Of a stretch of 64,000 bases of DNA, positions 1 to 64,000 are shown one piece after another. Numbering within the stretch: position 1 is the stretch's first letter; each line of letters starts with the position of its first letter. The notes under the pieces were generated by a model, which had not been told where the DNA came from, ran no database searches, and saw only the letters and a program-made list of their open reading frames with translations. This DNA is from an uncultured Draconibacterium sp. (GTDB taxonomy: Bacteria > Bacteroidota > Bacteroidia > Bacteroidales > Prolixibacteraceae). The translations under genes were made by a program, and so were the position numbers. The stretch is from positions 124,001-188,000 of the forward strand of contig NZ_CAJXYQ010000005.1 in the NCBI RefSeq assembly GCF_913063105.1, in the 5' to 3' direction.

Positions 1-3000
1 GACAAGTGGTACTCGTTTAGCGAAGCAGAAGGTTTACCAGATGCACCTGTAAGAATTATTTGTACAAGAGATGGACTGGTTTGTGCTGCCGGAAGTTATA
101 AGCAGCAGGCATGTATCTCATTTTTCGATGGTTTTGGTTGGGAAAGGCAACTTTTTCCTCAACTTTCGTGGGGTGTTGATTATAGAGCTGTTTTTGAAGA
201 TTCGGGAAAGAATCTCTGGATTGGGAGCAGTGTAAATTACAACGATTTCGAAGGCAGTTTGGGAGGTGTTATTAAAATTCAGAATCCGGGAAAAATAAAT
301 CAGCAAGTCACACATTATAAGCGACATGGCGGGACAGAAATGGGAGAATGCTATGGATTTGGACAAACTAAAGACGGAAAATTATGGTCATGTGGTTCAC
401 GGTTAATATCGTTTGATACTAACAAATGGACTAATTATAATGAGCTGGAGCCGTTAAAACATCATATAAATACAATGGGTACGACCCCTGATGGGACATT
501 GTGGCTGGGGTCGCGAAGGCATGGAGTTTTTCAGCTTAAAAATGATAAATGGTCGGTGTTTGATACGGGTAATGAGTTGATTGATAATAATATAATTAAT
601 ATTCTGCCAATTTCTAATTACGATGTTTGGATTGCTTCAAACTATGGTTTTAGCAGGTATGATGGATTTTCATGGAGTAATGGTGTTTTTGCCGATGAAT
701 TAACCCTTAGTCATGAAGGGGGCGAACTAAAAGCACAGGAAAACGGCACGATTTGGCTTAATCGGTCATCGCGAGCCTGGAAGAGAAGAGCAATTCGTGA
801 TAATAATGTGGAAAATGAAGATAAAGATTATTACTCAACTGTATTCTACCATCCAAGCCAACTTGCACCCGAAACAGAAATACTGGTATACTCTGAGGAA
901 GTATCTTCTGATGGAAATACATATATTGAATGGGATGGAGAAGATGCATGGGCTGAGACGCCTTCATCAAAACTGCAATATTCCTATCGGTTAAACAAAG
1001 GCGAATGGAGTAAATTCAGCAATAAAAGAAATATAACTCTACTGAATATTAAAAACGGTACTTACTCATTCGAGGTTCGGGCCAGAGATGTTGATTTTAA
1101 TATCGACCATACTCCGGCTCAGGTTACTTTCGAAGTTTTACCACCAGCCTGGAAACAAGCCTGGTTTATAGCTTTAATTTTTGTTTTTCTGATAGTAATA
1201 TTTTTATTCCTGTATAATATCATTAGAAATAAGCAGAGGCTCGAAAAGTTAAACCAAAAACTTGTCAGGCATGGTGAAGAAATAGAACATAAAAACACGA
1301 TTTTACAAGAACAAAAAGAACAAATTCTACAACAAACCATAAACGAAAAAGAAATCAACCAGTCGAAAATCAGGTTTTATACAAATATTTCACATGAGTT
1401 CAGAACTCCTTTAACTCTAATAACCGGAATACTGGATGGTTTAACAGGCAATATCTTTAACGAAAATCCAGAATACGGACAGGAACAGCTTGGTGTTGTT
1501 AAAAAGAACGCCAACCGCTTATTGCGTTTAATCAATCAGTTAATGGATTTCAGAAAATTGGAAACAAAATCAACCCGACTATCTGTTACTGAAATCGAAG
1601 TTGTGCAATATTTGAAAGATATTTGCAACCAGTTCAAAGCTTTTGCCAAAAAATATCATATCGATTTAGAGTGTGAATCATCTTTGGTTAAACTTAATGG
1701 CTGGTTAGATGTAGATAAACTAGAGAAAATACTTTACAATCTGATTTCAAATGCCATAAAAAATACTCCGGAAGGGGGAAGAATAAACATAAAAATTGCT
1801 AAGAAAGAAATCGGGCAATCTGTTTCCATTGAAGTTGTAGTTGAAGATACCGGTTGTGGTATTCCTTCAGATAAGCTAAATGAAATTTTTGAACCCTTTA
1901 ACCAGGTTGAACATGCGGAACAAGAAAAGCACGAAGGTACCGGAATTGGTTTGGCGCTTGTAAAAAGTTTTGTAAAACTTCACCGGGGAGAAATAAATGT
2001 GATTAGCAGCACGAATAAGAATGTGCAGTCAAAAAACGGTTTTTCAACACAATTTGTATTTCAATTACCAGTTAGCAAATCAACATATAACGAAAATGAA
2101 ATTAAAAAGTTAAATGGTGAAATACACCCTGTTTCAATACCTGTATATTTCGAAAAAGACTCACAAGAAAAATTGAATACAGATTATCAACATGAACTTC
2201 CCTGGAAAAGAACATGTTCGCACGTACTAATTGTAGAAGACAATCCGGAGTTACGTGCGTTTCTGGTAAACACTCTGAAAGAAAAATATAAAGTAGCAGA
2301 AGCAAGAAACGGGGCAGAAGGTTTCAAACTGGCAATTTCTGTTTTACCGGATTTGGTACTTAGTGATGTAATGATGCCGGAGATGTCCGGTTCTGAAATG
2401 TGTAAGCAAATAAAAGATGATATTCGAACAAGCCATATTCCTGTTGTTTTACTCACTGCACTAACTGCTGATGAAAATAGAATTGATGGTTTCGAAACCG
2501 GAGCTGACGCTTATATTACCAAACCTTTTAATCTTGATGTTTTGCTGGCCAGAATTAACAATATTTTAGTTATTCGCGAAAAATTAAAGCAAAAGATTAA
2601 ACATGAAGATGTTATGCTTCCTGAAGAAGAGGAGGTATCTTCAATGGATAGTGTTTTTCTTGATAAATTAAAATCTATACTCGAAGACAATTACTCTAAT
2701 CCGGATTTTAAGGTTGATGAGCTAAGCCGGAAAATTGGGCTTAGTAGTCGGCATTTGCTTTATAAAATAAAAAGTCTGTTAGATATTTCTCCGGTTGAAT
2801 TTATACGCATTTTCAGGTTACAAAAAGCTTCGCAACTGTTGTTGGGGCACAAAGGTTCCATATCGGAGATTGCTTATGAAACAGGCTTCAACGATCCTGG
2901 TTACTTTGGTAAATGTTTTTCGAAATATTTTGGAATGCGACCTTCCGAGTATGTTAAAGCTCATGAAACTGAAAATTGTAAAGGAGAAGCCGAAATAAAG

Positions 3001-3033
3001 GAAGAGCTGAGTTTTATTATAAATGAAACCTGA
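1..3033 (+). CDS. Hybrid two-component system regulator (HTCS), 5' partial
   Basis: The frame is already open at base 1, so the start lies outside the window; the ATG at 259 is internal. The 1010-residue fragment shows, in order, beta-propeller (Reg_prop-type) repeats, a Y_Y_Y domain (about 324-367), one membrane span (about 385-405), a histidine kinase with phosphoacceptor H465 in SHEFRTPLTLI, an ATPase domain (N box near 581, DTGCGIP near 616, GTGIGLALVKSF near 646), a receiver domain with D789 in LSDVMMPEMSG, and a C-terminal AraC-type helix-turn-helix (about 885-990). In this family the periplasmic propeller binds an oligosaccharide and the cytoplasmic end activates a neighbouring polysaccharide utilization locus. 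Its position directly before susC/susD suggests it controls the + strand unit. The architecture is certain; the ligand, probably a pectic oligosaccharide, is inferred from neighbours. Confidence 0.96.
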   Translation, partial: DKWYSFSEAEGLPDAPVRIICTRDGLVCAAGSYKQQACISFFDGFGWERQLFPQLSWGVDYRAVFEDSGKNLWIGSSVNYNDFEGSLGGVIKIQNPGKINQQVTHYKRHGGTEMGECYGFGQTKDGKLWSCGSRLISFDTNKWTNYNELEPLKHHINTMGTTPDGTLWLGSRRHGVFQLKNDKWSVFDTGNELIDNNIINILPISNYDVWIASNYGFSRYDGFSWSNGVFADELTLSHEGGELKAQENGTIWLNRSSRAWKRRAIRDNNVENEDKDYYSTVFYHPSQLAPETEILVYSEEVSSDGNTYIEWDGEDAWAETPSSKLQYSYRLNKGEWSKFSNKRNITLLNIKNGTYSFEVRARDVDFNIDHTPAQVTFEVLPPAWKQAWFIALIFVFLIVIFLFLYNIIRNKQRLEKLNQKLVRHGEEIEHKNTILQEQKEQILQQTINEKEINQSKIRFYTNISHEFRTPLTLITGILDGLTGNIFNENPEYGQEQLGVVKKNANRLLRLINQLMDFRKLETKSTRLSVTEIEVVQYLKDICNQFKAFAKKYHIDLECESSLVKLNGWLDVDKLEKILYNLISNAIKNTPEGGRINIKIAKKEIGQSVSIEVVVEDTGCGIPSDKLNEIFEPFNQVEHAEQEKHEGTGIGLALVKSFVKLHRGEINVISSTNKNVQSKNGFSTQFVFQLPVSKSTYNENEIKKLNGEIHPVSIPVYFEKDSQEKLNTDYQHELPWKRTCSHVLIVEDNPELRAFLVNTLKEKYKVAEARNGAEGFKLAISVLPDLVLSDVMMPEMSGSEMCKQIKDDIRTSHIPVVLLTALTADENRIDGFETGADAYITKPFNLDVLLARINNILVIREKLKQKIKHEDVMLPEEEEVSSMDSVFLDKLKSILEDNYSNPDFKVDELSRKIGLSSRHLLYKIKSLLDISPVEFIRIFRLQKASQLLLGHKGSISEIAYETGFNDPGYFGKCFSKYFGMRPSEYVKAHETENCKGEAEIKEELSFIINET

Positions 3034-3366
3034 GTTCCTCCACAATAAGTTTCGAATTTACATCCATGGTGAATTTCGCAACGTCAAAACTATGCTTTCA
3101 TTTTTTTTATAGTAAAACAGTATTTCGGATTCTGTAAATGATTGATGACAAGGCTGTTGGTTTGTTTATGTTTGGTTTTAAATAGCTATTTTATCCTAGT
3201 CCGTCTCCGATATTTACCACACTCTTAACTTCATGCGCTTTAACTTAGCAATAGAAAATCGAATAACTATTCAGGTTTTAACAACATACAGCATAAAAAT
3301 TAACCTGTAACGAAAAAGGTTAAAACAAACTAAATTAATTTATTAATAACCAAAAGCTTAAACTTT

Positions 3367-3519
3367 ATGAAAAAAGAATCATTATTGGGTACATTCTGTA
3401 CTTTAATGTTTAAGGACTCATTTATGCAATGTAGTGAGCTCGAAAAACAAGTGCAGAGTGTTCCGAAAAAATGGTGCCGCGCCAGAGATTATGCTGGCCG
3501 CGCCAGTCCAACTGCTTAA
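3367..3519 (+). CDS. Doubtful 50-aa ORF in the susC leader
   Basis: An ATG-to-TAA frame of 50 codons begins MKKESLLGTFC and ends GRASPTA. I recognise no family. The first residues are weakly hydrophobic but there is no convincing signal peptide. Its 3' third has a different, GC-rich composition and overlaps a direct repeat. It could be a leader peptide, a decayed N-terminal fragment of a lost gene, or chance. Confidence 0.2.
   Translation: MKKESLLGTFCTLMFKDSFMQCSELEKQVQSVPKKWCRARDYAGRASPTA
3476..3506 (+). repeat. GC-rich 10-bp direct repeat with inverted-repeat potential
   Basis: GCCGCGCCAG occurs at 3476-3485 and again at 3497-3506. The second copy sits within CTGGC-CGC-GCCAG (3494-3506), a perfect 5-bp inverted repeat. 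GCCAG at 3481-3485 can also pair with CTGGC at 3494-3498, so two mutually exclusive small hairpins are possible. The composition stands out in an otherwise AT-rich leader. Confidence 0.45.
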
Positions 3520-3627
3520 ACTTGTCATAACCATTTTCCGGTTTGGATTTAAAAGTATTAGATCCTGAATTTAGCGGGTATCTAATTTATTCAGATAATT
3601 AAATTGTATTCATTAAAAATATTTAAA

Positions 3628-6600
3628 ATGAAAAATAAACTAATAAAGCGATTAAGATTTTTATTCGGCATGATCCTTTGTGGTATTTTTCTTCAGGGTG
3701 CATTTTTAAATTATGCTAATGCTTCAACTTCTCATTCAGGAGAAACTGCTGAAAGCAAAAGTGTATTGCCACAAGAAAATACTGTTAAAGGAACAATAAA
3801 CGATGCTTCAAACTCTCCTCTTCCGGGAGTTACTATTGTTGTAAAAGGCACAACAATCGGAACAGTTTCGGATACAGACGGTAATTATGTACTAACAGGT
3901 GTGCCTTCTGATGCCACAATTGTTTTTTCTTTTGTTGGCATGTTATCGCAAGAAATCGTCTACAATGGGCAAGCCTCCATTGATGTAATAATGCAGGTAG
4001 ATGCAATTGGTATTGAAGAAGTTGTTGCAATTGGTTATGGTACCGTAAAAAGGTCTGATTTAACCGGAGCTGTCGGTTCCGTGTCGTCTGATGAACTTGC
4101 AGAAAAAGGTACTGTTTCTGTTCTGGAAGGAATACAGGGTAAAGTAGCTGGTGTCGATATTTCATCAACTTCAATAAAACCCGGTGCTAGTTTTGATATC
4201 AAAATCAGGGGGCAAAACTCAATGGAATCAGGTAGCCCGCTTTATGTAGTCGATGGGATTGTAACCGGCGATATCCACTTCCTGAATCCCTCGGATATTA
4301 AAAAGATAGACATCTTAAAAGATGCTTCATCAACTGCTATTTATGGGTCGAGAGGTTCAAACGGTGTTGTTATTATTGAAACCAAAAATGCCGAGAATGT
4401 TGATGGTAGTGAAATGAGTATTACCTACGATGCATATTATGGTGTTAAACAACTTGCCCGTATTCCCGATTTTATGGATGCCAGGGAATTTGCAGAATAC
4501 AGGGCCATGTGCTACCGGGGGTTTGACACGAATACCAATACCTGGACTCAAAACTATGATAGTCCGCTTGCAAAAGCATCTCCGGTAATTATCGGTCGCC
4601 TTTATAACGAAGACTACACAGATTGGTGGGATTTGGTAACGGAATCCGGTCACCAACAGAATCACTATCTTAATATGTCGGGTACATCTAATAAACTTTC
4701 ATACAATGTTGGTTTGGGTTATCAAAACGAAAAAGCAAACTTCAAAGGACAGTACATGGATCGTTTTAACATGAAAATAAGTGTTAATCATAAGCCAACG
4801 GATTACTTTCAAATGGGAGCTACGGCAAACCTGTCGCAAACCCTTTATGATAATGGTCAAAAAGACGGGTATGAAGAAGTTAACAAGATGGCTCCGTTCT
4901 GGAATGCTTTTTGGCCTGATGGAAGTATCATTGTACGCCCGGGAGCTGATCCAGCACTTGATTCACCAAGTGGTATGACTGGTACTAAAAGCCCATTAGC
5001 TGAATTAGCAGCTGGAAAAGAAGAAACCCGCAGGCACGATGTCCTGACTTCGGGATTTATGGAATTAGCTCCGGTTGATGGCCTTACAATCCGTTCAACA
5101 CTTTCAACAAGATTTTACCGAAACAGATATGGGGAATTTCTGGATGAAATGTATGATTCGTGGCTTGATGAAACATATAACGCACGTGAAGCTCGTTCAA
5201 CCAATACCGAGGTATTTGATTTTACATGGGATAATGTGATTAACTATAAAACCACAATTGCAGACAAGCACAACCTAAGTGCAACCGGAATTTTCAGTAC
5301 TTATAAAACACGTAGTGAAAGGTTACAGGTTAGGGCTAAGGAAATGCCGTATGCATCTGACTGGTATAACCTGTTTAGCGGAGAATTTGATGCAAGTGGA
5401 AGTAGCTCTTCTTATTCAGAGGCATCTCTTGTATCTTACATGGGACGTTTGAATTACGACTACATGGGTAAATATTTGTTAACTGCGTCGCTACGTTACG
5501 ATGGTAGTTCTAAACTGGCTGATAAGTGGGCTTTATTCCCATCGTTTGCTGCTGCATGGCGTGTATCAGAAGAAGCATTTATGCAGGCCGACTGGCTTTC
5601 AAATTTAAAACTACGTTTTAGCTACGGTAATTCAGGAAATAATAACGGAGTAGGACCTTATGCAACCAAGGCAGGCCCAAATGTGGGAAACACAATCCTG
5701 TATAATTTTGGAAGTGATGTATGGTCGGGGTTTGGTCCCGGAAGTCCGGTTAACCAGAACCTAACCTGGGAAAAAACCCGTGAACTAAACCTTGCCGTGG
5801 ATTTTGGCCTGTTTAATAACAGAATTAGTGGTTCTGTCGATGTTTACGATAAACTCTCAGATGGCTTATTGATGAGCAGGCGGCTTGCTGTTGAAAGTGG
5901 AGTAGTAAGTATGGACGATAATATTGGCTCGGTAAGCAATAAAGGTATCGAAGTATTGCTTAACACCGTTAATATTCAAAAACGTGATTTTACCTGGTCA
6001 ACAACTTTTACCTTCGCAACAAATAAAAATGCTATTGAATCGTTATATGGCCGAAAAGAAGATGTAATTGGTGAAAAACGTTTCATTGGCCAACCTATTG
6101 ATGTTGAATACGATTATAAAATAAACGGTGTTTATACCATGGCTGAATATCTGGCAGGTGAAACAGTATTTGAAAACTATACTTTTAAACCTGGCGAAGC
6201 ACGAACAGTTGACACCAATGGCGACGGTAAAATAACATCCGACGATAAGGTTATTTTAGGTTCGCCTAATCCTAAATGGATCGGTAGTATCTATTCAAAT
6301 TTGACTTATAAAAATTGGGATTTGTCTTTCAATATTATTACCAGACAAGGTGTTTTTGCGTACGATGAATTTATGGAAGAATACCTCAATCCCCGTAGCC
6401 GTAGTGTTGTGAAAATTACAGGTTACGATTATTACATTCCGGCAAATGCACCGGTAATTGATTGGGATAACTTTGTTTTAGACGCCAGCGGCAATGCGAT
6501 AGATGTAGGTTGGAAAAACACTACCGAAGAACATGAAGGCAGGTATCCTCTTTATAAAAACAATGGTGGTCAGTTTCAGGGACAAGATCCTCTTTACACA

Positions 6601-6825
6601 GACCAATCTTTTGTGAAGGTGAAAAACATCGTGTTGGGTTATACCATTAAAAATGGTATCCCGAAAATTGGTGTTGAAAATTTACGTGTTTATGCCAATA
6701 TACTTAATCCTTTTGTTTTTGCCGATTACGAAGGTTATGATCCTGAATATGCCCGTACGTCAATGAACGATGGTAATGGTCCTGCAGTTGTTACCTGGCA
6801 GTTTGGTGTTAATGTTAAATTCTAA
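3628..6825 (+). CDS. susC: SusC-family TonB-dependent outer-membrane transporter
   Basis: This 1065-residue protein imports oligosaccharides across the outer membrane with its SusD partner, driven by TonB. After a signal peptide ending near NYANA come a carboxypeptidase-regulatory-like domain (about 45-115, starting VKGTINDASNSPLPG), a TonB-box region (EEVVAIGYGTVKR), the plug domain, and a long beta-barrel ending in an aromatic residue (NVKF). I chose the ATG at 3628; a longer frame from a TTG at 3604 adds eight residues ahead of the natural signal peptide and is unlikely. SusD follows 17 nt downstream. It is the only SusC in the window, so it probably serves the whole + strand enzyme set. 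The substrate is not readable from sequence; pectic oligosaccharide is inferred. Confidence 0.96.
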   Translation: MKNKLIKRLRFLFGMILCGIFLQGAFLNYANASTSHSGETAESKSVLPQENTVKGTINDASNSPLPGVTIVVKGTTIGTVSDTDGNYVLTGVPSDATIVFSFVGMLSQEIVYNGQASIDVIMQVDAIGIEEVVAIGYGTVKRSDLTGAVGSVSSDELAEKGTVSVLEGIQGKVAGVDISSTSIKPGASFDIKIRGQNSMESGSPLYVVDGIVTGDIHFLNPSDIKKIDILKDASSTAIYGSRGSNGVVIIETKNAENVDGSEMSITYDAYYGVKQLARIPDFMDAREFAEYRAMCYRGFDTNTNTWTQNYDSPLAKASPVIIGRLYNEDYTDWWDLVTESGHQQNHYLNMSGTSNKLSYNVGLGYQNEKANFKGQYMDRFNMKISVNHKPTDYFQMGATANLSQTLYDNGQKDGYEEVNKMAPFWNAFWPDGSIIVRPGADPALDSPSGMTGTKSPLAELAAGKEETRRHDVLTSGFMELAPVDGLTIRSTLSTRFYRNRYGEFLDEMYDSWLDETYNAREARSTNTEVFDFTWDNVINYKTTIADKHNLSATGIFSTYKTRSERLQVRAKEMPYASDWYNLFSGEFDASGSSSSYSEASLVSYMGRLNYDYMGKYLLTASLRYDGSSKLADKWALFPSFAAAWRVSEEAFMQADWLSNLKLRFSYGNSGNNNGVGPYATKAGPNVGNTILYNFGSDVWSGFGPGSPVNQNLTWEKTRELNLAVDFGLFNNRISGSVDVYDKLSDGLLMSRRLAVESGVVSMDDNIGSVSNKGIEVLLNTVNIQKRDFTWSTTFTFATNKNAIESLYGRKEDVIGEKRFIGQPIDVEYDYKINGVYTMAEYLAGETVFENYTFKPGEARTVDTNGDGKITSDDKVILGSPNPKWIGSIYSNLTYKNWDLSFNIITRQGVFAYDEFMEEYLNPRSRSVVKITGYDYYIPANAPVIDWDNFVLDASGNAIDVGWKNTTEEHEGRYPLYKNNGGQFQGQDPLYTDQSFVKVKNIVLGYTIKNGIPKIGVENLRVYANILNPFVFADYEGYDPEYARTSMNDGNGPAVVTWQFGVNVKF

Positions 6826-6842
6826 TTTTAAAATATTAAGAA

Positions 6843-8552
6843 ATGAAAAATTTAAAATATATAATATGCTTTAGCATCCTACTGGTATTTGCCAGTTCAT
6901 GTTCCGATTTTCTTGTTGAAGACAATAAAGGAGGAATTGATAATGAAACATTTTATGCTACACAAGGTGGATATGAAACCTTATTAACAGCCTCTTATGC
7001 AGGCTTGAGAGAAGTCTATGGTGGTTTCAATATTCTTGACTTATATGGAACCGATTTGTATATTGAATCAAAGGAAGGAGATGACAAGGTTGACTGGTAT
7101 AGATATACAACACTCTATTCTAATAATAGTTTTTTAAATGACTTCTATGAAAATGTATATAATGCAATTCAAACAACTAACGCAGGCATTTTTTATAATG
7201 AATTGCCTGAAAAATTAAGTGAGCAGTTAAGGACGCAATATTTAGGCGAGTTGCGCTTCCTAAGAGCTTTTTATCATTTTATCCTGCTTGAACAATTTGG
7301 GGGAATTGTAATAAATGATGAATATACTACATCTCCTCGATTGAGTATTCCAAGGTCAACACTTAGTGAAAGCTATGAATTTATTATAAGTGAAATGGAA
7401 GCAGCACTGGCTGCAGTACCTGCAAGTTCTGATCCGGGAAGGGTTAATAAAAATGTAGTTAACCATTATTTGGCCAAAGTTTATCTTACAAGGGGGTGGG
7501 ATCTTAACTCTGAGGCAGATTTTAATAAAGCTAAAAGTTATGCCGACGCAGTTATATCTAATTTAGGTAATATCACAATACCTTATGCCGAGCTTTGGGA
7601 TGAAGCTGGTGAAAATAATGAAGAATTTATATTCTCGGTTCAATACAGCTTAAACACTATTAAAGATTTAGAAGATGATGGTAACAGGCAATCATCTTTA
7701 TTTAGTGTGTACGGAGGATCAGCAGGAAACGACCAAAAGCGTAGAAGTAATGACTTAAATCCGGCGCAATATATTCATGCTTCATTTCAACAAAATGATG
7801 CACGTTATTATGTTGATTTTATGTTTGTAACTGTACACCCATATTTTACTTATTATAGCGATAATCCAGGAAAAGTAAGGTATTATAATCCAATTATTTG
7901 GGATCCAAATAAAACAGAAATTACCAAGGAAGACACTTTGCGTTGGATTGAAGAAGTAGGTGGAATAGATAATGTTGAAGAAACCTGGCAGATTTTTCCT
8001 GTTTGGAAATACAACTATGATAAATACAATTATAATGCTTGGTACACTGTAAGTGGCTCTCTTCCAACTTTCAAAAAGTTCGATTGTCCTGAAAACGCAT
8101 TGAATTGTACACGAAGTTATTCCGCAAGCGTAAGGGATATTGTACTTGCTCGATTGGCAGAAACATACTTTCTTAAAGCTGAGGCTTGTATAGCTCTTGG
8201 ACAGGTCGCTGACGCAAGAAATTTAGTTCAGACAGTTATTGACCGTCCTGGCAATAAAGTCGATCCAGGTGGAGAAAACTTAACCAACGCTCTAGATGGA
8301 GTGAGTGGAAAAACAGAAGCTTTGGAGGCATTATTACTTGAGTCAGGAAAAGAATTACTTGGTGAGTTTAATGGACGTTGGCCTACTTTGCGCAGATGTG
8401 ACATGTTAAAGTACATGCTTGAAAAGTACAATGCAGATTTTGACAGGCATAATACAACATTCCAGGATAAATGGTGGTATCGTCCAATTCCGGAAGATGC
8501 CATTACATTAAATGAAGCACTTACAGATGCCGATCAAAATCCTGGATATTAG
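6843..8552 (+). CDS. susD: SusD/RagB-family glycan-binding lipoprotein
   Basis: This 569-residue surface lipoprotein caps the SusC barrel and delivers oligosaccharides. The signal peptide ends in the lipobox LVFASSC. The N-terminal part (about 25-330) shows the helical repeat signature of the family, including QYLGELRFLRAFYHF, and the C-terminal part carries the usual SusD closing region (GRWPTLRRCDMLKYM and WWYRPIPEDAI). It lies 17 nt after susC and surely shares its mRNA. A stable hairpin about 70 nt after the stop codon may shield this mRNA end or lower expression of the enzymes downstream. Family assignment is firm; the ligand is inferred from neighbouring pectinases. Confidence 0.95.
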   Translation: MKNLKYIICFSILLVFASSCSDFLVEDNKGGIDNETFYATQGGYETLLTASYAGLREVYGGFNILDLYGTDLYIESKEGDDKVDWYRYTTLYSNNSFLNDFYENVYNAIQTTNAGIFYNELPEKLSEQLRTQYLGELRFLRAFYHFILLEQFGGIVINDEYTTSPRLSIPRSTLSESYEFIISEMEAALAAVPASSDPGRVNKNVVNHYLAKVYLTRGWDLNSEADFNKAKSYADAVISNLGNITIPYAELWDEAGENNEEFIFSVQYSLNTIKDLEDDGNRQSSLFSVYGGSAGNDQKRRSNDLNPAQYIHASFQQNDARYYVDFMFVTVHPYFTYYSDNPGKVRYYNPIIWDPNKTEITKEDTLRWIEEVGGIDNVEETWQIFPVWKYNYDKYNYNAWYTVSGSLPTFKKFDCPENALNCTRSYSASVRDIVLARLAETYFLKAEACIALGQVADARNLVQTVIDRPGNKVDPGGENLTNALDGVSGKTEALEALLLESGKELLGEFNGRWPTLRRCDMLKYMLEKYNADFDRHNTTFQDKWWYRPIPEDAITLNEALTDADQNPGY

Positions 8553-8624
8553 TTTTGTTATATAGTCGAAGTTGATATAGTCAACTTATTAGTTTGGTTA
8601 GACCTTTTAGAAAAGGAAGGTTCA

Positions 8625-8667
8625 TTTAAGGGAGTCTGGTTCTTCGGAACCAGATTCCTCCCTTAAA
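8625..8667 (+). terminator. Strong stem-loop after susD (attenuator or mRNA-stabilising hairpin)
   Basis: TTTAAGGGAG pairs with CTCCCTTAAA, and inside it CTGGTTC pairs with GAACCAG around a C(UUCG)G tetraloop, with a small internal bulge. No T-run follows, so it is a weak candidate for a classical terminator. Partial termination or 3'-end protection of the susCD transcript is more likely. Confidence 0.7.
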
Positions 8668-8751
8668 TAATCCAAATTATAGTTCAGCTCATTTTACATG
8701 CGTGGTTGTTGTTCTCGATAGTATTTAACTTCAGTTTTCAATTCACTTATT

Positions 8752-10362
8752 ATGAAAAATTCTCTTTACCTTATCGCCATAATTACTTTCATTTTATCGG
8801 CTTGCAGCCAGGTAAATGAACCTCTAAAAGAAAAAATAGAACCTTTTAATACACCTTTTGGTGAATTTAATTTTCAACGCCCGGAATTTCCTAAAAGATC
8901 AGTTCTGATTACTGATTTTGGAGCCCAAAGTGGCGGAACTGTTAAAAATACCGAGGCCATTAATAAGGCAATAAACGATCTTTCAGAGAAAGGCGGAGGA
9001 AAAGTAATTGTACCTGCCGGGAAATGGCTGACAGGATCGATAACTCTGCTAAGTAATATTAACCTGCACCTTGAGGAAGGGGCAGAATTGCTTTTTAGCC
9101 AGGATTTTAACGATTATTTACCAGCGGTGCTTACCAATTGGGAAGGTTCAGAAGTATATTCTTACTCGCCGTTTATTTATGCCTACAAACAGGAAAATAT
9201 AGCCATTACCGGGAAAGGAGTTTTAAACGGTCAGGGAAAACCGTGGTGGGAACAACGAAGAAAAGGTTCTGCATTTTACGACAGTAACAACCTGTTAAAG
9301 GAAATGAACGAAAAACAGGTTCCCTTGGATGAACGCCGCTTTGGAAGTTTAGAGCGTTTTTTACCTCCCGTATTTTTTGGCCCCTTATATTGCAAAAATA
9401 TTTTACTCGAAGATATTACGTTTAGATACGGTGCTTTTTGGACGGTTAATCCTAGTTTCTGTGAAAATATTATAGTTAAAGGTATCTATATTTTAACCAA
9501 CGGAGAATACGGTGATACTCCAAATGGCGATGGTATTAATCCAAATTCGTGCAAAAATGTGTTAATTGAATACAATACACTCGATACCGGAGATGACTGT
9601 ATTACCATAAAGTCGGGGCGAAACAAAGATGGCCGTCGAATTGGCATTCCTTGTAAAAATATCCTGATTCGGCACAACAAAGGGTTGCAAGGCCATGGTG
9701 GAATTGTAATCGGCAGCGAAATGTCGGGGGGAGTAGAAAATGTTTATGCACACGACTGCCAGTTTAATGGTACCGATCGCGTAATTAGAATAAAAACAGC
9801 CAGGGGCAGGGGAGGATATGTAAAAAACTGTTGGTTTAAAGATATTTCGGCTGATAAAATTGAGCGCGAAGCCATTCGGATAAATATGATGTACACCGGT
9901 GGTGAAAGGTTACCGGTCCCGGAAGTTGATGAAGGTACACCGCTAATCGAAAATATTAATTACGAAAATATTTCATGCGACTATTCAAAACGGAATGTTA
10001 TTCAAATTGTAGGAATACCTGAAATGCCGGTGAAAAATATTTCCTTAAAAAACATTCATCTGAAAGGAAATCTGGGAATTGAAATTAGTGATGCTGTTAA
10101 TGTAAATATTGATAGTATTGCTATCGCAAACGACAATGGTGCTCTCGCTTCTGTAGCTTTTGCCGACGCCATCAAAATTTCGAATGTTCAAATAATTGAT
10201 ACACCGAAAGATAAGATTCCGTTTGTGTTTCTCGATGTTATCAACTCCAGTGTAAAGGGGGTAGAAACCGGCAAAGAGGGAACACTGGTTAAAATAACCG
10301 GAAATTCACACAATATTAATATTGATAAGGCTATTCTGGAAGACAGGATTGAAAAACATTAA
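8752..10362 (+). CDS. GH28 polygalacturonase-type lipoprotein
   Basis: This 536-residue protein is a right-handed beta-helix hydrolase that cleaves galacturonosyl linkages in homogalacturonan or rhamnogalacturonan. The signal peptide ends in a lipobox (FILSAC), so it is membrane-anchored. GH28 catalytic residues are visible: D260 in NGDGINP, D281 and D282 in TGDDC, H315 in QGHGG, and R346 and K348 in RIK. The N-terminal ITDFGAQSGGTVKNTEAI segment is typical of the family. It is the first enzyme after susCD, 199 nt downstream of susD and beyond the hairpin, and may use its own promoter. Endo versus exo action, or a specialised rhamnogalacturonan target, cannot be decided here. Confidence 0.93.
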   Translation: MKNSLYLIAIITFILSACSQVNEPLKEKIEPFNTPFGEFNFQRPEFPKRSVLITDFGAQSGGTVKNTEAINKAINDLSEKGGGKVIVPAGKWLTGSITLLSNINLHLEEGAELLFSQDFNDYLPAVLTNWEGSEVYSYSPFIYAYKQENIAITGKGVLNGQGKPWWEQRRKGSAFYDSNNLLKEMNEKQVPLDERRFGSLERFLPPVFFGPLYCKNILLEDITFRYGAFWTVNPSFCENIIVKGIYILTNGEYGDTPNGDGINPNSCKNVLIEYNTLDTGDDCITIKSGRNKDGRRIGIPCKNILIRHNKGLQGHGGIVIGSEMSGGVENVYAHDCQFNGTDRVIRIKTARGRGGYVKNCWFKDISADKIEREAIRINMMYTGGERLPVPEVDEGTPLIENINYENISCDYSKRNVIQIVGIPEMPVKNISLKNIHLKGNLGIEISDAVNVNIDSIAIANDNGALASVAFADAIKISNVQIIDTPKDKIPFVFLDVINSSVKGVETGKEGTLVKITGNSHNINIDKAILEDRIEKH

Positions 10363-10402
10363 GAAGAAGATTTGCTTTCTGATTTAATATGTATATCTCA
10401 GC

Positions 10403-11080
10403 ATGAAAGTTTTATTAATTGAGGATGAACCTGAAATAAGCGAATTGATTAGTAATTTTCTAAAGAGCGAAAATTACCTCGTAGAAAAGGCCGTAGATTA
10501 CAGGAGCGCGCAGGATAAAATTGCGTCCTTCGATTACGACTGTATTTTACTTGATATTATGTTGCCCGACGGAAATGGATTAAGCCTGTTGAAAGAATTG
10601 GCCAAAATGGATAAAAGCGATGGAGTGATCATAATTTCAGCAAAAAACTCAATCGATGATAAAGTAAAAGGACTTGAGCTTGGGGCCGACGATTATCTTA
10701 CCAAACCCTTCCACATGGCCGAGTTAAACGCCCGGATAAAATCGGTGCTTCGCCGAAAAAATGGCGAAAACAGCAGCTTTGTTGAACTAAATAACGTAAA
10801 AATTAGTTTCGACGAAAGGCTGGCCAAGGTAGATGAACAGGTTTTAGACCTGAACCGGAAAGAGTTTGATATCCTGGTCTTTCTTGCCACAAATAAAAAC
10901 AGAATTGTAAGTAAATCGGCCATTGCCGAAAATATCTGGGGAGATTATATCGACCAGGCTGATGATTTTGATTTTATTTATTCGCAGGTGAAAAACCTCA
11001 GAAAAAAGTTACGTACTTATCAGGCACAAATTGAAATTGCCACTGTGTATGGAATTGGTTATAAATTAACTACAAAATGA
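10403..11080 (+). CDS. OmpR-family response regulator
   Basis: This 225-residue cytoplasmic regulator has an N-terminal receiver domain (1-115) with the acidic pocket near E7/D8, phosphoacceptor D51 in LLDIMLPDGNG and conserved K101 in LTKPF, followed by a winged-helix DNA-binding domain (about 130-222, ending YGIGYKL). It overlaps the downstream kinase gene by four bases (ATGA), so the two are translationally coupled. Together with the PepSY-like gene at 12466 it forms a compact sensory unit inside the enzyme array, separate from the HTCS. Its targets are unknown. Confidence 0.95.
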   Translation: MKVLLIEDEPEISELISNFLKSENYLVEKAVDYRSAQDKIASFDYDCILLDIMLPDGNGLSLLKELAKMDKSDGVIIISAKNSIDDKVKGLELGADDYLTKPFHMAELNARIKSVLRRKNGENSSFVELNNVKISFDERLAKVDEQVLDLNRKEFDILVFLATNKNRIVSKSAIAENIWGDYIDQADDFDFIYSQVKNLRKKLRTYQAQIEIATVYGIGYKLTTK

Positions 11081-12354
11081 AGCTAATAAACCATACACTG
11101 TCCTTTCTTTCAGCAATCTTATTTGTAACCATAAGTTTGTGGTCAGTTCTGTTTTATTCTCAACTACTAAATCATGTAAAAACCTCTGTCGATGAGGGCT
11201 TGTCTGATTACAAAATCGTTATAATTGATAACCTGAAAAAGGATACCCTGATAGTTGAAAATCAAGAGTTTGGTAAGAATAAGTACATCGTAAAACAAGT
11301 TGAAGAAGACTATGCCCTAAAAGTAATCGACACGTATAAAGATACATTAATTTATTCGCCACTTAAGCAAAACAACTACAAGGCCAGGGTTCTTTCCACA
11401 GCCTTTGTTGCAAACAACGGAAAATATTACGAAATGAAAGTTCTTTCACAAGAACTAAACAGGTCGAAATTGATTAAAAAACTTCTTGTTTCGCTTACTT
11501 CGATGTTTTTGTTTTTACTGGTAAGTACATACCTGGTTAACACGCTGGCCTTAAATAAAACCTGGAAACCTTTTTATCAGGTTCTTGATTACCTTAACGA
11601 TTTCAGGTTAGACAAACGATTATCCGATAGAAAAATGGGAGCCACAAAAATTAAAGAATTTGTATTGCTCAATAAATCAGTTAATAACCTGATTGATACA
11701 AATATTAAAATTTTTGAAAGCCAAAAACACTTTATCGAGAACGTATCGCACGAAATGCAAACCCCCCTGGCCATTGGCTTAAATAAATTGGAACTATTGG
11801 CCGAGAACGAAGGCTTAACAGAAAAGCAGCTAAAAAGCATTGGTGATATAATTGATACTTTTAAACGTCTTTCGGGATTAAACAAATCCTTGTTGCTTCT
11901 TTCAAAAATTCAGAACAAACAGTTCCTCTCAAAAGAAAAAATAGATTTCGACAGTGTTTTTACCAGAACCATTGCCAACCTTTCGGAGTTTATCGACTTC
12001 TGGGGAATTCAACTGAACTATAACAAAGAGCAAAATTTTGTTTTTGAAATGAATAAGGACATGGCAGATATTCTGGTTTTAAACCTTGTAAAAAATGCCA
12101 TGATTCATAATAACCCCAACGGAGAGATTAGTATACGTTTAACTTCTTCTGCATTTATTATTGAAAATACGGGAAATGAAGGCGCAATTCCTTCCGACAG
12201 GATTTTTCAACGCTTTAATAAAAATGTAAATAATAAAAATTCAACCGGCCTTGGCCTGGCCATAGTTAAAGCAATTACCGATGCTTCTGATTTAAGGGTT
12301 AGCTATTCGCATAAATCGCGGCATATTTTTGCAATAGAAAAACCTCATGCATGA
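11077..12354 (+). CDS. Sensor histidine kinase
   Basis: This 425-residue inner-membrane kinase has a first membrane span at about 7-28, a short periplasmic region of some 110 residues, a second span at about 138-160, a linker, a HisKA domain with H225 in NVSHEMQTPLAIG, and an ATPase domain with NLVKNAMIHN and STGLGLAIVKAI. The G1 box is degenerate (IIENTGNEG). It overlaps the response regulator gene by four bases and is its obvious partner. The downstream secreted PepSY-like protein may modulate its periplasmic domain, as is common for such trios, but that is inference. Confidence 0.94.
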   Translation: MKLINHTLSFLSAILFVTISLWSVLFYSQLLNHVKTSVDEGLSDYKIVIIDNLKKDTLIVENQEFGKNKYIVKQVEEDYALKVIDTYKDTLIYSPLKQNNYKARVLSTAFVANNGKYYEMKVLSQELNRSKLIKKLLVSLTSMFLFLLVSTYLVNTLALNKTWKPFYQVLDYLNDFRLDKRLSDRKMGATKIKEFVLLNKSVNNLIDTNIKIFESQKHFIENVSHEMQTPLAIGLNKLELLAENEGLTEKQLKSIGDIIDTFKRLSGLNKSLLLLSKIQNKQFLSKEKIDFDSVFTRTIANLSEFIDFWGIQLNYNKEQNFVFEMNKDMADILVLNLVKNAMIHNNPNGEISIRLTSSAFIIENTGNEGAIPSDRIFQRFNKNVNNKNSTGLGLAIVKAITDASDLRVSYSHKSRHIFAIEKPHA

Positions 12355-12465
12355 CGCTTTTTTAATAGATTTTTGGTGTTTTTTTTAAAATTCCAGATTC
12401 TTTCCAGAATGTTTCCCAATTGATTCCATATTCGCTGTGTTTCTTTGACATGTAATTTAAAAATT

Positions 12466-13281
12466 ATGAAACGAATTTTTCTCCTATTATTACTTTTCAG
12501 TATTACGCTGAGTACGCTTGCTCAGAAAATCGATAACGATAACGTTCCTGCTGTTATATTAAATGCATTTCATTTAAAATTTCCTCATGCTACCGATACT
12601 TCCTGGAAAATAGAAAAAGGAAATTACCGGGTAGAGTTTGAAGTAAATAATAAACCCCACGAATTGTTAATGGATCACAAGGGAAGTATGCTTAAACATT
12701 CGCAGGATTTGTATTTAAGCGAAATTCCGAAAGCAGTTTTAAAAACCATTGACTCGAAAGCTCCTTACTACGATATTCACGATGCTGACAGAAGCGAACA
12801 GGGGAACGAAATTACCTACGAAATTAAATTCGAAAACGAAGGGAACGATAATATATTTTGGATAGATGAAAGAGGCAAGTTGCTGAAATTCAGAAAAGAA
12901 TTGGATCGTGATGAGGTTCCGTCTGAAATATTAAATGTAATAAGCTCAAGGTATAGCTCATTCGATTACGACAGGGCAAAATACTTAGAAGAGGGTAACT
13001 TAAGGTTTTACATTATCAGGGGTGAAATTAATAATTACGATTGTGTATGGACCATCGATACGAAAAAAAATGTACTGAAGTACGAACAGGATTTAAGAAA
13101 TTCTGAGATTCCTTCTTCTGTTTCAAATGCCCGAAAAATGTTGTATGAGGGCTATGAAATACGTGATGCCGACAGGTTGGAAGAAAACGGGAAAGTCAGC
13201 TATGTTCTTCGGCTCAGAAAATCAAGGGAAAATATTTATGTAACGTTTGATTCAGCAGGAAAAGTGCTGGATGTAGACTAA
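12466..13281 (+). CDS. Secreted PepSY-like repeat protein
   Basis: This 271-residue protein has a signal peptide ending at TLAQ and about four copies of a 60-70 residue unit typical of the Bacteroidota PepSY-like (BLIP-like fold) family. Each unit has a short helix with the pattern (V/I)P..(I/V)L followed by strands ending in a charged turn such as DERGKLLKF. The ATG at 12466 fits the signal peptide; a TTG at 12445 gives an unlikely seven-residue extension. Such proteins are often encoded beside two-component systems and are thought to be periplasmic modulators. The precise ligand is unknown. Confidence 0.8.
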   Translation: MKRIFLLLLLFSITLSTLAQKIDNDNVPAVILNAFHLKFPHATDTSWKIEKGNYRVEFEVNNKPHELLMDHKGSMLKHSQDLYLSEIPKAVLKTIDSKAPYYDIHDADRSEQGNEITYEIKFENEGNDNIFWIDERGKLLKFRKELDRDEVPSEILNVISSRYSSFDYDRAKYLEEGNLRFYIIRGEINNYDCVWTIDTKKNVLKYEQDLRNSEIPSSVSNARKMLYEGYEIRDADRLEENGKVSYVLRLRKSRENIYVTFDSAGKVLDVD

Positions 13282-13322
13282 GTGAAAGACCATATATTTA
13301 TAAAAACTAAACCAATAAAAAG

Positions 13323-14708
13323 ATGAATTTTAGAAAGTTATATTTTTTAGTGGCTCTCGCGATTTTTGCAGTTTGCGCTAACGGAGAAAACTTAAAAGAA
13401 GATGCTAAAACTTCATTGAAAAAGGGAGTAAGCTTTTTTTATTCAATCAATAGTCACGGAGGTTATGTATATTATGTAACGCCTGATTTAAAAATTCGCT
13501 GGGGCGAAGGGATTAAAGACGAAAATACAATTGAAGTACAACCACCCGGAACTCCTTCTGTTGGTCAGGCATTTTTAAGGGCTTACCAGGTAAGCAAAGA
13601 CGAAACGGCTCTTAAGGCTGCAAAAGATGCTGCCACTGCCCTTGTACGTGGGCAGAATAAATTTGGAGGTTGGGAACATACCGTAAATTTTAATAAAATA
13701 AGCCACGAAAAAGTTAGTTTTGACGATAACCAGTGTCAATCGGCCATTAGTTTTCTTATGGCTTTAGACCAGGAGATTGAAGATGAATCCATATCGGGTG
13801 CAACCAAAAAAGCTTTAGATTTGATGCTAACTGCACAATTAGATAATGGAGCCTGGCCGCATATTTATCCCGAACAAGGAAATTATCACGATTATGCGAC
13901 ATACAACGATGGTGGAATAAACGATTGTGTAAGAGTGATGCTGGAGGCTCACAATTATTATGGTAATAGTAAGGAAATTGAAAAGAGCCTGAAAAAAGCA
14001 ATCCGCTTTATTTACATTTCTCAATTGCCACCGCCACAATCGGGCTGGGCACAGCAGTACAACGAATTTCTTCAACCGGCTTGGGCTCGTACTTTTGAAC
14101 CTCCTTCGGTTTGCCCTTTGGTTACGGTATTAAACATTAATACCTTAATTGATTTATACCTTGTTTTGGGTGATGATAAATTGTTGGAACCAATTCCCGA
14201 TGCAATCCGATGGTTAAAAGATATAAAAATGGAAAATGGAAAGTGGGCACGATTTGTAGAATTAGGTACAAATAAAGCACTTTACTACGACAGGCCCAGA
14301 ATCCGGTGCGAAACACTGGAAGACCTTCATCCTGAGCGTCGCACAGGTTATCGTTACCAAGTGGACATTGCAGATCAATTGCAAGAAAGCGAGCTTCGAT
14401 ATAAAAAGGCTCTGGAACTAGGTCATAAAGGTTTATGGGATGATGAACATTCAGTCCTTAATAAAGAACAAATAATGAAGCGCTTGGAAGTTTTATCAGA
14501 ACAAGTAATAAAAATTATGGATTCACAAGAGCCTTCAGGCGCATGGATAACCAAAAACGACCGTTTTAAAAAACAAATGCCAAAAGGTATTCGGTGGAAT
14601 GGTCAATATGAAGTTATGGACCGAATTAGCAGCGAGGTTTTCAATGAAAATGTGGCCATACTCTGCGAATACATTGAATTGAGTAATAGAATTGAAAATA
14701 AAAATTAA
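13323..14708 (+). CDS. PL10-type pectate lyase
   Basis: This 461-residue exported protein has a signal peptide (VALAIFAVCANG). Its body matches the alpha/alpha-toroid pectate lyase family PL10: repeated helical segments, GGWEHTVNF, DNGAWPHIYPEQGNYHDYAT with the following NDGGIND (family-type catalytic acidic region), and the late motif WARFVELGTNKALYYDR followed by ERRTGYRY. PL10 enzymes cleave polygalacturonate by Ca-dependent beta-elimination. It is somewhat longer at the C-terminus (about 380-461) than the catalytic core needs. It lies 10 nt before the PL1-propeller gene, in one operon. A GH105/GH88-like hydrolase shares the toroid fold but not these motifs. Confidence 0.8.
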   Translation: MNFRKLYFLVALAIFAVCANGENLKEDAKTSLKKGVSFFYSINSHGGYVYYVTPDLKIRWGEGIKDENTIEVQPPGTPSVGQAFLRAYQVSKDETALKAAKDAATALVRGQNKFGGWEHTVNFNKISHEKVSFDDNQCQSAISFLMALDQEIEDESISGATKKALDLMLTAQLDNGAWPHIYPEQGNYHDYATYNDGGINDCVRVMLEAHNYYGNSKEIEKSLKKAIRFIYISQLPPPQSGWAQQYNEFLQPAWARTFEPPSVCPLVTVLNINTLIDLYLVLGDDKLLEPIPDAIRWLKDIKMENGKWARFVELGTNKALYYDRPRIRCETLEDLHPERRTGYRYQVDIADQLQESELRYKKALELGHKGLWDDEHSVLNKEQIMKRLEVLSEQVIKIMDSQEPSGAWITKNDRFKKQMPKGIRWNGQYEVMDRISSEVFNENVAILCEYIELSNRIENKN

Positions 14709-14718
14709 AAATAATCTC

Positions 14719-17238
14719 ATGAAAAATATTTTAGCAAGCTTAGTGGTAATCCTGTTTTTTTCAATAGGAAATATATCTGCACAACAAATTGCATTTCCAG
14801 GTGCAGAGGGATATGGAAAATTTACAAAAGGTGGCCGGGGAGGCACAGTTTACGAAGTAACCAACCTAAACGATAGCGGAGACGGAAGCCTTCGTGCTGC
14901 TGTAGAAGCCAAGGGACCACGCACGGTTATATTCCGGGTTTCAGGAAATATTGAGCTTGAAAGCCCTATAAGTATTAAAAATCCTTACATAACAATCGCC
15001 GGGCAAACAGCTCCCGGAGATGGAATCTGTTTAAAAAATCACCAATTAAGCATTGATGCAGATCAGGTAATAATCAGGTATATTAAGGTTCGCGTGGGCG
15101 ATAAGTCTGGTAAAGATTACGATGCAGTTGGTGGAAGATATATTAAGAATGTCATTCTCGATCATATTTCAGCAAGTTGGAGTGTCGATGAATGTATGTC
15201 TGTATATCGTTGTGACAGCATTACGGTTCAGTGGTGTTTAATTTCAGAAAGTATGTTTAAATCCAACCATGTGAAAGGATATCATGGATTTGGAGGAATA
15301 TGGGGTGGCAACTATGCCACTTATCATCACAATCTGCTTGCCCATCATGCAAGCCGTAATCCGCGCTGGGCATCAGGTGTTGGTTTTACCGATTATAGAA
15401 ACAATGTAATTTATAATTGGGGGTACAACTCCTGCTACGGTGGAGAACGGGTAGAAGACAGTTATCCCGATAAATTAAATTCATTTACCGTTAATATGGT
15501 TGCCAACTATTACAAACCAGGTCCGGCTACAGAACCAGGTCCGGTGTCTCATCGTATTGCCCGGCCAGCTTTTAAAAAGGATCAGGACTTCCATGGTATG
15601 TGGTACATTGCAGAGAACACAATGGAAGGGAATAAACAGGTTTCATTAAATAATTGGGATGGAGGCGTTCATAAAGAATATGAGGAACAGGATTTAAATA
15701 TGCTGAAGCTCAATGAACCCTGGCCGGCAATGCCAATTAACCAGCAAACAGCCAAAGAAGCATATGGGTTGGTTGTACAAAACGCCGGAGCTTTTTTGCC
15801 CAAAAGAGATGTAATCGACACGAGAGTTTTAAATGAAGTTCGCGAAGGTTTTGCAACTTTTGAAGGTGTTGGATATAAAGAAAATAAGAAAGTTGCCGAC
15901 CCTTCTGAAACATGCGGGATCATTGATTCTCAAAATGATGTTGGTGGATGGCCAAAGCTAAAATCTTTGCCGGCTCCAAAAGATTCTGATAAAGACGGAA
16001 TGCCTGATAAGTGGGAAGTAAAAATGAAACTTAATCCGAATGATGCCTCTGATGGTAGTAAAGACCGCGATGGTGACGGATTCACCAACTTGGAAGAGTA
16101 CCTAAACGCACTTGTTGCAATAGGTACAGTAAAAATAAATGCCCAATCACCGTCAAAGAAAGCAATTGTTTTAGAAGAATTTGTTTTTACCGAACGCCCA
16201 ACCCGCGATTGCCACGCTTCAACTTTATTGGAGCTCGATAATGGCGACTTGCTATGCGCTTGGTTTGGAGGAACAAGGGAAGGTGACCCTGATGTAAATC
16301 TGTGGTTGGCTCGCAAACCCAAAGGCGGCAAGTGGCAGAAACCCAAAAGTATTTCCGACGGAAATGGAAATACCTTATTCAATCCGGTTCTGGTTAAATT
16401 AAAAAGCGGCGACATCCAGATTTATTTCTGCAGCCCCGGAATTGATGACGGGCAGGTAATTACATCAAAAGATAATGGAAAAACCTGGAGTAAAATGAAA
16501 AAACTTCCAAAAGGATTTGTTGGGCCAATCGTCAACAAACCAATTTATTTGGAAGACGGAACGATCATCGCTGGTGCAAGTTTGCAGGGCGATCCGGGTA
16601 AACGAATTCACATTGAACGTAGTACCGATGATGGTAAAACCTGGACAAAAGTCGGTCCAATTAGCGACCCTCAAAATACAAAGTATCAAATTATACAACC
16701 TACCATTCTTGTTCATTCGCAAAAGCGTTTGCAAATACTTGCACGTCCAAACCAAAAAGGTGCAGACACAAAGCTTGCACAAAGCTGGTCTGAGGATGGC
16801 GGTTTAACCTGGTCGCCGGTTACAGATGCTACTTTGCCAAACAATAATTCAGCAATCGATGCTGTAACTTTAAAAGACGGGCGTCATCTGCTGGTTTACA
16901 ACCACTCAACCCGCGAAGACCCGATAGGTGGGCGCAAAGGGCGTGGAATACTGACAGTTGCAATATCAGACGATGGAATTAACTGGGAGGCAGCAGCAGT
17001 ACTTGAATACCGTACCGGATCAGTGCAGTATTCGTACCCGGCTGTAATTCAAACCAAAGATGGAATGGTACATGTGACCTATTCATGGCACAGGAAACAA
17101 ATTAAACATGTGGTTCTCGATCCAAACAAGTTTGAAACCTATCCGATAGTTGACGGACAATGGCCAAAAGATAAAATGCCCTGGGTAAAAAGTATTGAAA
17201 GTGAAGGAGCCGGAGTGAACAGCGAAGTATTAAAATAG
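14719..17238 (+). CDS. PL1-type pectate lyase fused to a BNR/sialidase-like beta-propeller
   Basis: This is an 839-residue, two-enzyme-like protein. After a signal peptide ending ISAQ, a PL1-type right-handed beta-helix (about 22-400) carries AFPGAEGYGKFTKGGRGG, TIAGQTAPGDGI and the catalytic-region motif HHASRNPRWASG. A calcium-binding thrombospondin-3-like stretch (DSDKDGMPDKWE, about 423-465) follows. A second domain (about 488-830) begins near ERPTRDCHASTLLELDNG and carries WFGGTREGDPDV and Asp-box-like repeats (STDDGKTW), as in BNR_2/sialidase-superfamily propellers. The ATG at 14719 is preferred over a TTG at 14692 because it starts the signal peptide. The lyase would cut homogalacturonan; the propeller's substrate is unknown and need not be sialic acid. 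Confidence 0.88.
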   Translation: MKNILASLVVILFFSIGNISAQQIAFPGAEGYGKFTKGGRGGTVYEVTNLNDSGDGSLRAAVEAKGPRTVIFRVSGNIELESPISIKNPYITIAGQTAPGDGICLKNHQLSIDADQVIIRYIKVRVGDKSGKDYDAVGGRYIKNVILDHISASWSVDECMSVYRCDSITVQWCLISESMFKSNHVKGYHGFGGIWGGNYATYHHNLLAHHASRNPRWASGVGFTDYRNNVIYNWGYNSCYGGERVEDSYPDKLNSFTVNMVANYYKPGPATEPGPVSHRIARPAFKKDQDFHGMWYIAENTMEGNKQVSLNNWDGGVHKEYEEQDLNMLKLNEPWPAMPINQQTAKEAYGLVVQNAGAFLPKRDVIDTRVLNEVREGFATFEGVGYKENKKVADPSETCGIIDSQNDVGGWPKLKSLPAPKDSDKDGMPDKWEVKMKLNPNDASDGSKDRDGDGFTNLEEYLNALVAIGTVKINAQSPSKKAIVLEEFVFTERPTRDCHASTLLELDNGDLLCAWFGGTREGDPDVNLWLARKPKGGKWQKPKSISDGNGNTLFNPVLVKLKSGDIQIYFCSPGIDDGQVITSKDNGKTWSKMKKLPKGFVGPIVNKPIYLEDGTIIAGASLQGDPGKRIHIERSTDDGKTWTKVGPISDPQNTKYQIIQPTILVHSQKRLQILARPNQKGADTKLAQSWSEDGGLTWSPVTDATLPNNNSAIDAVTLKDGRHLLVYNHSTREDPIGGRKGRGILTVAISDDGINWEAAAVLEYRTGSVQYSYPAVIQTKDGMVHVTYSWHRKQIKHVVLDPNKFETYPIVDGQWPKDKMPWVKSIESEGAGVNSEVLK

Positions 17239-17275
17239 GGCATTTAATAATCATTAAAAATAAAACGGATTTATA

Positions 17276-18106
17276 ATGATCGAAGGAATTACAGATTGCA
17301 CAATCCTGAACAATGGGCTAAAAATGCCATGGTTGGGATTTGGTGTTTTTCAGATAAGCGATGGAAATGAAGTAATAAATTCTGTAAAAGAAGCACTGAA
17401 GGTTGGTTACCGTAGTATAGATACCGCTGCTGTTTACGGAAATGAAACAGGCGTTGGAAAAGCCATTAGAGAAAGTGGAATTGCCCGTGAGGATATTTTC
17501 CTGACAACTAAGGTTTGGAACTCAGAACAATGCAAAGGTAGGACTCTACAAGCATTTGATGAAAGCCTTGGAAGGTTACAGACCGATTATGTGGACTTAT
17601 ATTTAGTTCATTGGCCTGTTGAAGGTTATTACATGGAAACATGGAAAGCCATGGAAGAGATTTATAAAAGCGGGCGTGCCAAATCAATAGGTGTCAGTAA
17701 TTTTATGGATTACCATCTCGATGAGCTTTTGCCTAAATGTGAGGTTGTTCCGGCTGTAAATCAGATTGAATATCATCCCTATCTTGTTATGCCAGAGTTA
17801 TATAACTATTGCAATGAAAGGGATATACGTGTTGAAGCATGGAGCCCTTTGATGCAGGGACATATTATTGATGTGGAACCTATTAGGGAACTGGCAGCTA
17901 AATACAAGAAAACTCCAGCTCAAATTACCTTACGTTGGAATATACAAAAAGGAGTAATTACCATTCCAAAATCGGTAAAACCACACCGGATATTAGAGAA
18001 CTCTCAAATTTATGATTTTGAAATTTCATTGAAAGATATGACCCTTATTGACACTCTTGATAGGGCAAAACGTTTTGGTCCCGATCCCAATAATTTTAAT
18101 TTTTAA
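17276..18106 (+). CDS. Aldo/keto reductase
   Basis: This 276-residue cytoplasmic (beta/alpha)8 NADPH-dependent reductase has no signal peptide, unlike nearly all its + strand neighbours. The catalytic tetrad is visible: D and Y in SIDTAAVYGNE, K in FLTTKVW and H in LVHWP. The cofactor-binding signature IPKSVKPHRILEN is present. It resembles the 2,5-diketogluconate reductase-like subfamily. In a pectin locus it could reduce a uronate, a keto-sugar or an aldehyde released from the polymer; that role is inference. It sits between the PL1-propeller and CE12 genes with short spacers, so it is co-transcribed. Confidence 0.92.
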   Translation: MIEGITDCTILNNGLKMPWLGFGVFQISDGNEVINSVKEALKVGYRSIDTAAVYGNETGVGKAIRESGIAREDIFLTTKVWNSEQCKGRTLQAFDESLGRLQTDYVDLYLVHWPVEGYYMETWKAMEEIYKSGRAKSIGVSNFMDYHLDELLPKCEVVPAVNQIEYHPYLVMPELYNYCNERDIRVEAWSPLMQGHIIDVEPIRELAAKYKKTPAQITLRWNIQKGVITIPKSVKPHRILENSQIYDFEISLKDMTLIDTLDRAKRFGPDPNNFNF

Positions 18107-18116
18107 GATTTACGGT

Positions 18117-18854
18117 ATGAGAAAGCTGATATTAATAATTCCACTTTTCCTTTTCGCATTTAGCTTCAACATAACTCGCCCTGTGCATATTTTTATGATT
18201 GGTGATTCAACAATGGCCAATAAGCCTGAAAAAAATATCCCTGAGAACGGTTGGGGGCAGGTTTTACACTATTTCTTTAACGATTCGGTTGTAGTCGATA
18301 ATCATGCCCGAAACGGAAGGAGTTCAAAAAGTTTCATTGACGAGGGGCGATGGGAAACAGTGATTTCGAAGCTTCAAAAAGGTGATTATGTTATTATTCA
18401 GTTTGGACATAACGATAGCAAACCTGATGAAGAAAGGCACACCGACGCCTTTAGTTCGTACAAAGAGAACCTGACGAAATATATTGTTGAAACAAAAGAA
18501 AAAGGAGGGATTCCAATACTTTGCACATCAATTGTTCGAAGGCATTTTAACGAAGATGGAACCCTAAAAGATACGCATGGAGATTATCTTGTTGCTGCTA
18601 GGCAAGTTGCAAAGGAAACAGAAGTGTACTTCATTGATATGGAGGCAAAAACAAAAAGTTTGGTGGAAGAAATGGGGGTTGAAAAATCAAAGCAGTTGTA
18701 TTTGTATATAAAACAAGATGTTTTTCCTCTCCGACCAAAAGAACTAAAAGATAATACCCATTTATCGCAATTCGGTGCCTTCAGTTTTGCCGGACTCGCA
18801 GTAGAAGGCATGAAAGAAAATAACATACCCATTATAAAATATTTAGTGAATTGA
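18117..18854 (+). CDS. CE12-type rhamnogalacturonan acetylesterase (SGNH hydrolase)
   Basis: This 245-residue exported esterase removes acetyl groups from pectin, probably from rhamnogalacturonan. A signal peptide (LILIIPLFLFAFSF) precedes the SGNH blocks: S in FMIGDSTMANK, G in NHARNGRSSKSF, N in IQFGHNDSK and the D-x-x-H pair in DNTHLSQFGA. The ATG at 18117 begins the signal peptide; an earlier ATG at 18048 would overlap the aldo/keto reductase gene and put 23 residues before it. Deacetylation would open the backbone to the lyases encoded on both sides. Confidence 0.9.
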   Translation: MRKLILIIPLFLFAFSFNITRPVHIFMIGDSTMANKPEKNIPENGWGQVLHYFFNDSVVVDNHARNGRSSKSFIDEGRWETVISKLQKGDYVIIQFGHNDSKPDEERHTDAFSSYKENLTKYIVETKEKGGIPILCTSIVRRHFNEDGTLKDTHGDYLVAARQVAKETEVYFIDMEAKTKSLVEEMGVEKSKQLYLYIKQDVFPLRPKELKDNTHLSQFGAFSFAGLAVEGMKENNIPIIKYLVN

Positions 18855-18870
18855 TAATAACTCATTTACA

Positions 18871-20217
18871 ATGAACGATATGAAAAAGATATATTCAATA
18901 TTGATAGTACTGTTAACAGTAGGATTTAATTGTTACTCGCAACAACTGGCATTCCCTGGAGCTGAAGGCTTTGGAGCCTATGCAAAAGGTGGAAGAGGCG
19001 GAGAAGTCCTGTATGTAACAAACCTGAACGACAGCGGTGAGGGTAGCCTGCGTTGGGCTGTTGAACAGGACGGTCCACGCACTGTTGTATTCGCCGTTTC
19101 GGGAAACATCGACCTAAAAGAGAGACTAAATATTGAAAATCCGAACATAACAATTGCCGGACAAACAGCTCCTGGCGATGGAATTTGCATCCGTGGTGAG
19201 ACGGTGCGTATTGCAGCCAATGATGTCGTAATTCGTTATATCCGAGTAAGACTTGGTGATGGAATGCATGGGCAGGGAAGCCTGCAGGGAAAAGATGCCA
19301 TCTCAATTAGTGAGGGCGAGAATATTATTGTGGATCATTGTTCGGGAAGCTGGAGCTTGGATGAAATTATATCAGCATCAACAAAACTGCCAACACTTAG
19401 AAATGTTACGGTGCAGTGGTGTTTTATTACCGAAGGATTAAATCCCGACAACCATGGATACGGTTCTTTAATAAGAGGTACCGGCGGAGCAAAATACAGT
19501 TACATCTACAACCTGTACGCCAACAACCGTGGCCGGAATCCACGCCCTGGAAACTACGATGTAAATCCACACGATAAAGATCCGGAAGGTTTTTTACTCG
19601 ATTTCAGCAATAATGTAATTTACAATTGGGGAGGTGGAAAAGCCGGTTACAATAACGATAAACGAAGTATTACAAAATTGAATTATGAAAACAATTACCT
19701 AATTCCGGGTGAAAACTCAGAAAATAATGGAATTGCATATACAACCGGGTCGCCCTTCAATAAAAGCTATTTTGCCGGGAATTATTACGATGGTGAATGC
19801 CCTGCTGACCAATGGAGTTTAGTTGGTTTCAGAGATAGCTGGAGTAAAAAAGAAATTGCAGCCTACAAACAAACAAAACCTTTTGAATGCGGCACAGTTA
19901 CCAGAATTGATGCACCAGCATCGTTTGAGCAGGTACTTGAAACCGGAGGGGCAACCTTGCCGAAACGCGATGCTGTCGATATTCGAATTGTAAAGGATAT
20001 AAAAAACCGGACAGGTAAAATTATCAAAAGCCAGGAAGATGTTGGGGGCTGGCCCGAATTAACATCGCTTCCGGCTCCGCTTGATTCCGATAAAGACGGT
20101 ATGCCTGATGAATGGGAGAAAAAGAATAATTTGAATCCACATGATGCTTCCGATAGGAATAAAACTGCGGAAGATGGTTATACAGTGCTTGAAAATTATT
20201 TGAACCAAATTCAATAA
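18871..20217 (+). CDS. PL1-type pectate lyase with C-terminal Ca-binding motif
   Basis: This 448-residue exported lyase has a signal peptide ending CYSQ, then AFPGAEGFGAYAKGGRGG, TIAGQTAPGDGICI, the strand VIRYIRVRLGD, the SGSWSLDE turn and the catalytic-region stretch NNRGRNPRPG. The C-terminus carries DSDKDGMPDEWEKKNNLNP, a thrombospondin-3/EF-like calcium motif shared with the other PL1 proteins here. A second in-frame ATG nine bases downstream (18880) is equally possible as start. It would cleave polygalacturonate by Ca-dependent beta-elimination, in the periplasm or at the cell surface. It lies 16 nt after the CE12 gene. Confidence 0.88.
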   Translation: MNDMKKIYSILIVLLTVGFNCYSQQLAFPGAEGFGAYAKGGRGGEVLYVTNLNDSGEGSLRWAVEQDGPRTVVFAVSGNIDLKERLNIENPNITIAGQTAPGDGICIRGETVRIAANDVVIRYIRVRLGDGMHGQGSLQGKDAISISEGENIIVDHCSGSWSLDEIISASTKLPTLRNVTVQWCFITEGLNPDNHGYGSLIRGTGGAKYSYIYNLYANNRGRNPRPGNYDVNPHDKDPEGFLLDFSNNVIYNWGGGKAGYNNDKRSITKLNYENNYLIPGENSENNGIAYTTGSPFNKSYFAGNYYDGECPADQWSLVGFRDSWSKKEIAAYKQTKPFECGTVTRIDAPASFEQVLETGGATLPKRDAVDIRIVKDIKNRTGKIIKSQEDVGGWPELTSLPAPLDSDKDGMPDEWEKKNNLNPHDASDRNKTAEDGYTVLENYLNQIQ

Positions 20218-20236
20218 TAATTTAAACCATTCAATA

Positions 20237-21715
20237 ATGAAAACCAGTAACAAAGAGTTTGTTATATATCTGCTAGTGTTTGTATTACTAAGTTCCTGTT
20301 CGGGCATAAAGGATGAATCAGTTCAGAATGAAAAACCACGGGTTATTGTAACCTCTGATGGAGAAATTGACGACGAATGTTCCCTTGTCAGGTTTTTATT
20401 GTATGCAAATGAATGGGATGTGGAGGGAATAATTTCATCAAGTTCGCAATACCACTGGAAAGGTCACAGATGGGCTGGCGACGATTGGGCCGAACCCTAT
20501 CTTGAAGCATACGCGGAAGTATATCCAAATTTAATTTTACACGACAAGGGGTATCCTTCTCCCGAATATCTGAAATCAATAACCTTGATTGGTAATATTG
20601 CTGCCGAGGGCGAAATGGATTCCATAACCCCGGGGTCGCAACGTATTGTAGAAGTTTTACTCGACGAATCGGATAATAGGCCGGTGTGGCTTCAGGCATG
20701 GGGGGGAACCGGTACGATTGCACGGGCGCTCAAAACTATTGAAGAAGAGCATCCGGATAAAATGGAATATGTGGCTAACAAAGTCCGTTTGTTTTTTATC
20801 TGGGAACAAGACAATACCTTTCAAAAATACATTCGCCCGCATTGGAGAAGATACAATATTCAGGCAATAATTTGCGACCAGTTTTGGGCAATTGCATACC
20901 AGTGGGATGAAATTATACCCGAGGAAAAAATCGGTTATTTTACAACCGACTGGATGAAATCGAATATTCTGAACGACCATGGTGCGCTTTGTTCATTATA
21001 TGAAGCATACAAAGGAGGTGACGATAATGAAGGCTGGAGAGCTGGTAGTCCAAAACAAAAAGGCTCGTTCAGATCTGAAGGAGATTCACCAGCTTTTTTA
21101 CACACTATTCCTACTGGTTTAAGGAATTTGGAATCGCCAAACTTTGGAGGCTGGGGAGGCCGCTATGTGAATGTACGCGAAAACACCTGGCTCGACCCGG
21201 TTCCTTTCGAAGGTTATGAGTATCCTGAAGGAAGATGGTACACCCGAAGTGCCTGGGGCCGAATGTACATGCGCGAAACCTACCCTGATAATCAGGACCA
21301 AATGAAAGTGTACTTTAAACCTATGACCCGATGGATGGATGCTTTACAAAACGATTTTGCTGCCCGGGCCGACTGGTGTATTAAACCGTATGCAGAAGCG
21401 AATCATCAACCTGTTGTTAAATTAGGCCATAAACTTGATTTAACGGCTAAGCCGGGAGCTACTATTCAGCTAAGTGCGAAAGGAACTTCCGATCCCGATG
21501 GTGATGATCTTACCTTTAAATGGTGGTTTTACGAAGATGCAAGCGATTATAAGGGAGATGTAAAAATTTCTAATGCCGATCAAATAAACACCACTCTTGT
21601 CGTTCCTGAAAATGCAGGCAGCGGTGAATCCATTCATATTATTTGTGAAGTAACAGATTCAGGTACGCCTAAGTTAACACGGTATAAGAGAGTAATAATA
21701 ACTGTAAATCAATAA
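20237..21715 (+). CDS. DUF1593 nucleoside-hydrolase-like lipoprotein (copy 1 of 5)
   Basis: This 492-residue protein has a lipoprotein signal peptide (lipobox VLLSSC, C21). Residues about 33-330 are a DUF1593 domain with a nucleoside-hydrolase-like fold; the metal-site loop reads TSDGEIDDE (D41, D45, D46), with the same spacing as the Ca-binding D-x3-DD of true nucleoside hydrolases. GFRSEGD-type and NFGGWGGRY motifs precede a C-terminal Ig-like domain (about 395-490, with SDPDGDDLTFKWWFYEDA), as in the Sde0182 family. The activity of this family is not established to my knowledge. It lies between two PL1 genes, so it likely acts on pectin or its side chains. A signal for hydrolysis of a furanoside is inference from the fold. 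Confidence 0.85.
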   Translation: MKTSNKEFVIYLLVFVLLSSCSGIKDESVQNEKPRVIVTSDGEIDDECSLVRFLLYANEWDVEGIISSSSQYHWKGHRWAGDDWAEPYLEAYAEVYPNLILHDKGYPSPEYLKSITLIGNIAAEGEMDSITPGSQRIVEVLLDESDNRPVWLQAWGGTGTIARALKTIEEEHPDKMEYVANKVRLFFIWEQDNTFQKYIRPHWRRYNIQAIICDQFWAIAYQWDEIIPEEKIGYFTTDWMKSNILNDHGALCSLYEAYKGGDDNEGWRAGSPKQKGSFRSEGDSPAFLHTIPTGLRNLESPNFGGWGGRYVNVRENTWLDPVPFEGYEYPEGRWYTRSAWGRMYMRETYPDNQDQMKVYFKPMTRWMDALQNDFAARADWCIKPYAEANHQPVVKLGHKLDLTAKPGATIQLSAKGTSDPDGDDLTFKWWFYEDASDYKGDVKISNADQINTTLVVPENAGSGESIHIICEVTDSGTPKLTRYKRVIITVNQ

Positions 21716-21761
21716 AACTATAAATCCTGCTACTGATTGCAGGACAAATTTCTTTTAAAAA

Positions 21762-23447
21762 ATGAATAAAATGAGAAAGGAAATATATCTTCTGGCAATT
21801 TTATTTTTTTGCCTTACATTAAGTTCTTACGCACAATACCCAAAAATACCTAAGGATGTTCAAAAAGCATCTGCAGAATTAATGGATGAGTCTGAACGTC
21901 TGTCGGATGAAGCATGGGAAAAAGCCCTGGTTGTAATTGAAAAAGAATCGCTTGAAGGAAAACCTTATATACCCTGGGCTTCTCGTCCTCAGGATTTACC
22001 GCAAGCTGAAATTCCAGCTTTCCCGGGAGCGGAAGGTGGCGGCATGTACACCTTTGGTGGCCGAGGGGGTAGGGTTATAACCGTAACCAGTTTGGAAGAC
22101 CGGGGACCAGGTACCTTTCGAGAAGCATGTGAAACAGGAGGGGCGAGAATTATTGTTTTTAATATTGCGGGAATAATCAGGCTTAAAACACCTTTAATTA
22201 TTCGCGCACCTTATGTTACTATTGCCGGACAAACTGCACCTGGGAATGGTGTTTGCATCGCTGGCGAAACAGTTTGGATAAATACACACGATGTAATTAT
22301 CAGGCACATGCGTTTCCGTAGAGGTGAAACCTGGGTAGGCCGCCGCGACGATGCAATTGGTGGAAACCCGATTGGAAATATAATGCTTGATCATATCTCC
22401 GCAAGCTGGGGGCTCGACGAAAATATGTCTGTTTACCGGCATATGTATCATAAAGATCCCAGGAAAAAGCCTGAAAAGTTTGGCACTGTTAACATTACTA
22501 TTCAGAATTCAATTTTCTCGGAAGCATTGGATACATGGAACCACGCCTTTGGAAGTACTTTAGGTGGTGAGAACTGTTCTTTCATTCGTAACTTGTGGGC
22601 AAATAACGCCGGAAGAAATCCATCAATTGGCTGGAATGGAACCTTCAATTTTGTAAATAATGTGCTATTCAATTGGGTACATCGTACGGTTGATGGAGGT
22701 GATCATACTGCACAATATAACCTTATAAATAATTACTTCAAACCAGGTCCGCTAACTCCCCAAAATAAAGCTATTAGTCATCGTCTCCTCAAACCTGAGT
22801 CGAGATATACTCAATTCAATAAAAAAGTTTATGGCAAAGTGTATGTCGATGGAAATATTGTAGAAGGCAATAAAAGGGTTAGCAAAGACAATTGGGACGG
22901 AGGTGTACAAATTGAAGATATGGAAAATGCCGGTGAGTTTACGAAATTTATTAAAGCCAGTAAGCCTGCTATAATGCCCTATTTAACAATTGTAAGTGCT
23001 GAAAAAGCATTCGATTTTGTAGTTGAAAATGCTGGTGCACTTCTACCCGAGAGGGATGAAGTTGACCAACGTATTAGTAGAACCGTAAAAACAGGAATAC
23101 CTGAATATGCTGAAAATGTCGATAATTCAGATGTTCCAAAATTTGAACACCGTAGATTACCCGAAGATTCGTATAAAAAAGGGATTATTACCGATATCAG
23201 GCAAGTTGGCGGCTACCCTGTCTATGAGGGTACGCCATATGTTGATTCAGATAAAGATGGCATGCCCGATGAATGGGAAAATAAATATGCAAAACTCGGA
23301 CTAGACCCAAACAATCCTAACGATGCCAACCTTGATTGTAATGGGGATGGTTATACCAATATTGAAAAATATATTAATGGCATTGATCCAGGTGAAAAAG
23401 TGGATTGGAAAGATCTTAAAAACAACAAGGATACTTTATTGAATTAA
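21762..23447 (+). CDS. PL1-type pectate lyase with N-terminal extension
   Basis: This 561-residue exported protein begins with a signal peptide ending SYAQ and a charged helical extension (about 25-85, rich in E and K) absent from the other PL1 copies. The beta-helix follows: AFPGAEGGGMYTFGGRGG, TIAGQTAPGNGVCI, RHMRFRRGE and the catalytic-region ANNAGRNPSIG. Note that the second arginine of the usual RNPR is replaced by serine here. The C-terminus has DSDKDGMPDEWENKYAKLG plus a second Ca-type loop, NGDGYTNIEKYING. The divergence suggests another PL1 subfamily or preference, possibly a more substituted galacturonan. It is followed after 88 nt by a DUF1593 gene. Confidence 0.85.
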   Translation: MNKMRKEIYLLAILFFCLTLSSYAQYPKIPKDVQKASAELMDESERLSDEAWEKALVVIEKESLEGKPYIPWASRPQDLPQAEIPAFPGAEGGGMYTFGGRGGRVITVTSLEDRGPGTFREACETGGARIIVFNIAGIIRLKTPLIIRAPYVTIAGQTAPGNGVCIAGETVWINTHDVIIRHMRFRRGETWVGRRDDAIGGNPIGNIMLDHISASWGLDENMSVYRHMYHKDPRKKPEKFGTVNITIQNSIFSEALDTWNHAFGSTLGGENCSFIRNLWANNAGRNPSIGWNGTFNFVNNVLFNWVHRTVDGGDHTAQYNLINNYFKPGPLTPQNKAISHRLLKPESRYTQFNKKVYGKVYVDGNIVEGNKRVSKDNWDGGVQIEDMENAGEFTKFIKASKPAIMPYLTIVSAEKAFDFVVENAGALLPERDEVDQRISRTVKTGIPEYAENVDNSDVPKFEHRRLPEDSYKKGIITDIRQVGGYPVYEGTPYVDSDKDGMPDEWENKYAKLGLDPNNPNDANLDCNGDGYTNIEKYINGIDPGEKVDWKDLKNNKDTLLN

Positions 23448-23535
23448 GGTTCTTATTCGGGAAAAGGTGAATAATTATAAAAAAACGTGATAAAAATTAG
23501 ACTGGAAATTCTAAAATAATTTATCCAACAATATC

Positions 23536-24861
23536 ATGCACATAATTGAGAAATCATACAAAATACTAACAGGTCTTATCCTGTCAGTCCTTTTTTTTAG
23601 TGCCTGCGGTTCAAAACAAAAAAGTGATACAGCAACAGATACGAATATTCAAAAGCCTTATCGTGTAATTGTTACGTCTGATATTGGAGGAAACGATCCT
23701 GACGACTTCCAATCTATGGTACATTTACTTCTTTATGCCGATGTGCTTGATATAGAAGGGATAATAGCATCTCCTAAGGGTGCGGGAAGAGTGGAGAATA
23801 TTCATGAAGTAATTAATGAATACGAGAAAGATTATCCAAGTCTGGTAAGTTATTCTGAAAAGTATCCAACAGCTGATTCGCTGCGAATAATTACAAAACA
23901 GGGAGGGGTGGAAGTTGCCGGTTATAAGGGATATGATGATTCTTCAGATGGTAGTGAATGGATTATTCAGTGTGCCCGACGTGATGATCCCCGTCCACTA
24001 TATGTGCTTGTTTGGGGAGGACTAGAAGATGTAGCTCAAGCACTTCATGATGCACCTGATATATTACCTAAACTGAGGGTGCATTGGATTGGCGGTCCCA
24101 ATAAAAAGTGGGGGCCAGATGCCTATCTATACATCGCTGAACATCATCCCAATCTATGGATAATCGAATCAAATGCTACCTACAGAGGATGGTTTACCGG
24201 AGGTAATCAATCGGGGGAATGGAGTAATACAGGTTTCACGAAAAAATACATTAAAGATAAAGGAGCACTTGGAACTTTTTTTATGTCTCAATTGGGAGGC
24301 AAGTTAAAAATGGGTGATACTCCATCCTTAGCCTGGTTACTTAAAGGAGATCCTGAAAATCCATCAGAACCCGGATGGGGTGGTCAATTTGTTCGTACTT
24401 GGGAACGCGCTTATTATCATTTTACACGTATGCCCGATAAAACAGATAGCGTTCAGGAATTTTCAATTCTTGAAATTGTACTTCCAGTGGGTAAAAATTT
24501 ACCTGAAAATCCGGATGCACTTCTTCAGGTTGAGAATCAATTGTTGAAAGGTCATTTTTTAGAAGATGATTCTGTAAGGTTTCGCTTTTGCCCCAAGAGT
24601 GATAAATATTTTAGCTTTAAAATTAGCAGTAATGTTCCTGTGTTAGATGGGGTAACTGGTGGAATTACAGCACTTATAACACCTTCAGGTTTTGCAAAAC
24701 AACCCTCCGAAAAGTATCCAAACTGGTGGACAGATGATCCTGATCCTGAGTTAGCAGAAGGGAATCGTATTGGTGCGAAAACAGTAAGCAAGTGGAGGGT
24801 AGATTTTTTGACTGATTTTGCAAAAAAGATGGAACGCTGTCAAGTTGTTAATAATAAATAG
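23536..24861 (+). CDS. DUF1593 lipoprotein lacking the Ig-like tail (copy 2 of 5)
   Basis: This 441-residue lipoprotein (lipobox FFSAC, C24) belongs to the same nucleoside-hydrolase-like family. The metal loop reads SDIGGNDPDD (D49, D56, D57), with six residues between the first Asp and the pair instead of three. The sequence diverges in the second half: it has WIGGPNKKWG and KMGDTPSLAWLLKG, and it lacks the C-terminal DPDGD-type Ig-like domain found in the other four copies, ending instead in DPDPELAEGNR and a short helix. It probably represents a separate subfamily with its own substrate. It lies between two PL1 genes. No function is known. Confidence 0.82.
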   Translation: MHIIEKSYKILTGLILSVLFFSACGSKQKSDTATDTNIQKPYRVIVTSDIGGNDPDDFQSMVHLLLYADVLDIEGIIASPKGAGRVENIHEVINEYEKDYPSLVSYSEKYPTADSLRIITKQGGVEVAGYKGYDDSSDGSEWIIQCARRDDPRPLYVLVWGGLEDVAQALHDAPDILPKLRVHWIGGPNKKWGPDAYLYIAEHHPNLWIIESNATYRGWFTGGNQSGEWSNTGFTKKYIKDKGALGTFFMSQLGGKLKMGDTPSLAWLLKGDPENPSEPGWGGQFVRTWERAYYHFTRMPDKTDSVQEFSILEIVLPVGKNLPENPDALLQVENQLLKGHFLEDDSVRFRFCPKSDKYFSFKISSNVPVLDGVTGGITALITPSGFAKQPSEKYPNWWTDDPDPELAEGNRIGAKTVSKWRVDFLTDFAKKMERCQVVNNK

Positions 24862-24914
24862 ACTCAGCGTTTGTGTTAAGTATTCTTTTGGTAAATAAGA
24901 TTTAAATAGTTTTT

Positions 24915-26375
24915 ATGAGCAATATTTTTTTCATATTAAAAGGTTTAATTGTTGATGCCACTTTTGCGAAATTACAAAAGTATATTTATAGCATTTTCTG
25001 TTTTGGATTTTTGTTTTGTTCTCAGGTTTATTCTCAACAATTGGCTTTCCCTACTGCTGAAGGTTACGGAAAGTTTACCAAAGGCGGCAGAGGCGGCGTT
25101 GTATATGAAGTTACAAACCTTAACGACAGTGGAAAAGGAAGCTTGAGAGCTGCCGTTGAGGCTAAAGGACCACGGACTGTTGTCTTCAGGATTTCAGGGA
25201 CAATTGACCTGAAAAGCAATCTGGAGATTAAAAATCCATACATCACTATTGCCGGTCAAACAGCACCAGGAGATGGTATTACGCTAAAAAGGTATCCACT
25301 TAAAATCAGTGCTGATGAGGTTATTATCAGGTATATAAGGGTTCGGCTTGGCGATGAATCTGGAGGTGCGGAAGATGCAATATCGAGCCGTTACACCAAT
25401 AATATTATTCTCGACCATGTTTCGGCAAGCTGGAGCATCGATGAAACACTTTCGATTTACCACTGCAAAAATGTAACTGTTCAGTGGTGTATGATTACCG
25501 AAAGCCTTTTTGAATCAAACCATACCAAAGGCAGTGCCCATGGTTATGGCGGAATTTGGGGCTCAGATTATGGCTCCTACCATCACAACCTGATTGCCCA
25601 CCATTCGAGCCGTAATCCACGTTTTGCATCGGGATGCGGAAATACCGACTACCGGAATAATGTATTATACAATTGGGGTTACCAGAGTTGTTATGGGGCA
25701 GAAACTGTTCAGCTTAACAGCGATAAATTTACTTTCAGTAATATTAATATGGTTGGAAATTACCAGAAAGCCGGACCTGCAACTGTACCGGGAGAAATTG
25801 CACATCGTATTGTTTCTCCATCTTCCAGAAATCAGGAAAAGGATTATGGTAAATGGTACATTGCAGAAAATGCAATTGAAGGAAATTCATGGGTGTCGAA
25901 GAATAACTGGTTAGGCGGAGTTCAACCCAAAGGAAGCGAGTTTCTTGAAGGTTTTAAGTTGGATGAGCCATGGCCCGCAATGCCAATCAACCAGCAAACA
26001 CCAGATGATGCTTATGCCTCGGTACTTAAGCATGCAGGTGCAAGCCTCCCCAATCGCGATGCTGTGGATAATCGTATTGTTGATGAAGTTAAAAATGGGT
26101 ACGCAACATATGAAGGAGCCACTTACGAAACGCATTCAAAAGTTCGAAAAGTAACCGATCCTTTAAAAAAATGTGGAATTATTGACACGCAGGACGACGT
26201 AGGCGGATGGCCAGAATTAAAATCGCTTCCGGCGCCTATAGATAGCGACCATGACGGAATGCCCGATAATTGGGAAAAGGAAAATGGGCTTGACCCTGAA
26301 AACGCTTCAGATAGAAACATTGTAGCAACAGATGGTTATACCATGCTGGAGAAATACCTGAATAATATCCTATAA
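24915..26375 (+). CDS. PL1-type pectate lyase with C-terminal Ca-binding motif
   Basis: This 486-residue protein closely resembles the lyase half of the PL1-propeller protein at 14719, including AFPTAEGYGKFTKGGRGG, TIAGQTAPGDGITL, SASWSIDETLS and the catalytic-region HHSSRNPRFASG. It ends with DSDHDGMPDNWEKENGLDP, the Ca-binding module. The hydrophobic signal segment (IFCFGFLFCSQVYSQ) starts about 22 residues in, which is unusual, but no later ATG, GTG or TTG precedes it, so the start at 24915 stands. It is likely a paralogue of the 14719 gene without the propeller. The downstream barrel-protein gene starts 5 nt after its stop. Confidence 0.88.
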   Translation: MSNIFFILKGLIVDATFAKLQKYIYSIFCFGFLFCSQVYSQQLAFPTAEGYGKFTKGGRGGVVYEVTNLNDSGKGSLRAAVEAKGPRTVVFRISGTIDLKSNLEIKNPYITIAGQTAPGDGITLKRYPLKISADEVIIRYIRVRLGDESGGAEDAISSRYTNNIILDHVSASWSIDETLSIYHCKNVTVQWCMITESLFESNHTKGSAHGYGGIWGSDYGSYHHNLIAHHSSRNPRFASGCGNTDYRNNVLYNWGYQSCYGAETVQLNSDKFTFSNINMVGNYQKAGPATVPGEIAHRIVSPSSRNQEKDYGKWYIAENAIEGNSWVSKNNWLGGVQPKGSEFLEGFKLDEPWPAMPINQQTPDDAYASVLKHAGASLPNRDAVDNRIVDEVKNGYATYEGATYETHSKVRKVTDPLKKCGIIDTQDDVGGWPELKSLPAPIDSDHDGMPDNWEKENGLDPENASDRNIVATDGYTMLEKYLNNIL

Positions 26376-26380
26376 TCAGA

Positions 26381-27634
26381 ATGATCAGAAAAATAGAAAT
26401 ATTAGTGTTTGCATTATTAATATTGATTAGTTTCAGGGGGCATTGTACGGTGTCTTCAAAACTAAAAGTATTTGTGGAAGGGAATGTTACTGATTTTAAC
26501 TACATCCGCAATAACATAAGCTTTGTTGATTTTATTAACGATGCTTATTCCAGCGATGTACACGTAATTGTTACCCGGAAAAGCACGGGCAGCGGAGGTA
26601 AACATTATTACATTTTATTTAACTCGAATACCATTAATTCAATCGATGAATTTGAGTTGAATTGTATCACAAATTTTCAGGATTCGAGAGATGATATACG
26701 ATACAAATTAACCGAGTGCCTGAAATCAGGGCTACTTGTGTGTTCCAACGAGAAGCAATTGTTCTACACGGTTAATGTTAATACAAATGGTTATATTGCA
26801 GATAGTCAAAATCCGGTTAGTACTGAAAACCATGATTACTGGAATAACTGGGTATTTAATATTGGATTAAATGGAGGTTTTAATGCAGAAGAAAGAAGGA
26901 AGAATTATGAATATGAAACCTTTTTTGAAGCCAACCGGATTACCGAAAAGTGGAGAATAAGAAACCAATATACTTTTTCGCGCGAGGAAACGTCTATTGA
27001 AAAAAATAAGGATTTGGAAACATACACCATTCATGCCTATAACCAGGAGCATGAAATGGAATCGCGCACAGTCTATAGTTTATCTTCGCATTGGTCGGTG
27101 GGCTGTTTTGTTGAGGGGCAGCAGAATACATATCGCAATATTGAATTTAATGCAGCGTTTCAAGCGGCAATTGAATACAATATTTATCCCTGGAAAATGG
27201 TAGACAGACATATTTTAACCATCGGCTATTATATTGGCCCTTCTTATTATAACTATTTCGAACCTACAATTTTCGAAAAAACATCGGAAAATCTTTTTTC
27301 TCATTCCCTAAAAATTGAGCTTGATAAAGTTGAAAAATGGGGTGAAATTGAAGTCAACCTTGAAGCGGGGCATTATTTGTCTAATCCAAAATACTATGCC
27401 TTGGAATCTGGTGTAGAACTGTCGTTCAAAGTGGCAAGGGGACTCTTCTTTGAATTTGGTCTCGAGGCCGAAAAAATAAATAACCAACTCTATTTGCCTG
27501 CAAGCGATTTGAGTGATGAGGAGCTATTACTGGATGTAAGAAAATTACCTACTTCCTTTGAATTATCAGGCGATATCGGAATCCGGTATCAGTTTGGTTC
27601 CATTTATAATAACGTCGTAAATCAAAGATTATAG
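26381..27634 (+). CDS. Outer-membrane beta-barrel protein of unknown function
   Basis: This 417-residue protein has a signal peptide ending GHC. Residues about 28-130 resemble a widespread but, to my knowledge, unnamed N-terminal domain whose members carry the pattern of a 'D(Y/F)I+..I.FV..(V/I)(R/N)D...(D/A)VHV.(I/V)T....(G)SGG'; here it reads FNYIRNNISFVDFIND and VHVIVTRKSTGSGG. The rest (about 150-417) has alternating amphipathic strands ending with FGSIYNNVVNQRL, as in an outer-membrane beta-barrel. It is tightly packed between a PL1 gene and a DUF1593 gene. A porin-like or anchoring role is a guess. The family recognition is from memory and should be treated as moderate. Confidence 0.7.
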   Translation: MIRKIEILVFALLILISFRGHCTVSSKLKVFVEGNVTDFNYIRNNISFVDFINDAYSSDVHVIVTRKSTGSGGKHYYILFNSNTINSIDEFELNCITNFQDSRDDIRYKLTECLKSGLLVCSNEKQLFYTVNVNTNGYIADSQNPVSTENHDYWNNWVFNIGLNGGFNAEERRKNYEYETFFEANRITEKWRIRNQYTFSREETSIEKNKDLETYTIHAYNQEHEMESRTVYSLSSHWSVGCFVEGQQNTYRNIEFNAAFQAAIEYNIYPWKMVDRHILTIGYYIGPSYYNYFEPTIFEKTSENLFSHSLKIELDKVEKWGEIEVNLEAGHYLSNPKYYALESGVELSFKVARGLFFEFGLEAEKINNQLYLPASDLSDEELLLDVRKLPTSFELSGDIGIRYQFGSIYNNVVNQRL

Positions 27635-27657
27635 AAGTATCAGTCTTAAAAATAAAT

Positions 27658-28989
27658 ATGAAAAAGTTAATTGTATTATTTCTACTTGGTAGCGCAGTCT
27701 TAACATCGGCATGTAACCACACACAACAACAGAAACCACGCGTTATTGTAATGACCGACGGTGAAGTGGACGACCATAGTTCCATGATACGTTTTTTACT
27801 TTATACCTGCGATGTGGAGGTGTGTGCTATTATCGAAACCAATTCGATTTTTCAGCGCCACGGACACAGCAATGAGGATTGGTACGAAAAGCAACTGAAT
27901 GCCTATGAAAAGGTGTACCTAAATCTGATAAAACACAATCCGGACTACCCAACTGCAGAATACCTGCGAAGTGTTAGTTCGGTTGGCGATGAAGTGTATG
28001 AACGGGTAAAAGACCTGCGCGAAAAACGATGGGAATTAATTCCCGGGGGAGATATATTGATGAAACCGGATAATTGGGAAGATACACCGGGCTCCGATAA
28101 AATTGTAGAAGTACTGCTGGAAGATAATCCGGCACCAGTTCATATACAGGCCTGGGGCGGAGGAAATACTGCCGCTCGTGCATTTTATAAATTGAAAACT
28201 GAATACCCAGATGACTATAAAAGAGCCGTTTCAAAAGTGGTAATGTACAACATTTGGTACCAGGATGGAGCGGGAAATTATATCGAGAATTATCATCCTG
28301 ATGTAACCATGATTTACTGCGGAAGCTTTGCCGGTACCTGGAACTACCGAAGTCAAAAAAACACCTATGATTTTATCGAAAATAATGTGAAAAACAACCA
28401 CGGTTCGCTTGGTGCTTTATATCCGCAAGATTATGTGAGCGAAGGTGATAGTCCCGCATTCTTTTACTCGCTTTTTAATGGTCTAAGAAACTACGAAGCC
28501 CCGGAGTTTGGTGGCTGGGGTGGTAGATTTGAAAAAACAGATTTGTTTGAAAATGTGTACAAAGATGCAGTAGATGATGGCGATAATAAAAAGTCGTTAA
28601 GGATGTGGATTGAACAGGTAAATAATGATTTTGAAGCTCGGATGGACTGGTGCGTAGCTGAAAATTTTGCGGACGCTAACCATAAGCCAACAATCAAAAT
28701 TAAAGGAGATATAGACCAAACCGTAAATTCGGGAGAGAAAGTAACATTAACTGCCAAAAGCATTACCGATCCTGATGGCGACAAGGTCGATCATAAATGG
28801 TGGCAATATGGTCATGCAGGAACTTATGATGGCGAAATTGATTTAAAAGACGCTTCATCAAAAAGTATAAGTTTTATTGCTCCAAAAGTTGAAAAAACCT
28901 CAACCATCCATTTTATACTTCAGGTAACCGATAACGGTCAACCTTCATTAAATGCCTACCAACGTTTTGTAATCACTGTAAATCCGTAA
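27658..28989 (+). CDS. DUF1593 nucleoside-hydrolase-like lipoprotein (copy 3 of 5)
   Basis: This 443-residue lipoprotein (lipobox LTSAC, C19) has the metal loop MTDGEVDDHSSM (D34, D38, D39), in the D-x3-DD class with copy 1. The motifs VSEGDSPAFFY and FGGWGGRFE lead to a C-terminal Ig-like domain with DPDGDKVDHKWWQYGHAG. It is closest in layout to copy 1 at 20237. The TIM-barrel hydrolase gene starts only 3 nt after its stop, so the pair are very likely co-expressed and may act on the same linkage. No characterised activity is known to me. Confidence 0.85.
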   Translation: MKKLIVLFLLGSAVLTSACNHTQQQKPRVIVMTDGEVDDHSSMIRFLLYTCDVEVCAIIETNSIFQRHGHSNEDWYEKQLNAYEKVYLNLIKHNPDYPTAEYLRSVSSVGDEVYERVKDLREKRWELIPGGDILMKPDNWEDTPGSDKIVEVLLEDNPAPVHIQAWGGGNTAARAFYKLKTEYPDDYKRAVSKVVMYNIWYQDGAGNYIENYHPDVTMIYCGSFAGTWNYRSQKNTYDFIENNVKNNHGSLGALYPQDYVSEGDSPAFFYSLFNGLRNYEAPEFGGWGGRFEKTDLFENVYKDAVDDGDNKKSLRMWIEQVNNDFEARMDWCVAENFADANHKPTIKIKGDIDQTVNSGEKVTLTAKSITDPDGDKVDHKWWQYGHAGTYDGEIDLKDASSKSISFIAPKVEKTSTIHFILQVTDNGQPSLNAYQRFVITVNP

Positions 28990-28992
28990 CTT

Positions 28993-30444
28993 ATGAAAAC
29001 ACTAAAGTTCTTAATTGTTTTTCTTGTATTATTAAGCTTTCAGCTAAAAAGTTCTTTCGCACAGCACAACCCAAAGGATGAATATCAGGGAATAAAAGTT
29101 TACAGCGAAAATCCCTGGTATTGGGAATATCACGACAAACCTGTGGTTTTGAAAGGCGGAAGCGATGATGACAACCTTTTTCAATGGACTGGCGAGCAGT
29201 TAACAGATCACCTCGATTTATTACAATCGGCAACAGGAAATTACGTTCGTAATTCCATGTCAGACAGAGATGAAGGCAATGTGTATGCATTTAAAAAGAT
29301 AGGTGATGGTAAGTACGATCTAAACCAATGGAACGATGAATATTGGGACAGGTTAACCTTTTTCCTGGAGGAAACCAGCAAAAGAAACATAATCGTACAG
29401 TTAACGCTTTGGGATCATTTTGACATTAGTAGCAGTAGTCGTTGGAAAAGACACCCATGGAATCCAGTCTGTAACGTAAATATGGAATCCGGTAGCTGGA
29501 AAGGACGAGAGGATTTTTATTCAACTGTTGACAGAAATGCACAGGATGAAATGACATATCAATTAAAATTTATTGATAAACTGTTATCGATTAGTTTAAA
29601 ATACGACAATGTACTTTATAATATTAACAATGAAAGCAGCGAAAGCGAAGCATGGGAAAATTTCTGGGCAGCTCATGTTAAAAATGCCGCTAAAAATGCA
29701 GGCAAAGAAGTGGCTGTTACCAACATGCAGTTGTCGGCTGTGAATGCAGTCCGCCATGTAATGTCGAAAGGCGATATTTTCGATTTTGTTGATATTTCAC
29801 AAAACAACCAGGATTCAAAAGGAGCCAGAGGACCGGCACATTGGGATTATCTAATGTTCCTTCGTCAGAAAATTGCATCGTTCGGACCGATACCAATGAA
29901 CAATGTAAAAATGTATGGAGCATCAGACGGAAGTACAAACTACTCTGCAGGAACGGAAACTGAAGCCATCGACCGATTCTGGCGGAATATTTTTGGCGGT
30001 TGTGCATCTGCGCGTTTTCACCGCCCTTCTGTTCCAACAAAATTGTGGGGGTCGGGCGTAAACGAACGTGTTCAAACCAACTTAAAAGCAATGGATATGT
30101 TGCTGGAGAAATTGGATATTTTTAATTGTGCACCACACAACGATCTGCTTTCTCCACGTGTTTCTGTCCCATCAATGATGGAGGCATATGCTACCGCAAA
30201 TATCGGTCATCAGTATGCCATTTACTTTCCACAGGGGCGATACAAAATCGATCTCGATCCGTGGGTTTATGCCGATAAACTAAAACTGCAATGGCTCGAC
30301 ATTAATTCGTTAAAATGGTCGGAACCGGAAACTGTGGAAGTACAATGGGAAGGTGGTAAAAACGACTGGGGCTACCGTGGATTGATCACCTTGGAAACAC
30401 CATCGAACAGGCAGTGTGTGGCATTTTTAGAAATAGTTGAATAG
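28993..30444 (+). CDS. Exported TIM-barrel glycoside hydrolase-like protein
   Basis: This 483-residue protein has a signal peptide ending SFAQ. The body reads as a (beta/alpha)8 barrel: PVVLKGGSDDDN near the start, the strand IIVQLTLWDHFD (about 133-144) and YNINNESSE with E214 as a candidate general acid/base at the end of strand 4. A short C-terminal beta domain (about 410-483, HQYAIYFPQGRYKIDL and LQWLDINS) resembles the putative collagen-binding domain that follows DUF4038-type barrels. GH140 apiosidases share that layout, but I cannot assign a CAZy family from sequence alone. It is 3 nt after a DUF1593 gene and 14 nt before another. Confidence 0.7.
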   Translation: MKTLKFLIVFLVLLSFQLKSSFAQHNPKDEYQGIKVYSENPWYWEYHDKPVVLKGGSDDDNLFQWTGEQLTDHLDLLQSATGNYVRNSMSDRDEGNVYAFKKIGDGKYDLNQWNDEYWDRLTFFLEETSKRNIIVQLTLWDHFDISSSSRWKRHPWNPVCNVNMESGSWKGREDFYSTVDRNAQDEMTYQLKFIDKLLSISLKYDNVLYNINNESSESEAWENFWAAHVKNAAKNAGKEVAVTNMQLSAVNAVRHVMSKGDIFDFVDISQNNQDSKGARGPAHWDYLMFLRQKIASFGPIPMNNVKMYGASDGSTNYSAGTETEAIDRFWRNIFGGCASARFHRPSVPTKLWGSGVNERVQTNLKAMDMLLEKLDIFNCAPHNDLLSPRVSVPSMMEAYATANIGHQYAIYFPQGRYKIDLDPWVYADKLKLQWLDINSLKWSEPETVEVQWEGGKNDWGYRGLITLETPSNRQCVAFLEIVE

Positions 30445-30458
30445 AAACAAATGTGCGC

Positions 30459-31883
30459 ATGAATAAATCAATCCTAATAAAAACATTCGCAGTTATTCTT
30501 GTACTGGTTTGCATAACCAGCCTTTCAAATGGTAAAACCGAAAAAACTGAGCTGGATAAAAGTAATTTACCGCGGCTTCTTATATTGACCGATATCGGTG
30601 ACGACCCCGACGATGAACAATCCTTAATCCGGCTGTTGGTTTATGCTAATAAATTTCAGATTGAAGGATTCATTACCGAGTTGTGGTGGAAAGATACACA
30701 CAACGGGCGGCATGGTCAGATGACTGCAGAAAGTCAAATGAAACTTTTGCACCATATACTCGATCGATATGAAAAAGTCCGTTCAAATCTGGAGAAACAC
30801 GAATTGGGATATCCAACTGCAAAGTCATTGCATGATGTTGTTAAACGAGGGAAAGTAGGGATTCAAATGACCTTAAGTGCTCCAAAAGGAGATCCCATGC
30901 AATGGATCGGTTCCGGGCAGGATACGGAAGGTTCTGATTTTATTATTGATATTGTTGATCGCGATGACCCACGTCCGGTAGATATTTGTGTGTGGGGAGG
31001 GACTGCCGACCTTGCCCAGGCTCTTTTAAAGGTACGGGAAGAACGAACACCGGCAGAAGTTGAACAATTTATCAGTAAAATTCGTGTTCACGCTATTAGC
31101 GACCAGGATGATACCGGACCATGGATAAGGGAAAATTTTCCAAACCTGTTTTTTATCCTCGACCACGACCCGAACGGCGACAAGTGGGAATCATGTTATC
31201 GCGGAATGTTTTATGGCGGCGATCAGTCACTTACCACACTCGATTGGATAAACGAAAATATTCGGACAAATCATGGATATCTTGGTGAGTATTATCCACC
31301 AAAAACCAATACCAACAAGAATCCTCATGGAGCTTTAAAAGAAGGCGATACACCTTCCTGGTTTTACTTCTATCCCAATGGTTTGAATATTCCTGAACAT
31401 CCCGGGTTTGGGGGATGGGGAGGGCGTTATGCCTTTAACGGGAAATTCTGGCAGGATGCTGCCGATAAAGTTGGTGATGATAACAATGGACGGGCTTCTG
31501 TATATCGCTGGCGTCCGACTTTTCAGAATGATTTTGCAGCCCGAATGGATTGGTGTGTTAAAGATTTTGAAGAAGCAAACCACTCACCTGAAGTAAAAGT
31601 AAAAGGCGAAATAATTCAGCATGTTAAACCAGGTGAGAAAATAAAACTTAAAGCAAAGTCATTCGATCCTGATGGAGATAAATTAAGCTACAAATGGTGG
31701 AATTATACCGATGCAAGTACCATTGAAAATGAACTAAGAATAACAAATAATGAATCAGCCGACAAAGCTGGTTTTGTAGTCCCAGATGAACCGGGAAAGG
31801 TTATCCATATCATTCTTGAAGTTGCAGATAACGGGACTCCGGCATTAACCGCTTACAAACGTTTTGTTTACAAAATCCAATAA
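30459..31883 (+). CDS. DUF1593 nucleoside-hydrolase-like exported protein (copy 4 of 5)
   Basis: This 474-residue protein starts at ATG 30459; a GTG six bases upstream is less likely. It has a type I-like signal peptide (TFAVILVLVCITSLSNG) without a lipobox. The metal loop LTDIGDDPDDEQSL (D45, D51, D52) has five residues between the first Asp and the pair, like copy 5. Further family motifs are AISDQDDTGPWIRE, KEGDTPSWFYF and FGGWGGRY, and a C-terminal Ig-like domain carries DPDGDKLSYKWWNYTDAS. It sits between the two TIM-barrel genes. The function is unknown. Confidence 0.85.
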   Translation: MNKSILIKTFAVILVLVCITSLSNGKTEKTELDKSNLPRLLILTDIGDDPDDEQSLIRLLVYANKFQIEGFITELWWKDTHNGRHGQMTAESQMKLLHHILDRYEKVRSNLEKHELGYPTAKSLHDVVKRGKVGIQMTLSAPKGDPMQWIGSGQDTEGSDFIIDIVDRDDPRPVDICVWGGTADLAQALLKVREERTPAEVEQFISKIRVHAISDQDDTGPWIRENFPNLFFILDHDPNGDKWESCYRGMFYGGDQSLTTLDWINENIRTNHGYLGEYYPPKTNTNKNPHGALKEGDTPSWFYFYPNGLNIPEHPGFGGWGGRYAFNGKFWQDAADKVGDDNNGRASVYRWRPTFQNDFAARMDWCVKDFEEANHSPEVKVKGEIIQHVKPGEKIKLKAKSFDPDGDKLSYKWWNYTDASTIENELRITNNESADKAGFVVPDEPGKVIHIILEVADNGTPALTAYKRFVYKIQ

Positions 31884-31894
31884 ATATTTCTACT

Positions 31895-33865
31895 ATGAAC
31901 TTAAATTTTAAAATCAATTATAAATTCTTTCTACAAAAGGCAGTTGCTTTAATGATTGTTCTGTTTTTTGTTACAGATATTTCCGCAATTCAAACAGGGA
32001 AAAAACGTAATTCAGATGGAGATGGAAGTGTGTCCGTTTCAGGTGAACTCAAACAATGGCATAAAGTAACAATCGATCTTTCCGGTCCTTTTGCCAATGA
32101 AACCGGTGTTGATCCAAATCCTTTTACTGATTATTGTTTTGAAGTGACGTTCGAACATGAATCCGGTTCACCAAAATATGTGGTTCCCGGTTATTTTGCT
32201 GCCGATGGAAATGCAGCCGAATCGGGTGCTGAGTCAGGAAATGTTTGGAGGGCTCATTTATCACCCGACAGAACCGGTACCTGGTCATATTTAATCTCCT
32301 TTAAAAAAGGAGCAAGTGTTGCAGTTTCTGATCTGCCCGGTGAAAGCATTGCTCCTTTCGATGGAGTAAAAGGTACTTTTAAAATTGGGCCAACAGATAA
32401 ATCAGGGCGTGATTTCCGAGGAAAAGGAAGGCTGCAATACGTAGGAAAACATCATCTGCAATTTATTGGAACGGGTGAATATTTTTTGAAAGCAGGGCCT
32501 GATTCGCCGGAAACATTTTTAGCTTACGCTGATTTTGACAATACCCATGCTTTGAAAGAGGAAAAATCGCCAATGAAAACCTATGAACCTCATATCAAAG
32601 ACTGGAATAATGGCGATCCGGTTTGGAAAGAAAATAAGGGCAAAGGAATGATTGGAGCCCTAAACTACCTGGCCGGGAAAGGAATTAATACCATGTCGTT
32701 TATGCCGTACAATGCCGGTGGCGATGGCGACAATGTCTGGCCTTTTGTTGAAAGGGATGATAAATTCCATTATGACTGCTCGAAATTAGACCAGTGGGGA
32801 ATTGTATTTTCCCATGCCCAGAAACAGGGCCTGCACCTGCATTTCAAACTACAGGAAACCGAAATAGACGACAACCGGAAACGCGATGGGCAAATGATCA
32901 TTGACCGTGATAAACCTGCTGACGGTTCTCCCGCTGTTCCTGAAGCTTTGGATGGCGGTGCCACTGGCCCTGAACGTAAATTGTATTTACGCGAATTAAT
33001 TGCACGCTATGGCCATAACCTTGCCCTTAACTGGAATTTGGGAGAAGAGAACACCCAAACTTCTGAAGAACAAAGAGCAATGGCAAAGTACATTCATGAT
33101 ACCGATCCGTATAATCATAACATAGTTGCACATTCATATCCAAATATGCAACAGCGGCTTTACGAACCGCTTATCGGAAACGGATCAGAACTAACAGGTG
33201 CATCTCTTCAGAATATGTGGAATGTTGCCCATGAACGAACTCTGCATTGGGTAAAAGCTTCAGCGCAATCGGGCAAACCATGGGTTGTTGCCAACGATGA
33301 GCAGGGGTCGGCAAGGACAGGTGTGCCACCAGACCCGGGGTATAAAGGTTTCGAAGGAACTACTTTCGAAGAAGGATATGAATCGTACGATTTAAATGGA
33401 ATCAGAAAATATACGCTATGGGGAAACCTGATGGCTGGAGGTGCAGGCGTTGAGTACTACTTTGGTTATAAGCTTGTTGAAAACGACCTGGTTGCTGAAG
33501 ATTTTCGCAGCCGTGACCTTACATGGGATTACTGTCGGATTGCTTTGGAATTTTTCAAAAACGAAAAAATTCCTTTTTGGGATATGAAAAATGCCGATGA
33601 GTTGGTCGGCAACTATTCACACAACAACGATGTATATTGCCTTGCAAAAACAAGCGAAGTGTATTTGGTTTATTCCCCTGAAGGTGAAAAAGCCATTTTA
33701 AATCTTCAAAATGTACCGGGTATGTTTAGTGTTGCCTGGTTTAATCCACGCGAAGGTGGTAAAATAAAAACAGAAAAAACAGTAAGTGGAGGTGGTTTTA
33801 TTGAATTAATACCTCCTGTGGAAAATGAAGACTGGCTGGCTATTTTTAAGCGTATAAAGTTTTAG
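31895..33865 (+). CDS. DUF5060/TIM-barrel/collagen-binding-type glycoside hydrolase-like protein
   Basis: This 656-residue exported protein has an N-terminal Ig-like domain of DUF5060 type (about 45-165, with KVTIDLSGPFANETG and PGYFAADGNAAES), a TIM barrel (about 185-560) with FIGTGEYFLKAGPDSPE, MSFMPYNAGGDGDN and NWNLGEENTQ (E384/E385 are candidate catalytic acids), and a small C-terminal beta domain (about 575-656, YLVYSPEGEKAIL and VAWFNPREGG) of the putative collagen-binding type. The architecture is common among secreted polysaccharide hydrolases of uncertain target. It follows DUF1593 copy 4 by 11 nt. Together with the 28993 gene it is a candidate for side-chain removal. Confidence 0.72.
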   Translation: MNLNFKINYKFFLQKAVALMIVLFFVTDISAIQTGKKRNSDGDGSVSVSGELKQWHKVTIDLSGPFANETGVDPNPFTDYCFEVTFEHESGSPKYVVPGYFAADGNAAESGAESGNVWRAHLSPDRTGTWSYLISFKKGASVAVSDLPGESIAPFDGVKGTFKIGPTDKSGRDFRGKGRLQYVGKHHLQFIGTGEYFLKAGPDSPETFLAYADFDNTHALKEEKSPMKTYEPHIKDWNNGDPVWKENKGKGMIGALNYLAGKGINTMSFMPYNAGGDGDNVWPFVERDDKFHYDCSKLDQWGIVFSHAQKQGLHLHFKLQETEIDDNRKRDGQMIIDRDKPADGSPAVPEALDGGATGPERKLYLRELIARYGHNLALNWNLGEENTQTSEEQRAMAKYIHDTDPYNHNIVAHSYPNMQQRLYEPLIGNGSELTGASLQNMWNVAHERTLHWVKASAQSGKPWVVANDEQGSARTGVPPDPGYKGFEGTTFEEGYESYDLNGIRKYTLWGNLMAGGAGVEYYFGYKLVENDLVAEDFRSRDLTWDYCRIALEFFKNEKIPFWDMKNADELVGNYSHNNDVYCLAKTSEVYLVYSPEGEKAILNLQNVPGMFSVAWFNPREGGKIKTEKTVSGGGFIELIPPVENEDWLAIFKRIKF

Positions 33866-33907
33866 CATACAGAAGGTATAGGAAAATTTAATAGAAAAAG
33901 TGTTCTT

Positions 33908-35776
33908 ATGAAAGCGTATTATTGGTTGATTACAGGCTTTTTAATATTGTTTGACCTTGCACAAGGACAAATAATTAATCCGAATGAACCGGTTAAATAT
34001 ATTGGTAAAGACCAAATCTCGAACAGTGATTATAAAGAAGGCTATCATGACGGGCAAATGCAGCCTGCTATCGGGGTTCAGAATTACCAGATTTTGCGTG
34101 CAAACCGAAGCTATCCTGAAAAATCTGATGGTTTGGGCTGGACGTATAACCATGCACCAAACCTTGCTTATTGGAACAATCAGTTTTACTGCCATTACTT
34201 ATCCAATCCAACCGGCGAACATATTGCTCCGGGAGCAACATTAATTAGCTCATCAAAAGATGGAATGACCTGGGAAAAACCAAAACTTGCATTCCCAATA
34301 TATTTTACGGCTAATGATGACGCATCCATAAACTTCTTTTTTATGCACCAGCGTATGGGTTTCTATGTGGCTCCCAACGGACGCTTGTTAACCATGGGGT
34401 TTTATGGTAGTCATTCCGGTTATGGAATAGGAAGAGTGGTGCGGGAAATTTATGAGAACAACGAATTTGGACCAATATATTTTATCAGGGTTAACGACAA
34501 TTGGGAAGGAGAAGTAAAATATCCTATTTATTCTGATTCAAAAGATCAAGGTTTTGTTGCTGCATGCGATGCATTTCTAAACGATAAAGTGAAGCGTATG
34601 CAATGGTGGGAAGAACACCGTTTGGCAGAAGATCGTAAGGAGTTCTTCCGCGTTCCTGCCATTGATGGGAAGGATCAGCCGGGTCAGGCTTTTTGTTATT
34701 ACACCTTACCCGATAAAACTCTGGTTGGATTTTTCAAAGGACGCTGGGTGACCACATCAACCGATAATGGAGATACCTGGACACAACCGGTACAATGCAA
34801 TTCATTAACATACAAAGGAGCAAAAATTTGGGGGCAAAAACTGGATAACAAACGTTATGCACTGGTTTATAATCCCACAAACAGTATGGCACGTCATCCC
34901 CTAAGTATTGCTACCAGCGATAATGGAATTCAGTATGATAACTTGTTAAATGTACATAGCGAGGTGCCTCCAAAACGATTCTGGGGGGCTGAAAAGCGAC
35001 CCGGGCCTCAATATATAAGAGGTATTATTGAAGGAAATGGTAACCCCCCAGGCGATGATCTATATGTGGTTTATTCGGTAAATAAAGAGGATATTTGGAT
35101 TTCAAGAGTTCCGGTTCCGGTTAAGGGAGAAGTAAACGGTCCTGTAGTCGACGAATTTGATAAAATGGAAGTGGGAGGATCGGTTACAAATTGGAATATT
35201 TATTCACCAAAGTGGTGCCCGGTTGAAATAAGTAAGTCTCCAACAAGTCCCGAAAATGTTTTGATGATCAAAGATTTTGATCCTTACGATTATGCCAAAG
35301 CAGTTCGGGTTTTTCAAAAGTCGAATAGATTAAAAATCGAATTTCAGCTGTTTATCGAAGCCAACCCTGAAATGCTTGCTGTAGAAATAGTGTCGGCAAA
35401 TGGTAACCGCTGTGTGCAAACCAAAATCGATGTAGATGGAATCCTGAAAGCTAAAAATGGAACAAATGGTTTTTCTAATGTTCTTGCTTTGAATTCCGGA
35501 AAATGGATATCGTTTGAGTTTGGCATTAACGCCGTGGAAAAGACATTTGACCTTTTCGTGAACGGAGAATTTGTTGCCGGGAAATATGATCTTTCTAACG
35601 ATGGTATCCCGGAGCGGATAATTTTTCGCACAGGAGAATATCGTCTTACCGATGATGTGCAAAAATGGAAAAGTGGAGATAAATTCATTCCCGGGTGGGA
35701 TGAGCCCGGTGCCGACGAACAAGCTCAGGAAGCTGTTTTTTATTTACGGGAATTTTCCTCTAAACCCATTGAATAA
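33908..35776 (+). CDS. Exported BNR/sialidase-superfamily beta-propeller protein (copy A)
   Basis: This 622-residue protein has a signal peptide ending LAQG. It then reads as a beta-propeller with Asp-box-like turns (SSKDGMTW, STDNGDTW) up to about residue 420, followed by a concanavalin-like beta-sandwich (about 425-620, with NWNIYSPKWCPVEI and IIFRTGEYRLTDDVQKW). Such modules occur in lyases and hydrolases of acidic polysaccharides, but I cannot place it in a CAZy family. A paralogue that aligns from end to end lies at 41407. The two copies bracket an oxidoreductase, an enolase-like protein, a DUF1593 protein and a GH105. Surface or periplasmic action on pectin fragments is inferred. Confidence 0.75.
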   Translation: MKAYYWLITGFLILFDLAQGQIINPNEPVKYIGKDQISNSDYKEGYHDGQMQPAIGVQNYQILRANRSYPEKSDGLGWTYNHAPNLAYWNNQFYCHYLSNPTGEHIAPGATLISSSKDGMTWEKPKLAFPIYFTANDDASINFFFMHQRMGFYVAPNGRLLTMGFYGSHSGYGIGRVVREIYENNEFGPIYFIRVNDNWEGEVKYPIYSDSKDQGFVAACDAFLNDKVKRMQWWEEHRLAEDRKEFFRVPAIDGKDQPGQAFCYYTLPDKTLVGFFKGRWVTTSTDNGDTWTQPVQCNSLTYKGAKIWGQKLDNKRYALVYNPTNSMARHPLSIATSDNGIQYDNLLNVHSEVPPKRFWGAEKRPGPQYIRGIIEGNGNPPGDDLYVVYSVNKEDIWISRVPVPVKGEVNGPVVDEFDKMEVGGSVTNWNIYSPKWCPVEISKSPTSPENVLMIKDFDPYDYAKAVRVFQKSNRLKIEFQLFIEANPEMLAVEIVSANGNRCVQTKIDVDGILKAKNGTNGFSNVLALNSGKWISFEFGINAVEKTFDLFVNGEFVAGKYDLSNDGIPERIIFRTGEYRLTDDVQKWKSGDKFIPGWDEPGADEQAQEAVFYLREFSSKPIE

Positions 35777-35797
35777 ACTACAAAATGAACTAAAAAT

Positions 35798-37240
35798 ATG
35801 GATAATAATATTGAAAGAAATAAAATGGTAACAAGGCGAGGATTTGTAAAAACAACAGGAGCAGCAATGGCAGGTTCAGTTATTGTTTCTCCTGCATTTG
35901 GCAAGGTATTGTCACAGGCAAGTGGAAAAAAGAAAGTAGCCCTGGTAGGAACCGGGATAAGGGGTATTAGCTTTTGGGGGAAATTCCTGAATGATAATTA
36001 TTCTGACGTTGTGGAATTTGTAGGTTTATGTGATATCAACCCTGGTAGGCTTAATTACGCCAAGGAATATATTGGTGTTAATTGCCCTGTATTTACAAAC
36101 TTCGACCAGATGTTTGAAAAGACTGAAATTGACCTGTTGATGGTAACAACGGTTGATTCAACCCACGATGAATTTATTGTAAAAGCACTGGACAAAGGAA
36201 TTGATGTGGTTACTGAAAAACCTATGACAACCGATGAAAAAAAATGCCAGGGAATAATTGATGCCCAGCGCCGGTCGAAAGGCAAACTTATCAATGCTTT
36301 TAACTACAGGTATGGCAAGTTGTTTACCAAACTAAAACAAATGATCCATACAAATGAAATTGGCGACCTTGTTTCCATCGACCTGAATTGGTATCTGAAT
36401 ACCTACCATGGTGCATCGTATTTCCGCCGTTGGCATGGTTTACGTGAAAAGGGAGGTACTTTGTTACTTCATAAATCTGCACACCATTTTGATTTGCTGA
36501 ACTGGTTTATTGGTTCCGACCCGGTTGAGATACATGCATATGGAGCCCTTGAACGATATGGTGCAAACAATCCGTTCAGAGGCGATAACTGCAGGAATTG
36601 CGGGCATAAAGATAAATGCAGGTTTTACTGGGATATTACTACCAACCAAACCTACATGGACCTGTATGTTGCCAATGAAAAGTACGATGGGTATATCCGC
36701 GACAATTGTTTGTGGCGTGAAGAAGTCGATATTTTTGATAAGATGGCTGTGCAAATTAAGTATGCCAATAATGTCCAGGTTAGCTATTCGTTAACTACTT
36801 ACTCTCCATTTGAAGGTTTCCGCTTTGCATTTAACGGAAAGGATGGCCGTATCGAAACAAGCGAGGGCATCCCCTGGCTTGATAACATACAGGAAGATCA
36901 GGCAAGTTTACACGAAAAGGAAATGGACCAGTCGTCTCATACCAAGGCCGAGCTAAAGTATCATGAAATAGTATCGCAACGTGTATTTGAAGATTATAAG
37001 CGTATTGAATATCCGTATGTGCGGACTGGACATTGGGGAGGCGATAAGCTAATGTTTGATGAAATTTTCAGGGGTGAAGTTATTGACCCTGCCTTGCATC
37101 ATGCATCCGATATCCGCGATGGCTCAATGGCTGTACTTATTGGAATTGCGGCCCGGCTAAGTATCGACGAACAAAGGCCTGTACAAATTACTGAACTTAC
37201 TGATTTAATTCCGCAGGTAAATAAATGGAAGAAATCTTAA
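35798..37240 (+). CDS. Tat-exported Gfo/Idh/MocA-family oxidoreductase
   Basis: This 480-residue protein carries a twin-arginine signal (VTRRGFVKTTGAAMAG), so it should be exported folded with its nicotinamide cofactor bound. The Rossmann domain begins KVALVGTGIRGISFWG; VTEKPMTTD is the usual EKP substrate/cofactor motif, followed by the alpha/beta C-terminal domain. A cysteine cluster, C265-x2-C268-x5-C274 in DNCRNCGHKDKC, suggests a metal-binding insertion. Exported members of this fold include glucose-fructose oxidoreductase and the NAD-dependent glycosidases GH109, GH177 and GH179, so it may be a redox-assisted glycosidase rather than a dehydrogenase. The enolase-like gene follows 51 nt downstream. 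Confidence 0.87.
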   Translation: MDNNIERNKMVTRRGFVKTTGAAMAGSVIVSPAFGKVLSQASGKKKVALVGTGIRGISFWGKFLNDNYSDVVEFVGLCDINPGRLNYAKEYIGVNCPVFTNFDQMFEKTEIDLLMVTTVDSTHDEFIVKALDKGIDVVTEKPMTTDEKKCQGIIDAQRRSKGKLINAFNYRYGKLFTKLKQMIHTNEIGDLVSIDLNWYLNTYHGASYFRRWHGLREKGGTLLLHKSAHHFDLLNWFIGSDPVEIHAYGALERYGANNPFRGDNCRNCGHKDKCRFYWDITTNQTYMDLYVANEKYDGYIRDNCLWREEVDIFDKMAVQIKYANNVQVSYSLTTYSPFEGFRFAFNGKDGRIETSEGIPWLDNIQEDQASLHEKEMDQSSHTKAELKYHEIVSQRVFEDYKRIEYPYVRTGHWGGDKLMFDEIFRGEVIDPALHHASDIRDGSMAVLIGIAARLSIDEQRPVQITELTDLIPQVNKWKKS

Positions 37241-37291
37241 AACAGCTATTTTTATAATTCGAACTAAAAAACAATTATCTACCTTGATTTC

Positions 37292-38536
37292 ATGCAAGTA
37301 AACAGGAGAAAATTTATTAATACAGCTTTAGTTGGAGGAGTAGCGACGGCACTTCCTTTTACTTCATGCAATTCTGATAATTTTGAAGAAATATATAAAA
37401 AGCTTGACAATGTAGTTAAGCTTCCGATTCTTAAAACAAAATTGTTCTCTGATGCTGTAATCATCGAATCAATCGATTTACTTGAATATAAAAACAACTT
37501 CCTGTGCCGTGTTCGCTCGAAGGATGGAGCCGAAGGTTTTTCATTTGGTAACAGTTCCATGAATGCCTTTTATCCAATATTTACAAAAAGGATAAAACCA
37601 TATTTTTTGGGTAAGGATGCCCGTAATTTGGAAGCGCTTCTGGATGAAGTTTACGTTTATAAGAGCAATTACAAACTTCAAAGTACCGCGTTATGGGTTC
37701 CGGTGGCTACACTTGAATTTGCTATTCTTGACTTGCTGGGTCGCATTGCAGGCAAACCCATGGGAGAGCTTATTGGTGAGATTCATAATCCTGAAATTAA
37801 ACTTTATCAAGCCAACAGTAAACGTGGTATTTCTGCTGAAGAAACAATGGATCAGTTGTTAAAACAGTTAGATGTATCTAAAGCCGAAGCTGTAAAATTT
37901 AAGGTTGGAGGGCGAATGAGTGCTCCTGAATTTCCAAAAGGGCGGTCTGAAAAACTAATTCCTTTGGTTCGAAAAACGTTAGGCGATGATATGGTAATTT
38001 CCGCCGACTCGAATGGATCGTATGATGTAAACGAAGCTATTCGAATTGGTAAAATAATGGAAGAACACAATTTCGATTTTTACGAAGAACCTGTGCCCTT
38101 CGATTGGTATGAGGAAACAAAACAGGTAGCTGATGCACTAGAAGTACCCATTGCGGGAGGCGAACAGGAAGGCAGCATGCGCAACTTCCGATGGTTGCTG
38201 GGAAACGACGCCATTCAGGTTTTACAAGCCGATATGTTCTATTTTGGAGGAATGATACGCTCGATGAAAGTTGCCCGGATGGCAAATGTTTTGGGTAAAG
38301 TACATACTCCGCATGTTTCAAATATCGGGTATGTTTACATGTTGCATTTTGTTTCGGCTCTTCCAAATGCAGGGAAATACCACGAGTTTAAATCGCCTTT
38401 TAACAAGGATATGTCGTTCGAGTGTAAAACATCGAGTTTGTTACCCGAAAACGGAAAAGTAAAAGTTCCAACCGATCCCGGTTTAGGAATTGATTTTGAA
38501 CCAGGATTTATTAATAAACACAAAATTGTAGAATGA
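37292..38536 (+). CDS. Exported enolase-superfamily (mandelate racemase/muconate lactonizing type) protein
   Basis: This 414-residue protein starts with a Tat-like signal (NRRKFINTALVGGVATALPF) ending in a lipobox-like FTSC, suggesting an exported lipoprotein. The barrel has the superfamily residues: K202-x-K204 (VKFKVGG), metal ligands D239 (SADSNGS), E265 (YEEPVPFD) and E291 (GGEQEG), and H338/H341 in KVHTPHV. Most relatives are cytoplasmic acid-sugar dehydratases or racemases, so export is unusual. Together with the exported Gfo/Idh protein it may act on a sugar acid or lactone before uptake. Its stop overlaps the next gene's ATG by four bases (ATGA), indicating translational coupling with DUF1593 copy 5. 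Confidence 0.87.
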   Translation: MQVNRRKFINTALVGGVATALPFTSCNSDNFEEIYKKLDNVVKLPILKTKLFSDAVIIESIDLLEYKNNFLCRVRSKDGAEGFSFGNSSMNAFYPIFTKRIKPYFLGKDARNLEALLDEVYVYKSNYKLQSTALWVPVATLEFAILDLLGRIAGKPMGELIGEIHNPEIKLYQANSKRGISAEETMDQLLKQLDVSKAEAVKFKVGGRMSAPEFPKGRSEKLIPLVRKTLGDDMVISADSNGSYDVNEAIRIGKIMEEHNFDFYEEPVPFDWYEETKQVADALEVPIAGGEQEGSMRNFRWLLGNDAIQVLQADMFYFGGMIRSMKVARMANVLGKVHTPHVSNIGYVYMLHFVSALPNAGKYHEFKSPFNKDMSFECKTSSLLPENGKVKVPTDPGLGIDFEPGFINKHKIVE

Positions 38537-39945
38537 AGCATTTATTAACCATTATACTGTTATTTATTGTGGCATCGCTTGGTGCCTCAGAGAAAATCCG
38601 GTTAATTGTTTTAACCGACATTGGGGGTGATCCCGACGACCAAATGTCGATGGTTCGGCTGATGACCTATGCCAATCATTTCGATATTGAAGGTCTGATT
38701 GCAACACCTCATGGGGGTAGAAATGAGGTTGAACCCGAATACATTGAAAAAATAGTCGAGGCTTACGGAAAAGTTCGCGATAACCTGGAATTGCATGAGA
38801 CCGGTTATCCAGGCGAAGACCAATTAAAAACGGTCATCTCAAAAAGTATTGAACTTGATAATATGGAATCGGTAGGAGAGGGGAATGACTCACCCGGTTC
38901 TGAACTGATAATTAAGGCGGTTGACAAAAAGGATGACCGTCCATTGTGGATTAATGTTTGGGGAGGTCCAAGTGTTTTGGCACAGGCTCTTTGGAAAGTC
39001 CGTGAAACACGGTCGCCGGATGAACTGGCAAAGTTTGTATCCAAACTTAGGATTTATGCTATTTCCGATCAGGATAACACAGGTCCCTGGATTCGGAAAG
39101 AATTTCCTGATTTGTTTTATATCGTTACTCCCGGTGTTAATGCTGGAGGAGGATTCCATCATGCTACCTGGATTGCCATTGGTGGCGATAAATTCCATGG
39201 GCGCTTTGGTGGTGCCGATTTTTCGTTGGTAACAAACGAGTGGCTCGACGAGCATGTTAGAAGTAAAGGCCCTTTGGGAGAAAGGTATCCACGTTGGAAA
39301 TTTATGATGGAAGGAGACACGCCTTCTTTTCTTTATTTAATTAATAATGGCTTAAATAATTCTGAACGACCCGACTGGGGTGGCTGGGGAGGACGCTACG
39401 AGCTGTACACTCCCAAAAACGAAAAGTGGTTTTTAGAACCTGAAACCCGTCCGATATGGACCAATGTGCAGGATGAAGTTTTAGGGAACGATGGCGAATG
39501 GCACACCACCAATCATGCAACCATCTGGCGCTGGCGTGAAGCTTATCAAAATGATTTTTCAGCACGTATGGATTGGACTATCAAATCGTACAACGAGGCA
39601 AACCACCCGCCTGTGGTAAAACTCGATCATCCTGAATACATTATAGCAAAACCTGGAGAGCGTGTCGATTTAAGCGCAACAGCTACAACCGACCCCGATG
39701 GAGATGAATTGTCGTTTAAATGGTTTTGTTATGAGGAGCCGGGTACACGCCGCATGTCAAATTCCAAAACCGGAGTGAAACATGAGATTGAAGATAGCGA
39801 TAAAGCTAAGGCCTGGTTAAAAGTAAAAACAAGCAGGGTAATGGCTCCGGGAACGGGAACCATGCACATTATATTGGCAGTAACTGATAATGGAACTCCC
39901 AGCCTTACTCGATATAAGCGGGTTATTATCGATGTAGTTAAATAG
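38533..39945 (+). CDS. DUF1593 nucleoside-hydrolase-like exported protein (copy 5 of 5)
   Basis: This 470-residue protein has a short signal peptide (LLTIILLFIVASLGAS). The metal loop LTDIGGDPDDQMSM (D29, D35, D36) puts it with copy 4. It also shares AISDQDNTGPWIRK, MMEGDTPSFLYL, WGGWGGRYEL and a C-terminal Ig-like domain with DPDGDELSFKWFCYEE. It overlaps the enolase-like gene by four bases, the closest coupling seen for any DUF1593 copy, and is followed by a GH105 gene. If DUF1593 proteins release a sugar, the adjacent exported oxidoreductase and enolase-like proteins could process the same product. That chain is speculative. Confidence 0.85.
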   Translation: MKHLLTIILLFIVASLGASEKIRLIVLTDIGGDPDDQMSMVRLMTYANHFDIEGLIATPHGGRNEVEPEYIEKIVEAYGKVRDNLELHETGYPGEDQLKTVISKSIELDNMESVGEGNDSPGSELIIKAVDKKDDRPLWINVWGGPSVLAQALWKVRETRSPDELAKFVSKLRIYAISDQDNTGPWIRKEFPDLFYIVTPGVNAGGGFHHATWIAIGGDKFHGRFGGADFSLVTNEWLDEHVRSKGPLGERYPRWKFMMEGDTPSFLYLINNGLNNSERPDWGGWGGRYELYTPKNEKWFLEPETRPIWTNVQDEVLGNDGEWHTTNHATIWRWREAYQNDFSARMDWTIKSYNEANHPPVVKLDHPEYIIAKPGERVDLSATATTDPDGDELSFKWFCYEEPGTRRMSNSKTGVKHEIEDSDKAKAWLKVKTSRVMAPGTGTMHIILAVTDNGTPSLTRYKRVIIDVVK

Positions 39946-39991
39946 ATACAATTGAAAATATAAAAATCAAAAATAATTTAAACAATTAGTT

Positions 39992-41365
39992 ATGAGTAAA
40001 TTTCTGAAAAAACAAACGTTTTTAGTGCTGTTAGCCTTATTGATTGCTTCGTCAATAATGGCACAAGACATTCCGGGGCGAATACCTGTATATGAAGTTC
40101 CGTATGAATATCCCGATGTTGAAGGTGTAAAAGAAGTATTAAACCGTGTTCGAGACTACTATGAATCTACTTGTGATTTCAGAATCATAGATGTTGAAAC
40201 CAATAAGGATATAACTGATTTTTCGAAACCCAATAAAAACGCCTTAATGTCACCCGGGTTTGCAGGTGAGTGGTCGTACACACATGGAGTTGTGCTTTCG
40301 GCTTTCGAATATATAGATGACGTAACAGGCGAAGAGGAATTTTTCGCTAACAATACAAAATTTTACGATTGGGTATTAGAATACTTACCTTATTTTAAGG
40401 AGCATGCAAAAGTATTTAATAAAGAAAAAGTTGGAAGTTGGAGCAGGCTGGCAAATTTCCATGCCCTGGATGATTGTGGCTCAATTGGTGCGGCAATGAT
40501 TAAAACTTACCTGAAAGATAAAAATGACGATTATTTACCTCTGATCAATCGGGTAGATGAACATGTTTCAAAAAATCAATTCCGCTTAGACGACGGAACG
40601 CTGGCTCGTCACCGCCCACAATATCAATCAATATGGGCTGATGATTTGTACATGAGTGTTCCCTTCCTGGCTAACATGGGCGTTCTTACCGGCGACAATA
40701 AGTATTTCGACGATGCAGCAAAGCAAATCCTTCAAATGGCTGAAAGGCTGTATATTCCTGAAAAAGAATTATTCGACCATGGTTGGAGTGTAACATCGGG
40801 CGATTACGACCCTCGTTTTTACTGGGGGCGTGCCAATGGCTGGACCTTAATGGCTATGGCTGAATTACTTGAACTGATGCCTGAAAATCATAAAGACCGC
40901 GGTGAAATCCTGCACCTGTATCGTTCAATGGTGCGCAGCATTGCAGCCCTTCAGGATGGTTCCGGATTCTGGCATAACATGCTCGATAAAACCAATACTT
41001 ATACTGAAACTTCATGTACTGCCATGTTTACTTTCGCTGTTGCAAAAGGAATAAACGAAGGGTGGATTAACCATGTTTATGGACCGGTTGCCTTAACCGG
41101 GTGGAATGCTATAACTACCCGTGTTTTGGAAAATGGTGCAGTTGATGGTACCTGCGAAGGCACCACTTTTGCCCACGATAATACGTATTATTATCACCGC
41201 GGAAAAAGCATTTATGCTACACACGGTTACGGTCCGGTGCTTTATGCCGGTGCAGAAATGCTTCGTTTGTTGCGAAACGAAAAAATTGAGGTGCAGAAGG
41301 CCCGTATTAATTCGCGAAATAGTACCTTTCATTATAAGTTAAAAAGCGAGTGGCCGAAAGAATAA
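39992..41365 (+). CDS. GH105-type unsaturated rhamnogalacturonyl hydrolase
   Basis: This 457-residue exported protein has a signal peptide ending IMAQ and the alpha/alpha-barrel motifs of GH105: ALDDCGSIGAAM, SIWADDLYMSVPFLANMG with the catalytic aspartate region, and WGRANGWTLMAMAELLELMP. These enzymes hydrate and remove the 4,5-unsaturated uronic acid left at the non-reducing end by pectate or rhamnogalacturonan lyases. It would thus finish products of the four PL1 and the PL10 enzymes. Related GH88 enzymes act on glycosaminoglycan products, but the context favours GH105. A second, lipoprotein GH105 lies on the other strand at 53960. Confidence 0.88.
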   Translation: MSKFLKKQTFLVLLALLIASSIMAQDIPGRIPVYEVPYEYPDVEGVKEVLNRVRDYYESTCDFRIIDVETNKDITDFSKPNKNALMSPGFAGEWSYTHGVVLSAFEYIDDVTGEEEFFANNTKFYDWVLEYLPYFKEHAKVFNKEKVGSWSRLANFHALDDCGSIGAAMIKTYLKDKNDDYLPLINRVDEHVSKNQFRLDDGTLARHRPQYQSIWADDLYMSVPFLANMGVLTGDNKYFDDAAKQILQMAERLYIPEKELFDHGWSVTSGDYDPRFYWGRANGWTLMAMAELLELMPENHKDRGEILHLYRSMVRSIAALQDGSGFWHNMLDKTNTYTETSCTAMFTFAVAKGINEGWINHVYGPVALTGWNAITTRVLENGAVDGTCEGTTFAHDNTYYYHRGKSIYATHGYGPVLYAGAEMLRLLRNEKIEVQKARINSRNSTFHYKLKSEWPKE

Positions 41366-41406
41366 TAAAATAGAACTATTTCTCTAACCGGAAAAGTTAG
41401 TTAAAA

Positions 41407-43269
41407 ATGATAATAAAACTTTCAGTAACTTTATTTGCCCTTGTTATAGTCGTATTTGCAATGGGGCAAGAGATTGATTTAAAAGAACCCGTTAAATATG
41501 TGGGAACCGATCATACCTCAAACAGCGATTATATAAATGGCTACCACGATGGGCAAATGCGTCCGGCTGTTGGTGTGCAAAATTACCAGATATTCAGAGC
41601 AAACCGAAGCTACCCCGAAAAATCGGATGGCTTGGGATGGACTTACAATCATGCACCCAACCTGGCCTATTGGAACAACCGATTTTATTGCCATTACTTG
41701 GCCAATCCAACCGGCGAACACATAGCGCCCGGAGCCACGTTAATAACTTCTTCGGCCGATGGAAAAAACTGGGATAAACCACAGCTGATATTTCCGATAT
41801 ATTATACGGCCGACAGCAATGCTAATATTAATTTTATGTATATGCACCAGCGCATGGGCTTTTATGTAGCACCAAACGGACGCTTGCTTACAATGGGTTT
41901 TTACGGAGCACATTATGGTGTTGGCGCAGGTCGTGTGGTACGCGAAATTTATGAAAACGGCGAGTTCGGCCCAATATATTTTATCCGAATTAATGATAAT
42001 TGGGAGAAGGAGTTAAGGTATCCGTTTTTTACAGAATCAGCTGATAGTGGTTTTGTGGCGGCCTGTAATGCCTTTTTAAACGATAAAGTGAGGCGTATGC
42101 AGTGGTGGGAAGAGCATCGGCTGGCTGAGGATCGAAAAGATTTTTTTCGTGTACCGCCAATTGATGGCAAGGAGCGACCGGGGCAGGCCTTTTGCTTTTA
42201 TACCCTCCCGGATAGTACCATCGTCGGATTTTTTAAAAGTCGTTGGGTAACCACATCAAACGATAATGGAAATACATGGACTGCACCCGTGCAATGCAAT
42301 ACATTAACCTATGGTGGTGCAAAAATCTGGGGCCAGCGTTTAGATAACGGTCAGTATGCCCTGGTTTATAATCCAACAAACAGCATGGCCCGTCATCCTT
42401 TAAGTATTGCCACAAGTAACGATGGCTTGCATTTTAATAACCTGCTAAATGTGCATACTGAAGTGCCGGTTAAACGTTTCTGGGGAATGGAAAAGCGGCC
42501 CGGGCCACAATACATGCGTGGTATTGTTGAGGGGAATGGTAATCCTCCGGGAGACGATATGTGGGTGGTTTACTCGGTGTCGAAAGAAGACATGTGGATT
42601 GCGCGAATTCCGGTACCCGTGCAGGGTGAGGTGACTCAGCCGGTAAACGATAATTTCAATGAAATGATTCCCGGAGGGGTAGTGGCCAATTGGAATATTT
42701 ACTCGCCACGCTGGTGCCCGGTTGAGGTCAGTAAATCGCCAAGTCATCCTGAAAATGTTCTTTGTTTAAAAGATGCCGACCTATACGACTATGCAAAAGC
42801 GGTGCGGGTATTCGCCCGAAAAGCGGAAAATACCATTCACTTTCAACTGTTTACTGAATCGAATCCTGAGCTGCTGGCTATTGAGTTACTAGCAGCCAAT
42901 GGAGCAAGGTGCATACAATTGCAATTAGACTCCAATGGGCAGTTATTGGCTAAAAATGGCGAGAATAGTTTAACAGAACTTTATGAGTTAAAGGCTGGCC
43001 AATGGGTAAGTGTTGATGTGTGGTTTAATGCGGAAAATGAGAAGTACCAGGTGAGTATTAATGGAAAAACGCTCGCTAAAGATTTTCAATTTGCGGCTGA
43101 AGGAAGTCCTGAACGCATAGAATTTCGCACCGGAGAATACCGTTTAACAGATGATGTGCAGAAATTTAAAAGTGGCGATAAGTATAAACCGGGCTGGGAT
43201 GAACCCGGTGCCGACGAAAGAGTTCCGGAAGCTGTTTTTTACCTGAAAGAATTTTATACAGAACGATAG
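41407..43269 (+). CDS. Exported BNR/sialidase-superfamily beta-propeller protein (copy B)
   Basis: This 620-residue protein is the last gene of the + strand unit. It aligns along its full length with copy A at 33908: the leader differs, but stretches such as GYHDGQM, QNYQI.RANRSYPEKSDG and GFFK.RWVTTS are shared almost without change, and the C-terminal sandwich keeps RTGEYRLTDDVQK. Residues diverge most in the sandwich (about 480-570). A signal peptide ends near FAMGQ. Retaining two copies implies dosage or split specificity between the core propellers and the binding domains. The substrate is unknown. Confidence 0.75.
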   Translation: MIIKLSVTLFALVIVVFAMGQEIDLKEPVKYVGTDHTSNSDYINGYHDGQMRPAVGVQNYQIFRANRSYPEKSDGLGWTYNHAPNLAYWNNRFYCHYLANPTGEHIAPGATLITSSADGKNWDKPQLIFPIYYTADSNANINFMYMHQRMGFYVAPNGRLLTMGFYGAHYGVGAGRVVREIYENGEFGPIYFIRINDNWEKELRYPFFTESADSGFVAACNAFLNDKVRRMQWWEEHRLAEDRKDFFRVPPIDGKERPGQAFCFYTLPDSTIVGFFKSRWVTTSNDNGNTWTAPVQCNTLTYGGAKIWGQRLDNGQYALVYNPTNSMARHPLSIATSNDGLHFNNLLNVHTEVPVKRFWGMEKRPGPQYMRGIVEGNGNPPGDDMWVVYSVSKEDMWIARIPVPVQGEVTQPVNDNFNEMIPGGVVANWNIYSPRWCPVEVSKSPSHPENVLCLKDADLYDYAKAVRVFARKAENTIHFQLFTESNPELLAIELLAANGARCIQLQLDSNGQLLAKNGENSLTELYELKAGQWVSVDVWFNAENEKYQVSINGKTLAKDFQFAAEGSPERIEFRTGEYRLTDDVQKFKSGDKYKPGWDEPGADERVPEAVFYLKEFYTER

Positions 43270-43270
43270 T

Positions 43271-43296
43271 CCCTGTTTGAAAAGGTTTGCACAGGG
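43271..43296. repeat. Short inverted repeat after the last + strand gene
   Basis: CCCTGT at 43271-43276 pairs with ACAGGG at 43291-43296, with partial pairing of the interior. An A-run rather than a T-run follows on the + strand, so it does not look like an intrinsic terminator for the + strand. It could block exonucleases at the 3' end. Confidence 0.35.
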
Positions 43297-43342
43297 TAAA
43301 AAAAATACCAAATGTATTTGAGGCACATTTTGCTATAAAAAA

Positions 43343-43390
43343 CTCGCCGGGATAGAAAGAAGTAAACTTACATTTTCTGATCCCGGCGAG
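43343..43390 (-). terminator. Rho-independent terminator of the sugar operon
   Basis: CTCGCCGGGAT (43343-43353) pairs perfectly with ATCCCGGCGAG (43380-43390), and the loop can pair further (AGAAA with TTTCT, GTAA with TTAC). On the - strand the stem is followed by TTTTTTATAG, a classical U-tract, 30 nt after the transketolase C stop. On the + strand only CTTTGTT follows, so termination of the opposing unit would be weaker. Confidence 0.88.
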
Positions 43391-43420
43391 CTTTGTTAAA
43401 AGTAAAAGTAGCAATGCCTT

Positions 43421-44368
43421 TTATTTCGCAAGCAATTTTTCAGCAGTTTGGGCAAGGCCTTCGGCATTTATGCCGTAATGATTAAAAATTTCCCCCTGCG
43501 ATCCGGCAATCGTATCTTCATCGGGTATGCCAACCAATTTAAAAGGTTTGTATATTTTTTCGGAGAACAGTATTGTTGCTACTGCTTCACCCAAGCCTCC
43601 GGCAATGCTGTGTTCTTCAACGGTAACTATACATTTGCATTTTTTAGCCGATTTAAGCACTGCAGCTGTATCGAGTGGTTTAACCGTATGCATGCTAATA
43701 ACTTCGGCACTTATGCCTTTCGAATTCAGCAGTTGGGCCGCTTCGTATGCCGGAAGTACTGTTTCGCCGCAAGCAATAAAGCTTACATCGTTACCCTCGC
43801 AAATGGTTGATGCTTTGCCTATTTTAAATTCTTTGTTAATACGAGGAAGGTGGGGCATTGCTTTTTTCCCGAATTTAATATAAACCGGTTTTTTGCTTTC
43901 CGCTGCGGCAATTATAGCTTCACGAGCTTCAAAGTTATCGGCAGGTATAACAATGTCTATGTTATTCATCGTTCGTAAAACGGCCACATCGTGCGTTGAG
44001 TGGTGTGTTGAGCCCAATGCACCGTAGCTTACCCCGGCGCTAATTCCAACCAATGCAACGGGTTGGTTAGAGTAGGCTACATCATTTTTTACCTGCTCCA
44101 AAGATCGTGCGGTTAAAAAGCAAGCCGGCGAAACAGCAAAAACGCTTTTCCCTGTAGAGGCCAGTCCTGCTGAAACTCCAACAAGATTTTGTTCAGCAAT
44201 ACCCACTTCAACTATTTGTTCAGGATGTTTTTCGGCATAGGGTACCAATTTCCCAGACCCTCGCGAGTCGCTGGTAACAGCCAGAATATTTTTATTTTGT
44301 ACGGCCAGTTCGCTTAAGGTTTCTGAAAATACTTCAAGGTTGGCCTTTCCCATACTTAATTTTTCCAT
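43421..44368 (-). CDS. Transketolase family, C-terminal (PYR plus C domain) subunit
   Basis: This 315-residue cytoplasmic subunit holds the pyrimidine-binding domain (about 1-170, with VGIAEQNLVGVSAGLA carrying the glutamate that activates the thiamine diphosphate ring) and the transketolase C-terminal domain (about 190-310, HTVKPLDTAAV and VTVEEHSIAGGLGEA). It works only with the N-terminal half encoded 5 nt upstream. Split transketolases transfer two-carbon ketol units; those placed next to a sugar isomerase and kinase are usually pathway-specific. AptA/AptB, the split apulose-4-phosphate transketolase of D-apiose catabolism, is the precedent I have in mind; whether this pair does that job is inference. 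It is the last gene of its operon. Confidence 0.92.
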   Translation of the reverse strand: MEKLSMGKANLEVFSETLSELAVQNKNILAVTSDSRGSGKLVPYAEKHPEQIVEVGIAEQNLVGVSAGLASTGKSVFAVSPACFLTARSLEQVKNDVAYSNQPVALVGISAGVSYGALGSTHHSTHDVAVLRTMNNIDIVIPADNFEAREAIIAAAESKKPVYIKFGKKAMPHLPRINKEFKIGKASTICEGNDVSFIACGETVLPAYEAAQLLNSKGISAEVISMHTVKPLDTAAVLKSAKKCKCIVTVEEHSIAGGLGEAVATILFSEKIYKPFKLVGIPDEDTIAGSQGEIFNHYGINAEGLAQTAEKLLAK

Positions 44369-44373
44369 CTTAT

Positions 44374-45225
44374 TTACTTAAACACAGTTAATTGTTCCAA
44401 TTCAGCTTCTATTTCTTTTACGGCTAAATCGTATTGATTGTCAGAAGGAACACCATGGTGCCATTTCTTTTCGTTTTCCATAAAACTTACTCCCTTGCCT
44501 TTTATCGTGTTGGCAATAACAAATGTAGGTTTGCCATTTTTTGCTGGTATTTTTTTTAATGTTTTGCGAAGTTCTGCAATATTGTTACCGTTGGTTTCCA
44601 CAACTTTCCACCCAAAAGCTTCCCATTTCTCAGCAATAGGATAGGGGCTGCAAACTTCGCGGTTTGGGCCGGTAATTTGTAGCGCATTATGGTCGAGAAT
44701 GGCTATCAGGTTATCAAGTTTATAGTGGGCTGCCATCATTGCTGCTTCCCAATTCGATCCTTCGGCCAGCTCACCATCGCCCAGGAGCGTAAATACGCGG
44801 TATGCGGCTTTGTCTTTTTTTGCAGCTAAAGCAATGCCTGCACTAATTGGTAAACCATGGCCCAACGCCCCGGTATTAAACTCCACGCCGGCAACTTTTC
44901 GGGTGGGATGCCCCATATATTTTGATTTGTATTGACAAAGCGTTTCAAGGTCGGTTTCAGGGAAAAAACCTTTGTCAGCCAAAACAACATATAAGGCTTC
45001 AACCGAGTGGCCTTTACTTTGTATAAATCGGTCGCGATTGCAATCTGAGAAATTCTCGGAGCCAACATTCATCACATCGTTGTATAAAACGTTTAAAATG
45101 TCGGTACACGAGAGGCTGCCTCCTGTATGTCCGGCTTTAGCCAATTTTATATATTTCAGCAGAGCTTTTCGATACTGAGCTGATTTAATTTCAAGTTCTT
45201 TATCTGTAAAATGCATCATATTCAA
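44374..45225 (-). CDS. Transketolase family, N-terminal (thiamine diphosphate-binding) subunit
   Basis: This 283-residue cytoplasmic subunit binds the diphosphate of thiamine through GDG (149-151) ... N180 (GDGELAEGSNWEAAMM, then ILDHN), and has the substrate-phosphate/active-site histidines in AGHTGGSLS and SKGHSVEALY. Its stop lies 5 nt before the C-subunit start. The length fits split transketolases and falls far short of the roughly 660-residue single-chain enzyme, so this is a natural split rather than a broken gene. It is 27 nt downstream of the isomerase gene. Confidence 0.92.
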   Translation of the reverse strand: MNMMHFTDKELEIKSAQYRKALLKYIKLAKAGHTGGSLSCTDILNVLYNDVMNVGSENFSDCNRDRFIQSKGHSVEALYVVLADKGFFPETDLETLCQYKSKYMGHPTRKVAGVEFNTGALGHGLPISAGIALAAKKDKAAYRVFTLLGDGELAEGSNWEAAMMAAHYKLDNLIAILDHNALQITGPNREVCSPYPIAEKWEAFGWKVVETNGNNIAELRKTLKKIPAKNGKPTFVIANTIKGKGVSFMENEKKWHHGVPSDNQYDLAVKEIEAELEQLTVFK

Positions 45226-45252
45226 TCTTAAACTTTGAACGTTTGTGTTGGC

Positions 45253-46665
45253 TTACTGATGTTTGTACAATTCCCAACCCAGGTAGTTGCCAATTGCTTC
45301 TTCAAGAATGTCGCCTACGTGGCTTCGAACCATTCCTACGTGATGCTCGAAGCCATTTTTACACATGTATTTCATCAGGTTTTGCAGGTTTGGAATTTCG
45401 CAAACTGCAATTCCTCCATCCATACCGTAAGGGTCGTCGGTAATTCGTCCTTCTCCCAGGTACGATTTTATAGTTCCATTTGTGTCGTCGGTAGAAATGC
45501 GGAAATAAGTCATTTTACCCGGTGCAACTTTGCCTTTAACGGCTCCAAAAGTATCTTCCTGACCCAAAACAGTTCCCAACACATCAAGGCTGCCAATTTC
45601 AATTTCATTTTCGAAGAACGACTTTGGATAGTTGCTGCAGTGGGTAAGTACACATTTGTCACGGTCTTCACCGAAGTTATTATTCCAATCGAGCAATGCC
45701 GATGGTTTTTGAGCGGCCAATGCCAGTGCATACATGCCAATTGTACCGGCAACGTCAACTTCGCAGGCCGATGGCATAAGTTTTTCGCCCATCATACTCA
45801 TGGTTACACAGGCTGCACAGCCGTAATTTTTTTCAATCGATTCCCAGCATTGCAGTGCCGAAATGTCGATATCGTTTTCTTCAATCCAGTTTTCAACTGC
45901 CAACCCAAAACGCGCTTGCTTAAAAATTTGTTTCTTGTGTAATATGTGGCAGGTTCCGTAATCCTGAATGGCTTGCACTTTTTCAATTACTTCTTTTGCG
46001 TTCTCATCGATTTTTTCGGCAGCAGCCAAAATCTCCGACATATCAACAGGTACTACGGTTATGTCGTTTTGCTGAAGTATTTTTTCGCTAAAACGCATGG
46101 TTTGGAAACCGATAGGGCGTGTGCCGATAGCACCAACGCGCAAGCCTTTTAATCCTTTTACAACACGGCATACGGCAGCAAATTTGTAAATGTCTTTTGT
46201 AAAGGTATCACTGTCGAGGCTATAGGTGTGGTAGGTGGTATCGGTAAATTTAATGCCATACTGGTAGAAATTGTTGCACACCGACAGTTTTCCACAGAAC
46301 GAATCGCGGCGGCTTTTTACGTCAACTTTGTCGTTGTCGTCGTCGCAGGCCTGAACCAAAACGGGAACATTTAAACCGGCCATTTTTATGGTGTTAACAA
46401 CACCAAGCTCATCGCCAAAGTTTGGCAAAACAACAATTATCCCATCAATTTTATCGGCATTTTGTTTAAAGTATTTTGCACATTTAATGGCATCTTCGTA
46501 GCCCTCAATATTTCCCGTTGGAGTTTGGTCTTCAGGTAAAATTACAGTGCCGAATCCCATTTTAGTTAGCTTCTCTATTACTTTCTTACGCGCATCAACT
46601 GCCAGCTGAAAATTAAAAATGTTCCTTGTTGCGATAATTACGCCAAACGATTCTTTATTATTCAT
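45253..46665 (-). CDS. FucI/AraA-type sugar isomerase
   Basis: This 470-residue cytoplasmic protein has the layout of L-fucose/L-arabinose isomerase-like proteins: an N-terminal alpha/beta domain (GVIIATRNIFNFQ, DGIIVVLPNFGDE), a middle domain (GLRVGAIGTRPIGFQ) and a C-terminal domain with the probable metal ligands E302 (ACEVDVAG), D326 (LLDWNN) and H342 (THCSNYP). It is shorter than FucI (about 590) and near AraA length. The reaction would be aldose-ketose isomerisation. Encoded between a kinase and a split transketolase, it probably produces the ketose that the kinase phosphorylates. Known D-apiose isomerase (ApsI) need not be the same family, so the substrate is open: apiose, D-arabinose, L-fucose or another pentose. 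Confidence 0.85.
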   Translation of the reverse strand: MNNKESFGVIIATRNIFNFQLAVDARKKVIEKLTKMGFGTVILPEDQTPTGNIEGYEDAIKCAKYFKQNADKIDGIIVVLPNFGDELGVVNTIKMAGLNVPVLVQACDDDNDKVDVKSRRDSFCGKLSVCNNFYQYGIKFTDTTYHTYSLDSDTFTKDIYKFAAVCRVVKGLKGLRVGAIGTRPIGFQTMRFSEKILQQNDITVVPVDMSEILAAAEKIDENAKEVIEKVQAIQDYGTCHILHKKQIFKQARFGLAVENWIEENDIDISALQCWESIEKNYGCAACVTMSMMGEKLMPSACEVDVAGTIGMYALALAAQKPSALLDWNNNFGEDRDKCVLTHCSNYPKSFFENEIEIGSLDVLGTVLGQEDTFGAVKGKVAPGKMTYFRISTDDTNGTIKSYLGEGRITDDPYGMDGGIAVCEIPNLQNLMKYMCKNGFEHHVGMVRSHVGDILEEAIGNYLGWELYKHQ

Positions 46666-46702
46666 TTTATCTTGTTTTAATTATTAGCTCAATTTCTTAG
46701 CT

Positions 46703-48196
46703 CTATAGGCGCGCTCGTTCAACAGCTTTCTTCCAGCCTTTGTAAAGCTTTTCATTTATTGGTTGCTCCATTTTTGAGTAAAATGATTTACCCTCTTTCC
46801 TTAAACTTTTTAGCTCATCCAGATCTTTCCAAAAACCAGTTGCCAGTCCGGCCATAAATGCTGAACCCAATGCCGAAATTTCTTCTATTTCGGAAACAGC
46901 CACTTTTCTTGAAAGTATATCGGATTGAAATTGCATGAGGAAACTATTTCGGGTTGGTCCACCGTCAACGCGGAGCTCCTTCAATGGAATATTACCCTGT
47001 TCTTCCATCAGAGTTACCAAATCTTTTACCTGGTAGGCAATGCTTTCAACAGCTGCCCTCACAATATGCGCTTTGGTTGTATTTCGTGGCATTCCCGAGA
47101 GGCAGGCGCGGGCTTCGTTGTCCCAGTACGGTGCTCCAAGCCCAACAAAAGCAGGCACCAGGTATACTCCATTGTTATTGCTAACTGAAGTTGCCAGTGG
47201 TTCAATCTCTTCAGATGTATTTATTAACTGTACTTCGTTTTTTAACCAGTTTAAGGTGTCGCCTGTACAATGGATGTTGCCTTCAAAAACATATTTAACA
47301 CTTTTATTGCAGGCATAACCGATTGAAGTAACCAGCCCTTCTGGTGCATCGTTTGCGGTACTGCCAATATTCATCATCATTGATGATCCTGTTCCGTAGG
47401 TAGATTTTGCCATCCCGGGGTCAAAACAACGTTGTCCGAACAGGGCAGCATGCGAATCGCCAAGTAATCCGGCAATGGGAAGCGGCATCTCAGAAACCAT
47501 TCCGGGGGCTGTGTATCCAAAAATTTCATCACTGAATTTCACCTCAGGGAACATATTTTTATGGAGACCGAAAAGTGTAATAAGTTCATCGTCCCATTGC
47601 AATGTTTTTATATTAAAAAGCATGGTACGGCAGGCATTCGAGTAGTCGGTTGCATGCACTTTTCCTCCACTTAATTTATAAAGTAACCAGCTGTCCATGG
47701 TGCCGCACATTAACTCCCCTTTTTGCGCTTTATTTTGTAAACTTTCGTTGTTTTTCATTAGCCAACGAAGCTTGCTTGCCGAAAAGTAAGGATCGATTAT
47801 TAAACCGGTTTTTTTGCGAACGGTTTCTTCGTAGCCTTGCTTGCTAAGTTCTTTACAGAATGGCGCTCCACGCTGGCATTGCCAAACAATAGCATTGTAA
47901 ACCGGTTTGCCGGTTGTTTTGTCCCATATTAGTGCTGTTTCGCGCTGGTTTGTAATAGCCAATCCTGCTATTTCACTTTCCTTTACCTGTGTTTCAGCCA
48001 CCAAACGTTCAAGTCCGGTTACTACGTTCGCAAATATTTCTTCAGCATTGTGTTCAACGTAACCGTTTTTAGGGTAAAACTGCTCGTGGGCAATGCTAAC
48101 CCTGTGAATCAGGTCGGTTTGTTTGTTAAACAGCATTACCTTTGAAGCTGAAGTGCTTTGGTCTATTGCAATTATATATTTTTTTAACTGAGTCAT
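46703..48196 (-). CDS. FGGY-family carbohydrate kinase (glycerol-kinase-like, altered pocket)
   Basis: This 497-residue cytoplasmic kinase aligns with GlpK almost end to end: DQSTSASK in the phosphate loop, NQRE (R85, E86), W105, DPYFSASK (Y137), GDSHAALFGQ (D247), TYGTGSSMMMN and RVDGGPTRNSFLMQF. Compared with E. coli GlpK, the glycerol-contacting Q246 and F270 are both serine here (S248, S272), which would enlarge the substrate site. I infer a ketose substrate, such as D-apulose, rather than glycerol. It is the first gene of the kinase-isomerase-transketolase operon, with a promoter and a tandem 10-mer repeat upstream. Annotation as glycerol kinase would be a likely error. Confidence 0.9.
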   Translation of the reverse strand: MTQLKKYIIAIDQSTSASKVMLFNKQTDLIHRVSIAHEQFYPKNGYVEHNAEEIFANVVTGLERLVAETQVKESEIAGLAITNQRETALIWDKTTGKPVYNAIVWQCQRGAPFCKELSKQGYEETVRKKTGLIIDPYFSASKLRWLMKNNESLQNKAQKGELMCGTMDSWLLYKLSGGKVHATDYSNACRTMLFNIKTLQWDDELITLFGLHKNMFPEVKFSDEIFGYTAPGMVSEMPLPIAGLLGDSHAALFGQRCFDPGMAKSTYGTGSSMMMNIGSTANDAPEGLVTSIGYACNKSVKYVFEGNIHCTGDTLNWLKNEVQLINTSEEIEPLATSVSNNNGVYLVPAFVGLGAPYWDNEARACLSGMPRNTTKAHIVRAAVESIAYQVKDLVTLMEEQGNIPLKELRVDGGPTRNSFLMQFQSDILSRKVAVSEIEEISALGSAFMAGLATGFWKDLDELKSLRKEGKSFYSKMEQPINEKLYKGWKKAVERARL

Positions 48197-48287
48197 TGTT
48201 GCTTTAAAATTGTAGTATACCTTAAAATATAAAGTACATTAACAGGTAGTAAATGAAAATAGTAATGCTTTCGTTCTTTTTCTGTGT

Positions 48288-48318
48288 CAAAAATAAACGA
48301 AAACAAACGAAAATGAAA
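48288..48318 (-). promoter_or_regulatory. Bacteroidota-type promoter of the kinase/isomerase/transketolase operon
   Basis: On the - strand, TATTTTTG (48288-48295) matches the -7 consensus TAnnTTTG exactly. TTTC at 48315-48318, 19 nt upstream, is one base from the -33 TTTG. The predicted leader to the ATG at 48196 is about 85 nt. Confidence 0.55.
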
Positions 48319-48330
48319 GAAAATAAATGA
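48291..48330. repeat. Four imperfect tandem 10-bp A-rich repeats overlapping the kinase promoter
   Basis: The blocks AAATAAACGA, AAACAAACGA, AAATGAAAGA and AAATAAATGA follow each other without gaps. A-tracts recur once per helical turn, which favours curved DNA, and the array covers the -7 to -33 region. It may bind a regulator or shape the promoter. Confidence 0.6.
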
Positions 48331-48351
48331 TTTTGTTTTGTTTACGTGTAA

Positions 48352-51054
48352 TTATTTACTACGAATTAATTTTCCAAGGTAAGTTTCATCATTAAAACGT
48401 ATTTTGTACATGTAAATTCCGGAGTTAAAAGACGAAGAATTCCATGTTACCTGGTTGAGCCCCTGAAATTGAAAGCCGGAATAAATATGCTCAATAATTC
48501 TGCCATCCATTGTAAAAATTTCAACAGATACGTTGCCATCGGCTGGTAAATTATACTCAATGGTTGTTGAGGTTCTGAATGGGTTTGGATAATTTTTGTG
48601 CGTAAGCATATTCGTGGCAATTGCTTCAACTGCAGTAAGGCCATCAAAGGTGAAAGTACCTTCTGTTATTGGTGACCATTCGTTACCCGATTTTGCCCTG
48701 GCTTTAACCGTAACATCATCGGCTAAATAGATAGCACTGCTAAATATTTGGGCCGAACTTGCAATGTTAGAAGTAATTTGTTCGCGGGGGTCGCTGCCAT
48801 CGGTTGTGTAATAAATACTGCCGTAATTGGTTGTCATTTCCAGGTTAATCGCACTTGATTTTTCTCCACTTTCTTCGCTAAACAAAGGTGCTTCAATATT
48901 GGGGAAAAGGCCAATATTTCGGAATTGCTCCACAACAATGTCGGTACGGAACGGAAAGTAGTTGTTCAGCAGATATTCTTTACGTGGCAACCAATGGTCG
49001 TTTCGGGTGTATAATGTCTCGCTTGAATGATCAACATCTCTTCTGTAATCTCCCCACCGGGCCGATTCTGCTATAATTGCTTTATCTATTTCATTTGCAA
49101 GTTCAACGTAATTATTGGCAGCTTGCCCGGGTGACAAAGGCCCATCGTTAAATAGATTTTTCTGAACTCTATCAGCAAAAAGTACTTTAAAATCGTTGTT
49201 GGCTTTTAGTTTCTGAAGAATCCAGCTTGGGTTGTCGCTGTTGTTTAATTCCGAGTTATCGAAGTTCAAATCTGTCATTGATGTTTCAGCGTCCCATGCA
49301 AAAAACCGAAACCCGGCATCGTTTGTAACGCGGTTACGCGCGGCAATCCAATTGTTTTTATCCCAGTCGCCGTTGCCAATATAAATATTGTAAATCATGT
49401 AATCAATAAAATTTTCAACATCAAGCAGGTTGTCGTAGCCGGGGTTAATTGTTCCGTCCGGATTTTTTCCCTGCAATTTTTGGTAGTTGCTGTTGTTGGA
49501 TAATCCTGTTCCTGCCTGGCTCATCATTTTGTTCCACATGGTTCTGTTTCCATCTACTACATCGCCATGGTCTTTTACAACGTCAAAATCGTCTTCTTCG
49601 CCATTCAGATACGACTCCATAAAGTCGTTTGTAATCTTTTCGGAAAGATTGTAAACCCCCCAGTATAGTCCGTTAATGTACAGGTGCACAAAACGTTCGT
49701 GTGCCGAAGGTTGCCCCATGGCCAATTGCGTTGTTTTGGCAAAGGGGTCTTGCAGGTATTGGGCATCGGTACGTTGGGTTTCGTTGTTTTTTGTCCATGA
49801 AAAGTTGTAACCAGCGCGCAGCACCAAGGCATTAAATTCGTTTGTAGCACTTTTTTCATCAAACAGGTTAAAGTTTAATTTAGAAGGGCCGTAAGCCGAT
49901 TTGAACCGTAGCTGAAAGCCATGTTTAGGGCTGTTGGATGGGTTTCTGCTGTTACCGCCGTGCAGACGTAACTGGCAATTCAGCTGAAACTGATCTTCGG
50001 TTTTTGGATCGTAATATTCGGCAGAAGTGGGTCGTACCCAATCTTCTCCGGTAGCACTTGGCTTTCCGGTGTAAATATAAATGCCGCCTTCATTTTCATC
50101 TTCTACATCCGAAAACAAATAATGTTTCGACGTAACAATACTTATTGAGGGGATTGAGGTTAAGGCTTCTTCCATTAAATTCTTGTATTCTTCAGCATTG
50201 CAAATGTCCTCATCCATTTCATAATCGGCAGGAATGGGGGTAGAGCTGCTTTCTTTCTTCCAGTCAGCAGGATAACCCTCAGGCGTGTTGTCTTGCTCCA
50301 GAATATCGCTGATAAACCAATAGGTATTTGTAATTATTTCGCTGCTTTCGTTATCTGTATTAATAGCCACAGCACTTATTGGAGTTGTTTTGGAAATATT
50401 TAGTGGCGCAGTATACAGCGTTGCTGTTGATTTATTTGGACGTGTGCCATCGGTGGTGTAATAAATCGAAATATTATCAGGACTCGAAAGTGTAAGTTCG
50501 AAAGGTGCGGTATAAAACCCACGTGAAATACTAAATGATGGGGCGAACGGTAGGCTTCCATGTGTGTTTTCGGCTCCCGGCGTTGGTGAATCAAAATAAA
50601 CATTCTGTCCTTGATAAATACCGTACGATACATCTTTTCTTTGTGCCGGGAATGCAGGATTGTAAGCATGTGATATGCTTGTGCCATCGGCTTCAACAAT
50701 TGCAAGGTATTCGCCTGATCCTGATAGTTTAAAGTTGGTATGAAGCTCGCCCGAAGGGTCATTTCGTTTCTTTTCTGAAGCAAAAACGATTAGATATCCA
50801 CCTGCCTGGATGGTAATGTTTGGTATTTCCCATTTGGTCAGATTGTCTGCTTTATCGGTAAGGTACCAGCCATTTATATTTATAGAGGCATCGCCCGGAT
50901 TATGTAATTCAATCCAGTCGCTGTCGTCACCATCTTCATCGTACAAGGTTTTGTCGTTAATAGCCATAAATTCAGAAATAACGACTTTCTGAGATTGGGC
51001 GTTTAACTGGTAGGTAAAAATCATCAATAAGAACAGGTAGATATTTTTTTTCAT
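48352..51054 (-). CDS. LTD/CotH/T9SS multidomain secreted protein (copy 1)
   Basis: This 900-residue protein has a signal peptide ending LNAQ, a lamin-tail domain (about 22-150, ISEFMAINDKTLYDEDGDD and NINGWYLTDKADN), a chitobiase/HEX-like Ig domain (about 170-245, YYTTDGTRPN), a CotH protein-kinase-like region (about 300-640, RLHGGNSRNPS and FFAWDAETSMTDL), a second HEX-like Ig domain (about 735-800, YYTTDGSDPRE) and a type A T9SS sorting domain (about 820-900, NYPNPFRTSTTIEY and NSGIYMYKIR). It should be secreted and attached by the type IX system. CotH proteins phosphorylate spore-coat proteins in Bacillus; the role here is unknown. It lies directly upstream of the kinase gene, 155 nt away. 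Confidence 0.88.
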   Translation of the reverse strand: MKKNIYLFLLMIFTYQLNAQSQKVVISEFMAINDKTLYDEDGDDSDWIELHNPGDASININGWYLTDKADNLTKWEIPNITIQAGGYLIVFASEKKRNDPSGELHTNFKLSGSGEYLAIVEADGTSISHAYNPAFPAQRKDVSYGIYQGQNVYFDSPTPGAENTHGSLPFAPSFSISRGFYTAPFELTLSSPDNISIYYTTDGTRPNKSTATLYTAPLNISKTTPISAVAINTDNESSEIITNTYWFISDILEQDNTPEGYPADWKKESSSTPIPADYEMDEDICNAEEYKNLMEEALTSIPSISIVTSKHYLFSDVEDENEGGIYIYTGKPSATGEDWVRPTSAEYYDPKTEDQFQLNCQLRLHGGNSRNPSNSPKHGFQLRFKSAYGPSKLNFNLFDEKSATNEFNALVLRAGYNFSWTKNNETQRTDAQYLQDPFAKTTQLAMGQPSAHERFVHLYINGLYWGVYNLSEKITNDFMESYLNGEEDDFDVVKDHGDVVDGNRTMWNKMMSQAGTGLSNNSNYQKLQGKNPDGTINPGYDNLLDVENFIDYMIYNIYIGNGDWDKNNWIAARNRVTNDAGFRFFAWDAETSMTDLNFDNSELNNSDNPSWILQKLKANNDFKVLFADRVQKNLFNDGPLSPGQAANNYVELANEIDKAIIAESARWGDYRRDVDHSSETLYTRNDHWLPRKEYLLNNYFPFRTDIVVEQFRNIGLFPNIEAPLFSEESGEKSSAINLEMTTNYGSIYYTTDGSDPREQITSNIASSAQIFSSAIYLADDVTVKARAKSGNEWSPITEGTFTFDGLTAVEAIATNMLTHKNYPNPFRTSTTIEYNLPADGNVSVEIFTMDGRIIEHIYSGFQFQGLNQVTWNSSSFNSGIYMYKIRFNDETYLGKLIRSK

Positions 51055-51206
51055 ACTATTAAGATTGTTTGTTTTTAGAGGTATAGTGTGGAACTCGCAT
51101 TTATTTTGTTAATCCTCCCGGGTGTAATATTTTACATGCTCGTTTCATTTGGTATGTTTTATCAGATTGATATAAAGTTTATAAGTTTCATTAAGCTTGA
51201 TGGCTG

Positions 51207-53945
51207 TTAATACTTGTTATATACCAGTTTCCCAAAATAGGATTGGTTGTTATATTGTAAGCGGTAAATATATATTCCCGACTTACTTCCGGCAGCATTC
51301 CACTCAACCCGGTTTTCGCCTTGCCACTGATATCCTGAAAACAGGTTTTCAACAAGCCGGCCATCAATGGTTACAATATCCAATTGTACGTTGCCATCGG
51401 CAGGCAGCCTGTACCTGATTGTTGTTGAACGGTTAAACGGATTAGGATAATTGTCGTGGAAAAGATTATTTTGAACAACATCATCAATAGCGGTAACATT
51501 GTCGAAGGTGAAAGTACCTTCGGTTAACGGCGACCACTCGTTGCCCGATTTGGCCCGTGCTTTTACCGTAACGTCATCGGCCAAATAGATAGCGCTTCCA
51601 AAGAGTTGCGCTGAGGCGGTAATGTTCGATGTAATTTGTTCGCGTGGGTCGCTGCCATCGGTAGTGTAATAAATATCGCCATAGTTGGTTGTCATGCCCA
51701 GGTTAATCGCAGTTGTTTTTTCTCCACTTTGCTCGCTAAATAAAGGTGCTTCAATGTTGGGGAAAAGGCCAATATTCCGAAATTGTTCAACCACAATGTC
51801 GGTACGGTACGGAAAGTAATTATTAAGCAAATATTCTTTTCGCGGCAGCCAGTGTTCGTTACGGGTATACAAAACCCGGGTGCCGTCCGAGGGATCGGTA
51901 TCTTTACGGTAGTCTCCCCAGCGGGCCGATTCAGCAATAATGGCCAAATCAATTTCATCTGCCAGTTTGGTGTACCGTTCTATACAGGCTTCTGGTGAGA
52001 GTGGCCCACCGTTTAAAAAGTTTTTTTGAATTTGGTCGGCAAAAAGTACCCTGAAATCTTCATTTCCTTGCAGGAGCTGGTAAAACCAACTTGGATTTTC
52101 CTCGTTATTTTCGTTAACCATGTTTGCATTTACACTGGTCATCGAGGTTTCGGCATCCCATGCAAAGAAGCGAAATCCGGCGTCGTTGGTAACCCGGTTT
52201 CGTGCTGCAATCCAATTGTTGTGGTCCCAGTCTTCGTTACCAATGTACATGTTGTATTGCATATAACCAGCCAGATTTTCAACATCCAAAAGATTTTCAA
52301 AAGCAGGATTGATTGTTCCATCAGGGTTTTTGCCCTGAACCTTCTGGTAATTGGTATTGCTTGATAAACCGGCTTTTGCCTGGTTATATAAATGTGTCCA
52401 GGATGTCCAGTAGCCGTCAACCTGTCCTCCGTGATCTTTAATTACATCAAAATCGTCTTCCTCTCCGTTTAGGTACGATTCCATAAAATCGTTGGTAAGT
52501 TTTTCAGAAACATTGTATAAGCCCCAGTAAAGGCCGTTTAAATAAAGGTGTACAAACTTTTGATGGGCCGATACCTGTCCGAGTGCACGTTGGGCATCTT
52601 TTGCAAACGGATCTTGCAGGTATTGGGCGTTTTGACGTTGTTTCGGATCGTTCTTTGTCCAGGAATAGTTGTAGCCTGCGCGCAGTACCAAAGCATTAAA
52701 TTCGTTTGTGGCTGTGGGGTCATCGAAAAAACGGTACTGTAGTTTTGATGGACCATACATGCTTCTAAACGATAGGCGGAATGAGTGTTTTCCACTGTTG
52801 TCGGGCACACGGCTGTTGCCACCGTGCAACCTCAATCCACAATTGAGTTGAAATTGTTTATTGCTTGCCGGATCATAATATTCTACAGATGCGGGTCTTT
52901 CCCAATCAGAACCTGCACCTCCTTCTCCCGAGTCTCCGGTAAAAATATATATCCCCCCGGTTTCGCCATCTTTTTCGTGAGAAAACAAGTAGCCAACATT
53001 TGTTACAACTGATAAGGTGGGGACCGATAAAAGGGCATCATCCATTAGGTTTTTATAATCGGTATGATTGCAAATTTGCTGGTCCATTTCATAATCGGCC
53101 GGAGCATATCCTGATTTGTATTTGAATTTACTCCAGGTGGAAGGATAACCAGCAGGGTTGTTGGGTTGCTGAACTATATCGTTTATAAAGAAATATGTAT
53201 GCGAGATAATATCGCTTGCCACTCCTGCCTGGTTTATGGCAACAACACTAAGCGGAGTAGTTGTTGAAATTTGAATGGGTGAAGTGTATAAAGTCCCATT
53301 TTCGGCATCGGGTCTTGTGCCGTCTGTAGAATAATAGAGTTTTATTCCGCTGCCTATCGTTGATAGTGTTACCTGAAATGGCGAATCATAAAATCCACGG
53401 GTTTTACTAAATTGAGGCGGCTGAACAGCTTCGCCCAAAACGTTTGTAAAGCCTGGTGTTGGTTCTGAAAAGAACAGGTATTGGCCCTGGTAAAGGCCGT
53501 AAGAAATGTCTTCCCGTTGAGCAGGATAGCTTTCGCCATAGGAATGGGAAATGGTAACTCCATCAGGTTCTACAATTGCTAAAAATTCCCCTGATCCTGA
53601 AAGTTTAAAATTGGTATGTAGTTCGCTGGCAGGATTATCGCGTTTTTTTTCTGATGCAAAAATCAGTAAGTATTCACCGGCTTTTAAGTTGATATCGGGT
53701 ATTTTCCATTTAGTCAGGTTGTCTGCTTTATCGGTTAAATACCAGCCGTTCAGGCTAACAGTGTTGTCTCCGGGGTTAAATAACTCAAGCCAGTCACTAT
53801 CGTCACCATCTTCATCGCTTATGGTTTTGTCGTTAATAGCCATAAACTCAGTGATTAGTATTTTCTGGCTTTCGGCCACCAGGCGGTTGGCTGTAAAAAT
53901 AAGCAACAATAGTAGTAGGGTGGTATTTTTTATTTTAAGTAGCAT
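51207..53945 (-). CDS. LTD/CotH/T9SS multidomain secreted protein (copy 2)
   Basis: This 912-residue paralogue of the 48352 gene has the same domain order: signal peptide, lamin-tail domain (ITEFMAINDKTISDEDGDD), HEX-like Ig domain (YYSTDGTRPD), CotH region (RLHGGNSRVPD, FFAWDAETSMTSV), a second Ig domain (YYTTDGSDPRE) and a T9SS type A sorting domain (NYPNPFNRSTTIRY, SGIYIYRLQ). The two genes look like a tandem duplication. It lies 14 nt from the GH105 gene, so it is probably in the same transcript as the GH106-like and GH105 genes. Whether it binds, crosslinks or modifies cell-surface glycans is unknown. Confidence 0.88.
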   Translation of the reverse strand: MLLKIKNTTLLLLLLIFTANRLVAESQKILITEFMAINDKTISDEDGDDSDWLELFNPGDNTVSLNGWYLTDKADNLTKWKIPDINLKAGEYLLIFASEKKRDNPASELHTNFKLSGSGEFLAIVEPDGVTISHSYGESYPAQREDISYGLYQGQYLFFSEPTPGFTNVLGEAVQPPQFSKTRGFYDSPFQVTLSTIGSGIKLYYSTDGTRPDAENGTLYTSPIQISTTTPLSVVAINQAGVASDIISHTYFFINDIVQQPNNPAGYPSTWSKFKYKSGYAPADYEMDQQICNHTDYKNLMDDALLSVPTLSVVTNVGYLFSHEKDGETGGIYIFTGDSGEGGAGSDWERPASVEYYDPASNKQFQLNCGLRLHGGNSRVPDNSGKHSFRLSFRSMYGPSKLQYRFFDDPTATNEFNALVLRAGYNYSWTKNDPKQRQNAQYLQDPFAKDAQRALGQVSAHQKFVHLYLNGLYWGLYNVSEKLTNDFMESYLNGEEDDFDVIKDHGGQVDGYWTSWTHLYNQAKAGLSSNTNYQKVQGKNPDGTINPAFENLLDVENLAGYMQYNMYIGNEDWDHNNWIAARNRVTNDAGFRFFAWDAETSMTSVNANMVNENNEENPSWFYQLLQGNEDFRVLFADQIQKNFLNGGPLSPEACIERYTKLADEIDLAIIAESARWGDYRKDTDPSDGTRVLYTRNEHWLPRKEYLLNNYFPYRTDIVVEQFRNIGLFPNIEAPLFSEQSGEKTTAINLGMTTNYGDIYYTTDGSDPREQITSNITASAQLFGSAIYLADDVTVKARAKSGNEWSPLTEGTFTFDNVTAIDDVVQNNLFHDNYPNPFNRSTTIRYRLPADGNVQLDIVTIDGRLVENLFSGYQWQGENRVEWNAAGSKSGIYIYRLQYNNQSYFGKLVYNKY

Positions 53946-53959
53946 GTAATCAAGTTCTT

Positions 53960-55150
53960 TTAACGGTTAAGTTCAATTGCTGCCAGAATAAATGGCCCAA
54001 CACCTTTTGTGTCGTTTTTAACAATTTTCTCATTAATATAATAATCGTAAGAGCCATCTCTGTATGGATTACCACCCAGACCACAGCTTCCACAAATGTT
54101 AACCATGCTTATTAATCCATCTTCATCAGTAATAATAAAAGTATCAACCATGTCATTAAAAGCGGCATTTGCAATATCAAGATACGATTTAGCAAGATAT
54201 CCTTTTTTAGCTCCTTTTGCCATGGCATAAATGTACATTGCCGTACCCGAACCTTCAAGGTAATTGCCTTCCGCTCTGCCCATATCGAGTACCTGGTGCC
54301 AAACGCCTTTTTCCGGATCACGTACCTTAAGCAGTGCTTCAAGTGTTTTGTTTAATGTCTCAATAAGAGCAGGTCGGTCCGGGTGGTCTTCAGGGAGAAA
54401 ATCCAGCACATCAACAATTGCCATAACATACCACCCCATTGCACGGCTCCAGAAGTGAGGAGATTGTCCGGTATTCGGGTTGCTCCAGCGTTGTTCTTTG
54501 CTTTCATCCCAGGCGTGGTACAAAAGCCCGGTTTCCGGATCTACAGTTTTTTCGTAAGCCAGCAAAATTTCGTGTGTAACCACACTGTGCCATTGTGGCT
54601 GGTTGTTTTCTGTTGCATACTGAGACAAAAAAGGCGCCGCCATATAAACTCCATCGAGCCATATTTGCCACGGATAACGTTTCTTGTGCCAAAATCCCCC
54701 GGTTTCTGTTTTTGGGTGTTTTTCCATTTGCTCAATAAACTGTGGAATGGCTTTTTTATATTTTTCTTCTCCGGTATCGTTTGCCAGAATTTGCAGGCAG
54801 GTTGCCGGGCGAATCAGGTCGATATTGTATTTTTCCATATCGTAACGTTCAATATTCCCGTTTTTGTCCACCAGCATATCAATAAAAATTTTGAGGTAAT
54901 CCGAATATTTTTGGTCAACATCTCCTAATTTATAAATTGCTGCACCTAACAAGGAAACATCGTACGACCAACCGGCGCGGGTTCGGCCGTTATAGTAAGC
55001 AAGTGTATCATATCGGTGCATCACAGCTTCTGCCATTTTTATGCTCCATTTTTCTGTCGTTTTGTTTTCTTCCTTTTTTACCGGAGCCGAGCATGAGAGA
55101 ATAAATAGGGTGAGTATTGCAGTTATTGTCATTAAAATTTTTTGCATCAT
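53960..55150 (-). CDS. GH105-type unsaturated rhamnogalacturonyl hydrolase, lipoprotein
   Basis: This 396-residue lipoprotein (lipobox FILSC) has GH105 motifs: GRTRAGWSYDVSLLGAAIY near the N-terminus, IWLDGVYMAAPFLSQYA with the catalytic aspartate, WSRAMGWYVMAIVDVLDFLP, and GSCGLGGNPYRDGSYDYYI near the C-terminus. The enzyme should remove unsaturated uronic acids from rhamnogalacturonan oligomers. It lies 7 nt after the GH106-like gene and is surely co-transcribed with it. Start choice between adjacent ATGs at 55150 and 55147 (MM) is open. It is under the LacI-linked promoter rather than the HTCS unit, so the two GH105 genes may respond to different signals. Confidence 0.9.
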   Translation of the reverse strand: MMQKILMTITAILTLFILSCSAPVKKEENKTTEKWSIKMAEAVMHRYDTLAYYNGRTRAGWSYDVSLLGAAIYKLGDVDQKYSDYLKIFIDMLVDKNGNIERYDMEKYNIDLIRPATCLQILANDTGEEKYKKAIPQFIEQMEKHPKTETGGFWHKKRYPWQIWLDGVYMAAPFLSQYATENNQPQWHSVVTHEILLAYEKTVDPETGLLYHAWDESKEQRWSNPNTGQSPHFWSRAMGWYVMAIVDVLDFLPEDHPDRPALIETLNKTLEALLKVRDPEKGVWHQVLDMGRAEGNYLEGSGTAMYIYAMAKGAKKGYLAKSYLDIANAAFNDMVDTFIITDEDGLISMVNICGSCGLGGNPYRDGSYDYYINEKIVKNDTKGVGPFILAAIELNR

Positions 55151-55157
55151 CGTAAAT

Positions 55158-58100
55158 TTATTTTGAAGAAGTTATTTTTACATTTTCAATAAAACCAAAG
55201 GGAATATGGTTGTATGTGTCTGTCCATATGGCAGTTTCTATTTCTTTTTTTCTAAGATCGTACCAATCTTTTTCACCCCGGCCATCGGGGAAACCCCCTG
55301 ATCCGGTAAAGCTTCGCGGTCCAACTTTTATAAGTTCCACGCCCTTGTGATGGTGGGGGCCAAGTAGGTTACGTAACGAATTTATAAGGGTGATGTTAAG
55401 CTTGTTTTTACCTTCGTACAGGTAGTTGCTTATTTCTGTTCTGAAGGGTGCCCATACCAGGGTATCGACAACCTGGCCGTTTATTTCAACTACTGCAACA
55501 ATGGCTTCGCAGTTGGGGAGCTCAAGGTAATACTCGTTTCCGGGAGCAGGCGGGGCCATTTCAAAATCCTGAGACAAGGAGAAACTTCCGGCGTAAAAAG
55601 GATAACCTTCGGTTGTTAAATTGCCGCTAAATATGTCTTTTTCAGCCGTAATTGAAAAGGCGGAGAACTGATGTGCCGGTCGTTCCTGAAAGTCGCCCGT
55701 GCGATTACGTTGCGTATTATTGGTGGTCAATTCATTTTTTCCCTCCACGGCAAAGTCTCCTGTCAGATAAATACTTTCTATTTCGGTTCCGTAACGTTCA
55801 ACAGGGTCGGAACTGAGTGGTTGTGGTGCTTTAAAATCAAGTTTCAGCTGAATATTATTGTCACCTGCCGAAATCAGTGCAGAGATATCAGTACTTTTAA
55901 ATGTTCGATCGATATAGTACTGGTTGGTATTGAAAACTATTTCTGTTCCGTTTATTGAAACTGATGAGTACATGTCAGGTTGTTCTAAAACAAGCTGGCA
56001 GGTTTGGGGCAAGGTTTTAACATGCAAAGGGTAGTTTAAAACCAATTGACCAATATAGTTTTGGCTGGCTAAACGGTTAAAAATACCTATGACAGGCTCT
56101 GGAGTACTCATTGTTTTGTCCCCGTTGGTGGAGTATTGAGCAAAATCGAGCGTTATGGCATTGGCATGTTTCCTTTCGCCCTGCCATTCGTTTTCAAACA
56201 CAAAAACATTTTTTCGGAGTTCGGGCAGTTTATAATCGCCGGAAATTGGTATGGTGTTGTTTATTTCTCCGGTTGTTATCCATATGCTCGATGATGGGCT
56301 TAGTTCAATTGAATACGATCCATCCTTGTTCTTCTCCAGGGTATAGCACTCTATTTCCGAAGGGTCCCAAAGAAGTGGTACGTTGTTAAAGTCAGCAACC
56401 AAATCAAACTGTATACTTTGGGTGCGCGAACTGTTATAGAAATTAATAAGTTGTCCGTTTTGGACTTTACGGGTTTGAGTCCAAATTTTATCCGTGTTTA
56501 CTCCCTTTAATGTAACATTTGGTTTTATTTTTTCCGGAAGTAGTTTTGGTGCCTCGGCAGCAGAAAGGAATAGGGTTGATTTTTTTAACATTGTCAATCT
56601 GTCTTCATCTTTTTTCCCGTCAACGTACACGGGAAAGCGTCCGAAATTAATAACCAGTCCTCCGTTTTTTTGCAGCGTTTCAATCAGTTTTAGTGTTGTT
56701 TCGCGTATTGAAATCATGTCGGGTAAAACAATGTGTCCGTACTGCATTGCGCCAATTACCAGCTTATTTGCCTGAACAAAAGCCGTGTCAGCCATTATTT
56801 GCTCATCGCCAACATCGTAGTCGTAATGCAAAGCTTGCAGAACATCCAAAGCTTCCAGCATGCCACTTGTAAATTCGCCATCGTTGTTTCCTTTAATATA
56901 TTCGCTTTCCAGTGGACTAATGACCAAAAGTTGTGGCACGTATTTGCCAATTGATGCAGCATAGGCAATGCGTCCGAGATAATCCTCTATTTTTTTATTG
57001 TAGTTCCAGTACGGCTGCTGGTATGAAAAAGTTGGGGGGTAATCGCGTTTGCGATGCCCTTTCATGCTGTACAATGTAAGGTGCGGACAAAAATGATTAA
57101 CACCCAGAATACTGTGCCAGCCTGCCAACCATTTTCGGTCTTCAAAATTCATATTCTGACCGCTAATTCCAAACAATTCGCTTAAACGTTTTTGTTTTCC
57201 GTATTGGTTAGCCACACTACTTAAATTGCGGGCAGTTATAAGTTTGTTGGTAATTGATAAACCCAGCATATCCATACCCGGTTGTTGCATGCTGCGGTAA
57301 TGAAGCATGGTATTTGCAGCGCGGTCGCGTACTTTGTAAAGTATATCTTCGGCCAGGTAGTGCCCGGTATAATCAAAACCATTTTTGCCACAATAGTCAG
57401 CAAGTTGTTTGGTGTAACTTTCTTCAAAAGCCAAAGCCTTTGCCTGATAGTAATGCATGCGAACTTCTCGCCAGTTGTCTTTTTCTTCGTATAGAAGCGG
57501 AAGTTTATCACGCAGCTTGTATCCATGCATTTCGCTAAATTTTTTTTCCAGCCAGGGCGAGTAGGAGAGTGTGCCCAGATTTGGAGTGTTCTTGTCGAAA
57601 TAGCGTGCATGCACATGCGGTTCGTCTGAAAAAATGGCCGGAGTATAAGTTGTAATAGCTGTTTTGTACTTGTCAACATAGGGCCGGTAAGAAACGTCTA
57701 TAAATGCCTGAACTGCTTCGGGATTAAATAAGTCAACATAACAGGTGCCGTTAAAAATATCGTATCCAAACTGCGAGGTGTATAAAACGTAATTTGTTTT
57801 TTCGTCTTCGGCAATAATTTCAGCGCCTTCGGGCAGTGGAGTGTTTTTTTCTAAACGGGCGAGGCATTTCGCCCTAAAATCCTCATCCATTCTCGGAACA
57901 ATACCTCCTGCAAATCCACTTGGCCATTTGTCTTCATCGTAAAACATACAATTTAATCCTGCCTGGTTGGCTGCTTCAACCGATGCTTTCATAATCTTCC
58001 ACCAGTCGTCTCCTAAAAATTCGGTGATTAAGCCAGAACGACTGTGAAGGTAAAAACCACCCAGTCCCGCTTGTTTGAAATCAATTATCTGACGTTGGAT

Positions 58101-58295
58101 TTCTTTTTCGGTAAGCGAATCATTAATAGAATAGAAAGTGTGTGTGCGGTAGTCGTTTGGCGGATTAATAAAAAGATTGTAGCAGATATTATCCAGATTT
58201 TTCTCTTTTTGAGAATCTGGCCTATTTGTACAACAAATAACCAAAGCCATCAGCAAAATGATGGAAATAAGCTTAAAGTTTGATTGTTTCAGCAT
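55158..58295 (-). CDS. GH106-like alpha-L-rhamnosidase, lipoprotein
   Basis: This 1045-residue lipoprotein (lipobox LVICC) has the large-enzyme layout of GH106-type proteins: FINPPNDYRTHTFYSIND near the N-terminus, GGFYLHSRSGLITEF, MFYDEDKWPSGFAGG (about 118-132) and, in the C-terminal half, galactose-binding-like beta domains (about 720-1045, with YYLELPNCEAIVAVVEINGQ). GH106 enzymes release L-rhamnose from rhamnogalacturonans. Assignment to GH106 rather than a related uncharacterised family rests on motif memory. It is the first gene of the - strand set, immediately downstream of a LacI-type operator overlapping its promoter. Confidence 0.78.
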   Translation of the reverse strand: MLKQSNFKLISIILLMALVICCTNRPDSQKEKNLDNICYNLFINPPNDYRTHTFYSINDSLTEKEIQRQIIDFKQAGLGGFYLHSRSGLITEFLGDDWWKIMKASVEAANQAGLNCMFYDEDKWPSGFAGGIVPRMDEDFRAKCLARLEKNTPLPEGAEIIAEDEKTNYVLYTSQFGYDIFNGTCYVDLFNPEAVQAFIDVSYRPYVDKYKTAITTYTPAIFSDEPHVHARYFDKNTPNLGTLSYSPWLEKKFSEMHGYKLRDKLPLLYEEKDNWREVRMHYYQAKALAFEESYTKQLADYCGKNGFDYTGHYLAEDILYKVRDRAANTMLHYRSMQQPGMDMLGLSITNKLITARNLSSVANQYGKQKRLSELFGISGQNMNFEDRKWLAGWHSILGVNHFCPHLTLYSMKGHRKRDYPPTFSYQQPYWNYNKKIEDYLGRIAYAASIGKYVPQLLVISPLESEYIKGNNDGEFTSGMLEALDVLQALHYDYDVGDEQIMADTAFVQANKLVIGAMQYGHIVLPDMISIRETTLKLIETLQKNGGLVINFGRFPVYVDGKKDEDRLTMLKKSTLFLSAAEAPKLLPEKIKPNVTLKGVNTDKIWTQTRKVQNGQLINFYNSSRTQSIQFDLVADFNNVPLLWDPSEIECYTLEKNKDGSYSIELSPSSSIWITTGEINNTIPISGDYKLPELRKNVFVFENEWQGERKHANAITLDFAQYSTNGDKTMSTPEPVIGIFNRLASQNYIGQLVLNYPLHVKTLPQTCQLVLEQPDMYSSVSINGTEIVFNTNQYYIDRTFKSTDISALISAGDNNIQLKLDFKAPQPLSSDPVERYGTEIESIYLTGDFAVEGKNELTTNNTQRNRTGDFQERPAHQFSAFSITAEKDIFSGNLTTEGYPFYAGSFSLSQDFEMAPPAPGNEYYLELPNCEAIVAVVEINGQVVDTLVWAPFRTEISNYLYEGKNKLNITLINSLRNLLGPHHHKGVELIKVGPRSFTGSGGFPDGRGEKDWYDLRKKEIETAIWTDTYNHIPFGFIENVKITSSK

Positions 58296-58319
58296 GATAC
58301 TGTATTACTTAAATTGTTT

Positions 58320-58349
58320 CAAAAATACAAAGTTTTTATTAAATGTAAA
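58320..58349 (-). promoter_or_regulatory. Promoter of the GH106-like gene
   Basis: On the - strand, TATTTTTG (58320-58327) matches TAnnTTTG exactly; TTTA at 58346-58349, 18 nt upstream, stands for the -33 TTTG and lies inside the operator at 58343-58358. The leader to the ATG at 58295 is very short. The overlap suggests direct repression. Confidence 0.55.
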
Positions 58350-58358
58350 CGTTAACAT
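58343..58358. promoter_or_regulatory. LacI-type operator, GH106 side
   Basis: ATGTAAAC|GTTAACAT is a 16-bp palindrome with one mismatched pair, centred on CG as in LacI/CcpA-type operators. It overlaps the -33 box of the GH106-like gene. Confidence 0.7.
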
Positions 58359-58542
58359 CAATATTCTCGCTAAAACCGCAAATCGTGAAAAAGTTAAAAG
58401 AGGATTTTTATTCAGGCTATTTTTTTAAAAAAGAGTTATTGCTTGTTGTATGTGGTTGAAAAAGAGCATAAAAAGCTTTGTAGAGAGACTTGATGTTAAG
58501 CTTGTATAAAAATAAAAGCAGACGAAAAATTTTTATTTTTAC

Positions 58543-58558
58543 ATGAAAACGTTTACAT
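58543..58558. promoter_or_regulatory. LacI-type operator, lacI side
   Basis: ATGAAAAC|GTTTACAT is a near-perfect 16-bp palindrome with the same CG centre as the site at 58343. A weaker CAAAGC|GTTTTG element follows at 58561-58572. It overlaps the probable -33 box of the regulator gene, so autoregulation is likely. Confidence 0.7.
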
Positions 58559-58580
58559 TGCAAAGCGTTTTGTATTATTG
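58552..58580 (+). promoter_or_regulatory. Probable promoter of the LacI-family gene
   Basis: TTTA (58552-58555) and TATTATTG (58573-58580, one mismatch to TAnnTTTG) are 17 nt apart. The -33 element lies in the operator, mirroring the arrangement on the other side. Confidence 0.4.
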
Positions 58581-58621
58581 CGCAATAAAATAGAATAAAA
58601 ACTTAACTAAAACTTTGTCGT

Positions 58622-59617
58622 ATGGCCAGTATGGAAGATGTAGCAAAACGAGCCGGGGTGTCTATTGCCACGGTATCTCGTGTGCTCAATAATAATGGCA
58701 AAGTAAATGATGCAACCCGGGCACGAATTTTAAAGGCGATTAAAGAACTTAAATATCAGCCCAGCAGGGTGGCCAAGCGTTTACGGTCTAAAAGCGTATC
58801 GGGGAATTTAATCGGTGTATTGATTCCCGATATTCAAAACCCTTTTTATGTTGATGTTCTTGAAGGTATTGAAGAGGTGGCATATAATAATAATTATGCA
58901 CTGATTATGTGTAATTTTAGCCAGGATGAGAAGAAAGAAAAATTATACCTTGAGATATTGCAGTCGGAGGGCATTGATGGAATTATTGCTGCACCGGCCA
59001 GCGAAGACGATATTCAATTAAAAAGAATGGTTAAGGACGGCTTGCCTGTAGTATGTGTCGACAGGGGCCTAAGCAATACTGATGTTGACGTAGTGCTGGT
59101 AAATAATGAAGATAGTGCCTTTAATGCGGTTGACTTTTTAGCAAAGCAAGGTTACAAACGAATAGCTATCATCTCGGGATTAACCACTATTCCATCAACT
59201 ACCTATCGTGATAAAGGATATGTAAAGGCATTGGAGCATAATGGCCTTCCGGTTTTGGATGAACTTATTAAACATGGTGACTCTAAATTACCGAGTGGCG
59301 TGCAACTGTGTGAGGAGCTATTGAATTTGCCCGAACCTCCCGATGCGATTTTTACCGGTAATAACCTGATAACATTAGGTGCCCTTGAAACCATTCATAA
59401 ACGCAAACTTACCATTCCTGATGATGTGGCAATTGTAGGTTTTGACGATATGTATTGGGCTAGTAGTCTGAATCCACCACTAACTGCAGTGAGGCAGCCG
59501 GCAAGAGAAATTGGGAAAAGAGCAGGAGAGCTTTTAATACAACGGATTAACGAACCAGAGCGCTCAAGTATACAAATGATTTTAAATGCCGAATTAATGA
59601 AACGAAGCTCGGCATAA
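58622..59617 (+). CDS. LacI-family transcriptional regulator
   Basis: This 331-residue cytoplasmic repressor has an N-terminal helix-turn-helix (MEDVAKRAGVSIATVSRVLN, about 4-23) with hinge helix (YQPSRVAKRLRSKS, about 46-60) and a periplasmic-binding-protein-like effector domain (about 63-325, with LIGVLIPDIQNPFY, GIIAAPASEDD and IVGFDDMYWASSLNPPLTAVRQP). It would bind the CG-centred palindromes around it and release them when a sugar or sugar phosphate binds. It is divergent from the GH106-like gene, the usual place for a local regulator. Targets probably include that enzyme set, its own gene and the large repeat protein downstream. Confidence 0.95.
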   Translation: MASMEDVAKRAGVSIATVSRVLNNNGKVNDATRARILKAIKELKYQPSRVAKRLRSKSVSGNLIGVLIPDIQNPFYVDVLEGIEEVAYNNNYALIMCNFSQDEKKEKLYLEILQSEGIDGIIAAPASEDDIQLKRMVKDGLPVVCVDRGLSNTDVDVVLVNNEDSAFNAVDFLAKQGYKRIAIISGLTTIPSTTYRDKGYVKALEHNGLPVLDELIKHGDSKLPSGVQLCEELLNLPEPPDAIFTGNNLITLGALETIHKRKLTIPDDVAIVGFDDMYWASSLNPPLTAVRQPAREIGKRAGELLIQRINEPERSSIQMILNAELMKRSSA

Positions 59618-59652
59618 TTGCGTAATAATAGCACTTGTTTGTATGTCGATAA

Positions 59653-59668
59653 ATGTAAACGTTACCAT
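59653..59668. promoter_or_regulatory. LacI-type operator upstream of the large repeat protein
   Basis: ATGTAAAC|GTTACCAT has the same CG-centred layout with two mismatched pairs. It lies 110 nt before the ATG at 59778 in the gap after the regulator gene. No TAnnTTTG box was found at the right distance. Confidence 0.5.
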
Positions 59669-59777
59669 TAAGAAGTAATTTAAAGAAATGTAAGACTCAG
59701 AAAATAAGATACATGAGAGTGTAAACGATGATATAAAATAGAACTATATTGAATTTGTTGAACTAAAAATTATACCT

Positions 59778-62700
59778 ATGATGAAAAACTACATGAAGTT
59801 TTTTTTAGTCGCCTGTTTCTTGTTTGCAGCAGGCGTGTCGAACGCCCAATTTAAATTCGGAGATAAATCGAGTATTGGGCAATCAATAACTGTTGATTCA
59901 CTGTCAGGAGTTACTACTTTTCTGGTAGATTTTAATACCGATAAAGGTAATAGTACCTGGACTCAGGATTCTACCGGACTCTCAATCAGCTTTAGTAAAT
60001 GCCAAACGAATAAAGGTATCAAGCAGGAAGTATTTACCGATGCTTCTGCTACGGCTGAAAAAGTTTTTAACGGCGATTTTAAGGTGCGAAACTGGGGGAG
60101 CTATGAAAATCCGGTGCGTATGGCCAGCATTGATTCGATGACAGCAATTTTTACTAAATATGGCGAAAAGTATGCTGGCACTGGCGATTCTACAAAGAAT
60201 GTTATCTGGAAACCATCGGCTTGTTTGTTTGATATAAATGATTCAAACCAGGTTTTTGGAACGCATCCGGGAATGTACAAGCGTGTTGAGTATGGTTTTT
60301 ATTTTAAGTTCGAATCAACGCTTACTTCCGATATCGAATTTGAAATGGATACTTATGATGAAGGCAATACCAGTCAGACAGCAAGCTACAAGCTGATTGT
60401 TGCTGTTGGAAGCGAAGATAACATTGTTGGTGAAGTTGCCGATTTTTATGTTTCAGGATCTGGAAAAAAATCAGTTAAACTAGCTGAAGCTGTTGGTGTT
60501 GATTTTGCTACTTTCTCTGGAACTAAAGTTTATTTTTGGCTTAAAACCCTGGGTACTGGTACTGAAATGGCCGAAGATAGTTTTGATCCAACAGTTGTTT
60601 TTGACAACTTGACTGTTTCTTACCAGGTTCCTGTATGGATTGCTCCTCCTGCCGGAGCTATTGATGGTACTGTATTGAATAATATGGATGATCCGTTTAT
60701 CGCTCCTGCTGATGTTGCTTCGATGGATTCATTGTTGATTCAGATAAACAATCGTAGCAGTGCATTGGAAATTGTTGATGATTTGGGAGACCGTAAATTA
60801 CTAGAGGTACTTAACTTAATGTTCATGGATACCTTGGGGCTGATGGCCAACGATGGTAACGGCAATTACAATGTTGAGGTACCTTATACCTATAATGCCC
60901 CGGTTTGGGATGTGAATAAAATGGAATGGTCGAAACAAAAAATTACCGTTGCAGCTCCTGATTCGATGATAAATGATGATATGATGCTGTATTTCCATGC
61001 AACTCCAACTTCCGGTAATTTGCATTCTGCACGTTTAGAAATGGATTGTGGCACAAGAATCTGGTATGATTATTACATGAAGGGAACAGCACCTTACCTA
61101 GATTCGTTAGGTGTTTCTGCCGGAGAATTGAGTCCTGATTTTGATCCCGAGAAAATGACATATCAGGTGGTAGTGCCAGCCGGAACAGGAACACTTAGCT
61201 TCTCTGCAACTGCTGCTGATAGTACTGCCGCAATCGAGTTGCCTGAAGATCTTAGTTTGATGGATGGTGAAGATTATGTTGCAGTGGTTACAACTTCAAG
61301 TAAGGATGGTAGTGCAACAAATGAATACACCATAAATGTTCACGTACAATCAGAAAATGAAATTCTTTTTGTTTCAGGAAGTTCGGATGGAGTATATTCT
61401 TTGGCACGCCTACAGGACCAGAAGGTATACGATGCGCTTGTTGATGCAGGTTATTCTGTTACGATGGAAGATAAGCTGGCACTAAATGTTGAAGGTTTTG
61501 ATTATACTCCTTTCAGTGGCCTGGTAATTGGTGCCGGAGTAGGTTCAAGCTGGGTAAACAATTTTGCAAAAGATGGTTATCCTGTGCCTTGTGTTACAAT
61601 GCAACCTGATGGCCCACGCGCAAATAAGTGGGGCTGGGTAGGAACAGCTAGCAGCGATGGAAGTGAAATGTATGTTACCAAAACTTATGATGAAAATACA
61701 GTGCAAATGGTTGTTACGGACACAACCGGACAGTTTATAACAAATCCTTATGATACCGGAGATACAATTGTTTGGACATTAGGAACAAGCACTTCTGAAG
61801 ATTTTCTGGGTAAAGAGGTAAAATCATATAATCTTTCTGACAGTATTCCGGAAGCGATACCACTGGCAACTATTCCTGCCGATGGCTTTATGCTAACAAC
61901 ACTTTGGGCTGTGCCATCCGGAGCATCAGTACGTTCGTTAACCGCAAATGGTTACGAGCGTGTGGTTCTGGCTAATAATGTTGTTTTCTTTGGATTATTT
62001 AACGATGGTCTTGCTTATGCTTCTGACGCATTTAGTTCAACCTTGGTTCGTTCACTTGAGTGGGCAATGGGAACTGATGCCAGTGCAGAATTGGCCGAGT
62101 TGGTACCTTCGGTTGGAGAATTAGTACCTGCATTTGATCCTGGAAAAACAGAATATCAATTGAATCTGCCAAAAGGAACCGGTTCTGTTGGATTGACAGC
62201 TAAAGCAACTTCTCCAAATGCAACAGTTGATGTTCCTGCTGACTTGGCGTTAAGTGATGGAATGTCTGATGTGATGACAGTTACTGTTACAAGTGCAAAT
62301 GATTCTGTAACCACCATGTATAATGTGATGGTTCATGTTCAAGCCGATAAAGAAATCCTTTATGTTTCAAATTCAAGTGGTGCATATGGATCTGCAGATT
62401 CAGCAGCTATCAATATTTACGATGCATTGGTTGATGGAGGATACTCGGTAACTATGCTTGACAAGTTAGCACTAAATAGCGAAGGATTTGATTACAGCCC
62501 TTATTTTGCAGCGGTAATTGGAGCAGGAGTAGGTTCAAGCTGGGTAAATAATTTTGCAAAAGATGGTTATCCTATTCCTTGTGTTACCATGCAGCATGAT
62601 GGGCCCAGAAAAGGTAAATGGGGTTGGACCGGAACAGATAAAGATGATAATACAGAAATGAATGTGGTAAAAACCGCCGCGGATACTCCTGCTGATTCGG

Positions 62701-64000
62701 CAAAAATGTCAATTCTTAACACTGATCACTTTATTACTGACATATACGAGGTTGGAGATTTAGTTGAATGGAATAGTGGTGATGGTGCATCAGAAGAATG
62801 GGCTGGAAGCGAAGTTAAAAGCTATGGCCTGGCTGATAGTATTCCTGAAGCAATTGCATTGGGAAGAATACCAATTGATGGTTCTGCTCTTACCAGTTGG
62901 TGGGCAATTCCTGCTGGTACCTCAGTTCGTTCCTTAACAACTGATGGATATAGCCGTGTTACCTTGGCAAATAATGTAGTTTATTTAGGTGTATTTGCAA
63001 ATGGCTTGCTTTATGCTACCGAAGGCTTTGATACCATTTTATTAAGATCACTTGCCTGGGCTACAGGAAGTACTTCAGATGCAACGCTTGCATCATTAGT
63101 TCCATCGCTTGGCGAACTAGCTCCTTCGTTTGACTCCGGAAAAACAGAATATCAGCTTAATTTGCCGATGGGTACTACTGCTGTAAGTTTAAGTGCTACG
63201 GCCACCTCACCTTATGCTAAACTTAATGTGCCGGGAGAACTCGCACTTACGGATGGTACAACAGAAATGATGACCGTAGAGGTTATTAGTGCCGACGATA
63301 CAGACACTCTGATGTATAATGTAATGGTTCATGTGCAGTCGGACGAAGAGATTGTGTACATATCTGCAAACTCTGATGGAGCATATGGCGGAGCAAAAGC
63401 TTTTGATACAAATGTTTACGATGCATTAGTTGCTGATGGTTATTCGGTAACTTTTGAAAAGCGCGGAGCACTGAAAGATCAGACAATTGGCGACAGTATA
63501 GTAGAGTTTGATTATACCCCTTATATCGGAATGGTTATTTCGGCAGGAGAAGGTTCTTCAAATGTAAATAACTTTGCAAAACATGGTTATCCAATTCCTT
63601 GTGTTACTATGCAGCCTGATGGGCCACGTGTTGATAAATGGGGATGGGTTGGAACAAAAAGTAGCGATGGTGTTCAAATGTATGTTACTAAAACATATAC
63701 ACCTGCCACAGCTCAAATGGTAATAACCAATAACGGACATTACATTACCGAGAATTATGAAATGGACGAAGTAGTTGAATGGACTGCTGGTACAGAAACC
63801 TCGGAAGATTTCCTTGGAAAAGAAGTGAAATCATACAACTTAAACGACAGTGTGCCTGAGGCAATTCCGTTGGCTACAATTACAGCTGATGGTAATTCAT
63901 TAACCACTATGTGGGCTATTCCTGACGGTACCTCTTTGAGAACAAATGGACCAGACGGATCTGCGAGAGTTACTACCGATAACAGAATTGTATTGATGAG
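59778..64000 (+). CDS. Very large secreted repeat protein, 3' partial
   Basis: The frame is open from ATG 59778 (or the adjacent ATG at 59781) to the window end: 1407 codons without a stop. A signal peptide ends VSNAQ. Residues about 25-435 form beta-rich modules of no recognised family. Then a unit of about 331 residues repeats: copies begin near residues 441, 772 and 1104 (bases 61098, 62091, 63087). Each has a cadherin-like beta-sandwich (GELVPAFDPGKTEYQLNLP) of about 85 residues, then an alpha/beta-looking domain with VYDALVDAGYSVT, FDYTPF, VNNFAKDGYP, TMQPDGPR and VKSYNLSDS..EAIPLA. The second domain resembles ThuA/class I amidotransferase-type folds in outline only. It is probably a surface or secreted protein with more repeats beyond the window. 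Function unknown. Confidence 0.88.
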   Translation, partial: MMKNYMKFFLVACFLFAAGVSNAQFKFGDKSSIGQSITVDSLSGVTTFLVDFNTDKGNSTWTQDSTGLSISFSKCQTNKGIKQEVFTDASATAEKVFNGDFKVRNWGSYENPVRMASIDSMTAIFTKYGEKYAGTGDSTKNVIWKPSACLFDINDSNQVFGTHPGMYKRVEYGFYFKFESTLTSDIEFEMDTYDEGNTSQTASYKLIVAVGSEDNIVGEVADFYVSGSGKKSVKLAEAVGVDFATFSGTKVYFWLKTLGTGTEMAEDSFDPTVVFDNLTVSYQVPVWIAPPAGAIDGTVLNNMDDPFIAPADVASMDSLLIQINNRSSALEIVDDLGDRKLLEVLNLMFMDTLGLMANDGNGNYNVEVPYTYNAPVWDVNKMEWSKQKITVAAPDSMINDDMMLYFHATPTSGNLHSARLEMDCGTRIWYDYYMKGTAPYLDSLGVSAGELSPDFDPEKMTYQVVVPAGTGTLSFSATAADSTAAIELPEDLSLMDGEDYVAVVTTSSKDGSATNEYTINVHVQSENEILFVSGSSDGVYSLARLQDQKVYDALVDAGYSVTMEDKLALNVEGFDYTPFSGLVIGAGVGSSWVNNFAKDGYPVPCVTMQPDGPRANKWGWVGTASSDGSEMYVTKTYDENTVQMVVTDTTGQFITNPYDTGDTIVWTLGTSTSEDFLGKEVKSYNLSDSIPEAIPLATIPADGFMLTTLWAVPSGASVRSLTANGYERVVLANNVVFFGLFNDGLAYASDAFSSTLVRSLEWAMGTDASAELAELVPSVGELVPAFDPGKTEYQLNLPKGTGSVGLTAKATSPNATVDVPADLALSDGMSDVMTVTVTSANDSVTTMYNVMVHVQADKEILYVSNSSGAYGSADSAAINIYDALVDGGYSVTMLDKLALNSEGFDYSPYFAAVIGAGVGSSWVNNFAKDGYPIPCVTMQHDGPRKGKWGWTGTDKDDNTEMNVVKTAADTPADSAKMSILNTDHFITDIYEVGDLVEWNSGDGASEEWAGSEVKSYGLADSIPEAIALGRIPIDGSALTSWWAIPAGTSVRSLTTDGYSRVTLANNVVYLGVFANGLLYATEGFDTILLRSLAWATGSTSDATLASLVPSLGELAPSFDSGKTEYQLNLPMGTTAVSLSATATSPYAKLNVPGELALTDGTTEMMTVEVISADDTDTLMYNVMVHVQSDEEIVYISANSDGAYGGAKAFDTNVYDALVADGYSVTFEKRGALKDQTIGDSIVEFDYTPYIGMVISAGEGSSNVNNFAKHGYPIPCVTMQPDGPRVDKWGWVGTKSSDGVQMYVTKTYTPATAQMVITNNGHYITENYEMDEVVEWTAGTETSEDFLGKEVKSYNLNDSVPEAIPLATITADGNSLTTMWAIPDGTSLRTNGPDGSARVTTDNRIVLM

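Follow-up and report, generated by a model that had tools for sequence, protein, structure and literature searches.

Exported DUF1593 proteins beside a putative D-apiose catabolic cassette in Draconibacterium are candidate apiofuranosidases with a nucleoside-hydrolase fold

Overview

Within a 64,000-nucleotide stretch of the genome of an uncultured Draconibacterium (hereafter the window), we find five exported proteins of the DUF1593 family, NH1-NH5, which are probably Ca2+-dependent beta-D-apiofuranosidases of the nucleoside-hydrolase fold acting on apiose-bearing galacturonan. This reading draws on family membership, fold, residue conservation, synteny and gene fusions, from which we infer Ca2+ binding, catalysis and substrate.

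Five diverged DUF1593 proteins lie among pectin genes

All five proteins are encoded on the forward strand and match PF07632 (Sde182_NH-like, formerly DUF1593) in a profile search at 199.7-355.6 bits, far over the curated cut-off of 26.8 bits. In four of them, PF07632 is followed by PF21027 (Sde0182_C): NH1 (20237..21715; 235 and 105 bits, respectively), NH3 (27658..28989; 214 and 88 bits), NH4 (30459..31883, with the longest reading frame starting at 30453; 272 and 86 bits) and NH5 (38533..39945; 356 and 89 bits), which overlaps the end of an enolase-like gene by 4 bases. NH2 (23536..24861; 200 bits) has no PF21027 domain. By eye, NH1-NH3 carry a lipobox cysteine and NH4-NH5 ordinary signal peptides. 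The source genome (G000) holds ten PF07632 copies. Pairwise identity among NH1-NH5 is 27-49% and, judging by their sequences, they are old, diverged paralogues rather than recent duplicates.

Surrounding these genes, also on the forward strand, Pfam identifies a GH28 polygalacturonase-like lipoprotein (8752..10362; PF00295, 115 bits), a PL10-type Pec_lyase (13323..14708; PF09492, 101 bits) and a GH88/GH105 unsaturated uronyl hydrolase-like protein (39992..41365), a relative of which is fused to DUF1593 in another genome (G001). A pectate-lyase-like protein fused to a BNR_2 sialidase-like domain (14692..17238; BNR_2, 249 bits; N-terminal lyase half recognized by eye) precedes three further pectate-lyase-like proteins: PL1a (18871..20217; Pectate_lyase_4, 17.6 bits, under cut-off), PL1b (21762..23447; similarity by eye) and PL1c (24915..26375), whose G001 relative is fused to a DUF1593 domain with 70% identity in the fusion. 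None of these three, nor the N-terminal half of the BNR_2 fusion, has an over-cut-off Pfam lyase match, and they are called PL1-like from sequence. A DUF5060 + Collagen_bind_2 protein (31895..33865) adjoins NH4, and two BT_1020-like beta-propeller proteins follow (33908..35776, matching residues 21-581 of 5mqr, and 41407..43269). On the reverse strand lies a second GH88/105-like protein (53960..55150, named from sequence), a homologue of which sits beside an apiose cluster in another locus (L040). The initial annotation had described five DUF1593 proteins within a pectin locus, three of them lipoproteins and the others bearing ordinary signal peptides, and it holds on each of these points.

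The fold and an aspartate cluster resemble those of nucleoside hydrolases

The AlphaFold model of NH5 (pLDDT 87.9) has one full-length good structural match, 2yhg, the structure of Sde_0182 (TM 0.78/0.88, 35% identity across the Foldseek alignment). The NH2 model likewise matches 2yhg first, with nucleoside hydrolases next (4i70, 2c40, 3g5i and 2mas; E 3.7e-7 to 4.1e-5); its superposition is loose, with TM of 0.48/0.51 to 2yhg, 0.33-0.59 to these four and at most 0.61 to any nucleoside hydrolase. Using hhalign, the N-terminal Asp cluster aligns with that of nucleoside hydrolases at a probability of 93.8, from a profile of two sequences only; a PF01156 search of 60 genomes at the strict E-value limit of 1e-30 added no others.

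The candidate metal loop, read from the sequences, is D-x3-DD in NH1 (TSDGEIDD) and NH3 (TDGEVDD), D-x5-DD in NH4 (TDIGDDPDD) and NH5 (TDIGGDPDD), and D-x6-DD in NH2 (SDIGGNDPDD). These values agree with the initial annotation, but its contrast between copies that "keep" the D-x3-DD spacing and those that do not says little about site integrity. A scripted count over 118 family domains returned 61 x5, 28 x6, 20 x3 and 1 x4 loops, with 8 uncalled, so all three spacings occur family-wide. Furthermore, spacing cannot tell intact from degenerate sites because 2yhg, whose own loop is D-x5-DD, is described as retaining Ca2+ (in the part of PMC8910321 consulted); we therefore rejected loop spacing as a mark of a lost metal site.

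Of 104 domains, 102-103 retain the Asp residues proposed as metal ligands, and 79 have E260 (NH5 numbering). A Gly precedes the late Asp in 103 of 104, within an (E)GD(T/S)P motif. In nucleoside hydrolases this position holds the His that serves as leaving-group acid; its replacement by Gly in DUF1593 relies on an equivalence to the HDP of RihA judged by eye. The near-invariant aspartates and the fold matches to 2yhg and, for NH2, nucleoside hydrolases fit the possible Ca2+-dependent furanosidase activity raised by the initial annotation.

Sde_0182 also bears on what the family does. According to the part of PMC8910321 consulted, the protein is inactive on purine and pyrimidine nucleosides and is said to retain ribofuranose binding, and no glycosidase activity is given for it there; the same source credits Hehemann 2011 with a "furanose sugar-interacting" idea for it. 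The general furanose idea for this family is therefore not new.

A nucleoside-hydrolase fold could instead indicate secreted enzymes for nucleoside salvage, and NH2 does score weakly against the nucleoside hydrolase family PF01156 (13.7 bits). This score falls under the cut-off of 34.2 bits, however, and NH2 is the only one of the five to score at all. With the leaving-group His replaced by Gly, the reported inactivity of Sde_0182 on nucleosides and surroundings of pectin and apiose genes, we consider salvage very improbable.

The window encodes much of a probable D-apiose catabolic pathway

Beyond NH5, on the reverse strand, lie both parts of a split transketolase, AptB-like (C part, 43421..44368; 40% identity to E. 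coli AptB) and AptA-like (N part, 44374..45225; 47% identity to E. coli AptA), followed by a Fucose_iso_C isomerase (45253..46665), the proposed D-apiose isomerase, and an FGGY kinase of the glycerol-kinase type (46703..48196; 38% identity to E. coli AplK), the proposed apulose kinase. Our comparison set throughout is the 80 best-matching loci with this transketolase (AptA loci); 76 of them have the isomerase and 67 the kinase.

Positions 43421-48196 match the D-apiose cluster of E. coli SE15 (locus tags from PMC13001218, consulted in part). Just upstream of the window are two further DUF1593 genes, NH6-NH7, and after them ABC importer genes related to the SE15 cluster (permease 41%, ATPase 42%, binding protein 35%). 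The D-apiose gene set of FGGY kinase, split transketolase and ribose-type ABC importer with DUF2291 is thereby complete in G000, in two parts ~47 kb apart; in three other genomes of the class the whole cluster is contiguous. In the relative Draconibacterium aestuarii (L040), one unbroken stretch carries the apiose cluster and importer along with NH1-, GH105-, PL1- and NH7-like genes. Cluster-positive E. coli strains grow on D-apiose, SE15 not being among the strains tested (PMC13001218, same part).

The best match of the importer's binding protein is the ribose-binding protein 2fn8 (377 bits), with 5ibq at 209 bits. The latter we take to be a D-apiose complex. Identity of AptA alone was rejected as proof of an apiose function: other split transketolases match the window AptA at 40-50%, against 47% for E. 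coli AptA, and nine loci with no other apiose genes (L031-L039) match equally well. Nor does our tree place E. coli AptAB, whose grouping with the window clade is neither supported nor rejected (AU p 0.477). The apiose assignment rests on the gene set.

The kinase scores over the NCBIfam GlpK cut-off, and G000 yielded no other close kinase of the GlpK type. We rejected a reading as housekeeping GlpK, since cassettes of relatives, Listeria and Monoglobus include a kinase of this type too; it may have a double role.

DUF1593 genes track the apiose cassette across genomes

Strong DUF1593 matches (>100 bits) lie within 10 kb in 26 of the 80 AptA loci, amounting to 35 genes, where ~0.5 would be expected by chance given 149 DUF1593 matches in 419 Mb. 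Operon-embedded reading frames in the same orientation number 14 strong ones in 12 loci, plus one weak; these loci come from at least seven families, and the genes take five different operon positions. Four pectin enzyme families of the locus occur in 12 of the 80 loci when searched with their own HMMs, each built from two or three sequences, and in 11 by BLAST, which has a lower sensitivity than the DUF1593 HMM. None of the four is found in 22 of the 26 DUF1593-bearing loci, and DUF1593 is therefore tied to apiose more than to pectin. DUF1593 is also found fused to GH88/105 (two cases), to a PL1-like domain (one) and to DUF5060 + Collagen_bind_2 (one, in L105).

The initial annotation had offered apiofuranosyl or arabinofuranosyl side chains as substrates. 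The cassette and operon linkage give the former strong genomic support; the latter found none. DUF1593 proteins could nonetheless be furanosidases for another sugar, such as L-arabinofuranose or a ribofuranoside, with the apiose link arising through shared plant-wall loci. Such a role would fit the G000 paralogues NH8 and NH9, whose neighbours are GH43/GH88/GH95/GH29/GH98 and GH67/GH31 genes, and the likeness of the importer's binding protein to ribose binders. It would also fit the DUF1593 genes of genomes with no close AptA (13 of the 17 PF07632 genomes in our class sample). Those 13 genomes, whose 14 DUF1593 regions contain few pectin genes, also weigh against our main reading. Set against another sugar are the varied operon-internal positions in at least seven families and the lower linkage of pectin genes to the cassette (12 of 80 versus 26 of 80 for DUF1593). 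L-arabinofuranose moreover lacks the cis-2,3-diol that Ca2+ chelates in nucleoside hydrolases, which counts against an arabinofuranosidase. We regard another sugar as quite unlikely for NH1-NH5. Because NH8 and NH9 adjoin other glycosidases, apiose cannot be extended to the whole family, and some paralogues elsewhere may act on different substrates.

Apiosidase-like genes accompany the same cassette in some genomes. PF13204, formerly DUF4038, we take to represent the GH140 apiosidases; NH1-NH5 have no match to it (E up to 0.1). Listeria has DUF4038 with the isomerase-transketolase-kinase cassette, Monoglobus has DUF5060 with it, and a DUF5060 protein within one apiose operon (L043) also matches PF13204. 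Of 78 AptA genomes, 50 were searched for PF13204, and 49 of these have a match, either canonical GH140 or a weaker relative. G000 encodes a canonical PF13204 protein, and an apiosidase is therefore already present there.

DUF1593 proteins might instead be non-catalytic furanose binders that present apiose-bearing pectin to a true apiosidase (DUF5060 or GH140). Consistent with this, PF13204 is present in G000 and in nearly all AptA genomes searched, 2yhg is labelled cellulose-binding in both PDB and Pfam, Sde_0182 is reported as above to bind ribofuranose and to spare nucleosides, and DUF1593 and DUF5060 co-occur or are fused. However, 18 of the 80 loci have DUF1593 but no apiosidase-like gene in the flanks examined, the Asp cluster is near-invariant, and many diverged stand-alone lipoproteins would rarely be retained as binding modules. 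We consider pure binding unlikely. Counting against the apiosidase reading, 54 of the 80 loci have no strong DUF1593 in the same flanks, 45 of which also have no apiosidase-like genes.

Proposed mechanism and significance

As apiofuranosidases, NH1-NH5 would act on apiogalacturonan of seagrass or duckweed, or on RG-II apiosyl stubs. A Ca2+ ion bound by D29, D36 and D262 (NH5 numbering) would chelate the furanose at its cis-2,3-diol, with D29 activating water in nucleoside-hydrolase style. With Gly in place of the usual leaving-group His, another residue may act as acid, perhaps E260. The paralogues might divide the linkages, namely single Api at O-2 or O-3 of GalA, or Api-Api, while PL1-, PL10-, GH28- and GH105-type enzymes would clear the galacturonan backbone. 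Free apiose would then be imported by the ABC system encoded with the two upstream DUF1593 genes and used by the isomerase, kinase and split transketolase. This scheme builds on nucleoside-hydrolase residue roles, transketolase pathway steps and apiose stereochemistry.

More broadly, we lean towards viewing DUF1593 as the founder of a new family of glycoside hydrolases, whose Ca2+-dependent nucleoside-hydrolase fold has moved from N-ribosides to O-apiosides. In Bacteroidota it would be a counterpart to GH140 alongside D-apiose catabolism, with diverged paralogues of one locus stripping different apiogalacturonan decorations. If true, a structurally solved family with no assigned function would gain a concrete substrate, and the nucleoside-hydrolase fold would act on an O-glycoside with a ribose-like cis-2,3-diol. 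Apiose decorates RG-II as well as the pectin of duckweeds and some seagrasses, and enzymes removing it would be relevant to the turnover of seagrass carbon, to duckweed biomass and to the structural analysis of RG-II. Among the literature-search matches listed, no publication ties PF07632/DUF1593 to apiose.

Comparison with known systems

Sde_0182 of Saccharophagus degradans shares PF07632 with all five window proteins, PF21027 with all but NH2, the D-x5-DD loop with NH4 and NH5 and, by its model, the fold with NH5. Unlike Sde_0182, which natively is reported to follow three carbohydrate-binding domains (PMC8910321, in the part consulted), the window copies are stand-alone, exported and in a pectin/apiose locus. 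With the inosine-uridine nucleoside hydrolases (PF01156; RihA 3g5i, 2mas) they share the fold, by the NH2 model, and the aligned N-terminal Asp cluster; they differ in being exported, in having Gly for His and in lacking an over-cut-off PF01156 match. The D-apiose transketolase pathway of E. coli SE15 and Pectobacterium has the kinase, split transketolase, binding protein, ATPase, permease and DUF2291 in common with the Draconibacterium cluster, which uses a Fucose_iso_C isomerase where the E. coli cluster has two SDR genes. Finally, DUF1593 proteins are unrelated in sequence to the GH140 apiosidases, yet like these and their DUF5060 relatives they accompany the same cassette and are proposed to release the same product, apiose.

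The pectin locus and its PF07632 copies

All five of the window's exported PF07632 (formerly DUF1593) proteins, NH1-NH5, with genes starting at 20237, 23536, 27658, 30459 and 38533, exceed the profile cut-off, and four of the five also carry PF21027. They share 27-49% pairwise identity and lie within a single plus-strand gene run from ~8.7 to 43.3 kb of the window (C5:124001-188000 in its genome, G000). The proteins of this run, whose functional assignments are predictions, include a GH28, a PL10-type lyase, several pectate-lyase-like proteins and one GH88/105, as well as an SGNH hydrolase, two BT_1020-like propellers, a Gfo/Idh protein and an enolase-like protein. G000 encodes ten PF07632 copies: the five in the window, two just upstream (C5:113008-115782), two on C12 and one on C4.

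At 14692-17238, a domain that by eye resembles pectate lyases is fused to a BNR_2 sialidase-like domain. Between a lyase and NH3, 26381-27634 encodes a 417-aa exported protein with no Pfam match, possibly an outer-membrane beta-barrel. A tandem pair of large secreted proteins (48352-53945, ~900 aa each) appears LTD/CotH-like by eye, and a homolog adjoins the apiose cluster in Draconibacterium (L040).

A conserved fold and putative metal site

The aspartate cluster is nearly invariant in a 104-domain alignment (NH5 numbering): D29, D36 and D262 are each kept in 102 rows and D35 in 103. S39 (101 rows), W143-G144-G145 (103) and P264 (102) are similarly conserved. Metal-loop spacing varies across 118 family domains (x5 in 61, x6 in 28, x3 in 20, x4 in one and eight without a call), and the solved relative 2yhg, described as retaining Ca2+ (PMC8910321), has x5. 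The copy on C4 (L016:7793-9463), a neighbor of FAD oxidoreductase and enolase-like genes, has DE in place of DD and no late Asp (GGGTIP); judged from these residues, it is possibly non-catalytic.

The NH5 AlphaFold model (pLDDT 87.9, pTM 0.90) superimposes on 2yhg with TM 0.78/0.88; nucleoside hydrolases are absent from its top 50 structure matches, and those other than 2yhg are partial or poor. For the NH2 model (pLDDT 80.2), 2yhg is the first match, followed by numerous nucleoside hydrolases at E values of 3.7e-7 or weaker, although the models superimpose only loosely (TM 0.48/0.51 to 2yhg, <=0.61 to nucleoside hydrolases). In a profile comparison, the N-terminal Asp loop of DUF1593 aligns with a nucleoside-hydrolase profile built from only two sequences, RihA and G000's own nucleoside hydrolase, at a probability of 93.8. 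Whereas RihA has a His before the Asp of its HDP motif, DUF1593 proteins have, by eye, a Gly at that place, which fits inactivity on nucleosides.

Association with apiose catabolic loci

The downstream part of the window encodes, on the minus strand, an isomerase, an FGGY kinase and a split transketolase, whose N and C parts we call AptA and AptB after the E. coli D-apiose cluster. Among 295 evenly drawn genomes of the class, window-type AptA (at least 66%) occurs in 4 and PF07632 in 17, including all 4 (G000 is counted in both totals). DUF1593 also occurs away from apiose loci: the remaining 13 PF07632 genomes lack a close AptA, and among their 14 DUF1593 regions one instance each of a GH28 pair and of a weak PL10 relative was seen. 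In G000 itself, the loci of NH8 and NH9, two further copies, contain GH43, GH88, GH95, GH29 and GH98, and GH67 and GH31.

We then considered the best 80 of 576 AptA loci from an alignment-based scan of named genomes, selected by similarity to the window AptA rather than at random, with flanks of up to 10 kb (short in some). Using an HMM built from the ten G000 copies, DUF1593 matches were found in the flanks of 27 loci, one of them weak. Above 100 bits there were 35 genes in 26 loci, compared with 0.5 expected by chance from 149 PF07632 matches (fragments included) in 419 Mb of the 78 genomes covered, out of 80; PF07632 is found in 61 of these 78. Within the apiose operon itself, 12 loci carry a total of 14 strong same-strand DUF1593 ORFs, and one weak ORF was identified in addition; they come from seven named families and one unplaced Sphingobacteriales. 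Their positions differ. In two Runella, Flavilitoribacter, two Adhaeribacter and Dyadobacter they separate AptB from the binding protein; in a Saprospiraceae bacterium and Lacibacter, the isomerase from AptA; and in two Flavobacterium and a Sphingobacteriales bacterium, the permease from the kinase. Mariniphaga has them at two sites, one separating the regulator from the kinase and the other AptA from AptB. The 13 other embedded ORFs of at least 150 aa, 4 named by Pfam scan and the rest by sequence or left nameless, comprise DUF5060 proteins, esterases, one PF01156 relative, permeases and a few without a name. That PF01156 nucleoside-hydrolase relative (L095:17380-18417; 55 bits, over the cut-off, apparent signal peptide) adjoins a DUF1593 gene, so that this one operon holds two branches of the fold.

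Pectin enzymes of the window locus type (PL1-like, GH105, GH28 and PL10 HMMs, each built from two or three sequences, with two of them taken from the region immediately upstream of the window; E <=1e-10) occur in 12 of the 80 loci. They are absent from 22 of the 26 DUF1593 loci and present without DUF1593 in 8. Canonical GH140, the apiosidase family, occurs in 6 loci and DUF5060-type relatives in 12, the latter by an HMM that includes proteins from four of the 80. DUF1593 occurs without either in 18 loci, either without DUF1593 in 9, both in 8 and none in 45. PF13204 matches (canonical GH140 or weaker relatives) are found in 49 of 50 AptA genomes searched, and G000 encodes a canonical GH140 at a distance of 27 kb outside the window.

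The whole apiose set (regulator, isomerase, AptA, AptB, binding protein, DUF2291, ATPase, permease, kinase) is contiguous in three other genomes of the class. One of these (G001) has four DUF1593 genes near the cluster on the same contig, of which one is fused to a GH88/105 domain and another, by BLAST, to a pectate-lyase-like domain; in the other two (G065, G110) the sole DUF1593 gene is located elsewhere in the genome. Fusions to a sulfatase (L176:1-2778, Flavilitoribacter) and of DUF1593 and DUF5060 to a BD-FAE esterase (L174:145-2316, Sphingobacterium) were also observed. In a FastTree tree of 118 domains, copies near AptA loci fall in large clades, intermixed with other copies.

Proposed substrate

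The initial annotation proposed Ca-dependent furanosidases acting on apiofuranosyl or arabinofuranosyl side chains. The Ca2+ of nucleoside hydrolases binds the cis-2,3-diol of beta-D-ribofuranose, which beta-D-apiofuranose shares and L-arabinofuranose lacks; apiose is therefore favored over arabinose. An alternative apiose source would be RG-II, which also carries this sugar: the window encodes two BT_1020-like propellers, but the further RG-II enzymes GH78, GH95 and GH137-GH139 were not seen among the scanned window ORFs, with a GH95 present on C12. We favor NH1-NH5 as putative Ca2+-dependent apiofuranosidases acting on apiose-bearing galacturonan, as in seagrass apiogalacturonan, a 1,4-galacturonan bearing single apiose or short apiofuranose chains at O-2 or O-3 (PMC7644952, PMC4483652). 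Several apiose linkages would explain several diverged paralogs in one locus.

Comparison with known apiose systems

PF07632, its structure and a hypothesis of furanose interaction have been described (PMC8910321). Among the text-search matches listed, mostly from outside subscription papers, titles and abstract openings do not assign apiosidase activity to PF07632/DUF1593.

Two Bacillota provide an independent line of evidence. In Listeria monocytogenes, an isomerase, transketolase N, transketolase C and glycerol-kinase-like kinase precede genes for a beta-glucoside PTS and for a DUF4038 protein (25% identical to the G000 GH140). Monoglobus pectinilyticus has the cassette in the same order, followed by a DUF5060 protein (29% identical to a weaker G000 GH140 relative), with a ribose-type ABC importer nearby. 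Identity of the Listeria and Monoglobus cassettes to the window genes is 55 and 45% for transketolase N, 43 and 46% for the kinase, and only 26 and 27% for the isomerase. No apiose cassette surrounds the split transketolase pair of Collinsella. In Listeria and Monoglobus, an apiosidase-like gene thus takes the place that DUF1593 has in many Bacteroidota. The window kinase (46703-48196) exceeds NCBIfam glycerol kinase cut-offs despite its place in a sugar cassette, and a GlpK label may mislead here as in Listeria and Monoglobus.

On C5, immediately downstream of the window and near the G000 apiose genes, lies a gene set that includes a DUF1537-type four-carbon sugar-acid kinase (Pfam) and a PdxA2-like gene (by eye) (L013:2653-8521); a set similar by eye directly adjoins the apiose cluster of G110 (L025:6139-12170).

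In our tree, the named relatives closest in AptA are from Prolixibacteraceae (Draconibacterium, Mariniphaga, UBA1413), which makes the source organism probably a member of the Bacteroidota in or close to this family; the tree neither groups E. coli AptAB with the window type nor sets it apart. The aplK, aptA and aptB products of E. coli SE15 are 38, 47 and 40% identical to those of the window. These genes belong to a cluster whose carriers among the tested E. coli strains grew on D-apiose, SE15 not being among those listed as tested (PMC13001218). The E. coli permease, ATPase and binding protein are 41, 42 and 35% identical to the products of C5:115772-119899, importer genes that directly follow two DUF1593 genes and whose binding protein most closely resembles ribose binders. 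As in E. coli, a DUF2291 gene sits between the binding-protein and ATPase genes. Unlike the E. coli cluster, which has two SDR genes, the window encodes a Fucose_iso_C-type isomerase (45253-46665; no sequence match in the PDB), a candidate D-apiose isomerase.
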